Positions 1 through 64,000 of a stretch of DNA of 64,000 nt are shown piece after piece. This DNA is from Eunapius fragilis (Eukaryota; Porifera; Demospongiae; Spongillida; Spongillidae): assembly GCA_963681505.1 (NCBI GenBank), contig OY811990.1:4690891-4754890 (forward strand), read 5' to 3'. Within the stretch, counting starts at the first letter, position 1. Every line of letters begins with the position of its first letter. Position numbers and translations under genes: made by a program. The notes beneath the pieces are model-generated. The model saw nothing but the letters and a program-made list of their open reading frames with translations. It did no database searches and was not told where the DNA came from.

Positions 1-5
1 GTAAC

Positions 6-599
6 CAGTGGCGGATCCAGGAATTCCGGAAGGGGGGGGTCTAAAATCAAATTCATGAAGGGGGTGGGTGTGGGAGGGGGTGTGCCCCCTCCCGTGGCGG
101 GGCCTGGGGCACAGCCCCAGCCGCTTTTTTAAGTTTCCCATTGATTTGGCATGAAAATTAAAGCACTTCACAGCCCAGCCGCTTTTTTAAGTTTCCCATT
201 TATTTGGCATGAAAATTAAAGCACTTTTCACAATGATACTGTTCCTAAACAACTTAATATTGACAGCATATAACCTTTGGGCTAGCTATACTCTGAAAAA
301 GGGTTCATTAACAAAAGCAAAAGCCTGCGTGGGTAACGACGAGTAAACTCTTCAACCACCGCTTCTGGATTCAACTCCGGTCCACATCTCTATAGTTCCG
401 CTGTCTTTGTTATAGATCGCCCCCCACCAAACCTCCTGGCTACGGGCCTGTGTCAATGTATCAACCAGTAGAGCAACACGATAATCAATTCTGTTTTTAC
501 GACCAGCGAAGCACGTGATTAAGTTCAGTTAATTACGTAATCATCATTATTGAGGGGGGGGTCCGGACCCCCAGGACCCCCTCGCTGGATCCGCTACTG
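6..599. mobile_element. Non-autonomous TIR element inserted in TRIM copy A
   Basis: The ends are inverted repeats: CAGTGGCGGATCCAG on the left and CTGGATCCGCTACTG on the right. The right flank begins ctgtaacc and the left flank, cut by the window edge, is gtaac(c), so a target-site duplication containing gtaac is likely; its full length lies outside the window. No transposase frame is present. Inside, a 58-bp segment is tandemly duplicated (about 113-229). The insertion falls in the last third of the NHL region of TRIM copy A, whose 3' end must lie left of the window. hAT affinity is inferred from the CAG..CTG termini only. Confidence 0.75.
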
Positions 600-2953
600 C
601 TGTAACCTTCTTCATCTATTGCTATTCCAGTTGGACACTTTACATCTCCATATGATCTGACATAGGTTCCCTCTGGTGTGAAGACTTTGATGGTGTTAGA
701 ACCAAAGGCTGCAACATGGATGTTCCCTTGAGGGTCCAAGGCAAGACCCCATGGATCCTTAAAACCCTGAGCATCAGAGACATTACCATTTATGGTCAAT
801 AGCCAGCTGCCATTTTGATCCAATATTACTACCCTATGGTTGTCACTGTCAGCAACAATCATCCTATCTCTTTGGTCAACAATAACTGATACTGGTCCAT
901 CAAACTGTCCCTGACCTGATCCATGTTGGCCAAACTTTTGTAGGAACTGTCCTCCTGTTGTCAGCTTCTGAATGAGATTATTGCTAGTGTCAGCAACATA
1001 CATCACATCTCCCTTGATGGATATACCAAATGGTCCACTGAGCTGACCATCACCACTTCCACTTCTACCTATGGTTCTCTTTTCATGACCACCTTGGTCA
1101 AACACACGAATACAGTCATCCCAACAGGCTACATAGATGTCTCCACTGTCATGGATGGCTATACCATCTGGACCACCACTACAACTGATAACTTGCTGGA
1201 GGTTACATAAGGTGCTGTAGCTAGGCCTCACATCAAGGTCATGAGGACTGCCCTGTACATGTTCACCATCCATTGTGATGAGGAGCTGGTGAGGACCAGC
1301 AGCCTGAGGGGTGAGGGTGATGGTGTAGGTACCATCTCCATGGTCCTCCACTCTTCCTGGGACAACTGCTCCATCATGTGACTTGGGCCTCAGCTCAGCC
1401 TTCCTCTGCAGACCACCATATGGGTACCTCTCTCCCTCTGAGCTCTTGGTCTCCACTTTTACACTATACACCTTGTCCATCCTGGCTGCTGACTTAGAAG
1501 ACCATGTGCTTTGTGATGGAGCCAATACACGTCCAAATAAGGAGAGTTCCTTCATCAGAGAATCAGTTTGAAGGGTCACATGTATGTCACTGGACTGACT
1601 AGGAGTGAGGGAGACTCCCTCAACCTTCTTCAGGGTGGCCTTCAGTTCAGTGGGTAGCAGATCTCCAAGAGCTACCACCTCATGGTCAATGTGGGTCTGG
1701 AGGATGTGGGAGGTCATCTCAGTGTAGTGACCAATCTCATCTTGTATCTTCACTAACTGTTCCTTCAAGAGGGACAGAGCTGTTGTCTTGGAAAGTGAAA
1801 TGGCCTCCATCTCTGACAACAGTGTCTTCTTCCTTTCCTCTATGGCTTGGTGGAGCTGTTCAAAGGCTTGGTTAATGAGCAGTGTGGCATTCTCTCTGGA
1901 AGTCTCAACCTGTTCTGCCATCTTGACATTAGCACCAATGACACTGGTCAGCTTTGAGGTCATTTCTTGTGCATACACAAGTGCCTCTCTCATTCCATCT
2001 CTGTGAACCTTTGCGACATTGCAAATCTTACTTATCCTGTGGTCCTTGTGATGGACTAAGCTGCAGTCTCCGCAGACCAGACACTGGCAGGTCTCACAGT
2101 AGAATTTTGACTTTACTTTCTCATGATGATGTTGGGAGCAGAGATGTTCAGTTGGTGTCATGATGGATGGAAGTAGTCTGACAGACTCCTGGTCTAGTCC
2201 AACCATCTGGTGATGATGGAATATTTTACTGCTCTTGTGGTGCTCCTGACAGAAGGTACAGAGGAACTGACCACATGTACATCAGAACACCACTGCAGGC
2301 CCCTTGTCCCCATCACAGGCATCACATGACTTTTCACCACCACTGCCAATCTTTGACATGTACCCAGCCACCTCCACCTCAAAGCCAAGATGGAGGTTCT
2401 GAGGTATAGCATTGACTCCACCCTCTGGTATGGTGATACTTCTCTGACAGGTAGGACACCCTATCTTCTGCTTGTCCTCAGACCTCTCTATCTCCATATG
2501 CAGACACTGCCCACAGAAAGAGTGTAGACATGGAAGGATCCTAGGGTCTGTGTAGGGCTTAGAGCACAGCTGACATATGGTGTGTCGAGGGAAGAGGCCA
2601 GAACTGTGGAACAATAAACATGGATGAATGGACGTTCGAGAAAGATCCACTAGGTAATACATGTATACATATGGTGGATATGTGTCTATTTCTGGAGCGT
2701 GCTGTGTGTTTTAGTAGCTTACAGCCGTACTAATTTAAATGCATCAAAATAACACTCCGGTAAGTTTATCACATTGTTACCTGTTGCTACACGCGTCATC
2801 GTGCTTGGACGATTTCAAAATTACTCGGCCCGATATTTGGTCCGCTCCACACTCGTCACAAAGAGGTTCACCAGGATCGAGATCATTTTGGCACAACACA
2901 CATGTCGGTCGCTGTACAGGTAGCATGTTGGTGTGTTGTACTTGGGTGGACAT
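600..2953 (-). pseudogene. TRIM-NHL copy A, broken (nonsense codon plus TE insertion)
   Basis: Exon 1 (2781-2953) encodes 57 aa with the zinc ribbon PTCVLC...LCDEC. Exon 2 starts at 2603 after a pyrimidine-rich acceptor ending ttccacag and encodes RING, B-boxes, coiled coil, filamin repeat and part of the NHL propeller. Two lesions are visible. A TGA at 2282-2284 replaces the TGT of a B-box 1 cysteine seen in every other copy, in the same frame as the downstream coding. The element at 6-599 cuts the gene after GIAIDEEGY, so the last NHL blades are missing from the window. One codon is also lost in CDACIDG. The rest of the frame is open, so the decay is recent. Family role: E3 ubiquitin ligase with NHL recognition propeller; this copy is probably not functional. 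Confidence 0.85.
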
Positions 2954-2956
2954 CAA

Positions 2957-3388
2957 TAAAAAACTTTGCGGAGAAATCTTAACATAAGTTATATTTAGTT
3001 CACTTGGTTCTAATTTTTAACCCCTCGTGGTGCCTGCATTGCAGTGAATGACGTAATGTATCAACACCCAATGGTTGTGAGAAGGTATGTTAAAATTGTA
3101 CAGAACTTCGATGCAGGAGGTACATGCTAAGCTGGATAGAGTATTGGCTATTATACAACCACCAAAGTAAGGAAGTAGCCACTTGGTATGCCTTTCATGC
3201 GTGTACTTAGCACACCAGGCACCTCACATGTGGTGGGAAAACATTGTAGTGATTTGAAGTCGGTTTGTACATACATATTGCATAGTGTAGAATTGCACAT
3301 TCACCTATTTTACTCTGACTCAGTGTATCATCAAAGGGGTGGATGTAAATCTGTTGCCAGCCAATAATATATACTTGTTTGGACAGAA
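2957..3388. other. Intergenic region, TRIM A upstream to poly-C tract
   Basis: No coding region is supported. The right part (about 3310-3388) matches the sequence that introduces the BEN exon in units B, D, E and F (gatgtaaatctgttgccagc), but in unit A the BEN exons are absent and the sequence runs straight into poly-C. Confidence 0.6.
3049..3056 (-). promoter_or_regulatory. CRE/ATF-like TTACGTCA site upstream of TRIM copy A
   Basis: On the gene strand this is TTACGTCA, about 95 bp upstream of the exon 1 ATG at 2953. The same octamer recurs 50-110 bp upstream of TRIM copies B, D, E and F. bZIP binding is inferred from the motif alone. Confidence 0.4.
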
Positions 3389-3647
3389 CCCCCCCCCCCC
3401 CCCCCCCCAATCAATACTTGGCTTATGAAGGAGAGGAGGAGAGTAGGGGAGGGAGGGAGGGAGGAGAGTAGGAGAGGAAGGGAGGGAGGAGAGTAGGGGA
3501 GGAGAGTAGGGGAGGAAGGGAGGGAGGAGAGTAGGGGAGGAGAGTAGGGGAGGAAGGGAGGGAGGAGAGTAGGGGAGGAAGGAAGGGGAGGAGAGAAGGG
3601 GAGGAAGGGAGGGGAGGAAGGGAGGGGAGGAAGGGAGGGACAAACAA
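3389..3647. repeat. Poly-C tract followed by GGAGGAGAGTAGG-type purine repeat
   Basis: A run of about 20 C is followed by some 210 bp of almost pure purine (ggaggagagtaggggaggaagggagg and variants). The same pair recurs at the same place in units D, E and F and in a short form in B. Pro-rich and Ser-rich frames here are artefacts of the repeat. Confidence 0.9.
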
Positions 3648-3974
3648 TCAACAATGTTTTGTAAGGGCTGGTATTATTTAAGCAGCTGCAGCATACTTAA
3701 TCAATGAACTAGCTTGCAGATGAGTGACCACTTCTGCATGAACTGCAATCTGTATATGCATATTCGATAAAGTTAATTGGAGCAGCTAGACTGGAGGCAT
3801 GATCCTGATCATGGAATACACTGGAGGGGTGGGGTTATGGCCCCCACCCCATCCTATGCCCTCCCCAAATGTGCTATTTATGACAGACATCCTTCATAAT
3901 GATGCAATAGAAGATCACGTGACTCCTGACAATGGTATCTGGATTAAAGTGGTTATATTTAATTTGGTGACCAT

Positions 3975-4900
3975 TTATGTAACTTGTATATTATAGCTGT
4001 GAGGGGCAGTGCTGTACATGTGTGCCTTGATGCAGTTGAGGAGGTCGGTGAAGAACATGTTATTGGTATTTTCAAACAGTTCAGAAGCACATACAAATAA
4101 CAGCACAACCATGTCACCATGGATACACTGTGTAGAAATCAACTATATGGTGTGTGTATGATGATGTAATGTTGCGGTGACATCATCCAAATGTTGGGTA
4201 CAGCTTATAAAGCAGTTCAGTTGATGTGTTCAGTGAAGTTACACACCAGCTCTGAATAGCCCTCTGGTACCTGTCGCTCCACAGAGATGACATCACGTGC
4301 CCATGTGCCAACAAGCTCCATATCAGAACCATAATAGTCACCTCCACCTCGTCCATTGCCCTCTGCTGTCAGCAGGGGTAAAGGATGGATACGGATTTGT
4401 GTCCACGCCATATCATCATCACCGTCCGAATCACCTCCACCGCTCTCTGCAGTAGGCAGGGTAAGGCCTACGGCACCATCCATATCTCCGTGCTTCTTGT
4501 CCACGTACTGCTTCTTGGTGTGATTTACGACGTAGCGATAAATGCATTCCGTTTCACTACCCAGTAGGGCCTTCCTATTGGCCATAAAATCACAGTGGAA
4601 GTCGCGAGGAGGACCAGCAGGAACTAGCTCCTTGCTTTCATCAGCCATAATATATAGATTTTGTTCAGAATCAGGCTCATTATCCGCATAGTCGCCCGCC
4701 CACACAACACGGCTCTTGTGGAACATGCCGTCAGGGCTGATAAGGTTTTCCAGCGCAGTCACAAAGCTGCCATTGATGTAGCTGTGTTCCATCAACTTGC
4801 CGAATGCGCCATAACTTAGTGAACATAGCCAGCCACGGATAATCTCTTCCTTGGTCAGCTCTTTCTCGGCTAGCAGAATTGCAATGTAGTACTGACCCAT
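3975..4900 (-). CDS. MGQYY protein, copy A (unidentified family), two exons inferred
   Basis: The main frame begins MGQYYIAILL at 4900. Two more ATGs lie upstream in frame (4933, 4924), but the first abuts a TATATAAAA sequence, so I prefer MGQYY. Conserved segments are GKLMEHSYIN, SRVVWAGDYAD, YRYVVNHTKK and IHPLPLLTAEGNGRGGGDY, then VGTWARDVISVERQ. Without splicing it stops after CNFTEHIN (4217). A phase-0 donor CAG|GTACCA (exon end 4271) and acceptor ctacacag (next exon from 4127) would add 50 residues (CIHGDMVVLLFVCASEL... to a stop at 3975), giving 260 aa. No signal peptide or membrane segment is evident. I do not know its function; the MGQYY start and the WAGDYAD and EGNGRGGGD motifs recall bacterial hypothetical proteins, unverified. 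Confidence 0.65.
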
Positions 4901-5239
4901 TCTAATATGCCTGTACACTGTCATAGGTACCATTTTATATAGGCGCTTTTATCATGCAATTTACAATGCATGCCTATGCCTGTCCAGAAGTGATAATGTG
5001 GTGATGTCATCTAGACCTGCACTTTAGTGCTCTTTATTTGGCAACATGTTGCACCACAACTGCCCCCTCACTAAACACTAGCAATCTTGTCTGGATGGTT
5101 ATGACAAAAAGTCCTGACAATGTCCTAATTGGTCGGACGTGCATCCAATTTGAACGGATACAACCATTTCATTACAGTGATACACCATGTACTGTTTGCG
5201 AAGGCATGTGTGTGAGTGTGTCGCAGTCAATGTCAGCCC

Positions 5240-5880
5240 TATAATATAGTTTGGCTGGATCTGGTTTATGTCAATGTTCTTATCAACGTCCACTACAAAC
5301 TTCCCCTCTGGATGAACCTGTTATGGTGGGTCCAGACAACATATCAGTGTGACCCCATGTTCCCATGGTGATGGTCACCTTGACGAGGACCTTCTTCTTG
5401 TCCATGGCCTTCACCACCTCACCAACACGTGAGCCTCAATGCTCCTGTAGCAGCTGGAGTTCTTCCCGTAGGAGACGAACTAGCGCAGTGTGGGTGTAGG
5501 TGTGCTGTGTTTATGTTTAGTGAGTGAAGGCCCAACCTAACAGGACCATGGCCAGGGTAATGGCCCCGGCCACGGCTGATGCAATAATCTAGTTGAGAAT
5601 GTTATTTTCGGCCCCCCACCACTGTACGCAATCTGTAAAGTCGAGCCAATACCCCCGGCTCTATCAAAGTGTTCAGTTTACCTTTGGCATTGAGCTCATT
5701 TCTCTGTGCTTCAAGTCTTCTCAAGTTCTGTGTCATGCCTGAAGTGAACAGCTGCACTTGAAAATAGTACGCGCGTAAAACAAATATATCGAATGACTGG
5801 TTTGCGCTGGCGTACTTGAAGCTCTTCTATTCTATTGCTGTAAAAACGCTGAATGCCTTGGTAGCTTCCTTTAGGTTAGA
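5240..5880 (-). pseudogene. PSMC5: PSMC5-like (26S proteasome ATPase Rpt6) fragment, copy A
   Basis: Three exon remnants are readable on the minus strand: 5682-5738 (TQNLRRLEAQRNELNAK), about 5384-5481 ([13 protein letters not shown]...[16 protein letters not shown]) and about 5254-5320 ([23 protein letters not shown]). These match the N-terminal coiled coil and OB region of PSMC5. The middle exon has an in-frame TGA where CAA (Gln of QEQGSR) became CATTGA, a lesion shared with copy E. The third exon is cut after QIQPN by a breakpoint, so the AAA+ ATPase domain is absent. A weak upstream exon with IEELQ may lie near 5810-5850. This is a non-functional duplication relic. Confidence 0.8.
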
Positions 5881-6011
5881 AGAGAAATACAACGTGGTGT
5901 TTTACGACAGTGTAAAAACTTTACATATTATCCGACATGGTTAAAGAAAGTAATAATCGCTTAATTGGATGGTTTGTAAATTAACAACAGCCTGGGTACG
6001 ACCATGTATCA

Positions 6012-6032
6012 CCCCCCCCCCCCCCCCCCCCC
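6012..6032. repeat. 21-C homopolymer downstream of TRIM copy B
   Basis: An uninterrupted C run (poly-G on the TRIM coding strand) about 80 nt after the TRIM stop codon. Equivalent tracts follow TRIM C, D and F. Confidence 0.95.
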
Positions 6033-6111
6033 AATCACTCCATTGTTTGCTTGTCATCCCGATCCAGATGTGAGTGTCATATGTTCAACCTACCATTTTA
6101 TGCATACATCA

Positions 6112-8623
6112 TCACTACAAGGAATATTTCAATGCAGTGTTAGCACCACAGTTGGCTACATACAGACTACCACTTATAGGATCCAGAGCAAGACCACGGG
6201 GTGCATTGAGATTGCCAACTGTGTGAATCTTGTTTCCCTGAGGATCAAAGATGGAGAGACAATTGCCACTGCGCTCACAGACAAGACTGTAACCTTCTTC
6301 ATCAATTGCTATTCCAGTTGGACACTTTACATCTCCATATGATCTGACATAGGTCCCCTCTGGTGTGAAGACTTTGATGGTGTTAGAACCATAGGCTGCA
6401 ACATGGATGTTCCCATGAGAGTCCAAGGCAAGACCCCATGGATCCTTAAAACCCTGAGCATCAGAAAAACATTGCCATTTATGGACAATAGCCAACTGCC
6501 ATTTTGATCCAATATTACTACCCTATGGTTGTCACTGTCAGCAACAATCATCCTATCTCTTTGGTCAACAATAACTGATACTGGTCCATCAAACTGTCCC
6601 TGACCTGATCCATGTTGGCCAAACTTTTGTAGGAACTGTCCTCCTGTTGTCAGCTTCTGGATGAGATCATTGCTAGTGTCAGCAACATACATCACATCTC
6701 CCTTGATGGATATACCACGTGGTCCATAAAACTGACCATCACCACCTATGGTTCTCTTCTCATGACCACCTTGGTCAAACACAAGAATACAGTTGTCATC
6801 CCAACAGGCTACATGATGTCTCCACTGTCATGGATGGCTATACCATCTGGACCACCCCTACATCTGATAACTTGCTGGGGGTTACATAAAGGCCTCACAT
6901 CAATGTCATGAGGACTGCCATGTACATGTTCACCATCCAATGTGATGAGGAGCTGGTGAGGACCAGCAGCCTGAGGGGTGAGGGTGATGGTGTAGGTACC
7001 ATCTCCATGGTCCTCCACCTTTCCTGGGACAACTGCTCCATCATGTGACTTGGGCCTCAGCTCAGCCTTCCCCTGCAGACCACCATATGGGTACCTCTCT
7101 CCCTCTGAGCTCTTGGTCTCCACTTTTACACTATACACCTTGTCCATCCTGGCTGCTAACTTAGAAGACCATGTGCTTTGTGATGGAGCCAATACACGTC
7201 CAAATAAGGAGAGTTCCTTCATCAGAGAATCAGTTTGAAGGGTCACATGTATGTCACTGGACTGACTAGGAGTGAGGGAGACTCCCCCAACCTTCTTCAG
7301 GGTGGCCTTCAGTTCGGTGGGTAGCAGATCTCCAAGAGCTACCACCTCATGGTCAGTGTGGGTCTGGAGGATGTAGGAGGTCATCTCAGTGTAGCGACCA
7401 ATCTCATCTTGTATCTTCACTAACTGTTCCTTCAAGAGGGACAGAGCTGTTGTCTTGGAAAGTGAAATGGCCTCCATCTCTGACAACAGTGTCTTCTTCC
7501 TTTCCTCTATGGCTTGGTGGAGCTGTTCAAAGGCTTGGTTTATGAGCAGTGTGGCATTCTCTCTGGAAGTCTCAACCTGTTTGGCCATCTTGTCTTTGTC
7601 ACCAATGGCGCTGGTCAGCTTTGAGGCCATTTTTTGTGCACACACAAGTGCCTCTCTCATTCCTTCTCTATGGACCTTTGCGACATTGCAAATCTTACTT
7701 ATCCTGTGGTCCTTGTGATGGACTAAGCTGCAGTCTCCGCAGACCAGACACTGGCAGGTCTCACAGTAGAATTTTGACTTTACTTTCTCATGATGATGTT
7801 GGGAGCAGAGATGTTCAGTTGGTGACATGATGGACGGAAGTAGTCTGACAGACTCCTGGTCTAGTCCAACCGTCTGGTGATGATGAAATATTTTACTGCT
7901 CTTGTGGTGCTCATGACAGAAGGTACAGAGGAACTGACCACATGTACAACAGAACACCACTGCAGGCCCCTTGCTCCCATCAATACAAGCATCACATGAC
8001 TTTTCACCACCACTGCCAATCTTGGACATGTACCCAGCCACCTCCACCTCAAAGCCAAGATGGAGGTTCTGAGGTATAGCATTGACTCCACCCTCTGGAA
8101 TGGTGATACTTCTCTGACAGGTAGGACACTCCATCTTCTGCTTGTCCCCAGACCTCTCTATCTCCATATGCAGACACTGCCCACAGAAAGAGTGTAGACA
8201 TGGAAGGATCCTAGGGTCTGTGTAGGGCTTAGAGCACAGCTGACATATGGTGTGTGGAGGAAAGAGGCCAGATCTGTGGAACAATAAACATGGAATAATG
8301 GACGTTCGAGAAAGATCCACTAGGTAATACATGTATACATATGATGGATATGTGTCTATTTCTGGAGCGTGCTGTGTGTTTTAGTAGCTTACAGCCGTAC
8401 TAATTCAAATGCATCAAAATAACACTCCGGTAAGTTTTATCGCATTGTTACTGTTGCTACACGCGTCATCGTGCTTGGACGATTTCAAAATTACTCGGCC
8501 CGATTTTTGGTCCGCTCCACACTCATCACAAAGTGGTTCATCAGGATCGAGATCATTTTGGCACAACACACATGTCGGTCGCTGTACAGGTAGCATGTTG
8601 GTGTGTTGTACATTGGTTGACAT
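6112..8623 (-). pseudogene. TRIM-NHL copy B, broken by frameshifts and a lost splice donor
   Basis: All domains are present: exon 1 zinc ribbon (about 8451-8623) and exon 2 from 8273 with RING, two B-boxes, coiled coil, filamin repeat and NHL blades ending ANTALKYSL. Three lesions are clear by comparison with copy F. The exon 1 donor has lost one base (cagGTAAC became caGTAAC), which moves the junction out of phase. One base is lost near 6812, shifting frame after HDSGDI. Two bases are gained near 6470, shifting again after INGNV. A 12-bp in-frame loss removes RSGS of RTIGRSGSGDGQ. Copy B is otherwise closest to copy F. If the indels were assembly errors it would be a normal gene, but three independent ones make decay more likely. 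Confidence 0.85.
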
Positions 8624-9231
8624 CAATAAAAAAACTTTGCGGAGAAATCTTATCTTAAGTTATCTAGGCCTATATTTAGTTCACTTGGTTCTAATTTTTA
8701 ACCCCTCGTGGTGCCTGCATTGCAGTGAATGACGTAATGTATCAACACGCAATGGTTGTGAGAAGGTAGGTTAGAATTGTATAATCGTGCAATGTGGATG
8801 CATGTGTACACAAAAAAAAAAAAAGAGAAAAAGGTGCATCAATTCCAGTGCAGCAGTAACCTGGTATAAATTAAGTTACATGTCTTCATTTATCAAACTT
8901 GATACACAAGAGTGATGAACCTATGAATGCATCAGATTACTTGGTGAGTTTTATTTTATTATGTGCATTATAATTACATTCGTATAAAGACACAAGACCA
9001 GTTCAGAACTTCGATGCAGGAGGTACATGCTAAGCTGGATAGAGTATTGGCTATTATACAACCACCAAAGTAAGGAAGTAGCCACTTGGTATGCCTCTTA
9101 CTTAGCACACCAGGCACCTCACATGTGGTGGGAAAACATTGCAGTGAATTGAAGTCGATTTGTACATGCATATTGTAGTGTAGAATTCCACATTCACCTA
9201 TTTTACTCTGACTCAGTGTATCATCAAAGGG
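8624..9231. other. Intergenic region between TRIM B and BEN B
   Basis: It holds the CRE-like site, an A-rich run (about 8811-8832) and a non-coding stretch shared with units D, E and F (gcagcagtaacctggtataa). It probably contains the TRIM promoter on the left and BEN upstream sequence on the right. No gene is seen. Confidence 0.6.
8730..8737 (-). promoter_or_regulatory. CRE/ATF-like TTACGTCA site upstream of TRIM copy B
   Basis: Octamer about 107 bp upstream of the exon 1 ATG (8623), at the position conserved across TRIM copies. Confidence 0.4.
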
Positions 9232-9530
9232 GTGGATGTAAATCTGTTGCCAGCCAATAATATATACTTGTTTGGACTCGTGCTCCTTGACTTGTACTTC
9301 ACTAAAGAAGAACTGTCCCAGAGTTTAATCTTTCCATCAACAAAAGGCAAGAAACCTATGCTAGACCAAGAGAAGGTTGGCACCATTATAGGTAAGTGGT
9401 TGCATAAAAATATCATGAATAACATATAGAGAATTGATCAAGCAACGATTTCCTGATGAGCAGTTTGATGCGACATGAAAAGGCTAATCAAAAATGTAGA
9501 GACGTTAATAATTATGTACTTGTTGTTTGA
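9232..9530 (+). pseudogene. BEN-domain gene, copy B (8-bp deletion)
   Basis: The first exon reads LVLLDLYFTKEELSQS...KKPMLDQEKVGTII and ends at 9391 before GTAAGT. A 40-bp intron (9392-9431) ends in atagag, and the second exon restores ELIKQRFPDEQFDA. Together these match the BEN domain plan: [LF]FT.EEL near the start, LD.EKV in the middle, RFP and NQKCRD at the end. Relative to copies C and F, eight bases are missing near 9471 (agaagttt), which breaks the frame before NQKCRDVNNY. BEN domains bind DNA and act in chromatin repression. The N-terminal start is uncertain; an ATG at 9232 is in frame. Confidence 0.7.
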
Positions 9531-9737
9531 TGTCTTGTAATTGTGTTATTAAAGCATATCATAATAAGCATGGTCTGTCATGGATACGTAATGCTAGTTC
9601 ATGGATACCTTTCATGGTATGTCAGGCCTGATCAGGCCATTTGATGTCTCAATTCAATGCCATGGCATTTTAAATCATGACTTGTAATGCTAAGTCATGC
9701 TATGGCTTGGATCCAAGTGATAGCATGACGTGTCTAA

Positions 9738-9888
9738 ATTTTTCTTAGTGTGGCAGGTCTCACAATAGATTTTTGTTTCATGATGATGTTGTCCAGTTGG
9801 TGTCATGATGGATGGAAGTAGTCTGACAGACTCCTGGTCTAGTCCTACCGTCTGGTGATGATGGAATATTTTATTCCACATGTACAAC
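9738..9888 (-). pseudogene. TRIM B-box fragment in unit B
   Basis: About 150 bp on the minus strand encode a shortened B-box piece: KIFHHHQTVGLDQESVRLLP, then a deleted B-box 2 (TGQHHHE..IYCETCH). It directly abuts the C-rich and purine-repeat segment. The same fragment sits at the same place in unit F. It is a secondary partial duplication of the TRIM gene and has no independent start context. Confidence 0.8.
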
Positions 9889-9890
9889 AT

Positions 9891-9960
9891 AAACCCCCTC
9901 CCCCTTCAATACTTGACTTATGATGGAGAGGAGGATAGTAGGGGAAGAAGGGAGGGAGTG
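9891..9960. repeat. Short C-rich and purine-rich segment, unit B
   Basis: A reduced version of the poly-C plus GGAGGAGA repeat seen in other units, about 70 bp long. Confidence 0.7.
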
Positions 9961-10293
9961 TATGAAATAATCAACAATGTTTTGTAAGGACTGGTATCAT
10001 TTAAGCAGCTGCAGCATACTTAATCAATGAAATAGCTTGTAGAGGGATGACCACTTGTGCATGAACTGCAATCTGTATATGCATATAAAGTTAATTGGAG
10101 CAGGGATCCTGATAAGGAATGCACTGGAGGGGTGGGGTTATGGCCCCCCCCCCCCCCCCACCCCCCCCTGTCCTATGCCCTCCCCAAATATGCTATTTAT
10201 GATAGACATCCTCCATAATGATGTAATAGAAGATCACGTGACTCCTGACTATGGTATCTGGATTAAAGTGGTTATATTTAATTTGGTGACCAT

Positions 10294-11140
10294 TTATGTA
10301 ACTTGTATATTATAGCTGTGAGGGGCAGTGCTGTACATGTGTGCCTTGATGCAGTTGAGGAGGTTGGTGAAGAACATGTTATTGGTATTTTCAAGCAGTT
10401 CAGAAGCACATACAAATAACAGCACAACCCTGTCACCATGGATACACTGTGATGTGTTCAGTGAAGTTACACACCAGCTCTGAATAGCCCTCTGGTACCT
10501 GTCGCTCCACAGAGATGACACAACGTGCCCATGTGCCAACAAGCTCCATATCAGAACCATAATAATCACCTCCACCTCGTCCATTGCCCTCTGCCATCAG
10601 CAGGGGTAAAGGATGGATACGGATTTGTGCTTCCACCATATCACCATCATCATCATCATCATCATCACCCAAATCACCACCACCGCTCACTACACTTGGC
10701 AGGGTAAGGCCTACGGCACCATCCATATCTCTGTGCTTCTTGTCCACGTACAGCTTCTTGGTGTGATTTACGACGTAGCGATATCTGCATTCCGTTTCAC
10801 TACCCGGTAGGGCCTTCCTATTGGCCAGAAAACCATGGTAGAAGTAGCGAGGAGGACCAGCTGGAAGTAGCTTCTTGCTTTCATCAGCGTCTGCCATATT
10901 TTGATCAGAATCAGACTCCTTATCCGCATAGTCGCCCGCCCACACAACACGGCTCTTGTGGAACATGCCGTCAGGGCTGATAAGGTTTTCCAGCGCAGTC
11001 ACAAAGCTGTCATTGATGTAGCTGTGTTCCATCAACTTGCCGAATGCGCCAAAACTTAGTGAACATAGCCAGCCACGGATAATCTCTTCCTTGGTCAGCT
11101 CTTTCTCGGCTAGCAGAATTGCAATGTAGTACTGACCCAT
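10294..11140 (-). CDS. MGQYY protein, copy B
   Basis: The frame starts MGQYYIAILL at 11140 and is open to 10433 (unspliced end ...FTEHITVYPW). Using the same phase-0 donor CAG|GTACCA as copy A (exon end 10499) and an acceptor ending acatcacag, the intron would be only 52 bp and the C-terminal exon (10294-10446) would encode CIHGDRVVLLFVCASELLENTNN to a stop, as in copy A. That the frame survives although most of the copy A intron is deleted here supports the splice model. An acidic linker with seven consecutive Asp codons (gat repeats near 10650) precedes IRIHPLPLL. Function unknown. Confidence 0.65.
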
Positions 11141-11745
11141 TCTAATATGCCTGTACACTGTCATAGGTACCATTTTATATAGGCGCTTTTATCATGCAAT
11201 TTACAATGCATGCCTATGCCTGTCCAGAAGTGATAATGTGGTGATGTCATCTAGACTCTGCACTTTAGTGCTCTTTATTTAGCAACATTTTGCACCACAA
11301 CTGCCCCCTCACTAAACACTAGCAATCTTGTCTGGATGGTTATGACAAAAAGTTTGGGGACTGATAACATAACTTGCCGCCATAATTTTTCAACCACCAC
11401 CACATACTTCCCAAATCCCCATGGTCACAGGGTAGCATTGGCCCATGCAAGAGTAAGATGAGTACACCACACCATACCTGATGAATCAGTGCACAGGTGT
11501 GGATGGGCATTGGCCCTCTGTATCTTACCAGCCCAGGGTTTATGATAGGTTTGAAAATGTACCCTGACAAAATGTCCTGACAATGTCCTAATTGGTCGGA
11601 CATGCATCCAATTTGAACGGACACAACCATTTCATTACAGTGATACACCATGTACTGTTTGCGAAGGCATGTGTGTGAGTGTTGCAGTCAATGTCAGCCC
11701 TATAATATAACAAGTAGATAAAAACATTATTATAGGTTTTGCAGA
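11141..11745. other. Intergenic region of unit B before the foldback
   Basis: Sequence shared with other units (e.g. actaaacactagcaatcttg). It contains a TATATAAAA on the minus strand just upstream of the MGQYY gene. No coding region is supported. Confidence 0.5.
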
Positions 11746-11926
11746 CAAATAGTATACTGGTGTAAAAAGCAAGGAAACAAGTTTTATCAGAAGGGAAAAT
11801 GTAATAGTCCTATATTTAGCACACTTCGACTAAGGCATATGCTGTTTCTGTGCTAAATATAGGACTATTACATTTTCCCTTCTGATAAAACTTGTTTCCT
11901 TGCTTTTTACACCAGTATACTATTTG
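11746..11926. mobile_element. Perfect 77-bp inverted repeat (foldback element)
   Basis: The arms 11746-11822 and 11850-11926 are exact reverse complements over 77 bp, separated by a 27-base loop. Flanking sequence (tagataaaaacatt on the left, aatgttttta on the right) extends a weaker terminal inverted repeat to about 11711-11972. The related 131-bp foldback at 16886-17180 shares motifs (AAGTAAATAAAAAC, AAAAAGCA.GGAAACAAGT, CTATATTTAGC). It interrupts unit sequence after ccctataatata. If transcribed it would form a long perfect hairpin. Confidence 0.9.
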
Positions 11927-11972
11927 CCTATATCCCACCAACTTTCTCGGAGAGAATGTTTTTATTTACTTG

Positions 11973-12564
11973 TTTCCTTAATTTTAACACCCAAATCACT
12001 GTTGCATCGCAGGTTTCCCCCTTTCATTTAACTGATTTAATTCAATCCAGATGTCTTGTGAAAATTTTCTAGGTACTTTTGCTTAATTAGACTTGATAAG
12101 ACCGTATATAGGCTTTTGTGTATCAAAGCCTAACATCGACTATGGCGAGTCCTCCAGCAAATTCTAAAGCTATTGGTGCAATTTTCATTGCTTAAAATTG
12201 TTCCTGTCTCGAGTTATGAGTTCCCAAGAAGCAGAAGCAGGAGACTACCCGCCCATTATTTTTGGAAGGGGAACGAGAAAACCTATATGGAAGTCTCTAG
12301 CAAGACTTACGATTAATCCCAATCATCTGGTTCAAAAAGAATAAGCCCCTGGCCCACTTATAGTGCACTAGTTTGAAGTAGACATGCAGTTTCTACTGCT
12401 CAATCAGATACTAACCACAAATACTACATATTCACAGTTTGGTAAATTTTATCAGAATCATGTTTCATCCCCTCTTTCTTACATGTACTGGTATGGACAT
12501 GACCAAAGTTTCTTTGCTTGTGGTGTCAATCATCTCAATGTATATGCATGTGCAATGCACACTG
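11973..12564. other. Unique non-coding stretch in unit B
   Basis: About 590 bp absent from the other units and AT-rich. Only short unsupported frames occur. It may be part of the same inserted DNA as the foldback, but I see no termini that prove this. Confidence 0.4.
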
Positions 12565-12676
12565 GGTTATACAAACTATAACTTTGGTTTAAATGAATTA
12601 TGGGCATTTAAACTAAAGTTGTAACTTGGGAAAAAGTTATACGTTAGTTATAACCGCAGTTATAGTTTGTATAACC
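12565..12676. mobile_element. Small foldback MITE (112 bp)
   Basis: The ends GGTTATACAAACTATAACT and AGTTATAGTTTGTATAACC are perfect 19-bp inverted repeats. A second inner inverted pair (ggtttaaatg / catttaaac) makes the element largely self-complementary. No coding capacity. Confidence 0.8.
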
Positions 12677-12918
12677 ATAGTCTGCTCGCAGTGGCATTCG
12701 TTGGGACATTATATCTGGTCATATATAGACAAACAGACAAATTGCAATATTGATCATATGACATTGTCAGATGACCAGCCATTATCATAAACCCTCCCAG
12801 TCTGAGGCCCAGCCACACAGGTGCGGATGGGCCTCTGCATCTTACCAGCCTGAGGCAATTAACATGGTAATGAACAGCATCTGGATGTGGGGTATAGGCC
12901 TGGGCACTTGCAACCAAG
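12677..12918. other. Truncated 3' flank of the PSMC5 relic, unit B
   Basis: Shared with units C, D and F in part (ggcaat.aacatggtaatgaac). After NRID the PSMC5 homology stops and is replaced by this non-homologous sequence, so the C-terminal third of the ATPase is missing. Confidence 0.5.
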
Positions 12919-12989
12919 GTCTATCCTGTTGGTAGCCATGATGACCTTGATGTTCTGGGTGGCCTCAAACCCATCTAGCTGGTTCAGCA

Positions 12990-13609
12990 CAGTGCCGTTG
13001 AGAGGGGGGGGGGGGTAAGGGGTTACACTACCCCAGGCCCCGAGGCACAAAGGGAACCCCGCGATCACTAAGAATTTTTTTTTTTCCAATTGTGTGTGAC
13101 GACCCTTTCGTCTTCGATCGAGCACTGAATTTTTCACTCACTGCCACTGTTAGTCTGTACTGACTGCACAATCCTGACGCAAATGGGATCGTAGTAGAGT
13201 ATTTATAATATTTTAATGATAAATAGAATTCCGGCAAGGTCTGAACACTCTCTGATAGTTCAGGGGTGGAAACAGGGGAAGGGGGGGGGTTGGGGTTTTG
13301 GAGGTTGCAACCCCCTCTTTTATCCATTTTTCACACGCAGTTGTACGCGGACAGCACCCCCCCTCCCCCCCCCCCACCCTCGCTCATTGAACCGGCCGAA
13401 AATGGACAGCACCCCCCCACCCCCCTGCTCGTTGAACCGGCCGAAAATGGACAGTACCCACCCCGGCCCCCCCGCTCGTCTTATTATTCATTAACAACCC
13501 CCCCTTTTCTGAAATCCTGTATCCGCCCCTGTAGTTTCAGCCTACAGGGTCAGGGGGGCCCCCCGTGAGCGTCCTTCCCCGGGCCCCAACCTGGCTCTCA
13601 ACAGGCATG
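12990..13609. mobile_element. hAT-like element with 8-bp TSD in a PSMC5 exon
   Basis: The termini CAGTGCCGTTGAGAG and CTCTCAACAGGCATG are inverted repeats, flanked by the direct repeat gttcagca at 12982-12989 and 13610-13617. An 8-bp duplication and CA..TG ends fit hAT. The insertion splits the exon between LELLN and QLDGFEA; unit D shows the uninterrupted site. No transposase frame, so it is non-autonomous. A second element (13261-13531) is nested inside. Confidence 0.85.
13261..13531. mobile_element. CAGGGGTGG/CCGCCCCTG element nested in the hAT-like element
   Basis: 271 bp, ending CCTGTATCCGCCCCTG, with the 5-bp direct repeat tagtt on both sides (13256-13260, 13532-13536). The interior is rich in poly-G and poly-C and gttgcaacccc, as in the copies at 35327, 47679 and 57474. 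Nesting gives its relative age: it arrived after the hAT-like element. Confidence 0.8.
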
Positions 13610-13784
13610 GTTCAGCAGCTCAAGCATTGTACGTTGGATCTCATTATCTCCTGTGGAGGTGCAGGAGTGGGTGTGGCAAAGGGGAGGGGTAAGGAAAACA
13701 GTGTGAAGTGTTTAAATCTTTGATGACTTGGGAGTGTGATCAAATGTAATAGTGTTCCAGCACACTACTGCATCCCCCATCACT

Positions 13785-14398
<614 letters not shown>

Positions 14399-14409
14399 CT
14401 AACCAGAGC

Positions 14410-14637
14410 AGTGGGAGGGGATATAGGGAAGGGAAGGGAGGAGGGGAGGGAAGGAGGGAGGGAGGGGGGGAGAGAGGGAGGGAGGGAGGGAGGGTGGGAG
14501 GAAGAGAGGGAGGGAGGGAGGGAGGGAAGGTTGGAAGGAAGGAGGGAGGGAGGGAGGGAGGGAGGGAGGGAGGGAGGGAGGGAGGGAGGGAGGGAGGGAG
14601 GGAGGGAGGGAGGGAGGGAGGGAGGAAGGGAGGTGGA
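14410..14637. repeat. (GGGA)n microsatellite in a PSMC5 intron
   Basis: Nearly pure GGGA repeats, longest between about 14540 and 14625, in the intron following the VIELPVK exon on the minus strand. A degenerate purine tract holds the same place in unit D (42130-42330). Confidence 0.95.
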
Positions 14638-15170
14638 GAAGTAAAACAGGTAAGAGACAGTTGGACAAGTTGGTTTCAGACAAAAGTTTGACATCGTGTA
14701 TGTGTGTGATGGTTGTGGACAGGGAGGGAGGGAATATAATGGAGACCACACATCTCTAGCACTAACCTTGGGTTGTGCTATGCCAAGTGATTCAAACAGT
14801 TCAGGATACTTGACTGGTAGCTCAATGACCTGCAGATGGAGGGGGAGGAGGAAAGGTAAGGGGAGGGGAAGAGGAAGTAAGGAGAGGGGAGGAAAGGTAA
14901 GGGGTGGGGAGGAGGATGATATAAAATTGGACACAGGTACCCAGACCTCTTTAATCTCCTTTATCTGCTTCATAGGTCAAGTCAGGTACCTTTTCCACCA
15001 TCATCAGACTTACAAGGGGATCCACCTTTGTGTGGTTGGAGAGGTCATAGTTACCATGGTGACATCAGAAATATACCTTGGTGGGGAGTATCTTGTGTAG
15101 CTTGTAACTATCATTACGAAGAGCCACACGTTGGTTTGGCTGGATCTGGTTTATGTCAATGTTCTTATCA

Positions 15171-15392
<222 letters not shown>

Positions 15393-16469
15393 TTATGTTT
15401 AGTGAGTGAGGGTCCAACCTAACAGGACCATGGCTAGGGTAATGGTCCAGGCCACGGCTGATGCAATAATCTAGTTGAAAATGTTATTTTCGGCCCCCAC
15501 CACTGTACGCAATGTGTAAAGTCGAGCCAATACCCCCGGCTCTGTCAAAGTGTTCAGTTTACCTTTGGCATTGAGCTCATTTCTCTGTGCTTCAAGTCTT
15601 TTCAAGTTCTGTGTCATGCCTGAAGTGAACAGCTGCACTTAAAAATACGCGCATAAAACAAATGACAGGTTTGCGCTGGCGTACTTGAAGCTCTTCTATT
15701 CTATTGCTGTAAAAACGCTGAATGCCTTGGTAGCTTCCTTTAGGCTATAGCTAGAAGAAAAATACAACGTGGTGTTTTACGACAGTGTAAAAAACATACC
15801 TTTACATCTGTAGCCGAGGTTAAAGAAAGTAATACACACCCAGGAAAGTTCAAATTTGTATCATAACTGATAATTGTATCATAGCAAAAAACATATTTGA
15901 AACATCGATCTTAGCAAGCAGATATGTATCAAATATGTTTTGCTAATATGTTACAAATACACATATCTGATCTGAACCTGCGTCAGCAGGTTCAATATAG
16001 GATTGATTGAGGAGTCATGAATGTCATTAAAATTTTCAGTTGCGTCGCGAGGGACAACGAAGAAACGGATAGCTTTTCTCTTTAAAGCAATCGAACGACA
16101 ACACCAAGATCTACGTTTTGGTGCTAGTTTCATGTCATAAAACTATGCGCTTCTAGACCAACTAAGAACCTATTTCTCGTGCCCATGCCCAAAAAAAATT
16201 GTTGGTCCAAGTCTTCTTCTTCTTCTTCTTCTCCGTCAAGTATAACTCACGCTAGGAATGGTTTTAAAGAACGGCGATAGTACCAATCGCTTCAGAATTT
16301 ACCGGCGCGGTGCCCCTTAAGGTAATAAAGAAGCTACAACGAAAAAGTACTATATACGGTATGGGTATATTACTTTGTTCTAAATACAGGAGTATGGATA
16401 ATTTTAGGCAGTATAAATACTCCAACAGGCACAAAATTTATTTTGGTGTCAGTTTAGTCGTTACTTATT

Positions 16470-16746
16470 TTGGCTAGTGAAGTTGTTTTTCTAAAAATGC
16501 CTTCGCGTAATCGAAAGAAGAGAACGAAGCAACGAGCGGAATACCTCCAAAAGCAAGAAGAGAACAAGGCTAAAGCCCGAAAGCGCTACAAGGCCGACCC
16601 TGAAAAAAAGAAGGCCTCTGTACGCGAGAGCTACAAGGCCGATCCTGAATAAAAGAAGGCCTCTGTACGCGAGAGCTACAAGGCCGATCCTGAAAAAAAG
16701 AAGGCCTCTGTACGCGAGAGCTACAATAAATACATTCGTATTTATT
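16470..16746 (+). pseudogene. KADPEKKKASVRESY-repeat protein remnant
   Basis: A basic frame begins MPSRNRKKRTKQRAEYLQ (ATG at 16497), followed by tandem 14-residue repeats of the type YKADPEKKKASVRES (42-bp units). A TAA replaces an AAA codon in the second repeat, after which the same repeats continue to about 16739. A TATA-like gtataaata lies upstream near 16411. Such lysine-rich repeats are found at the N-termini of large transposon proteins in invertebrates; that link is from memory and unproven. It lies within the TA-flanked element. Confidence 0.45.
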
Positions 16747-16885
16747 AAAGTTATATAGTAACTTGTGGTCGGGGCAATGCACAAAAGCGTTCGTAAGGTA
16801 TAGACATTTTGTCCATTGCACATCGTTCCTCATCACATTACAGTTATGAAGCTTCGTTGACACGGAGAAAAAAAAACTTATGAAA

Positions 16886-17180
16886 CAAGTAAATAAAAAC
16901 CTTCTCAAACGAGAAAGTTGGTGGGCATATAGGATTGACAATGTTGGTATAAAAAGCACGGAAACAAGTGTGACAGAAATGTTACTGGAAAATTGAAATA
17001 GGCCTATATTTAGCCCAGTCACATTTAGGCAGCGCACGCCTGAGAAAATGGGCTAAATATAGGCCTATTTCAATTTTCCAGTAACATTTCTGTCACACTT
17101 GTTTCCGTGCTTTTTATACCAACATTGTCAATCCTATATGCCCACCAACTTTCTCGTTAGAGAAGGTTTTTATTTACTTG
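16886..17180. mobile_element. 131-bp inverted repeat (foldback element)
   Basis: The arms 16886-17016 and 17050-17180 are reverse complements with one mismatch in 131 bp, separated by a 33-base loop. The ends are CAAGTAAATAAAAACC and its complement. Related to the foldback at 11746-11926 but clearly diverged, so each has kept its two arms matched. Confidence 0.92.
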
Positions 17181-17315
17181 TACAATTATGTATACGCTTG
17201 CGGAGATGAATGTTTCAAATATGTATTATATAATTGATACAAAATTAACTTTCATGGTGGTGTAATCGCTTAATTGGATGGTTGTAAATTAACAACAGCC
17301 TGGATAACCTCATAT

Positions 17316-17338
17316 CCCCCCCCCCCCCCCCCCCCCCC
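17316..17338. repeat. 23-C homopolymer downstream of TRIM copy C
   Basis: Uninterrupted C run about 160 nt after the TRIM stop, at the same relative position as in units B, D and F. Confidence 0.95.
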
Positions 17339-17496
17339 TCAATCTCTTTCTCCATTCTTTGCTTGTCATTACTACATAGTCCAGATGATAGTGTCATATG
17401 CCCAACCTACCATTTTATGCATACCTCATCACTACACGGAATATTTCAAAACAGTATATGGTTATTAATGTACATTACATCATCATTACATCATCA

Positions 17497-20265
17497 CTAC
17501 ACAGAATACTTCAATACAGTGTTACCACCATGGTTGGCTACATACAGACTACCACTTATAGGATCCAGAGCAACACCATGGGGTGCATTGAGATTGCCAA
17601 CTGTGTGGATCTTGTTTCCCTGAGGATCAAAGATGGAGAGACAAATGCCACTGCGCTCACAGACAAGGCTGTAACCTTCTTCATCAATTGCTATTCCAGT
17701 TGGACCCTTTACATCTCCATATGATCTGACGTAGGTCCCCTCTGGTGTGAAGACTTTGATGGTGTCAGAACCATGGGCTGCAACATGGATGTTCCCTTGA
17801 TGGTCCAAGGCAAGACTCCATGGTTTATTAAAACCCTGAGGACCAGAGACATCACCATTGATGGTCAATATACAAAGCCAGCTGCCATTTTGATCCAATA
17901 TAACTACCCTGTTGTTGCAATAATCAGCAACAATCATCCTATCTCTTTGGTCAACAATAACTGATGCAGGTCCTCTAAACCGTCCCAGACCTGATCCACG
18001 TTGGCCAAACTTTTGTAGGAACTGTCCTTCTGTTGTCAGCTTCTGAATGCGATGATTGCCATATTCAGCAACATACATCACATCTCCCTTGATGGATATA
18101 CCACATGGTTCACTGAACTGACCATCACCACTCCCACCACTACCAATGGTTCTCTTCTCAAGACCACCTTGGTCAAACACACGAATACAGCCATCCTTAC
18201 TACAGGCTACATAGATGTCTCCACTGTCATGGATGGCAATACCATCTGGACCACCCCTACAACTGATATCTTGCTGGGGGTTAGATAAGGTGCTGTAGCT
18301 AGGCCTCACATCAAGGTCATGAGGGCTGCCCTGTACGTGTTCATCATCCATTGTGATGAGAAGCTGGTGAGGACCAGCAGCCTGAGGGGTGAGGGTGATG
18401 GTGTAGGTACCATCTCCATGGTCCTCCACCTTTCCTGGGACAACTGCTCCATCATGAGACTTGGGCCTCAGCTCAGCCTTCACCTGCAGACCACCATATG
18501 GGTACCTCTCTCCCTCTGAGCTCTTGGTCTCCACTTTCACACTATACACCTCGTGCTTAATGGCTGCTGACTTCGAAGACCATGTGCTTTGTGATGGAAG
18601 TGAGGCCATTACATGACCAAATATGGAGAGTTCCTTCATCAGAGAATCAGTTTGTATGGTCACATGTATGTCACTGGACTGATTGGCAGAGAGGGAGACT
18701 CCCTCAACCTTCTTCAGGGTGGCCTTTAGTTCAGTGGGTAGCAGATCTCCAAGAGCTACCACCTCATGGTCAGTGTGGGTCTGGAGGATGTGGGAGGTCA
18801 TCTCAGTGTAGTGACCAATCTCATCTTGTATCTTCACTAACTGTTCCTTCAAGAGGGACAGAGCTGTTGTCTTGGAAAGTGAAATGGCCTCCATCTCTGA
18901 CAACAGTGTCTTCTTCCTTTCCTCTATGGCTTGGTGGAGTTGTTCAAAGGCTTGGTTAATGAGCAGTGTGGCATTCTCTCTGGAAATCTCAACTTGTTCT
19001 GCCATCTTCTCTTTGTCACCAATGGCACTGGTCAGCTTTGAGGCCATTTCCTGTGCATACACAAGTGCCTCTCTCATTTCATCTCTGTGGGCCTTTGCGA
19101 CATTGCAAATCTTACTTATCCTGTGGTCCTTGTGATGGACTAAGCTGCAGTCTCCGCAGACCAGACACTGGCAGGTCTCACAGTAGAATTTTGACTTTAC
19201 TTTCTCATGATGATGTTGGGAGCAGAGATGTTCAGTTGGTGTCATGATGGATGGAAGTAGTCTGATGGACTCCTGGTCTAGTCCAACCATCTGGTGATGA
19301 TGGAATATTTTACTGCTCTTGTGGTACTCATGACATAAGGTACAGAGGAACTGACCACATGTACAACAGAACACCACTGCAGGTCCCTTGCCCCCATCAA
19401 TACAAGCATCACATGACTTTTCACCACCACTGCCAATCTTGGACATGTACCCAGCCACCTCCACCTCAAAGCCAAGATGGAGGTTTTGAGGTATAGCAAT
19501 GACTCCACCCTCTGGTATGATGATACTTCTCTGACAGGTAGGACACTCCATCTTCTGCTTGTCCCCAGACCTCTCTATCTCCATATGCAGACACTGCCCA
19601 CAGAAAGAGTGTAGACATGGAAGGATCCTAGGGTCTGTGTAGGGCTTGGAGCACAGCTGACATATGGTGTGTGGAGGGAAGAGGCCAGACCTGTGGAACA
19701 ATAACAGAAAAGATCCCTAGGTAATACATGTACACATATGGTGGATGTGTCTATTGGGCTATTCCATTATTTAAACATTCACCCCTAAAGATAGATGACG
19801 AACGTAACCCACTGGGACAATACGTAAAATCATCCTGTACACCCTGGACAAGCGTCTATTCGACTACACCTTCCCTGGACAAGCGTATGTTTTGGACTGG
19901 CATTTATACCACCACCCCCCGGGACATAACTCCCCTGTTCACGAACACCCCCGTGGACATCATTTTAATATTGTCATCTGCAGGGGTGTAAGCCCATTCC
20001 TGATCGTGCTGTGTGATTTAGTAGCTTACAGCCGTACTGATTCAAATGCATCAATTTTTAAAACACTCCGGTAAGTTTTATCACATTGTTACCTGTTGCT
20101 ACACGCGTCATCGTGCTTGGACGATTTCAACGTCACTCGACCCGATTTTTGGTCCGCTCCACACTCGTCACAAAGTGGTTCACCAGGATCGAGATCATTT
20201 TGGCACATCACACACGTCGGTCGCTGTACAGGTAACATGCTGTTGTGTTGTACTTGAGTAGACAT
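17497..20265 (-). CDS. TRIM-NHL E3 ligase, copy C (two exons, 788 aa)
   Basis: Exon 1 (20093-20265) encodes 57 aa with CVMC...CDEC. Its donor CAG|GTAACA and the exon 2 acceptor ttccacag (first base 19690) join in phase as SN-R-SGLFPPHTIC. The intron is 402 bp because of an inserted block. Exon 2 encodes a C3HC4 RING (ICQLC...CPTC, about residues 68-110), B-box 1 and 2 (about 151-248), coiled coil (to about 365), filamin repeat (about 430-530) and an NHL propeller to the end (KYSV). No internal stop. This is the most divergent copy: FGHVMASLPSQS in the hinge, AIKHEVYS before the filamin repeat and many NHL loop changes. The RING is expected to catalyse ubiquitination and the propeller to bind RNA or protein. 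The upstream CRE-like site is missing because of a retroelement insertion. Confidence 0.88.
19752..20003. mobile_element. About 250-bp insertion in the TRIM C intron
   Basis: Other copies read gtgtctatttctggagcgtgc; here gtgtctatt is followed by about 250 bp starting gggctattccatt and ending gcccattcctga before tcgtgctgtg. It contains repeated tggacaagcgt. The ends are only weakly complementary, so its class is unknown. Confidence 0.5.
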
Positions 20266-20299
20266 CACATAAAAGGCGCTTAAATCGTATGTAGGGAAC

Positions 20300-21497
20300 T
20301 AAACAGGAATATTTAACCCCTCGTGTCGTGGTCGCTGTCATTTATCACTTCTGTGCCTGTATCTTTTTATTTTTATTCTTTTTAAAATTGCAATCTATTG
20401 CGCTCTACATAATACATTTTCCCCTCCTTCTCCCTTTGCCGTGGACTGAGTGGTGCTATGGCCAACATCCTTTCCTGTGGCATTCCATGGGAACTTTGAC
20501 TTCAGAGGTCGGTGTGCAGCAAGGGGACCCCCTTGGTCCCTTCTCCTCTTCCTTGGTCCTGCACCATCTGGTTCTCACGGATGAAAGCTGCCAAGATTTA
20601 CTTTTTAATGCATGGTACCTGGATGATGGGGTGGTGGCTGGTCCATCTTCATCTGTCTGGCATGTCGTAAGTCTTCTTCAGGATTTAGGTCCCTCTCTGG
20701 GACTCCATTTAAATCCACCAAAATGTGAACTATTTGGCCAATGTGACTTGAGCTTATTCCCTTCAGAGATGAACAAATCCAGTACACCCCATCTTTCCGT
20801 CCTTGGAACCCCTATCGGTGATGTTGCCTTTATTGCCTTCAAACATGCTTCCATATTATTATCCTCACTTGTGAAGCTCGGCTCAGGTGATCCTCAGATT
20901 GTTCTAATTTGTGTTACGCATGTGTGAAGGATTTACAAAGTTAGTCCATGTGGCACGGTCCACTCCTCCATCCCTGGCATTAGATGAGCTGTATGCCTTT
21001 GATGAGCAAGTCAGACACACCTTCATCCAGTGCCAGGCTATTGACACTACTGACAGCTCATGGATGCAGGCCCAGTTGAGTTTAAGTAGAGGTGGTCTGG
21101 GGCTCCGTTAACTAGCACATCTCTCTAATGCTGCCTTTATTGCCTCTATCAGTACTGCAGGACTTGCCTCACCTTAAGATAATTTCCTGGCCAGTGCTGT
21201 TAATTCTTACAACATGTCTGTACCCCCTGAGAATGCAGTTGACATCAACAGTCTGGCCTATTCTCCATGATTCTCCATGTTGTCAGCACACTAGACTGTC
21301 AGCCACATTAGAAAGTAACTCAATTCTCTCCAAGGACTCCACTGCTGACAAGGCTTGGCTCCTGTCAGCTAGTGTCTTCTCCCCATGCCTCTGCATGGCT
21401 CTCTGTTGTCCCATCTCCAGGCCTTGGTCTAAGCCTAGACCTTAATGAGCACCAAATGGTCATCAAGTGGTGGCTGGGGCTAGACACCTCACCAGGA
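20300..21497 (+). pseudogene. Non-LTR retroelement fragment with reverse transcriptase motifs
   Basis: The first segment encodes TSEVGVQQGDPLGPF and, later, WYLDDGVVAG, matching the conserved block before the catalytic motif and the YxDD box of reverse transcriptases. Downstream pieces in shifted frames (ELYAFDEQVRHTF..., RGGLGLR, SPHASAWLSVVP, IKWWLGLDTS) continue the polymerase C-terminus. Multiple frameshifts and stops make it inactive. It ends at WWLGLDTS, close to where the retroelement frame of unit F still has coding sequence, so the two cover complementary parts of related elements. It replaces the promoter-proximal DNA of TRIM C. Confidence 0.8.
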
Positions 21498-21539
21498 TGT
21501 AATGTATCAACACACAGTGGCTGTGAGAATCATCAAAGG

Positions 21540-21956
21540 GATGGATGTAAATCTGTTGCCAGCCAATAATTGACTTGTACTTCACTAAAGAAGAACTGTC
21601 CCAGAGTTTAATCTTTCCATCAACAAAAGGCAAGAAACCTATGCTAGACCAAGAGAAGGTTGGCACCATTGTAGGTAAGTGGCTGCATAAAAATATCATG
21701 AATAACATATAGAGAATTGATCAAGCAACGATTTCCTGATGAGCAGTTTGATGCGAAGAAGTTTCATGAAAAGGATAATCAAAAATGTAGAGACGTTAAC
21801 AATTATGTACTTGTTGTTTTGTGGAAGCATATTCCTGATCATGGAATACACTGGGGGGGGGGGGTTATTGCCCCTCCCCAAATGTATTATTTATCTATTT
21901 ATGATAGACATAATGATGTAATAGTAGGTCATATGACACCTGTCTATTATATTTAA
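21540..21956 (+). pseudogene. BEN-domain gene, copy C (5' part deleted)
   Basis: A 26-bp deletion removes the start of the BEN exon (the YLFGLVLL part) and leaves an in-frame TGA upstream. The remaining exon (DLYFTKEELSQS...EKVGTIV) ends at 21674 before GTAAGT, the intron is 40 bp (21675-21714), and exon 2 reads ELIKQRFPDEQFDAKKFHEKDNQKCRDVNNY. A one-base change at the end opens a read-through to 21956 (LWKHIPDHGIHW...), unlike the other copies, which stop after LVV. Confidence 0.7.
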
Positions 21957-22559
21957 TTTGGTGACCATTTATGTAACTTGCATATTATAGCTGTGAGGGG
22001 CAGTGCTGTACATGTGTGTGCCTTGATGCAGGTGAGGACATCGGTGCATACCTATGCCTGCCCAGAAGTGATAATATGGTGATGTCATCTGAAGGGACCC
22101 CTCACACTAAAGACTCTGCACTTTAAAGAAACAGTGCTCTTTATTTAGCAACATGTTGTCAACTACCACAACTGCCCTCTCACTAAACACTAGCAATCTT
22201 GTCTGGATGGTTATGACAACAACCACCACCCCATGCCATTCCCAAATCCCCATGGTCACAGGGTAGCATTGGCCCATGCAAGAGTAAGATGAGTTCACCA
22301 CACCATACCTGATACATCAGTGCACAGGTGTGGGTGGGCCTCTGCATCTTACCAGCCTGGGGCAATTAACATGGTAATGAACAGTATCAACCAAGGTCGG
22401 CTTAACAAAAGCAATCACACCTGAAGTAATGAACTGATCATAATACATAAACAAAATAATTAGAAGGCTCCACCCCCAATGCTAGTGAGAGCTGATGTGG
22501 AGTAATGGGACCACTGCCTGCCATCTTGCAGCAACATAGCTAGGATAATATTGATGGTG
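21957..22559. other. Unit C 3' part with the MGQYY gene deleted
   Basis: The C-terminal-exon flank (gctgtgaggggcagtgctgt) is directly joined near 22045 to sequence that in other units lies upstream of MGQYY (catacctatgcctg), so the gene is lost. PSMC5 exons are also absent. The last 100 bp (ctgccatcttgcagcaacat) lead into the 47-bp array and are shared with unit F. Confidence 0.7.
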
Positions 22560-25500
22560 AGAGAAGTACCCTCTTGGCTACCTGGCCTCTTACACAACTG
22601 CATAGGAGAGGAGTACCCTCTTGGCTAGCTGACCTCTTACACAACTACATGGGAGAGGAGTACCCTCTTGGCTAGCTGACCTCTTACACAACTACATGGG
22701 AGAGGAGTACCCTCGTGGCTAGCTGGCCTTTTACACAACTACATGGGAGAGGAGTACCCTCTTGGCTAGCTGACCTCTTACACAACTACATGGGAGAGGA
22801 GTACCCTCTTGGTTAGCTGACCTCTTACACAACTACATGGGAGAGGAGTACCCTCTTGGCTACCTGACCTCTTACACAACTACATGGGAGAGGAGTACCC
22901 TCTTGGCTAGCTGACCTCTTACACAACTACATGGGAGAGGAGTACCCTCTTGGCTAGCTGGCCTCTTACACAACTACATGGGAGAGGAGTACCCTCTTGG
23001 CTAGCTGACCTCTTACACAACTACATGGGAGAGGAGTACCCTCTTGGCTAGCTGGCCTCTTACACAACTACATGGGAGAGGAGTACCCTCTTGGCTAGCT
23101 GGCCTCTTACACAACTACATGGGAGAGGAGTACCCTCTTGGCTAGCTGACCTCTTACACAACTACATGGGAGAGGAGTACCCTCTTGGCTAGCTGACCTC
23201 TTACACAACTACATGGGAGAGGAGTACCCTCTTGGCTAGCTGACCTCTTACACAACTACATGGGAGAGGAGTACCCTCTTGGCTTGCTGACCTCTTACAC
23301 AACTACATGGGAGAGGAGTACCCTCTTGGCTAGCTAGCCTCTTACACAACTGCATGGGAGAGGAGTACTCTCTTGGCTAGCTGACCTCTTACATAACTAC
23401 ATGGGAGAGGAGTACCCTCTTGGCTAGCTGACCTCTTACACAACTACATGGGAGAGGAGTACCCTCTTGGCTAGCTGGCCTCTTACACAACTACATGGGA
23501 GAGGAGTACCCTCTTGGCTAGCTGACCTCTTACACAACTACATGGGAGAGGAGTACCCTCTTGGCTAGCTGGCCTCTTACACAACTACATGGGAGAGGAG
23601 TACCCTCTTGGCTAGCTGACCTCTTACACAACTACATGGGAGAGGAGTACCCTCTTGGCTAGCTGACCTCTTACACAACTACATGGGAGAGGAGTACCCT
23701 CTTGGTTAGCTGACCTCTTACACAACTACATGGGAGAGGAGTACCCTCTTGGCTAGCTGGCCTCTTACACAACTACATGGGAGAGGAGTACCCTCTTGGC
23801 TAGCTGACCTCATACACAACTACATGGGAGAGGAGTACCCTCTTGGCTAGCTGGCCTCTTACACAACTACATGGGAGAGGAGTACCCTCTTGGCTAGCTG
23901 GCCTCTTACACAACTACATGGGAGAGGAGTACCCTCTTGGCTAGCTGACCTCTTACACAACTACATGGGAGAGGAGTACCCTCTTGGCTAGCTGGCCTTT
24001 TACACAACTACATGGGAGATGAGTACCCTCTTGGCTAGCTGACCTCTTACACAACTACATGGGAGAGGAGTACCCTCTTGGCTAGCTGACCTCTTACACA
24101 ACTACATGGGAGAGGAGTACCCTCTTGGCTAGCTGACCTCTTACACAACTACATGGGAGAGGAGTACCCTCTTGGCTAGCTAGCCTCTTACACAACTGCA
24201 TGGGAGAGGAGTACCCTCTTGGCTAGCTGACCTCTTACATAACTACATGGGAGAGGAGTACCCTCGTGGCTAGCTGGCCTTTTACACAACTACATGTGAG
24301 AGGAGTACCCTCTTGGCTAGCTGACCTCTTACACAACTACATGGGAGAGGAGTACCCTCTTGGTTAGCTGACCTCTTACACAACTACATGGGAAAGGAGT
24401 ACCCTCTTGGCTAGCTGACCTCTTACACAACTACATGGGAGAGGAGTACCCTCTTGGCTAGCTGACCTCTTACACAACTACATGGGAGAGGAGTACCCTC
24501 TTGGCTAGCTGACCTCTTACACAACTACATGGGAGAGGAGTACCCTCTTGGTTAGCTGACCTCTTACACAACTACATGGGAGAGGAGTACCCTCTTGGCT
24601 AGCTGGCCTCTTACACAACTACATGGGAGAGGAGTACCCTCTTGGCTAGCTGACCTCTTACACAACTACATGGGAGAGGAGTACCCTCTTGGTTAGCTGA
24701 CCTCTTACACAACTACATGGGAGAGGAGTACCCTCTTGGCTAGCTGGCCTCTTACACAACTACATGGGAAAGGAGTACCCTCTTGGCTAGCTGACCTCTT
24801 ACACAACTACATGGGAGAGGAGTACCCTCTTGGTTAGCTGACCTCTTACACAACTACATGGGAGAGGAGTACCCTCTTGGCTAGCTGGCCTCTTACACAA
24901 CTACATGGGAGAGGAGTACCCTCTTGGCTAGCTGACCTCTTACACAACTACATGGGAGAGGAGTACCCTCTTGGCTAGCTGGCCTCGTACACAACTACAT
25001 GGGAGAGGAGTACCCTCTTGGCTAGCTGACCTCTTACACAACTACATGGGAGAGGAGTACCCTCTTGGCTAGCTGGCCTTTTACACAACTACATGGGAGA
25101 TGAGTACCCTCTTGGCTAGCTGACCTCTTACACAACTACATGGGAGAGGAGTACCCTCTTGGCTAGCTGACCTCTTACACAACTACATGGGAGAGGAGTA
25201 CCCTCTTGGCTAGCTGACCTCTTACACAACTACATGGGAGAGGAGTACCCTCTTGGCTAGCTGACCTCTTACACAACTACATGGGAGAGGAGTACCCTCT
25301 TGGCTAGCTAGCCTCTTACACAACTGCATGGGAGAGGAGTACTCTCTTGGCTAGCTGACCTCTTACATAACTACATGGGAGAGGAGTACCCTCGTGGCTA
25401 GCTGGCCTTTTACACAACTACATGTGAGAGGAGTACCCTCTTGGCTAGCTGACCTCTTACACAACTACATGGGAGAGGAGTACCCTCTTGGTTAGCTGAC

Positions 25501-28500
25501 CTCTTACACAACTACATGGGAAAGGAGTACCCTCTTGGCTAGCTGGCCTCTTACACAACTACATGGGAGAGGAGTACCCTCTTGGCTAGCTGACCTCTTA
25601 CACAACTACATGGGAGAGGAGTACCCTCTTGGCTAGCTGGCCTCGTACACAACTACATGGGAGAGGAGTACCCTCTTGGCTAGCTGGCCTCTTACACAAC
25701 TCCATGGGAGAGGAGTACAATCTTGGCTAGCTGACCTCTTACACAACTACATGGGAGAGGAGTACCCTCTTGGCTAGCTGGCCTCGTACACAACTACATG
25801 GGAGAGGAGTACCCTCTTGGCTAGCTGGCCTCTTACACAACTACATGGGAGAGGAGTACCCTCTTGGCTATCTAGCCTCTTACACAACTGCATGGGAGAG
25901 GAGTACTCTCTTGGCTAGCTGACCTCTTACATAACTACATGGGAGAGGAGTACCCTCTTGGCTAGCTAGCCTCTTACACAACTGCATGGGAGAGGAGTAC
26001 TCTCTTGGCTAGCTGACCTCTTACATAACTACATGGGAGAGGAGTACCCTCTTGGCTAGCTAGCCTCTTACACAACTGCATGGGAGAGGAGTACCCTCTT
26101 GGCTAGCTGACCTCTTACACAACTACATGTGAGAGGAGTACCCTCTTGGCTAGCTGACCTCTTACACAACTACATGGGAGAGGAGTACCCTCTTGGCTAG
26201 CTTGCCTCTTACACAACTGCATGGGAGAGGAGTACCCTCTTGGCTAGCTGGCCTCTTACACAACTACATGGGAGAGGAGTACCCTCTTGGCTAGCTGACC
26301 TCTTACACAACTACATGGGAGAGGAGTACCCTCTTGGCTAGCTGACCTCTTACACAACTACATGGGAGAGGAGTACCCTCTTGGCTAGCTGGCCTTTTAC
26401 ACAACTACATGGGAGAGAAGTACCCTCTTGGCTAGCTGACCTCTTACACAACTACATGGGAGAGGAGTACCCTCTTGGCTAGCTGACCTCTTACACAACT
26501 ACATGGGAGAGGAGTACCCTCTTGGCTAGCTGACCTCTTACACAACTACATGGGAGAGGAGTACCCTCTTGGCTAGCTGACCTCTTACACAACTACATGG
26601 GAGAGGGGTACCCTCTTGGCTAGCTGACCTCTTACACAACTACATGGGAGAGGAGTACCCTCTTGGCTAGCTGACCTCGTACACAACTACATGGGAGAGG
26701 AGTACCTTCTTGGCTAGCTGACCTCTTACACAACTACATGGGAGAGGAGTACCCTCTTGGCTAGCTGACCTCTTACACAACTACATGGGAGAGGAGTACC
26801 CTCTTGGCTAGCTGACCTCTTACACAACTACATGGGAGAGGAGTACCCTCTTGGCTAGCTGGCCTCTTACACAACTGCATGGGAGAGGAGTACTCTCTTG
26901 GCTAGCTGACCTCTTACATAACTACATGGGAGAGGAGTACCCTCTTGGCTAGCTAGCCTCTTAGACAACTACATGGGAGAGGAGTACCCTCTTGGCTAGC
27001 TGGCCTCGTACACAACTACATGGGAGAGGAGTACCCTCTTGGCTAGCTGACCTCTTACACAACTACATGGGAGAGGAGTACCCTCTTGGCTAGCTGACCT
27101 CGTACACAACTACATGGGAGAGGAGTACCCTCTTGGCTAGCTGACCTCTTACACAACTACATGGGAGAGGAGTACCCTCTTGGCTAGCTGACCTCTTACA
27201 CAACTACATGGGAGAGGAGTACCCTCTTGGCTAGCTGACCTCTTACACAACTACATGGGAGAGGAGTACCCTCTTGGCTACCTGACCTCTTACACAACTA
27301 CATGGGAGAGGAGTACCCTCTTGGCTAGCTGGCCTCTTACACAACTACATGGGAGAGGAGTACCCTCTTGGCTAGCTGGCCTCTTACACAACTACATGGG
27401 AGAGGAGTACCCTCTTGGCTAGCTGACCTCTTACACAACTACATGGGAGAGGAGTACCCTCTTGGCTAGCTGACCTCTTACACAACTACATGGGAGAGGA
27501 GTACCCTCTTGGCTAGCTGGCCTCTTACACAACTACATGGGAGAGGAGTACCCTCTTGGCTAGCTGGCCTCTTACACAACTACATGGGAGAGAAGTACCC
27601 TCTTGGCTAGCTGACCTCTTACACAACTACATGGGAGAGGAGTACCCTCTTGGCTAGCTGACCTCTTACACAACTACATGGGAGAGGAGTACCCTCTTGG
27701 CTAGCTGACCTCTTACACAACTACATGGGAGAGGAGTACCCTCTTGGCTAGCTGACCTCTTACACAACTACATGTGAGAGGAGTACCCTCTTGGCTAGCT
27801 GGCCTCTTACACAACTACATGGGAGAGGAGTACCCTCTTGGCTAGCTGACCTCTTACACAACTACATGGGAGAGGAGTACCCTCTTGGCTAGCTGACCTC
27901 TGGGAGAGGAGTACCCTCTTGGCTAGCTGACCTCTGGGAGAGGAGTACCCTCTTGGCTAGCTGACCTCTTACACAACTACATGGGAGAGGAGTACCCTCT
28001 TGGCTAGCTGACCTCTTACACAACTACATGGGAGAGGAGTACCCTCTTGGCTAGCTGACCTCTTACACAACTACATGGGAGAGGAGTACCCTCTTGGCTA
28101 GCTGGCCTCTTACACAACTACATGGGAGAGGAGTACCCTCTTGGCTAGCTGGCCTCTTACACAACTACATGGGAGAGGAGTACCCTCTTGGCTAGCTGAC
28201 CTCTTACACAACTACATGGGAGAGGAGTACCCTCTTGGCTAGCTGGCCTCTTACACAACTACATGGGAGAGGAGTACCCTCTTGGCTAGCTGGCCTCTTA
28301 CACAACTACATGGGAGAGGAGTACCCTCTTGGCTAGCTGACCTCTTACACAACTACATGGGAGAGGAGTACCCTCTTGGCTAGCTGACCTCTTACACAAC
28401 TACATGGGAGAGGAGTACCCTCTTGGCTAGCTGACCTCTTACACAACTACATGGGAGAGGAGTACTCTCTTGGCTAGCTGACCTCTTACACAACTACATG

Positions 28501-31500
28501 GGTGAGGAGTACCCTCTTGGTTAGCTGACCTCTTACACAACTACATGGGAGAGGAGTACCCTCTTGGCTAGCTGACCTCTTACACAACTACATGGGAGAG
28601 GAGTACCCTCTTGGTTAGCTGACCTCTTACACAACTACATGGGAGAGGAGTACCCTCTTGGCTAGCTGGCCTCGTACACAACTACATGGGAGAGGAGTAC
28701 CCTCTTGGCTAGCTGACCTCTTACACAACTACATGGGAGAGGAGTACCCTCTTGGCTAGCTGGCCTCTTACACAACTACATGGGAGAGGAGTACCCTCTT
28801 GGCTAGCTGACCTCTTACACAACTACATGGGAGAGGAGTACCCTCTTGGTTAGCTGACCTCTTACGCAACTACATGGGAGAGGAGTACCCTCTTGGCTAC
28901 CTGGCCTCTTACACAACTACATGGGAGAGGAGTACCCTCTTGGCTAGCTGGCCTCTTACACAACTACATGGGAGAGGAGTACCCTCTTGGCTAGCTGACC
29001 TCTTACACAACTACATGGGAGAGGAGTACCCTCATGGCTAGCTGACCTCTTACACAACTACATGGGAGAGGAGTACCCTCTTGGCTAGCTGACCTCTTAC
29101 ACAACTACATGGGAGAGGAGTACCCTCTTGGCTAGCTGACCTCTTACACAACTACATGGGAGAGGAGTACCCTCTTGGCTACCTGACCTCTTACACAACT
29201 ACATGGGAGAGGAGTACCCTCTTGGCTAGCTGACCTCTTACACAACTACATGGGAGAGGAGTACCCTCTTGGCTAGCTGACCTCTTACACAACTACATGG
29301 GAGAGGAGTACCCTCATGGCTAGCTGACCTCTTACACAACTACATGGGAGAGGAGTACCCTCTTGGCTAGCTGACCTCTTACACAACTACATGGGAGAGG
29401 AGTACCCTCTTGGCTAGCTGGCCTCTTACACAACTACATGGGAGAGGAGTACCCTCTTGGCTAGCTGACCTCTTACACAACTACATGGGAGAGGAGTACC
29501 CTCATGGCTAGCTGACCTCTTACACAACTACATGGGAGAGGAGTACCCTCTTGGCTAGCTGACCTCTTACACAACTACATGGGAGAGGAGTACCCTCTTG
29601 GCTAGCTGACCTCTTACACAACTACATGGGAGAGGAGTACCCTCTTGGCTACCTGACCTCTTACACAACTACATGGGAGAGGAGTACCCTCTTGGCTAGC
29701 TGACCTCTTACACAACTACATGGGAGAGGAGTACCCTCTTGGCTAGCTGACCTCTTACACAACTACATGGGAGAGGAGTACCCTCTTGGCTAGCTGACCT
29801 CTTACACAACTACATGGGAGAGGAGTACCCTCATGGCTAGCTGACCTCTTACACAACTACATGGGAGAGGAGTACCCTCTTGGCTAGCTGACCTCTTACA
29901 CAACTACATGGGAGAGGAGTACCCTCTTGGCTAGCTGACCTCTTACACAACTACATGGGAGAGGAGTACCCTCTTGGTTAGCTGGCCTCTTACACAACTA
30001 CATGGGAGAGGAGTACCCTCTTGGCTAGCTGGCCTCTTACACAACTACATGGGAGAGGAGTACCCTCTTGGCTACCTGGCCTCTTACACAACTACATGGG
30101 AGAGGAGTACCCTCTTGGCTAGCTGACCTCTTACACAACTACATGGGAGAGGAGTACCCTCTTGGCTAGCTGACCTCTTACACAACTACATGGGAGAGGA
30201 GTACCCTCTTGGCTACCTGACCTCTTACACAACTACATGGGAGAGGAGTACCCTCTTGGCTACCTGACCTCTTACACAACTACATGGGAGAGGAGTACCC
30301 TCTTGGCTACCTGGCCTCTTACACAACTACATGGGAGAGGAGTACCCTCTTGGCTAGCTGACCTCTTACACAACTACATGGGAGAGGAGTACCCTCTTGG
30401 CTAGCTGACCTCTTACACAACTACATGGGAGAGGAGTACCCTCTTGGCTAGCTGACCTCTTACACAACTACATGGGAGAGGAGTACCCTCTTGGCTACCT
30501 GACCTCTTACACAACTACATGGGAGAGGAGTACCCTCTTGGCTACCTGGCCTCTTACACAACTACATGGGAGAGGAGTACCCTCTTGGCTAGCTGACCTC
30601 TTACACAACTACATGGGAGAGGAGTACCCTCTTGGCTAGCTGACCTCTTACACAACTACATGGGAGAGGAGTACCCTCTTGGCTAGCTGACCTCTTACAC
30701 AACTACATGGGAGAGGAGTACCCTCTTGGCTACCTGGCCTCTTACACAACTACATGGGAGAGGAGTACCCTCTTGGCTAGCTGACCTCTTACACAACTAC
30801 ATGGGAGAGGAGTACCCTCTTGGCTAGCTGACCTCTTACACAACTACATGGGAGAGGAGTACCCTCATGGCTACCTGGCCTCTTACACAACTACATGGGA
30901 GAGGAGTACCCTCTTGGCTAGCTGACCTCTTACACAACTACATGGGAGAGGAGTACCCTCTTGGCTAGCTGACCTCTTACACAACTACATGGGAGAGGAG
31001 TACCCTCTTGGCTAGCTGACCTCTTACACAACTACATGGGAGAGGAGTACCCTCTTGGCTAGCTGACCTCTTACACAACTACATGGGAGAGGAGTACCCT
31101 CTTGGCTACCTGGCCTCTTACACAACTACATGGGAGAGGAGTACCCTCTTGGCTAGCTGACCTCTTACACAACTACATGGGAGAGGAGTACCCTCTTGGC
31201 TAGCTGACCTCTTACACAACTACATGGGAGAGGAGTACCCTCTTGGCTACCTGGCCTCTTACACAACTACATGGGAGAGGAGTACCCTCTTGGCTAGCTG
31301 ACCTCTTACACAACTACATGGGAGAGGAGTACCCTCTTGGCTAGCTGGCCTCTTACACAACTACATGGGAGAGGAGTACCCTCTTGGCTAGCTGGCCTCT
31401 TACACAACTACATGGGAGAGGAGTACCCTCTTGGCTAGCTGACCTCTTACACAACTACATGGGAGAGGAGTACCCTCTTGGCTAGCTGACCTCTTACACA

Positions 31501-34500
31501 ACTACATGGGAGAGGAGTACCCTCTTGGCTAGCTGACCTCTTACACAACTACATGGGAGAGGAGTACCCTCTTGGCTAGCTGGCCTCTTACACAACTACA
31601 TGGGAGAGGAGTACCCTCTTGGCTAGCTGGCCTCTTACACAACTACATGGGAGAGGAGTACCCTCTTGGCTAGCTGACCTCTTACACAACTACATGGGAG
31701 AGGAGTACCCTCTTGGCTAGCTGACCTCTTACACAACTACATGGGAGAGGAGTACCCTCTTGGCTACCTGGCCTCTTACACAACTACATGGGAGAGGAGT
31801 ACCCTCTTGGCTAGCTGACCTCTTACACAACTACATGGGAGAGGAGTACCCTCTTGGCTAGCTGGCCTCTTACACAACTACATGGGAGAGGAGTACCCTC
31901 TTGGCTAGCTGGCCTCTTACACAACTACATGGGAGAGGAGTACCCTCTTGGCTAGCTGACCTCTTACACAACTACATGGGAGAGGAGTACCCTCTTGGCT
32001 AGCTGACCTCTTACACAACTACATGGGAGAGGAGTACCCTCTTGGCTAGCTGACCTCTTACACAACTACATGGGAGAGGAGTACCCTCATGGCTAGCTGA
32101 CCTCTTACACAACTACATGGGAGAGAAGTACCCTCTTGGCTAGCTGACCTCTTACACAACTACATGGGAGAGGAGTACCCTCTTGGCTAGCTGACCTCTT
32201 ACACAACTACATGGGAGAGGAGTACCCTCTTGGCTAGCTGACCTCTTACACAACTACATGGGAGAGGAGTACCCTCATGGCTAGCTGACCTCTTACACAA
32301 CTACATGGGAGAGGAGTACCCTCTTGGCTAGCTGACCTCTTACACAACTACATGGGAGAGGAGTACCCTCTTGGCTAGCTGACCTCTTACACAACTACAT
32401 GGGAGAGGAGTACCCTCTTGGCTAGCTGACCTCTTACACAACTACATGGGAGAGGAGTACCCTCTTGGCTACCTGGCCTCTTACACAACTACATGGGAGA
32501 GGAGTACCCTCTTGGCTAGCTGACCTCTTACACAACTACATGGGAGAGGAGTACCCTCTTGGCTACCTGGCCTCTTACACAACTACATGGGAGAGGAGTA
32601 CCCTCTTGGCTAGCTGACCTCTTACACAACTACATGGGAGAGGAGTACCCTCTTGGCTACCTGGCCTCTTACACAACTACATGGGAGAGGAGTACCCTCT
32701 TGGCTAGCTGGCCTCTTACACAACTACATGGGAGAGGAGTACCCTCTTGGCTAGCTGACCTCTTACACAACTACATGGGAGAGGAGTACCCTCTTGGCTA
32801 GCTGACCTCTTACACAACTACATGGGAGAGGAGTACCCTCTTGGCTAGCTGACCTCTTACACAACTACATGGGAGAGGAGTACCCTCTTGGCTAGCTGAC
32901 CTCTTACACAACTACATGGGAGAGGAGTACCCTCTTGGCTAGCTGGCCACTTACACAACTACATGGGAGAGGAGTACCCTCTTGGCTACCTGGCCTCTTA
33001 CACAACTACATGGGAGAGGAGTACCCTCTTGGCTAGCTGACCTCTTACACAACTACATGGGAGAGGAGTACCCTCTTGGCTAGCTGACCTCTTACACAAC
33101 TACATGGGAGAGGAGTACCCTCTTGGCTAGCTGGCCTCTTACACAACTACATGGGAGAGGAGTACCCTCTTGGCTAGCTGGCCTCTTACACAACTACATG
33201 GGAGAGGAGTACCCTCTTGGCTAGCTGACCTCTTACACAACTACATGGGAGAGGAGTACCCTCTTGGCTAGCTGGCCTCTTACACAACTACATGGGAGAG
33301 GAGTACCCTCTTGGCTAGCTGGCCTCTTACACAACTACATGGGAGAGGAGTACCCTCTTGGCTAGCTGGCCTCTTACACAACTACATGGGAGAGGAGTAC
33401 CCTCTTGGCTAGCTGACCTCTTACACAACTACATGGGAGAGGAGTACCCTCTTGGCTAGCTGACCTCTTACACAACTACATGGGAGAGGAGTACCCTCTT
33501 GGCTAGCTGACCTCTTACACAACTACATGGGAGAGGAGTACCCTCTTGGCTAGCTGGCCTCTTACACAACTACATGGGAGAGGAGTACCCTCTTGGCTAG
33601 CTGACCTCTTACACAACTACATGGGAGAGGAGTACCCTCTTGGCTAGCTGACCTCTTACACAACTACATGGGAGAGGAGTACCCTCTTGGCTAGCTGACC
33701 TCTTACACAACTACATGGGAGAGGAGTACCCTCTTGGCTAGCTGACCTCTTACACAACTACATGGGAGAGGAGTACCCTCTTGGCTAGCTGACCTCTTAC
33801 ACAACTACATGGGAGAGGAGTACCCTCTTGGCTAGCTGACCTCTTACACAACTACATGGGAGAGGAGTACCCTCTTGGCTAGCTGACCTCTTACACAACT
33901 ACATGGGAGAGGAGTACCCTCTTGGCTAGCTGACCTCTTACACAACTACATGGGAGAGGAGTACCCTCTTGGCTAGCTGACCTCTTACACAACTACATGG
34001 GAGAGGAGTACCCTCTTGACTAGCTGGCCTCTTACACAACTACATGGGAGAGGAGTACCCTGTTGGCTAGCTGACCTCTTACACAACTACATGGGAGAGG
34101 AGTACCCTCTTGGCTAGCTGGCCTCTTACACAACTACATGGGAGAGGAGTACCCTCTTGGCTAGCTGGCCTCTTACACAACTACATGGGAGAGGAGTACC
34201 CTCTTGGCTAGCTGGCCTCTTACACAACTACATGGGAGAGGAGTACCCTCTTGGCTAGCTGACCTCTTACACAACTACATGGGAGAGGAGTACCCTCTTG
34301 GCTAGCTGACCTCTTACACAACTACATGGGAGAGGAGTACCCTCTTGGCTAGCTGACCTCTTACACAACTACATGGGAGAGGAGTACCCTCTTGGCTAGC
34401 TGGCCTCTTACACAACTACATGGGAGAGGAGTACCCTCTTGGCTAGCTGACCTCTTACACAACTACATGGGAGAGGAGTACCCTCTTGGCTAGCTGACCT

Positions 34501-35263
34501 CTTACACAACTACATGGGAGAGGAGTACCCTCTTGGCTAGCTGACCTCTTACACAACTACATGGGAGAGGAGTACCCTCTTGGCTAGCTGACCTCTTACA
34601 CAACTACATGGGAGAGGAGTACCCTCTTGGCTAGCTGACCTCTTACACAACTACATGGGAGAGGAGTACCCTCTTGGCTAGCTGACCTCTTACACAACTA
34701 CATGGGAGAGGAGTACCCTCTTGGCTAGCTGACCTCTTACACAACTACATGGGAGAGGAGTACCCTCTTGGCTAGCTGACCTCTTACACAACTACATGGG
34801 AGAGGAGTACCCTCTTGGCTAGCTGACCTCTTACACAACTACATGGGAGAGGAGTACCCTCTTGACTAGCTGGCCTCTTACACAACTACATGGGAGAGGA
34901 GTACCCTGTTGGCTAGCTGACCTCTTACACAACTACATGGGAGAGGAGTACCCTCTTGGCTAGCTGGCCTCTTACACAACTACATGGGAGAGGAGTACCC
35001 TCTTGGCTAGCTGGCCTCTTACACAACTACATGGGAGAGGAGTACCCTCTTGGCTAGCTGGCCTCTTACACAACTACATGGGAGAGGAGTACCCTCTTGG
35101 CTAGCTGACCTCTTACACAACTACATGGGAGAGGAGTACCCTCTTGGCTAGCTGACCTCTTACACAACTACATGGGAGAGGAGTACCCTCTTGGCTAGCT
35201 GACCTCTTACACAACTACATGGGAGAGGAGTACCCTCTTGGCTAGCTGACCTCTTACACAACC
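22560..35263. repeat. 47-bp minisatellite array 1 (about 270 monomers)
   Basis: The monomer, read in two pieces, is gagaggagtaccctcttggc then tagctgacctcttacacaactacatgg, 47 bp. Spacing between identical motifs is exactly 47 throughout. Frequent variants are tgacc/tggcc, tagct/tacct and ggcta/ggtta; rarer ones (ctcatgg, cttgact, ctgttgg, cgtacac) mark higher-order blocks. Two consecutive 34-bp monomers near 27895-27945 lack ttacacaactaca. Long frames across variant-rich stretches (e.g. 32559-32801) come from the repeat and are not supported as genes. Confidence 0.97.
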
Positions 35264-36000
35264 ACATCTTACAGTGTGCTCTGGACATGTGTGTGTCTGT
35301 GTGGCGCGCGCGCGAACGCACATCTTCAGAGGCGGATCCAGGAGAGGGGGGGGGGGGGGGGGGTTTGGGGGTTGCAACCCCCCATTTCATATATGGTAAC
35401 GCCCCCTCTTCTGCTAGCCAGCCCCTCCCCCTTCCCCGCTTTTTGTGTCGGGCCTGAAGCGGGCAGCACCCCCCCCCCCCCCCTCCCGCTTTTCGTGTCA
35501 GGTCTAAAGCGGACAGCACCCCACCCCCCCCCCGCATTTCGTATGCGGGTCTCAACCCCCCCTTTTGGAAAACCCTGTATCCGCCCCTGATCTTACAGTG
35601 TGCTCTGGACAACTCTTGTCGAGGATTGATAATCGAGGTAACTGATATCAAAATATATATCCACGGATACGAACCTTGCACAACGGCCAGTCCGAGCGAG
35701 ATACTGAACCTTGACTGACACCAATGCTGGTTCGTATTGTATTTCAGTTTTGAAACCAACTGGTACCATGCAATATTCTCAGCCTGAACCAGGGTTGTGA
35801 TACCAGTTAACAACCAGGCTGTTGATTTAAATACCCATGATTCAGACTGTATTTCATTCCCACACCAGACTGTATTTCACCAGGTTTGATTCAGACTGGT
35901 TACTTTTGGCTGTGTATATGATCTCTGAAAAAACATACCTTTACATCTGTAGCCATACTTTCTGACATGTTAATAAAGAAAGAAATAATCGCTTAACTGG
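35264..36000. other. Junction between array 1 and unit D
   Basis: It contains a 21-bp direct repeat (atcttacagtgtgctctgga) flanking the element at 35327-35589, a short CG-rich run (gcgcgcgcg near 35304) and unique non-coding sequence. No gene is supported. Confidence 0.5.
35327..35589. mobile_element. CAGAGGCGGATCCAGG/CCGCCCCTG element
   Basis: 263 bp with terminal inverted repeats CAGAGGCGGATCCAGG and CCTGTATCCGCCCCTG, flanked by atctt at 35322-35326 and 35590-35594. The interior has poly-G and poly-C tracts and gttgcaacccccc. Same family as 13261, 47679 and 57474. Confidence 0.85.
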
Positions 36001-36041
36001 ATGGTTTGTAAATTACCAACAGCCTGGGTTCGACCTTATAT

Positions 36042-36062
36042 CCCCCCCCCCCCCCCCCCCCC
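36042..36062. repeat. 21-C homopolymer downstream of TRIM copy D
   Basis: Uninterrupted C run about 95 nt after the TRIM stop codon. Confidence 0.95.
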
Positions 36063-36156
36063 ACCCAACCCCAATATCTCCATTGTTTGCTTGTCATTAC
36101 TACATGGCCCTGAGAGTGTCATATGCCCAACCTACCACGTTATGCATATGGTACCA

Positions 36157-38687
36157 CTACACGGAATATTTCAATACACTGTTATCACCACAGTTGGCTA
36201 CATACAGACTACCACTTATAGGACCCAGATCAATACCACGGGGTGCATTGAGATTGCCAACTGTGTGGATCTTGTTTCCCTCAGGATCAAAGATGGAGAG
36301 ACAATTGCCACTGCGCTCACAGACAAGGCTGTAACCTTCTTCATCAATTGCTATTCCAGTTGGACCCTTTACATCTCCATAAGATCTGACATAGGTCCCC
36401 TCTGGTGTGAAGACTTTGATGGTGTCAGAACCATAAGCTGTAACATGGATGTTCCCTTGAGAGTCCAAGGCAAGACCCCATGGATTCTTAAAACCCTGAG
36501 CACCAGAGACATTACCATTTATGGTCATTAGCCAGCTGCCATTTTGATCCAAAATCACCACCCTGTGGTTGTAATGATCAGCAACAATCATCCTATCTCT
36601 TTGGTCAACTATAACTGATATTGGTCCATTAAACTGTCCCTGACCTGATCCACGTTGGCCAAACATTTGTAGGAACTGTCCTCCTGTTGTCAGCTTCTGA
36701 ATGCGATGATTGCCCCGATCAGCAACATACATCACATCTCCCTTGATGGATACACCACGTGGTCCACAGAACTGACCATCACCACTCCCACTACTACCTA
36801 TGGTTCTCTTCTTATGACCACCTTGGTCAAACACACCCACGCAGTTCCCTTTGAAAGATGTCACATAGATGTCTCCACTGTCATGGATGGCAATACCTAT
36901 TGGTTCACCACTACAACTGATAACTTGCTGGGGGTTACATAAGGTGCTGTAGCTAGGCCTCACATCAAGGTCATGAGGACTGCCCTGTACATGTTCACCA
37001 TCCATTGTGATGAGGACCTGGTGAGGACCAGCAGTCTGAGGGGTGAGGGTGATGGTGTAGGTACCATCACCATGGTCCTCCACCTTTCCTGGGACAACTG
37101 CTCCATCATGTGACTTGGGCCTCAGCTCAGCCTTCACCTGCAAACCACCATATGGATACCTCTCTCCCTCTGAGCTCTTGGTCTCCACTTTTATACTATA
37201 CACCATGTCCATCCTGGCTGCTAACTTAGAAGACCATGTGCTTTGTGATGGAGATGGAGGTGAGGCCATTATACAAGCAAATTTGGAGAGTTCCTTCATC
37301 AGAGAATCAGTTTGTAGGGTCACATGTATGTCACTGGACTGACTAGGAGTGAGGGAGACTCCCTCAACCTTCTTCAGGGTGGCCTTCAGTTCAGTGGGTA
37401 GCAGATCTCCAAGAGCTACCACCTCATGGTCAGTGTGGGTCTGGAGGATGTGGGAGGTCATCTCAGTGTAGTGACCAATCTCATCTTGTATCTTCACTAA
37501 CTGTTCCTTCTGGAGGGACAGAGCTGTTGTCTTGGAAAGTGAAATGGCCTCCATCTCTGACAACAGTGTCTTCTTCCTTTCCTCTATGGCTTGGTGGAGC
37601 TGTTCAAAGGCTTGGTTAATGAGCAGTGTGGCATTCTCTCTGGAAGTCTCAACCTGTTCTGCCATCTTGACATTAGCACCAATGACACTGGTCAGCTTTG
37701 AGGTCATTTCTTGTGCATACACAAGTGCCTCTCTCATTTCATCTCTGCGGACCTTTGCGACATTGCAAATCTTACTTATCCTGTGGTCCTTGTGATGGAC
37801 TAAGCTGCAGTCTCCGCAGACCAGACACTGGCAGGTCTCACAGTAGAATTTTGACTTTACTTTCTCATGATGATGTTGGGAGCAGAGATGTTCAGTTGGT
37901 GTCATGATGGATGGAAGTAGTCTGACAGACTCCTGGTCTAGTCCAACCATCTGGTGATGATGGAATATTTTACTGCTCTTGTGGTGCTCATGACAGAAGG
38001 TACAGAGGAACTGACCACATGTACAACAGAACACCACTGCAGGCCCCTTGCCCCCATCAATACAATCATCACATGACTTTTCACCACCACTGCCAATCTT
38101 GGACATGTACCCAGCCACCTCCACCTCAAAGCCAAGATGGAGGTTCTGAGGTATAGCATTGACTCCACCCTCTGGAATGGTGATACTTCTCTGACAAGTA
38201 GGACACTCCATCTTCTGCTTGTCCCCAGACCTCTCTATCTCCATATGCAGACACTGCCCACAGAAAGAGTGTAGACATGGAAGGATCCTAGGGTCTGTGT
38301 AGGGCTTATAGCACAGCTGACATATGGTGTGTGGAGGAAAGAGGCCATATCTGTGAAACAATTAACATGGATGAATGGACGTTCGAGAAAGTAATACATG
38401 TATACATATGATCCATTTCTAGAGCGTGCTGTGTGTTTTAGTAGCTTACAGCCGTACTAATTTAAATGCATCAAAATAACACTCCGGTAAGTTTAGTCAC
38501 ATTGTTACCTGTTGCTACACGCGTCATCGTGCTTGGACGATTTCAAAATTACTCGGCCCGATTTTTGGTCTGCTCCACACTCGTCACAAAGTGGTTCACC
38601 AGGATCGAGATCATTTTGGCACAGCACACACGTCGGTCGCTGTACAAGTAACATGTTGTTGTGTTGTACTAGTACTTGGGCTGACAT
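36157..38687 (-). CDS. TRIM-NHL E3 ligase, copy D (two exons, 790 aa)
   Basis: Exon 1 (38509-38687) encodes 59 aa starting MSAQVLVQHNN with zinc ribbon CVLC...CDEC. The 158-bp intron has donor CAG|GTAACA and acceptor tttcacag, joining as SN-R-YGLFPPHTIC. Exon 2 (36157-38350) carries the RING (Cys/His at about residues 70-112), B-box 1 (153-193), B-box 2 (214-250), coiled coil (to about 366), filamin repeat (about 436-533) and six NHL-like blades to KYSV. The hinge before the filamin repeat is longer than in E and F (KFACIMASPPSPSQS). The first NHL blade has TSFKGNCVGVFD, shared with E, against WDDNCIRVFD in A, B and F. No lesions seen; likely functional ubiquitin ligase with substrate or RNA binding through NHL. 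Confidence 0.9.
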
Positions 38688-39102
38688 CACTATAGAACTT
38701 TGCGGACAAATCGTAAGTTATACCGGTCCTAATTTTAACCCCTCGTGGTGACGTAATGTATCAACACCCAGTGGTTGTGAGAAGGGATGTAGAATCGTGC
38801 AATGTGGATGTCTGTGTATGCAAAAAAAAAAAAAGTGCATCAATTGCAGTGCAGCAGTAACCTGGTATAAATTAATTACATGTCTTCATTTATCAAATTT
38901 GATACACAAAGAGTGACGAACCTATGAGTGCATCAGATTGCTTGGTGAGTTTATTTAGCACACCAGGCATCTCAAATGTGGTGGGAAAACACTGTAGTGA
39001 TTTGAAGTTGGTTTGTACATGCATATTGTATAGTGTAGAATTGCACATTCATTCACCTATTTTACTCTGATTCAGTGTATCATCAAAGGGGTGGATGTAA
39101 GT
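38688..39102. other. Intergenic region between TRIM D and BEN D
   Basis: It contains the CRE-like site at 38749, a 14-A run near 38822 and the shared gcagcagtaacctggtataa block. Likely TRIM promoter DNA; no gene is seen. Confidence 0.55.
38749..38756 (-). promoter_or_regulatory. CRE/ATF-like TTACGTCA site upstream of TRIM copy D
   Basis: Octamer about 62 bp upstream of the exon 1 ATG at 38687. Confidence 0.4.
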
Positions 39103-39397
39103 ATGTTGCCAGCCAATAATATATACTTGCTTGGACTCGTGCTCCTTGACTTGTACTTCACTAAAAAAGAACTGTCCCAGAGTTTAATCTTTACATCTAC
39201 AAAAGGCAAGAAACCTATGCTAGACCAAGAGAAGGTTGGCACCATTATAGGTAAGTGATTGCATAAAAATATTATGAGTAACATATAGAGAATTGATCAA
39301 GCAACGATTTCCTGATGAGCAGTTTGATGTGAAGAAGTTTCATGAAAAGGCTAATCAAACATGTAGAGACGTTAATAATTATTTACTTGTTGTTTGA
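39103..39397 (+). CDS. BEN-domain gene, copy D (two exons)
   Basis: Exon 1 from an ATG at 39103 reads MLPANNIYLLGLVLLDLYFT, continues KKELSQS...MLDQEKVGTII and ends at 39250. The intron is 40 bp (39251-39290, GTAAGT to atagag). Exon 2 (39291-39397) reads ELIKQRFPDEQFDVKKFHEKANQTCRDVNNYLLVV and stops. This spans one whole BEN domain of about 80 residues. The hallmark NQKCRD is NQTCRD here. BEN domains bind DNA or mediate chromatin repression. Whether upstream exons exist is unknown; the gene could be a fragment of a longer one. Confidence 0.6.
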
Positions 39398-39479
39398 TGT
39401 CTTGTAATTGTGTTATTAAAGCATATCATAATAAGCATGGTCTGTCATGGATACGTAATGCTAGTTCATGGATACCTTT

Positions 39480-39745
39480 CATTGCATAGTGTAGAATTGC
39501 ACATTCACCTATTTTACTCTGACTAATTATAGTGTATCATCAAAGGGGTGGATGTAAATCTGTTGCCAGCCAATAATATATACTTGTTTGGACAGAAACC
39601 CCCCCCCCCCCCCCCAATAAATACTTGACTTATGAAGGAGAGGAGGAGAGTAGGGGAGGAAGGAAGGGGAGGAAGGGAGGGAGGGGAGGAGAGTAGGGGA
39701 GGAGGGAAGGGAGGGGAGGAGAGTAGGGGAGGAAGGGAAGGACGA
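39480..39745. repeat. Second BEN-flank copy, poly-C tract and purine repeat, unit D
   Basis: Sequence matching the BEN exon lead-in (ctgttgccagccaataata) is repeated here without the BEN exon and passes into a 16- to 17-C run (about 39599-39616) and a ggaggagagtagggg purine tract. Unit E has the same arrangement. Confidence 0.8.
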
Positions 39746-40072
39746 ACAATCAACAATGTTTTGTAAGGGCTGGTATCATTTAAGCAGCTGCAGAATGCTT
39801 AATCAATGAAATAGCTTGCAGAGGAGTGACCACTAGTGCATGCTTAATCAATCTGTATATGCATATTCGATAAAGTTAATTAGAGCAGCTAGACTGGAAG
39901 CATGATCTTGATCATGGAATACACTGGAGGGGTGGGGTTATGACCCCCCCACACCCCACACCCCATCCTATGCCCTCCCCAAATGTGCTATTTATGACAG
40001 ACATCCTTCATAATGATGTAGTAGAAGATCACGTGACTCCTGACAATGGTATCTGGATTAAAGTTGTTATAT

Positions 40073-41001
40073 TTAATTTGGTGACCATTTATGTAACTTG
40101 CATATTATAGCTGTGAGGGGCAGTGCTGTACATGTGTGTGCCTTGATGCAGTTGAGGAGGTCGGTGAAGAACATGTTATTGGTATTTTCAAACAGTTCAG
40201 AAGCACATACAAATAACAGCACAACCCTGTCACCATGGATACACTGTGTAGAAATCAACTATATGGCGTGTGTATGATAATGTAACGTTGCGGTGACATC
40301 ATCCAAATGTTGGGTACAGCTTATAAAGTAGTTCAGTTGATGTGTTCAGTGAAGTTACACACCAGCTCTGAATAACCCTCTGGTACCCGACGCTCCACAG
40401 AGATGACATCACGTGCCCATGTGCCAACAAGCTCCATATCAGAACCATAATAATCACCTCCACCTCGTCCATTGCCCTCTGCTGTCAGGAGGGGTAAAGG
40501 ATGGATATCATCATCACCGTCCAAATCACCTCCACCGCTCTCTGCAGTAGGCAGGGTAAGGCCTACGGCACCATCCATATCTCTGTGCTTCTTGTCCACG
40601 TACTGCTTCTTGGTGTGATTTACGACGTAGCGATAAATGCATTCCGTTTTACTACCCAGTAGGGCCTCCGTATTGACCATAAAATCACAGTAGAAGTCGC
40701 GAGGAGGACCAGCTGGAAGTAGCTTCTTGCTTTGATCAGCGTCTGCCATCATCATTAGATTTTGTTCAGAATCAGGCTCATTATCCGCACAGTCGCCCGC
40801 CCACACAACACGGCTCTTGTGGAACATGCCGTCAGGGCTGATAAGGTTTTCCAGCGCAGTCACAAAGCTGTTATTGATGTAGCTGTGTTCCATCAACTTG
40901 CCGAGTGCGCCAAAACTTACTGAACATAGCCAGCCACGGATAATCTCTTCCTTGGTCAGCTCTTTCTCGGCTAGCAGAATTGCTAAGTAGTACTGACCCA
41001 T
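40073..41001 (-). CDS. MGQYY protein, copy D
   Basis: The frame opens at MGQYYLAILL (41001) with additional upstream in-frame ATGs, and is open to 40333 unspliced. Conserved blocks are present (GKLMEHSYIN, SRVVWAGDCAD, YRYVVNHTKK, IHPLPLLTAEGNGRGGGDYY), though AWTQIR before IHPLPLL is deleted. With the donor CGG|GTACCC (exon end 40387) and the acceptor before 40243, the C-terminal exon follows, but two extra bases near 40137 change its end to TCTALPLTAIICKLHKW. Function unknown; the tail change may be tolerated or mark early decay. Confidence 0.6.
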
Positions 41002-41415
41002 TCTAATATGCCTGTGCACTGTCATAGGTACCATTTTATATAGGCGCTTTATCATGCAATTTACAATAGGTGGAGGCGTGCGCGTGTGCATGCCTATGCC
41101 TGTCCAGAAGTGATAATGTGGTGATGTCATCTAGACCTGCACTTTAGTGCTCTTTATTTAGCAACATGTTGTCAACTACCACAACTGCCCCCCTCACTAA
41201 ACACTAGCAATCTTGTCTGGATGGTTATGACAAAAAGTTTGGGGACTGATAACATAACGTGCCGCCATAAATTTTTCAACCACCACCACATACCCTTCCC
41301 AAATCTCCATGGTCACCGGGTAGCATTGGCCTGCCCCTCCCCCCCATGGAAGAGTAAGATGAGTACCACCACACCATACCTGATGCATCAATGCACAGGT
41401 GTGGATGGGCCTCTA

Positions 41416-41628
<213 letters not shown>

Positions 41629-41714
41629 TCAGGAAAACAATGTGAAGTGTTTAATACTTGATGACTTGGGAGTGATCAAATGTGATAGTGTTCCAGCACA
41701 CTACTGCATTCCCC

Positions 41715-41880
41715 ATCACTCCCTCCATCATACCCTCACCTCCTTCATCCCATGCCCATCTCCTCCATCATACCTTACCTCCTCCAACACACCCTCACCT
41801 TCTCAATCACACCCTCACCTCCTCCATCATACCCTTACCTCCTTCATCACAACCTCACCTTCTCCATCACACCCTCACCT
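41715..41880. repeat. 20-bp ctcc-type minisatellite, PSMC5 intron, unit D
   Basis: About eight degenerate copies of the repeat that is longer in unit B (13785-14158). Confidence 0.8.
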
Positions 41881-42129
41881 CCTTATCCTCCTCCAAGTCG
41901 AGAAGAACCAATGGAGTCTATTTCATCCATAACTATGATTGAGGGTGCGTGTTCCCTGGCCATGACAAATTGCTCCCTCACCATGCGAGATCCCTTTCCT
42001 ATGTACTTCTGCACCAGCTCTGAGTCCGACACTCTAATAAAAGTGCACTCTGTGTGGTGTGCAACTGCTCTAGCCAAGAGGGTTTTGCCTGTCCCAGGTG
42101 GGCCAAATAGGAGTACCCCCTAACCAGAG

Positions 42130-42330
42130 CAGTGGGAGGGGAGGTAGGGAAGGGAGGAGGGGAGGGAAGGAGGGAGAGAGGAGGGGAGGGAGAAGGGGAG
42201 GGAAAGAGGGAGGGAGGATGGGAGGGAAGGAGGGAGGGAGGAGGGGAGGGAGGGAGGGTAGGAAGGAGGGAGGGAGGAGGGAGGAAAGGAGGGAGGGAAG
42301 GAGGAGGGAGGAGGGAGGGAGGTGGAGAAG
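42130..42330. repeat. GGGA/GGAGGGA purine tract, PSMC5 intron, unit D
   Basis: About 200 bp of purine repeat at the position of the (GGGA)n tract of unit B. A further 26-G run lies at 42520-42545, next to the VIELPVK exon. Confidence 0.9.
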
Positions 42331-43732
42331 CAAAACAGGTAAGAGACAGTTGGACAAGTTGGTTTCAGACAAAATTTTGACATCATGTATGTGTGTGATG
42401 GTTACAGGGAGGGGATAATGGAGACCACACATCTCTAGCACTAACCTTGGATTGTGCTACGCCAAGTGATTCAAACAGTTCAGGATGTTTGACTGGTAGC
42501 TCAATGACCTGAAGGTGGAGGGGGGGGGGGGGGGGGGGGGGGGGGAGGAAAGGTAAGAGAAGGGGCAGAGGAAATGAAAGGAGAGGGGAGGAGGAAAGGT
42601 AAGGGGTGGGAGGAGGATGATATAAATTGGACACAGGTACCCAGACCTCTTTAATCTCCTTTATCTGCTTGTCCAATCCTCCAATCATGTCATAGGTGGA
42701 GTCAGGTACCTTTTCCACCATCATCAGATTACAAGGGGATCCACCTTTGTGTGGAGGGAGAGGTCATATTTCCATGGTGACATCAGAAATATACCTTGGT
42801 GGGGAGTATCTTGTGTAGCTTGTAACTATCATTACGAAGAGCCACACGTTGGTTTGGCTGGATCTGGTTTATGTCAATGTTCTTATCAACGTCTACTACA
42901 AACGTCCCCTCTGGATGAACCTGTTATGGTGGGTCCAGACAACATATCAGTGTGACCCCATGTTCCCATGGGTCACCTTGACGAGGACCTTCTTGTCCAT
43001 GGTCTTCACCACCTCACCAACACGTGAGCCTTGCTCCTGTAGCAGCTGGAGTTCCTCCCGCAGGAGACGAACTAGCGCAGTGTGCGTGTAGGTGTGGTGT
43101 GTTTATGTTTAGTGAGTGAGGGCCCAACCTAACAGGACCATGGCCAGGGTAATGGTCCCGGCCACAATAATGTATTTGAGAAAATATGTTATTTTCGGCC
43201 CCCCCACCACTTACGCAATCCGTAAAGTTAAGCCAATACCCCGGATCTGTCAAAGTGTTCAGTTTACCTTTGGCATTGAGCTCATTTCTCTGTGCTTCAA
43301 GTCTTCTCAAGTTCTGTGTCATGCCTGAAGTGAACAGCTGCACTTGAAAATACGCGCGTAAAACAAATATATCGAATGACTGGTTTGCGCTGGCGTACTT
43401 GAAGCTCTTCTATTCTATTGCTGTAAAAACGCTGAATGCCTTGGTAGCTTCCTTTAGGCTAGAAGAGAAATACAACGTGGTGTTTTACGACAGTGTAAAA
43501 AACATACCTTTACATCTGTAACCATATAATCATTAATTGGATGGTTTGAAAAAAAGAGGTTATGTAATGACGATCTCGAAAACTATAACTAGTTGATTAA
43601 TAACAGCCTGGGTACGACCCCCCCCCCCAAAAAAAAAAAAAAAATCTCTCCCCTACATCATTACTACATGGTCCAGATGAGAGTGTCATATGCCCAACCT
43701 ACCATTTTATGCATATGGTAATTACATCATCA

Positions 43733-46245
43733 CTACACGGAATATTTCAATGCAGTGTTAGCACCACAGTTGGCTACATACAGACTACCACTTATAGGAT
43801 CCAGAGCAATACCACGGGGTGCATTGAGATTGCCAACTGTGTGGATCTTGTTTCCCTGAGGATCAAAGATGGAGAGACAATTGCCACTGCGCTCACAGAC
43901 AAGACTGTAACCTTCTTCATCAATTGCTATTCCAGTTGGATCCTTTACATCTCCATATGATCTGACATAGGTCCCCTCAGGTGTGAAGACTTTGATGGTG
44001 TCAGAACCCCAGGCTGCAACATGGATGTTCCCTTGAGGATCCAAGGCAAGACCCCATGGATCCGTAAAACCCTGAGCACCAGAGACATTACCATTTATGG
44101 TCAATAGCCAGCTGCCATTTTGATCCAATATTACTACCCTATGGTTTTTACTGTCAGCAACAATCATCCTATCTCTTTGGTCAACAATAACTGATCTTGG
44201 TCTATTAAACTGTCCCTGACCTGATCCATGTTGGCCAAACTTTTGTAGGAACAGTCCTCCTGTTGTCAGCTTCTGAATGCGATGATTGCCCCGATCAGCA
44301 ACATACATCACATCTCCCTTGATGGATACACCACGTGGTCCACGAAACTGACCATCACCATTCCCACTACTACCTATGGCTCTCTTCTCATGACCACCTT
44401 GGTCATACACACACACACAGTTCCCTTTGAAAGATGTCACATAGATGTCTCCACTGTCATGGATGGCAATACCTATTGGTTTACCACTACAACTGATAAC
44501 TTGCTGGGGGTTACATAAGGTGCTGTAGCTAGGCCTCACATCAAGGTCATGAGGACTGCCCTGTACATGTTCACCATCCATTGTGATGAGGAGCTGGTGA
44601 GGACCAGTAGCCTGAGGGGTGAGGGTGATGGTGTAGGTACCATCTCCATGGTCCTCTAACTTTCCTGGGACAACTGTTCCATCATGTGACTTGGGCCTCA
44701 GCTCAGCCTTCCCCTGCAGACCACCATATGGGTACCTCTCTCCCTCTGAGCTCTTGGTCTCCACCTTTATACTATACACCATGTCCATCCTGGCTGCTGA
44801 CTTAGAAGACCATGTGCTTTGTGATGGAGCCAATACACGTCCAAATAAGGAGAGTTCCTTCATCAGAGAATCAGTTTGTAGGGTCACATGTATGTCACTG
44901 GACTGACTAGGAGTGAGGGAGACTCCCTCAACCTTCTTCAGGGTGGCCTTCAGTTCAGTGGGTAGCAGATCTCCAAGAGCTACCACCTCATGGTCAGTGT
45001 GGGTCTGGAGGATGTGGGAGGTCATCTCAGTGTAGTGACAAATCTCATCTTGTATCTTCACTAACTGTTCCTTCAAGAGGGACAGAGCTGTTGTCTTGGA
45101 AAGTGAAATGGCCTCCATCTCTGACAACAGTGTCTTCTTCCTTTCCTCTATGGCTTGGTGGAGCTGTTCAAAGGCTTGGTTAATGAGCAGTGTGGCATTC
45201 TCTCTGGAAGTCTTAACCTGTTCTACCATCTTGACATTAGCACCAATGACACTGGTCAGCTTTGAGGTCATTTCTTGTGCATACACAAGTGCCTCTGTCA
45301 TTTCATCTCTGCGGACCTTTGCGACATTGCAAATCTTACTTATCCTGTGGTCCTTGTGATGGACTAAGCTGCAGTCTCCGCAGACCAGACACTGGCAGGT
45401 CTCACAGTAGAATTTTGACTTTACTTTCTCATGATGATGTTGGGAGCAGAGATGTTCAGTTGGTGTCATGATGGATGGAAGTAGTCTGACAGACTCCTGG
45501 TCTAGTCCAACCGTCTGGTGATGATGGAATATTTTACTGCTCTTGTGGTGCTCATGACAGAAGGTACAGAGGAACTGACCACATGTACAACAGAACACCA
45601 CTGCAGGCCCCTTGCCCCCATCAATACAAGCATCACATGACTTTTCACCACCACTGCCAATCTTGGACATGTACCCAGCCACCTCCACCTCAAAGCCAAG
45701 ATGGAGGTTCTGAGGTATAGCATTGACTCCACCCTCTGGTATGGTGATACTTCTCTGACAGGTAGGACACTCCATCTTCTGCTTGTCCCCAGACCTCTCT
45801 ATCTCCATATGCAGACACTGCCCACAGAAAGAGTGTAGACATGGAAGGATCCTAGGGTCTGTGTAGGGCTTAGAGCACAGCTGACATATGGTGTGTGGAG
45901 GGAAGAGGCCAGACCTGTGAAACAATTAACATGGATGAATGGACGTTCGAGAAAGTAATACATGTATACATATAATGGATATGTGTCCATTTCTGGAGCG
46001 TGCTGTGTGTTTTAGTAGCTTACGCCGTACTAATTTAAATGCATCAAAATAACACTCCGGTAACATTGTTACCTGTTGCTACACGCGTCATCGTGCTTGG
46101 ATGATTTCAAAATTACTCGGCCCGATTTTTGGTCTGCTCCACACTCGTCACAAAGTGGTTCACCAGGATCGAGATCATTTTGGCACAGCACACACGTCGG
46201 TCGCTGTACAGGTAACATGTTGTTGTGTTGTACTAGGGCTGACAT
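43733..46245 (-). CDS. TRIM-NHL E3 ligase, copy E (two exons, 784 aa)
   Basis: Exon 1 (46073-46245) starts MSALVQHNNML and encodes the CVLC...CDEC ribbon. The intron is 158 bp and exon 2 runs 43733-45914, joined as SN-R-SGLFPPHTIC. RING, both B-boxes, coiled coil, filamin repeat and NHL propeller are intact. Relative to D the hinge is short (LFGRVLAPSQS). The first blade resembles D (VTSFKGNCVCVYDQ), while blade loops differ elsewhere (ADSKNHRV, FTDPWG, AAWGSD, KDPTG). Likely functional ubiquitin ligase. The 3' flank has an 11-C run followed by 17 A instead of the pure C tract of other units. Confidence 0.9.
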
Positions 46246-46652
46246 CACAATAGAACTTTGCGGACAAATCGTAAGTTAATTTTAACCCCTCGCGGTGACG
46301 TAATGTATCAACACCCAGTGGTTGTGAGAAGGGATGTAGAATCGTGCAATGTGGATGTCTGTGTATACAAAAAAAAAAAAAAGAGAAAAAGGTGCATCAA
46401 TTGCAGTGCAGCAGTAACCTGGTATAAATTAATTACATGTCTTCATTTATCAAATTTGATACACAAAGAGTGATGAACCAATGAGTGCATCAGATTGCTT
46501 GGTGAGTTTACTTAGCACACCAGGCATCTCACATGTGGTGGGAAAACACTGTAGTGATTTGAAGTTGGTTTGTACATGCATTGTGTATAGTGTAGAATTG
46601 CACATTCATTCACCTATTTTACTCTGATTCGATTCAGTGTATCATCAAAGGG
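46246..46652. other. Intergenic region between TRIM E and BEN E
   Basis: Promoter-side DNA of TRIM E with the CRE-like site (46296), an A-rich run near 46370 and the block shared by units B, D, E and F. No gene is seen. Confidence 0.55.
46296..46303 (-). promoter_or_regulatory. CRE/ATF-like TTACGTCA site upstream of TRIM copy E
   Basis: Octamer about 51 bp upstream of the exon 1 ATG at 46245. Confidence 0.4.
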
Positions 46653-46959
46653 GTGGATGTAAATCTGTTGCCAGCCAATAATATATACTTGTTTGGACTC
46701 GTACTCCTTGACTTGTACTTCACTAAAGAAGAACTGTCCCAGAGTTTAATCTTTACATCTACAAAAGGCAAGAAACCTATGCTAGACCAAGAGAAGGTTG
46801 GCACCATTATAGGTAAGAGATTGCATAAAGATATCATGAGTAACATATAGAGAATTGATCAAGCAATGATTTCCTGATGAGCAGTTTGATGTGAAGAAGT
46901 TTCATGAAAAGGCTAATCAAAAATGTAGAGACGTTAATAATTGTGTACTTGTTGTTTGA
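46653..46959 (+). pseudogene. BEN-domain gene, copy E (nonsense codon)
   Basis: Exon 1 (LVLLDLYFTKEELSQS...EKVGTII, ending 46812) and the 40-bp intron (46813-46852) are intact. In exon 2 the CGA of ELIKQRFPDEQ is TGA, giving a stop before RFP. The rest of the domain (FPDEQFDVKKFHEKANQKCRD) remains readable in the same frame. Confidence 0.75.
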
Positions 46960-47049
46960 TGTTTTGTAATTGTGTTATTAAAGCATATCATAATAAGCAT
47001 GGTGTGACTTGGATACGTAATGCTAGTTCATGGATACCTTTCATTGCAT

Positions 47050-47285
47050 AGTGTAGAATTGCACATTCACCTATTTTACTCTGACTCAGTGTATCATCAA
47101 AGGGGTGGATGTAAATCTGTTGCCAGCCAATAATATATACTTGTTTGGACAGAAACCCCCCCCCCCCCCCCCCCCCCCCAATCAATACTTGACTTATGAT
47201 GGAGAGGAGGAGAGTAGGGGAGGAAGGGAGGGAGGAGAGTAGGGGAGGAAGGGAGGGAGGAGAGTAGGGGAGGAAGGGAAGGACG
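47050..47285. repeat. Poly-C tract and purine repeat, unit E
   Basis: The repeated BEN lead-in is followed by a run of about 23 C (47157-47179) and ggaggagagtaggggaggaa repeats. Confidence 0.9.
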
Positions 47286-47649
47286 AACAATCAACAATGT
47301 TTTGTAAGGGCTGGTATCATTTAAGCAGCTGCAGAATGCTTAATCAATGAAATAGCTTGCAGAGGAGTGACCACTAGTGCATGCTTAATCAATCTGTATA
47401 TGCATATTCGATAAAGTTAATTAGAGCAGCTAGACTGGAAGCATGATCTTGATCATGGAATACACTGGAGGGGTGGGGTTATGACCCCCCCCCCCCCCCA
47501 ACCCCACCCCCCACCCCATCCTATGCCCTCCCCAAATGTGCTATTTATGATAGACATCCTTCATAATGATGTAATAGAAGATCACGTGACTCCTGACAAT
47601 GGTATCTGGATTAAAGTTGTTATATTTAATTTGGTGACCATTTATGTAA

Positions 47650-48867
47650 CTTGTATATTATAGCTGTGAGGGGCAGTGCAGGGGCGGATCCAGGGGGGGG
47701 GGTTGGGGGGGTTGCAACCCCCCCTTTCAAACCCGTAATGAATAATTATCATTAGTAACAATTAAGAATTATTGCGAAGTAATGATGGCTGAAATTCGTA
47801 ATACAACTGCAGCTCAGCGAGGAAACAAACGGCAAGGCAGTATTATGTAGTGTTGTGCGCATGATATAATAAAAAAGCGTTGGCGGCTGGGGCGGAGCCC
47901 CAGACCCCCTCCCCCTCTTCATGAATATTAATTAGCAACCCCCTCTTTTCTGAAATCCTGGATCCGCCCCTGCAGTGCTGTACATGTGTGTCTTGATGCA
48001 GTTGAGGAGGTCAGTGAAGAACATGTTATTGGTATTTTCAAGCAGTTCAGAAGCGCATACAAATAACAGCACAACCCTGTCACCATGGATACACTGTGAA
48101 GAAACCAACTATACGGCGTGTGTATGATGATGTAATGTTACGGTGACATCATCCAAATGTTGGGTACAGCTTATAAAGCAGTTCAGTTGATGTGTTCAGT
48201 GAAGTTACACACCAGCTCTGAATAGCCCTCTGGTACCTGTCGCTCCACAGAGATGACATTACGTGCCCATGTGCCAACAAGCTCCATATCAGAACCACAA
48301 TAATCACCTCCACCTCGTCCATTGCCCTCTGCTGTCAGCAGGGGTAAAGGATGGATACGGATTTGTGTCCACGCCATATCATCATCACCGTCCGAATCAC
48401 CTCCACCGCTCTCTGCAGTAGGCAGGGTAAGGCCTACGGCACCATCCATATCTCCGTGCTTCTTGTCCACGTACAGCTTCTTGGTGTGATTTACGACGTA
48501 GCGATATCTGCATTCCGTTTCCCTACCCAGTAGGGCCTTCGTATTGGCCATAAAATCACAGTGGAAGTCGCGAGGAGGACCAGCAGGAACTAGCTCCTTG
48601 CTTTCATCAGCCATAATATATAGATTTTGTTCAGAATCAGGCTCATTATCCGCATAGTCGCCCGCCCACACAACACGGCTCTTGTGGAACATGCCGTCAG
48701 GGCTGATAAGGTTTTCCAGCGCAGTCACAAATCTGTTATTGATGTAGTTGTGTTCCATCAACTTGCGGAATGCGCCATAATTGTGTGAAACATAGCCAGC
48801 CACGGATAATCTCTTCCTTGGTCAGCTCTTTCTCGGCTAGCAGAATTGCAATGTAGTACTGACCCAT
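47650..48867 (-). pseudogene. MGQYY protein, copy E (frameshift and TE insertion)
   Basis: It starts MGQYYIAILLAEKELTKEEI at 48867. A one-base gain near 48782 (cataattgtgtgaaac against cataacttagtgaac) shifts the frame after RGWLC, and the rest (KLMEHNYIN, VVWAGDYAD, VVNHTKK, IHPLPLLTAEGNGRGGGDY) is read in another frame to 48183. The proposed C-terminal exon is split by the element at 47679-47972. Two independent lesions mean this copy is probably dead. Confidence 0.75.
47679..47972. mobile_element. CAGGGGCGGATCCAGG element in the MGQYY C-terminal exon of unit E
   Basis: 294 bp with perfect 16-bp terminal inverted repeats (CAGGGGCGGATCCAGG and CCTGGATCCGCCCCTG). The 5-bp direct repeat cagtg flanks it (47674-47678, 47973-47977), and units A, B and D give the empty site (gaggggcagtgctgtac). 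It has no coding capacity. This is the clearest member of the family in the window. Confidence 0.95.
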
Positions 48868-49464
48868 TCCAATATGCCTGTGCACTGTCATAGGTACCAT
48901 TTTATATAGGCGCTTTATCATGCAATTTACAATAGGTGGAGGCGTGCGCGTGTGCATGCCTATGCCTGTCCAGAAGTGATAATGTGGTGATGTCATCTAG
49001 ACCTGCACTTTAGTGCTCTTTATTTAGCAACATGTTGCACCACAACTGCCCCCCTCACTAATCACTAGCAATCTTGTCTGGATGGTTATGACAAAAAGTT
49101 TGGGGACTGATAACATAACTTGCCGCCATAATTTTTCAACCACCACCACATACCCTTCCCAAATCTCCATGGTCACCGGGTAGCATTGGCCTGCCCCTCC
49201 CCCCCCCCCCCCCCCCATGCAAGAGTAAGATGAGTACCACAACACCATACCTGGTGCATCAGTGCACAGGTGTGGATGGGCCTCTGCATCTTATCAGCCC
49301 AGGGTTTATGATAAGTTTAAAAATGTACCCTGACAAAATGTCCTGACAATGTCCTAATTGGTCGGACGTACATCCAATTTGAACGGACACAACCATTTCA
49401 TTACAGTGATACACCATGTACTGTTTGTGTGTGAGTGTGTTGCAGTCAATGTCAGCCCTATAAT

Positions 49465-50050
49465 ATAGTATCTGGTTTATGTCAATGTTCTTATCAACGT
49501 CCACTACAAACTTCCCCTCTGGATGAACCTGTTATGGTGGGTCCAGACAACATATCAGTGTGACCCCATGTTCCCATGGTGATGGTCACCTTGACGAGGA
49601 CCTTCTTCTTGTCCATGGCCTTCACCACCTCACCAACACGTGAGCCTCAATGCTCCTGTAGCAGCTGGAGTTCTTCCCGCAGGAGACGAACTAGCGCAGT
49701 GTGCGTGTAGGTGTGGTGTGTTTATGTTTAGTGAGTGAGGGCCCAACCTAACAGGACCATGGCCAGGGTAATGGCCCCGGCCACGGCTGATGCAATAATC
49801 TAGTTGAGAATGTTATTTTCGGCCCCCCACCACTGTACGCAATCTGTAAAGTCTCGAGAGCCAATACCCCCAGCTCTACTAAAGTGTTCAGTTTACCTTT
49901 GGCATTGAGCTCATTTCTCTGTGCTTCAAGTCTTCTCAAGTTCTGTGTCATGCCTGAAGTGAACAGCTGCACTTGAAAATACGCGCGTAAAACAAATATA
50001 TCGAATGACTGGTTTGCGCTGGCGTACTTGAAGCTCTTCTATTCTATTGC
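49465..50050 (-). pseudogene. PSMC5: PSMC5-like fragment, copy E
   Basis: Readable exons are 49897-49953 (NLRRLEAQRNELNAK), about 49590-49700 ([13 protein letters not shown], with the same CATTGA insertion-stop as copy A) and about 49470-49525 ([18 protein letters not shown], truncated at the breakpoint after ataaaccagata). The AAA+ domain is absent. The shared stop and near-identical truncation point make A and E sister relics. Confidence 0.8.
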
Positions 50051-50237
50051 TGTAAAAACGCTGAATGCCTTGGTAGCTTCCTTTAGGTTAGAAGAGAAAT
50101 ACAACGTGGTGTTTTACGACAGTGTAAAAAACATACCTTTAAATCTGTAGCCATATTATCCGACATGGTTAAAGAAAGTAATAATCACTTAATTGGATGG
50201 TTTGTAAATTAACAACAGCCTGGGTACGACCATATAT

Positions 50238-50255
50238 CCCCCCCCCCCCCCCCCC
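50238..50255. repeat. 18-C homopolymer downstream of TRIM copy F
   Basis: C run about 90 nt after the TRIM stop codon. Confidence 0.95.
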
Positions 50256-50343
50256 ACCCCCAATCACTCCATTGTTTGCTTGTCATCCCGATCCAGATGA
50301 TAGTGTCATATGTTCAACCTACCATTTTATGCATACATCATCA

Positions 50344-52864
50344 CTACAAGGAATATTTCAATGCAGTGTTAGCACCATAGTTGGCTACATACAGACTACC
50401 ACTTATAGGATCCAGAGCAATACCACGGGGTGCATTGAGATTGCCAACTGTGTGGATCTTGTTTCCCTGAGGATCAAAGATGGAGAGACAATTGCCACTG
50501 CGCTCACAGACAAGGCTGTAACCTTCTTCATCAATTGCTATTCCAGTTGGACACTTTACATCTCCATATGATCTGACATAGGTCCCCTCTGGTGTAAAGA
50601 CTTTGATGGTGTTAGAACCATAGGCTGCAACATGGATGTTCCCATGAGAGTCCAAGGCAAGACCCCATGGATCCTTAAAACCCTGAGCATCAGAAACATT
50701 GCCATTTATGGACAATAGCCAGCTGCCATTTTGATCCAATATTACTACCCTATGGTTGTCACTGTCAGCAACAATCATCCTATCTCTTTGGTCAACAATA
50801 ACTGATACTGGTCCATCAAACTGACCCTGACCTGATCCATGTTGGCCAAACTTTTGTAGGAACTGTCCTCCTGTTGTCAGCTTCTGAATGAGATCATTGC
50901 TAGTGTCAGCAACATACATCACATCTCCCTTGATGGACATACCACGTGGTCCATAAAACTGACCATCACCACTTCCACTTCTACCTATGGTTCTCTTCTC
51001 ATGACCACCTTGGTCAAACACACGAATACAGTTGTCATCCCAACAGGCTACATAGATGTCTCCACAGTCATGGATGGCTATACCATCTGGACCACCCCTA
51101 CATCTGATAACTTGCTGGGGGTTACATAAAGACCTCACATCAATGTCATGAGGACTGCCCTGTACATGTTCACCATCCAATGTGATGAGGAGCTGGTGAG
51201 GACCAGCAGCCTGAGGGGTGAGGGTGATGGTGTAGGTACCATCTCCATGGTCCTCCACCCTTCCTGGGACAACTGCTCCATCATGTGACTTGGGCCTCAG
51301 CTCAGCCTTCCCCTGCAGACCACCATATGGGTACCTCTCTCCCTCTGAGCTCTTGGTCTCCACTTTTACACTATACACCATGTCCATCCTGGCTGCTAAC
51401 TTAGAAGACCATGTGCTTTGTGATGGAGCCAATACACGTCCAAATAAGGAGAGTTCCTTCATCAGAGAATCAGTTTGTAGGGTCACATGTATGTCACTGG
51501 ACTGACTAGGAGTGAGGGAGACTCCCCCAACCTTATTCAGGGTGGCCTTTAGTTCGGTGGGTAGCAGATCTCCAAGAGCTACCACCTCATGGTCAGTGTG
51601 GGTCTGGAGGATGTGGGAGGTCATCTCAGTGTAGCGACCAATCTCATCTTGTATCTTCACTAACTGTTCCTTCTGGAGGGACAGAGCTGTTGTCTTGGAA
51701 AGTGAAATGACCTCCATCTCTGACAACAGTGTCTTCTTCCTTTCCTCTATGGCTTGGTGGAGCTGTTCAAAGGCTTGGTTAATGAGCAGTGTGGCATTCT
51801 CTCTGGAAGTCTCAACCTGTTTGGCCATCTTGTCTTTGTCACCAATGGCACTGGTCAGCTTTGAGGCCATTTCTTGTGCACACACAAGTGCCTCTCTCAT
51901 TCCTTCTCTGTGGACCTTTGCGACATTGCAAATCTTACTTATCCTGTGGTCCTTGTGATGGACTAAGCTGCAGTCTCCGCAGACCAGACACTGGCAGGTC
52001 TCACAGTAGAATTTTGACTTTACTTTCTCATGATGATGTTGGGAGCAGAGATGTTCAGTTGGTGACATGATGGACGGAAGTAGTCTGACAGACTCCTGGT
52101 CTAGTCCAACCATCTGGTGATGATGGAATATTTTACTGCTCTTGTGGTGCTCATGACAGAAGGTACAGAGGAACTGACCACATGTACAACAGAACATCAC
52201 TGCAGGCCCCTTGCTCCCATCAATACAAGCATCACATGACTTTTCACCACCACTGCCAATCTTGGACATGTACCCAGCCACCTCCACCTCAAAGCCAAGA
52301 TGGAGGTTCTGAGGTATAGCATTGACTTCACCCTCTGGTATGGTGATACTTCTCTGACAGGTAGGACACTCCATCTTCTGCTTGTCCCCAGACCTCTCTA
52401 TCTCCATATGCAGACACTGCCCACAGAAAGAGTGTAGACATGGAAGGATCCTAGGGTCTGTGTAGGGCTTAGAGCACAGCTGACATATGGTGTGTGGAGG
52501 GAAGAGGCCAGATCTGTGGAACAATAAACATGGATGAATGGACGTTCGAGAAAGATCCACTAGGTAATACATGTATACATATGATGGATACGTGTCTATT
52601 TCTGGAGCGTGCTGTGTGTTTTAGTAGCTTACAGCCGTACTAATTCAAATGCATCAAAATAACACTCCGGTAAGTTTTATCGCATTGTTACCTGTTGCTA
52701 CACGCGTCATCGTGCTTGGACGATTTCAAAATTACTCGGCCCGAATTTTGGTCCGCTCCACACTCGTCACAAAGTGGTTCACCAGGATCGAGATCATTTT
52801 GGCACAACACACATGTCGGTCGCTGTACAGGTAGCATGTTGGTATGTTGTACATGGGTTGACAT
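50344..52864 (-). CDS. TRIM-NHL E3 ligase, copy F (two exons, 780 aa)
   Basis: Exon 1 (52692-52864) begins MSTHVQHTNML and carries the CVLC...CDEC ribbon. The intron is 178 bp, and exon 2 (50344-52513) joins as SN-R-SGLFPPHTIC. All domains from RING to the last NHL blade (ANTALKYSL) are intact. It shares VHREGMREALVCAQ, GDKDKMAKQ and the blade segment WDDNCIRVFDQ with broken copy B, of which it looks like the intact sister. The GDIYV blade has HDCGD in place of HDSGD. Likely a functional E3 ligase. Two codons are missing before the NHL repeats (RSLCNPQQ against RPSYSTLCNPQQ, shared in part with B). Confidence 0.9.
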
Positions 52865-53287
52865 CAATAAAGAAAACTTTGCGGAGAAATCTTATCTTAT
52901 GTTATCTAGGCCTATATTTAGTTCACTTGGTTCTAATTTTTAACCCCTCGTGGTGCCTGCATTGCAGTGAATGACGTAATGCATCAACACCCAGTGGTTG
53001 TGAGAAGGGATGTAGAATCGTGCAATGTGGATGTATGTGTACACAAAAAAAAAGAGAAAAAGGTGCATCAATTCCAGTGCAGCAGTAACCTGGTATAAAT
53101 TAAGTTACGTGTCTTCATTTATCATATTTGATACACAGATACACAAAGAGTGATGAACCAATGAGTGCATCAGATTGCTTGGTGAGTTTTATTTTATTAT
53201 GTACATCTATTACTATTAGGAAGTACATTAAACAGAGATACACGAATATACAGCAGTAAGGTAATTAAATGCACCCTACTATAGGTA
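52865..53287. other. Intergenic region between TRIM F and the retroelement
   Basis: Promoter-side DNA of TRIM F with the CRE-like site (52972), an A-rich run and the shared block, ending at the retroelement 3' side. No gene is seen. Confidence 0.5.
52972..52979 (-). promoter_or_regulatory. CRE/ATF-like TTACGTCA site upstream of TRIM copy F
   Basis: Octamer about 108 bp upstream of the exon 1 ATG at 52864. Confidence 0.4.
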
Positions 53288-54256
53288 CTAGACAGGGACA
53301 AAACACCTGGAGAGGATGGCTGTGGCATTGGCTCTAACTAGTATGAGGTTCAGCCTCCCATATAAGGCAGCTAGGACCTCAGCCTTAGCCCTGTTGGAGC
53401 TAGTTGCAAGGCGAGAAGCCAGAAGAGAAAAAGACTCCATTGCTTCTGTCCCCCAAGCAACATATGCCTCAACCACCATGGGGACGCAAACCCACCCTAG
53501 CTCCTTGCATTTGGCATCATTTTCTTCATGCTTCCTTTCCTCGGTAGCTCTGGCAGCCTGACCTGCTCCGAATCCCGCTTCAAGTAAAATATTGGAGTTA
53601 AGCGGTGACGTCACAGACAAGTCAAAGGCTGCTGGCTTACCCAAAGACCAGTTGGGTACTAGGATGTCTGCAGGGCGAGTGTGGCTATGGTCTTTGGAGA
53701 GGTTACTTCCTGCCTCCACCTTAACACTCAGGTGGGCCCTGCGACAGGTCTCAGCAAGGGTGTCACGTAGTTTATTGTGGCGGGTTACTACATCTCCACC
53801 ACGCTTGCAGGTGAGTGCATGATGGCCAAGGGGATCAAGTACTTTCCCAGGACACAGAGGACAAATTGAGCCACATGAGGTGTCTAGGCCCAGCCACCAC
53901 TTAATGGCCACCTGGAACTCTGAAGGCTGGAGATGAAGGCCTAGCCCCTCGGAGGGAATGACTGACACCCAAGATGCAGCGTGAGGGGAGGAGACAGAGA
54001 GAAGGCGTGCTCTGTTTGCGGCAGAAGATTGCTCATAGAGTGTATTAAACAGATGGTTTTCAATCTTACAGGACAGCACCTTTTGATGGAAAGGGGATAT
54101 AAACACCTCCTCTATGCTGACCACCTTAGATAAAGGTACAAGTGAGTTAAACAACTCAACTGCATGGATGAGGTGTTCTTGGGACAATGGACCAGCACCA
54201 GAGGAGCTCAGAGAGGCAATGTAAGCAGCTGGTGAATGCCGACTCAGGGAGCGCAT
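53288..54256 (-). CDS. Retroelement C-terminal polyprotein fragment (zinc finger plus endonuclease-like)
   Basis: An open frame of 322 codons. The N-terminal part (SRHSPAAYIASLSSSGAG..., VAIKWWLGLDTS) is the region downstream of a reverse transcriptase. It is followed by a CCHC-like finger (CPLCPG...LGHHALTC), then RPADILVPNW...AAFDLSVTSPL, resembling the PD-(D/E)XK-type endonuclease at the end of RLE-class non-LTR elements (R2/NeSL-like plan). The polymerase part is missing, so the element is 5' truncated and cannot move itself. It lies between TRIM F and BEN F, opposite in orientation to the fragment of unit C. The start codon shown is simply the first Met. Confidence 0.75.
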   Translation of the reverse strand: MRSLSRHSPAAYIASLSSSGAGPLSQEHLIHAVELFNSLVPLSKVVSIEEVFISPFHQKVLSCKIENHLFNTLYEQSSAANRARLLSVSSPHAASWVSVIPSEGLGLHLQPSEFQVAIKWWLGLDTSCGSICPLCPGKVLDPLGHHALTCKRGGDVVTRHNKLRDTLAETCRRAHLSVKVEAGSNLSKDHSHTRPADILVPNWSLGKPAAFDLSVTSPLNSNILLEAGFGAGQAARATEERKHEENDAKCKELGWVCVPMVVEAYVAWGTEAMESFSLLASRLATSSNRAKAEVLAALYGRLNLILVRANATAILSRCFVPV

Positions 54257-54527
54257 GCCCAGTATAAGGACACAAGACCAGTTCAGAATTTCGATGCAGG
54301 AGGTACATGCTAAGCTTGATAGAGTATTGGCTATTATACAACCACCAAAGTAAGGAAGTAGCCACTTGATATGCCTTTCATGCGTGTACTTAGCACACCA
54401 GGCACCTCACATGTGGTGGGAAAACATTGTAGTGATTTGAAGTTGGTTTGTACATGCATATTGTATAGTGTAGAAATCCACATTCACCTATTTTACCCTG
54501 ACTCAGTGTATCATCAATGTAAATCTG

Positions 54528-54819
54528 TTGCCAGCCAATAATATATACTTGTTTGGACTCGTGCTCCTTGACTTGTACTTCACTAAAGAAGAACTGTCCC
54601 AGAGTTTAATCTTTCCATCAACAAAAAGCAAGAAACCTATGCTAGACCAAGAGAAGGTTGGCACCATTGTAGGTAAGTGGTTGCATAAAAATATCATGAA
54701 TACCATATAGAGAATTGATCAAGCAACGATTTCCTGATGAGCAGTTTGATGTGAAGAAGTTTCATGAAAAGGCTAATCAAAAATGTAGAGACGTTAATAA
54801 TTATTTACTTGTTGTTTGA
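54528..54819 (+). CDS. BEN-domain gene, copy F (two exons, intact domain)
   Basis: Exon 1 (LPANNIYLFGLVLLDLYFT, then KEELSQS to EKVGTIV) ends at 54672 before GTAAGT. The intron is 40 bp (54673-54712). Exon 2 (54713-54819) reads ELIKQRFPDEQFDVKKFHEK then ANQKCRDVNNYLLVV and stops. It is the cleanest BEN copy, with hallmark FTKEEL, LDQEKV, RFPDE and NQKCRD. A deletion just upstream removes ggggtgg, so the ATG used by other copies (MDVNLL) is lost and the true start is unclear. Confidence 0.65.
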
Positions 54820-55036
54820 TGTCTTGTAATTGTGTTACTAAAGCATATCATAATAAGCATGGTGTGACTTGGATACGTAATGCTAGTTCATGGATCCTTT
54901 CATGGTACTTCAGGCTTGATCAGGCCAATTGATGTCTCAATTCAATGCCATGGCATTTTAAATCATGACTTGTAATGCTAAGTCATGCTATGGCTTGGTT
55001 CCAAGTGATAGCATGACATGTCTAAATTTTTCTTAG

Positions 55037-55172
55037 TGTGGCAGGTCTCACAATAGATTTTACTTTCATGATGATGTTGTCCAGTTGATGTCATGATGGA
55101 TGGAAGTAGTCTGACAGACTCCTGGTCTAGTCCTACCATCTGGTGATGCTGGAATATATTATTCCACATGTA
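55037..55172 (-). pseudogene. TRIM B-box fragment in unit F
   Basis: It matches the fragment of unit B: IFQHHQMVGLDQESVRLLP followed by a shortened B-box 2 (TGQHHHE...IYCETCH), ending at poly-C on one side. It supports a common origin of units B and F. Confidence 0.8.
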
Positions 55173-55181
55173 CAACAGAAC

Positions 55182-55322
55182 CCCCCCCCCCCCATCAATA
55201 CTTGACTTATGATGGAGAGGAGGAGAGTAGGGGAGGAAGGGAGGGAGGAAGGGAGGGGAGGAAGGGAGGGGAGGAAGGGAGGAAGGAGAGTAGGGGAGGA
55301 AGGGAGGGAGGAAGGGAGGGAC
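55182..55322. repeat. Poly-C tract and purine repeat, unit F
   Basis: A 12-C run then about 110 bp of ggagggaggaaggg-type purine repeat. Confidence 0.9.
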
Positions 55323-55769
55323 AAACAGTCAACAATGTTTTGTAAGGGCTGGTATCCTTTAAGCAGCTGCAGAATGCTTAATCAATGAACTAGCTTGCAG
55401 AGGGGTGACCACTAGTGCATGAACTGCAATCTGTATATGCATATTCGATAAAGTTAATTGGAGCAGCTAGACTGGAGGCATGATCCTGATCATGGAATAC
55501 ACTGGAGGGGTGGGGTTATGCCACCCCCCACCCCCCTGTCCTATGCCCTCCCCATATATGCTATTTATGATAAATATCCTCCATAATGATGTAATAGAAA
55601 GTCACGTGACTCCTGACAATGGTATCTTATAACACCACAACCCTGTCACCATGGATACACTGTGTAGAAATCAACTAGATGGCATACAGGTGTGTGTATG
55701 ATAATGTAATGTTATGGTGACATCATCCAAATGTTGGATACAGCTTATAAAGCAGTTCAGTTGATGTGT

Positions 55770-56876
<1,107 letters not shown>

Positions 56877-57473
56877 AGGTACAATTTTATATAGGCGCTT
56901 TATGGTGGTACCAATTTGCGGGAATGGGCATGTGTGTGCATGCCTATATGCCTGTCCAGAAGTGATAATATGGTGATGTAATCTGAAGGGATCTGCACTT
57001 TAAACAAAATAGGCAAGTGCTCTTTATTTAGCAACACGTTGCATACTACCACAACTGCCCCCTCACTAAACACTAGCAATCTTGTCTGGATGGTTATGAC
57101 AAAAAGTGATAACATAACTTGCTGCCACAATCTTTCAACTACCACCACATGCCTTCCCAAATCCCCATGATCATCTGGTAGCATTGGCCTACCCCTCCCC
57201 CCATGCAAGAGTAAGATGAGTACCACCACACCATACCTGATGCATCAGTGCACAGGTGTGGATGGCCCTCTGCATCTAACCAGCCTGGGGCAATGAACAT
57301 GGTAATGAACAGTATCAACTAGGGTGACTACCAACCAAGGTCGGCTGTACAAAAACAACCACCTCTGAATTAATGAACAGTCATCACAAAATTTCATCTC
57401 AAGGCAATCAGGTGGCAGTAGCCCTCCCCCCCTCTTTCTGGGTCATCTATCTTTCCACTACAACTAGAAGGCT
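56877..57473. other. Unit F intergenic region after MGQYY
   Basis: Shared unit sequence (cactagcaatcttgtctgga) without PSMC5 exons, which are deleted here as in unit C. No gene is supported. Confidence 0.5.
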
Positions 57474-57807
57474 CAGAGGTGGATACAGGGAGGGGGGGGG
57501 GGGGGGGGTTGGGGGTTGCAACCCCCCCCCCCCTTTCATTTAAGGTACCTACCCCCTCTTCTTCTAAGTAGCTCCCCCCCCCCCCTCCCCGCTTTTTGTA
57601 TCGGGTCTGAAGCGCCAGACAGCACAGCACCCATCCCTGCCGCCCCCCCCCCCCCCCCCTCCAGCTATTCGTATCGGGCCTTAAGCAGACAGCACCCCTC
57701 CCCCCTGCTTTTCGTATCGGACCTAAAGCGGACAGCACCCCCCCCCCCCCGCATTTCGTATCGCAGGTCTCAATTCCCCCTTTTGGAAAATCCTGTATCC
57801 ACCGCTG
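57474..57807. mobile_element. CAGAGGTGGATACAGG/CCACCGCTG element
   Basis: 334 bp with inverted ends CAGAGGTGGATACAGG and CCTGTATCCACCGCTG. Flanks aggct and aagct form a 5-bp duplication with one mismatch; unit C gives the empty site (agaaggctccaccc). Same GC-tract interior as its relatives. Confidence 0.8.
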
Positions 57808-57899
57808 AAGCTCCTACCCCAATGCTAGTGCCAGAGCTGGTGTGGAGTGATGGGACCACTGCCTGCCATCTTGCAGCAACATAGCTAGGATAATATTGA

Positions 57900-60800
57900 T
57901 GGTGAGAGGAGTAACCTCTTGGCTACCTGGCCTCTTACACAACTACATGGGAGAGGAGTACCCTCTTGGCTACCTGGCCTCTTACACAACTACATGGGAG
58001 AGGAGTACCCTCTTGGCTAGCTGACCTCTTACACAACTACATGGGAGAGGAATACCCTCTTGGCTAGCTGACCTCTTACACAACTACATGGGAGAGGAGT
58101 ACCCTCTTGGCTAGCTGACCTCTTACACAACTACATGGGAGAGGAGTACCCTCTTGGCTAGCTGACCTCTTACACAACTACATGGGAGAGGAGTGCCCTC
58201 TTGGCTAGCTGGCCTCTTACACAACTACATGGAAGAGGAGTACTCTCTTGGCTAGCTGACCTCTTACACAACTACATGGGAGAGGAGTACCCTCTTGGCT
58301 AGCTGGCCTCTTACACAACTACATAGGAGAGGAGTACCCTCTTGGCTAGCTGACCTCTTACACAACTACATGGGAGAGGAGTACCCTCTTGGCTAGCTGA
58401 CCTCTTACACAACTACATGGGAGAGGAATACCCTCTTGGCTAGCTGACCTCTTACACAACTACATGGGAGAGGAGAACCCTCTTGGCTAGCTGACCTCTT
58501 ACACAACTACATGGGAGAGGAGTACCCTCTTGGCTAGCTGGCCTCTTACACAACTACATAGGAGAGGAGTACCCTCTTGGCTAGCTGACCTCTTACACAA
58601 CTACATGGGAGAGGAGTACCCTCTTGGCTAGCTGACCTCTTACACAACTACATGGGAGAGGAATACCCTCTTGGCTAGCTGACCTCTTACACAACTACAT
58701 GGGAGAGGAGTACCCTCTTGGCTAGCTGGCCTCTTACACAACTACATGGGAGAGGAGTACCCTCTTGGCTAGCTGACCTCTTACACAACTACATGGGAGA
58801 GGAGTGCCCTCTTGGCTAGCTGGCCTCTTACACAACTACATGGAAGAGGAGTACCCTCTTGGCTAGCTGACCTCTTACACAACTACATGGGAGAGGAGTA
58901 CCCTCTTGGCTAGCTGGCCTCTTACACAACTACATGGGAGAGGAGTACCCTCTTGGTTAGCTGACCTCTTACACAACTACATGGGAGAGGAGTACCCTCT
59001 TTGCTAGCTGGCCTCTTACACAACTACATGGAAGAGGAGTACCCTCTTGGCTAGCTGGCCTCTTACACAACTACATGGAAGAGGAGTACCCTCTTGGCTA
59101 GCTGACCTCTTACACAACTACATGGGAGAGGAGTACCCTCTTGGCTAGATGACCTCTTACACAACTACATGGGAGAGGAGTACCCTCTTGGCTAGCTGAC
59201 CTCTTACACAACTACATGGGAGAGGAGTACCCTCTTGGCTAGCTGACCTCTTACACAACTACATGGGAGAGGAGTACCCTCTTGGCTAGCTGACCTCTTA
59301 CACAACTACATGGGAGAGGAGTACCCTCTTGGCTAGCTGACCTCTTACACAACTACATGGGAGAGGAGTACCCTCTTGGCTAGCTGACCTCTTACACAAC
59401 TACATGGGAGAGGAGTACTCTCTTGGCTAGCTGACCTCTTACACAACTACATGGGAGAGGAGTACCCTCTTGGCTAGCTGGCCTCTTACACAACTACATG
59501 GGAGAGGAGTACCCTCTTGGCTAGCTGACCTCTTACACAACTACATGGGAGAGGAGTACCCTCTTGGCTAGATGACCTCTTACACAACTACATGGGAGAG
59601 GAGTACCCTCTTGGCTAGCTGGCCTCTTACACAACTACATGGGAGAGGAGTACCCTCTTGGCTAGCTGACCTCTTACACAACTACATGGGAGAGGAGTAC
59701 CCTCTTGGCTAGCTGGCCTCTTACACAACTACATGGGAGAGGAGTACCCTCTTGGCTAGCTGACCTCTTACACAACTACATGGGAGAGGAGTACCCTCTT
59801 GGCTAGCTAACCTCTTACACAACTACATGGGAGAGGAGTACCCTCTTGGCTAGCTGACCTCTTACACAACTACATGGGAGAGGAGTACCCTCTTGGCTAG
59901 ATGACCTCTTACACAACTACATGGGAGAGGAGTACCCTCTTGGCTAGCTGACCTCTTACACAACTACATGGGAGAGGAGTACCCTCTTGGCTAGCTGACC
60001 TCTTACACAACTACATGGGAGAGGAGTACCCTCTTGGCTAGCTGACCTCTTACACAACTACATGGGAGAGGAGTACCCTCTTGGCTAGCTGGCCTCTTAC
60101 ACAACTACATGGGAGAGGAGTACCCTCTTGGCTAGCTGGCCTCTTACACAACTACATGGGAGAGGAGTACCCTCTTGGCTAGCTGACCTCTTACACAACT
60201 ACATGGGAGAGGAGTACCCTCTTGGCTAGCTGACCTCTTACACAACTACATGGGAGAGGAGTACCCTCTTGGCTACCTGACCTCTTACACAACTACATGG
60301 GAGAGGAGTACCCTCTTGGCTAGCTGGCCTCTTACACAACTACATGGGAGAGGAGTACCCTCTTGGCTAGCTGGCCTCTTACACAACTACATGGGAGAGG
60401 AGTACCCTCTTGGTTAGCTGGCCTCTTACACAACTACATGGGAGAGGAGTACCCTCTTGGTTAGCTGGCCTCTTACACAACTACATGGGAGAGGAGTACC
60501 CTCTTGGCTAGCTGGCCTCTTACACAACTACATGGGAGAGGAGTACCCTCTTGGCTAGCTGGCCTCTTACACAACTACATGGGAGAGGAGTACCCTCTTG
60601 GTTAGCTGGCCTCTTACACAACTACATGGGAGAGGAGTACCCTCTTGGCTAGCTGGCCTCTTACACAACTACATGGGAGAGGAGTACCCTCTTGGCTAGC
60701 TGGCCTCTTACACAACTACATGGGAGAGGAGTACCCTCTTGGCTAGCTGACCTCGTACACAACTACATGGGAGAGGAGTACCCTCTTGGCTAGCTGACCT

Positions 60801-63800
60801 CTTACACAACTACATGGGAGAGGAGTACCCTCTTGGCTAGCTGGCCTCTTACACAACTACATGGGAGAGGAGTACCCTCTTGGCTAGCTGACCTCTTACA
60901 CAACTACATGGGAGAGGAGTACCCTCTTGGCTAGCTGACCTCTTACACAACTACATGGGAGAGGAGTACCCTCTTGGCTAGCTGACCTCTTACACAACTA
61001 CATGGGAGAGGAGTACCCTCTTGGCTAGCTGGCCTCTTACACAACTACATGGGAGAGGAGTACCCTCTTGGCTACCTGACCTCTTACACAACTACATGGG
61101 AGAGGAGTACCCTCTTGGCTAGCTGGCCTCTTACACAACTACATGGGAGAGGAGTACCCTCTTGGCTAGCTGGCCTCTTACACAACTACATGGGAGAGGA
61201 GTACCCTCTTGGCTAGCTGACTTCTTACACAACTACATGGGAGAGGAGTACCCTCTTGGCTAGCTGACCTCTTACACAACTACATGGGAGAGGAGTACCC
61301 TCTTGGCTACCTGACCTCTTACACAACTACATGGGAGAGGAGTACCCTCTTGGCTACCTGACCTCTTACACAACTACATGGGAGAGGAGTACCCTCTTGG
61401 CTAGCTGGCCTCTTACACAACTACATGGGAGAGGAGTACCCTCTTGGCTAGCTGACCTCTTACACAACTACATGGGAGAGGAGTACCCTCTTGGCTAGCT
61501 AACCTCTTACACAACTACATGGGAGAGGAGTACCCTCTTGGCTAGCTGACCTCTTACACAACTACATGGGAGAGGAGTACCCTCTTGGCTAGCTGACCTC
61601 TTACACAACTACATGGGAGAGGAGTACCCTCTTGGCTAGCTGACCTCTTACACAACTACATGGGAGAGGAGTACCCTCTTGGCTAGCTGGCCTCTTACAC
61701 AACTACATGGGAGAGGAGTACCCTCTTGGCTAGCTGGCCTCTTACACAACTACATGGGAGAGGAGTACCCTCTTGGCTAGCTGACCTCTTACACAACTAC
61801 ATGGGAGAGGAGTACCCTCTTGGCTAGCTGACCTCTTACACAACTACATGGGAGAGGAGTACCCTCTTGGCTACCTGACCTCTTACACAACTACATGGGA
61901 GAGGAGTACCCTCTTGGCTAGCTGGCCTCTTACACAACTACATGGGAGAGGAGTACCCTCTTGGCTAGCTGGCCTCTTACACAACTACATGGGAGAGGAG
62001 TACCCTCTTGGTTAGCTGGCCTCTTACACAACTACATGGGAGAGGAGTACCCTCTTGGTTAGCTGGCCTCTTACACAACTACATGGGAGAGGAGTACCCT
62101 CTTGGCTAGCTGGCCTCTTACACAACTACATGGGAGAGGAGTACCCTCTTGGCTAGCTGACCTCTTACACAACTACATGGGAGAGGAGTACCCTCTTGGC
62201 TACCTGACCTCTTACACAACTACATGGGAGAGGAGTACCCTCTTGGCTAGCTGGCCTCTTACACAACTACATGGGAGAGGAGTACCCTCTTGGCTAGCTG
62301 ACTTCTTACACAACTACATGGGAGAGGAGTACCCTCTTGGCTAGCTGACCTCTTACACAACTACATGGGAGAGGAGTACCCTCTTGGCTACCTGACCTCT
62401 TACACAACTACATGGGAGAGGAGTACCCTCTTGGCTAGCTGACCTCTTACACAACTACATGGGAGAGGAGTACCCTCTTGGCTAGCTGGCCTCTTACACA
62501 ACTACATGGGAGAGGAGTACCCTCTTGGCTAGCTGGCCTCTTACACAACTACATGGGAGAGGAGTACCCTCTTGGCTAGCTGACTTCTTACACAACTACA
62601 TGGGAGAGGAGTACCCTCTTGGCTAGCTGACCTCTTACACAACTACATGGGAGAGGAGTACCCTCTTGGCTACCTGACCTCTTACACAACTACATGGGAG
62701 AGGAGTACCCTCTTGGCTACCTGACCTCTTACACAACTACATGGGAGAGGAGTACCCTCTTGGCTAGCTGACCTCTTACACAACTACATGGGAGAGGAGT
62801 ACCCTCTTGGCTACCTGACCTCTTACACAACTACATGGGAGAGGAGTACCCTCTTGGCTAGCTGACCTCTTACACAACTACATGGGAGAGGAGTACCCTC
62901 TTGGCTACCTGACCTCTTACACAACTACATGGGAGAGGAGTACCCTCTTGGCTACCTGACCTCTTACACAACTACATGGGAGAGGAGTACCCTATTGGCT
63001 AGCTGACCTCTTACACAACTACATGGGAGAGGAGTACCCTCTTGGCTACCTGACCTCTTACACAACTACATGGGAGAGGAGTACCCTCTTGGCTAGCTGA
63101 CCTCTTACACAACTACATGGGAGAGGAGTACCCTCTTGGCTACCTGACCTCTTACACAACTACATGGGAGAGGAGTACCCTCTTGGCTACCTGACCTCTT
63201 GCACAACTACATGGGAGAGGAGTACCCTCTTGGCTAGCTGACCTCTTACACAACTACATGGGAGAGGAGTACCCTCTTGGCTACCTGACCTCTTACACAA
63301 CTACATGGGAGAGGAGTACCCTCTTGGCTAGCTGACCTCTTACACAACTACATGGGAGAGGAGTACCCTCTTGGCTAGCTGGCCTCTTACACAACTACAT
63401 GGGAGAGGAGTACCCTCTTGGCTAGCTGACCTCTTACACAACTACATGGGAGAGGAGTACCCTCTTGGCTAGCTGACCTCTTACACAACTACATGGGAGA
63501 GGAGTACCCTCTTGGCTAGCTGACCTCTTACACAACTACATGGGAGAGGAGTACCCTCTTGGCTAGCTGACCTCTTACACAACTACATGGGAGAGGAGTA
63601 CCCTCTTGGCTAGCTGACCTCTTACACAACTACATGGGAGAGGAGTACCCTCTTGGCTAGCTGACCTCTTACACAACTACATGGGAGAGGAGTACCCTCT
63701 TGGCTAGCTGACCTCTTACACAACTACATGGGAGAGGAGTACCCTCTTGGCTAGCTGACCTCTTACACAACTACATGGGAGAGGAGTACCCTCTTGGCTA

Positions 63801-64000
63801 GCTGACCTCTTACACAACTACATGGGAGAGGAGTACCCTCTTGGCTAGCTGGCCTCTTACACAACTACATGGGAGAGGAGTACCCTCTTGGCTAGCTGAC
63901 CTCTTACACAACTACATGGGAGAGGAGTACCCTCTTGGCTAGCTGACCTCTTACACAACTACATGGGAGAGGAGTACCCTCTTGGCTAGCTGGCCTCTTA
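57900..64000. repeat. 47-bp minisatellite array 2 (about 130 monomers, continues past window)
   Basis: Same 47-bp monomer as array 1, entered through the same unique junction (ttgcagcaacatagctagga). Private variants (gaggaatacc, acatagg, gagtgccc, ggaagagg) recur at multiples of 47 bp, e.g. 235 bp (5 units) and 611 bp (13 units). The array runs off the window end. Confidence 0.97.

Follow-up and report, generated by a model that had tools for sequence, protein, structure and literature searches.

Diversifying selection on one predicted face of the NHL propeller in an expanded TRIM-NHL gene family of the sponge Eunapius fragilis

A tandem array of TRIM-NHL genes

The window, that is the whole 64,000-nucleotide stretch of E. 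fragilis DNA that was analysed, carries six TRIM-NHL copies (A to F) in tandem, all on the minus strand and with DNA identities of 93.4-98.5%. The original prediction, made from the letters of this stretch, was of four intact and two broken paralogues, and this is indeed what we found: copies C, D, E and F are intact, copy A is interrupted by an in-frame stop codon at residue 112 and lacks its 3' end, and copy B has a 1-bp frameshift within the NHL domain. The blade motifs quoted at that stage are present in the copies, and the end then given for the array, 52864, is the start codon of copy F exon 1. Residues are numbered on copy D, whose residue 1 corresponds to position 38361.

599-2953, minus strand: copy A, broken; TRIM-NHL body 599-2614, exon 1 2953-2781
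6115-8623, minus strand: copy B, broken; body 6115-8284, exon 1 start 8623
9751-9873, minus strand: B-box relic (blastn, 81.3% over 144 columns)
17497-20265, minus strand: copy C, intact; exon 1 20265-20093, exon 2 19690-17497, matched region 17497-19701
17500-18282, minus strand: NHL propeller of copy C (from the alignment of copies)
36157-38687, minus strand: copy D, intact; exon 1 38687-38509, exon 2 38350-36157, matched region 36157-38361
36160-36936, minus strand: NHL propeller of copy D (residues 476-734), with all 24 class positions defined below
43733-46245, minus strand: copy E, intact; exon 1 46245-46073, exon 2 45914-43733, matched region 43733-45925
43736-44512, minus strand: NHL propeller of copy E (from the alignment of copies)
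50344-52864, minus strand: copy F, intact; exon 1 52864-52692, exon 2 52513-50344, matched region 50344-52524
50347-51123, minus strand: NHL propeller of copy F (from the alignment of copies)
55039-55161, minus strand: B-box relic (blastn, 80.6% over 144 columns)

An exon 1 was located for each of copies C to F, approximately 160-400 bases upstream of exon 2 and joining it in frame across a clean GT-AG intron; in copy F the joined reading frame has 780 codons. We rejected the idea that an upstream open reading frame belongs to the TRIM gene, since the exon 1 that joins in frame lies at the distance just given and this frame matches a phage protein family and occurs near some copies only.

By their RING, B-box, filamin and NHL domains the copies are of the TRIM-NHL type (class VII TRIM, with filamin), and their products are putative E3 ubiquitin ligases. 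In copy D, the RING finger scored over cut-off with Pfam zf-C3HC4 and zf-RING_UBOX, as did the B-box (PF00643, 26.7 bits versus a cut-off of 24.1) and the filamin repeat (PF00630, 51.3 bits versus 26.9). Pfam likewise recognised the NHL domain, of which a confident AlphaFold model (pLDDT 94.7) has six blades. Long helices lie within residues 193-308, the region checked for a coiled coil, in a low-confidence single-sequence model of the whole protein (pLDDT 43) that was kept out of the argument on the binding face. Matches to ScyF and ScyE (NCBIfam) were below cut-offs and were read as NHL repeats in common.

The family across the genome

A RING-motif search allowing up to 3 mismatches found 148 sites genome-wide, and a reversed control pattern found 0. 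At least 87 of the 148 are on the window's own chromosome (C20), so that six copies is correct for the window and far too low as a family size; expansion of the repertoire mainly on one chromosome belongs to the explanation that we regard as the best, and as probable as a whole. For comparison, 68 loci were collected and four (L039, L048, L054 and L068) left out, as they had no frame of at least 600 residues with a RING. The remaining 64 copies gave an entropy table and, once the truncated L032 and L042 had been set aside, 62 entered the selection tests; this set consists of the loci that match copy D best, with a few additions, and is thus biased to intact, similar genes. The RING is nearly constant among them (on average 1.5 of 44 residues differ per pair) and the filamin domain is little changed across the family. 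The RING, B-box and coiled coil had been described as almost identical, which at the scale of the family is true of the RING but not of the B-box region (pS 0.165, pN 0.088).

Twenty-four variable positions under diversifying selection

Each NHL blade has four class positions, one on each side of a conserved Pro and two directly following the 'AD' of strand B. Their list was set after the 64-copy entropy table and the first site-selection run were known:

Blades 1-3: 486, 488, 503, 504, 533, 535, 549, 550, 579, 581, 596, 597
Blades 4-6: 626, 628, 643, 644, 666, 668, 683, 684, 706, 708, 724, 725

When two copies are compared, a median of 17 of these 24 positions differ, and distinct faces were found in 58 of the 62 intact copies. 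The mean difference is 69% at class positions versus 14% in the rest of the NHL domain and 11% in the N-terminal part. The contrast is one of rate, as the absolute majority of residue differences lies outside the 24 sites (a pair differs on average at 16.5 class sites, at 33.5 other NHL residues and at 52.9 of residues 1-475).

Selection at these loop positions, as originally proposed, is supported by a pN/pS of 2.86 across 25 disjoint close pairs (bootstrap 1.58-6.85; elsewhere 0.6-0.8) and by an omega class of 6.1 among 58 copies, a test that excluded the window's intact copies and is hence independent of the window, though not blind to the list of class positions. Equal divergence of RING and NHL once synonymous rates are considered, the result that would have spoken against selection, is refuted by all-pairs pN/pS values of 0.29 for the RING versus 1.8-6.2 for the class sites of each blade. 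The N-terminal part is also positive under M2a (58 copies; 2dlnL 195, 17 sites above 0.95). Site models presume a single tree, and the strong decay of association between sites inflates tree-based likelihood ratios in general. A FUBAR-like run on this part gave 38 of 475 sites with posterior probability above 0.9, mostly with small likelihood ratios, and we build no claim on them. The 5 loci examined from other TRIM-NHL groups of the genome offered no clear-cut control: in blades 2-4 of the C11 trio, 4 of 12 class columns vary versus 31 of 138 other columns, and the C22 pair differs at 9 of 321 residues.

Could the loop codons simply mutate faster, making selection unnecessary? When all changes are counted, class codons have a pS about double that of other codons (0.082 versus 0.044), and their third-position diversity is three times as high, as targeted hypermutation would have it. 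This excess vanishes, however, when codons differing by a single nucleotide are taken alone: pS is then 0.017 at class codons versus 0.039 elsewhere, with 5 synonymous and 128 nonsynonymous differences. Likewise, mean site alpha is 1.31 at class positions versus 1.06 at others, while mean beta is 7.4 versus 0.8. Since synonymous change is not raised at class codons by the single-nucleotide count, we consider hypermutation very improbable.

The variable residues share the upper face of the predicted propeller

Mapped on the AlphaFold model of the copy D propeller, 24 of the 25 strongest sites are at the upper face and 0 in the lower loops. A posterior of 0.99 is reached by 19 of 74 upper-loop positions versus 0 of 51 lower-loop positions, and one of 0.95 by 24 of 74 versus 3 of 51, in agreement with the earlier suggestion of one common face. 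The RING and the propeller core evolve slowly, and four positions per blade, on the upper face of the predicted structure, are under strong diversifying selection. Positive selection is concentrated on what the model presents as one binding surface, although weaker sites also occur outside it, some of them in the N-terminal part.

Association between sites decays within 60 bp, a pattern that block exchange among copies would produce, and the N-terminal part and the NHL domain give different trees; both are signs of sequence exchange between family members. Might the pattern of variation instead reflect relaxed surface loops combined with gene-conversion homogenisation of the rest, with no adaptive meaning? 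The rapid decay would suit this, and the lower pS in the RING (0.051) and filamin (0.032) than in the NHL domain (0.107) fits homogenisation. However, relaxation predicts a ratio of about 1, and 2.9 was observed; the lower loops, moreover, remain conserved, with mean beta values of 0.48 and 0.57. Conversion should also treat neighbouring codons alike, yet the conserved Pro (mean beta 0.45) sits between two hypervariable codons. The disjoint-pair ratio and the contrast between upper and lower loops already point to ratios above 1, and we hold this account to be the least probable of those weighed here.

Candidate ligands of the variable face

The NHL-domain relatives TRIM71/LIN41, Thin, Brat and TRIM2/3 are conserved, single-copy regulators. 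The four position classes contain every one of the 10 RNA contacts published for LIN41, and the upper face serves RNA binding in LIN41 and Brat (PMC5908797); each sponge copy might accordingly read a different RNA, be it an endogenous mRNA or the RNA of a transposon or virus. The class sites are not strongly basic, however, with a mean net charge of +1 (range -2 to +7 in 62 copies, 4 of which reach +4 to +7) versus +8 in TRIM71, and their commonest residues are Gly, Tyr and Ser. Nor would a stable endogenous mRNA be expected to cause positive selection. LIN41 contact residues are mostly identical between species (PMC5908797), unlike the sponge family, in which the same positions change fastest. 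RNA-target diversification seems unlikely, if the strongest of the alternatives. The published function of the upper face in LIN41 is RNA binding and not pathogen binding, which counts against the reading of nonself proteins.

The closest published pattern is that of the Podospora anserina NWD/HNWD genes (HET-E, HET-D, HET-R), a diversified WD40 propeller family for allorecognition. According to the published account (PMC1805685), each NWD repeat has four positively selected positions, all atop the propeller: a conserved residue in the d-a loop has one such position on either side, as does another conserved residue in the b-c turn. The two families are alike in being diversified, in having four selected positions per repeat atop a propeller and in exchange between members. 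They differ in that NWD proteins carry WD40 repeats in a NACHT protein with a HET death domain, whereas here NHL repeats are found in a RING ligase; and that some ten NWD genes exchange whole repeats, which vary in number, whereas each sponge gene has six distinct blades. The likeness lends some weight to allorecognition, in which the faces would be tags or readers of self and nonself between conspecific individuals, as with fungal het-d/het-e, instead of pathogen sensors. In our judgement, more than 100 related ligase genes exceed the number expected of an allotype system, and an Amphimedon graft paper contains neither TRIM nor NHL as a whole word in its main text. We therefore regard this as unlikely too, by a shade more than RNA targets.

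A putative germline repertoire of ligases

Immune diversification of TRIM proteins is known from B30.2 domains. In fish finTRIM, btr and trim35/hltr, the C-terminal recognition domain is hypervariable and under positive selection (PMC3137616). With these RING-B-box-coiled-coil proteins, and with primate TRIM5alpha, the sponge genes share the RING and B-box, the multigene expansion and the hypervariable selected C-terminal domain, and would share the coiled coil; finTRIM and TRIM5alpha, however, vary the loops of a B30.2 sandwich, and the sponge genes one face of an NHL propeller, blade by blade. No report of an NHL-propeller counterpart to B30.2 immune diversification was found in the literature searched.

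We consider it probable, though some way from certain, that the genes of the window belong to a germline repertoire of TRIM-NHL E3 ligases whose binding faces have diversified, in convergence with fungal HET-E/NWD propellers and fish finTRIMs. Each gene would encode a ligase with a common effector end and a different face. The face would capture one specific molecule, with rapidly evolving nonself proteins inside the cell (viral, microbial or parasite) as the most likely kind, and the RING would then ubiquitinate the captured molecule or signal. New faces may arise by point mutation and short gene conversion between neighbours and be kept by selection. By analogy, the logic would be that seen in fungal NWD propellers and in the B30.2 domains of fish finTRIMs, on an NHL domain; such a ligand and any immune role are putative. 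A bolder form, to which we give slightly less than even credence, is that of a germline library of more than 100 ligases in an animal without antibodies, whose NHL propellers present antibody-like faces of 24 residues for nonself recognition with a common RING readout, their diversity arising from selection together with short gene conversion, in convergence with fungal WD40 incompatibility genes.

If this reading of the family as a ligase repertoire is true, a single ligase scaffold would yield a large recognition repertoire through four varied residues per blade, the same solution that fungi reached on WD40 propellers. The animal would thereby gain an intracellular library that recognises and ubiquitinates, and the family would offer many natural variants of one small propeller, directly testable for ligands.

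TRIM-NHL copies in the window and their neighbours

The tandem array of the original prediction was recovered as six TRIM-NHL copies (A-F) on the minus strand, four intact and two broken, with 93.4-98.5% DNA identity to one another. The main exon is open throughout in copies C, D, E and F; copy A is interrupted by an in-frame stop and cut short at the 3' end, and a 1-bp frameshift disrupts the NHL domain of copy B. The NHL motifs cited earlier are present in the copies, and Pfam, run on copies C and D, detected RING, B-box, filamin and NHL. Judged by domain content, the genes are TRIM-NHL genes. Exon 1 of copies C-F was located (M..MLPVQRPTCVLCQNDLDPGEPLCDECG.., with a short CxxC/CxxC segment) and is joined to the main exon through a GT-AG intron, giving genes of 780-790 codons without a stop; position 52864, predicted as the end of the array, is the start codon of copy F. 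The N-terminal CxxC-x10-CxxC segment of this exon (e.g. 38687-38509), which precedes the RING, is possibly a small zinc ribbon. The window also contains the following elements.

4220-4900, 10448-11140, 40336-41001, 48186-48867 and 55773-56876, minus strand: phage-family ORF (MGQYY...KLMEHSYI...), PHROG 3156 match
20295-20927, plus strand: reverse-transcriptase-like fragment, PF00078 at E 1.9e-5, below cut-off
22554-35267: 47-bp minisatellite array, ~270 copies, 96-98% matches, between TRIM copies C and D
53288-54406, minus strand: 372-aa ORF, no match in Pfam, PHROG or NCBIfam
57899-64000: 47-bp minisatellite array, at least 130 copies, 96-98% matches, past copy F to the window end

Every TRIM copy of the window except C has the MGQYY ORF upstream of it. 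This ORF matches PHROG 3156, a phage protein family with no assigned function, at E ~1e-22 (two copies tested), is perhaps of viral or bacterial origin, and was found in a genome search solely at C20:4.695-4.834 Mb, in 13 stretches. Since its pN/pS is 1.2-2.0 among four copies and the ORFs beside copies E and F are interrupted, it looks like a co-duplicated passenger. Both minisatellite arrays share one 47-bp unit; the reverse-transcriptase-like fragment and the 372-aa ORF are probably retroelement remains.

The family in the genome

The genome comprises 219 Mb in 24 contigs, the window being C20:4690891-4754890. A protein search gave at least 62 matching stretches, a lower bound with 61 of 668 candidates scored, and all except one lie on C20 at 3.58-5.89 Mb. 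A 36-base RING-exon pattern occurs at 148 genomic sites at no more than 3 mismatches (reversed control pattern, 0); of the first 100 of these, C20 accounts for 87, most of them at 3.4-5.9 Mb, and nine other contigs share the remaining 13. NHL repeats generally are scattered across many contigs (at least 130 matches, 150 of 800 candidates scored). Three dispersed copies comprise a long intact frame on contig C1 and broken copies on contigs C4 and C7. We sampled 60 regions plus 8 from the protein search, 8 smaller regions being added later. Among the first 68 loci, 64 contained a frame that is open for 600 residues or more and includes a RING; selection tests used 62 of these genes (two truncated ones removed, window copies C-F included), a sample biased towards intact genes near copy D.

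Variation recurs at four positions per blade

Entropy over 64 copies was low in the RING and filamin, with maxima at regular spacing along the NHL domain (codons 476-734, copy D numbering). In a register anchored on the conserved Pro starting strand A and the Asp (or equivalent) ending strand B, variability was highest at P-1, P+1, D+1 and D+2, weaker at P-2, P-10 and D+4, and flat at A-B and C-D loop positions. The four highest positions in six blades make up 24 class sites. These 24-residue faces form 58 distinct combinations among 62 genes, any two genes differing at a median of 17/24 positions. The pairwise mean was 16.5/24 differences at class sites, 33.5/235 in the remaining NHL, 52.9/475 in the N-terminal part and 1.5/44 in the RING; the majority of differences by number thus fall outside the class sites, and the contrast is one of rate, not number.

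Four pairs of almost identical genes on C20 (sampled loci L062/L067, L008/L009, L035/L036 and L038/L053), whose members lie ~100-210 kb apart by genomic position, have identical faces; these are recent duplicates and the cluster is active. Separately, the B-box region (copy D residues 104-200 and equivalents; variable residues 129, 134, 166, 168 and 197) has a pS of 0.165 versus 0.03-0.11 in other parts, as though B-box versions that are older or mosaic were in circulation within the family.

Positive selection on the class sites

Under a codon model (MG94 x HKY, implemented in Python rather than PAML or HyPhy), omega was 0.75 in codons 1-475 and 1.25 in the NHL codons. A FUBAR-like grid gave a posterior >0.9 at 22/24 class positions versus 24/235 other NHL codons. 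In the 58 genes left after exclusion of copies C-F, M2a was preferred over M1a (2dlnL 837; 11% of sites at omega 6.1), with a posterior >0.95 at 20/24 class sites versus 6/235 others; the window does not enter this test, which is nevertheless not blind, the class positions having been chosen after the entropy table and the FUBAR-like results. The N-terminal part was likewise positive (2dlnL 195, 17 sites >0.95). Because between-site association falls off within 60 bp, tree-based tests are inflated by exchange; changes were therefore counted in 25 disjoint close pairs selected on non-class NHL codons. Class-site pN/pS was 2.86 (bootstrap 1.58-6.85; 1/2000 replicates <=1), compared with 0.61 in the remaining NHL, 0.58 in residues 1-370 and 0.76 in residues 371-475, and over all pairs it exceeded 1 in every one of the six blades (1.8-6.2). 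These ratios, with the omega class of 6.1 outside the window, support the selection on NHL variable positions that had been proposed from the window alone.

Hypermutation at class codons could also generate such variability, and an all-changes count does place pS about twofold higher there (0.082 vs 0.044). We attribute this excess to multi-step codons split over paths. When only single-nucleotide codon differences are counted, class codons have a pS of 0.017, no higher than the 0.039 of the remaining NHL, which argues against hypermutation; the same count in the 25 pairs gives 128 nonsynonymous versus 5 synonymous class-site changes (ratio 6.6).

Other TRIM-NHL genes of this genome, three on contig C11 and two on contig C22 (5 loci), served for comparison. 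Across blades 2-4, the C11 trio varies in 4/12 class columns versus 31/138 other columns; the C22 pair, two genes only, differs at 9/321 residues. Variation in the C11 group is not concentrated on class columns in this way, although the sample is too small to restrict the pattern to the C20 family. Controls internal to that family (lower loops, strands, RING and filamin) carry more weight than this comparison. In L072-L074 (C11:2133500-2155800), a TRIM-NHL group other than the C20 family, some blades are near-identical among neighbours and others strongly divergent, which suggests exchange of blade-sized pieces.

Known relatives and possible function

By behaviour, the nearest cases are fungal NWD/HNWD genes and fish B30.2 TRIMs. 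In each fungal WD40 repeat, PMC1805685 and PMC4986451 report selection on codons 7 and 9 (d-a loop, either side of a conserved residue) and on codons 25 and 27 (b-c turn), located at the propeller top; the repeat family and effector are unlike those of the TRIM-NHL family. Fish TRIMs behave similarly, as outlined in PMC3137616, but their recognition fold differs. Human TRIM-NHL structures also have sequence diversity at the top opening (PMC9634614). Full-text searches, judged by titles and abstract openings, returned no description of a hypervariable NHL propeller family, and neither a sponge NLR paper (PMC12909245) nor one on sponge grafting (PMC5450542) has TRIM or NHL as a whole word in its main text.

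The analysis demonstrates that the RING changes slowly, that a putative ligand-binding face is diversified and positively selected, and that there are signs of between-copy exchange. Allorecognition and RNA reading are both live rivals for the role of the diversified faces. Every gene would encode a putative E3 ligase directed at a different molecule. We favour fast-evolving nonself proteins as the targets, since endogenous RNA targets that stay stable would hardly account for selection for novelty, and since the class sites lack a basic character (mean net charge +1 vs +8 in TRIM71), with Gly, Tyr, Ser, Arg, Asn and Trp abundant among their residues.
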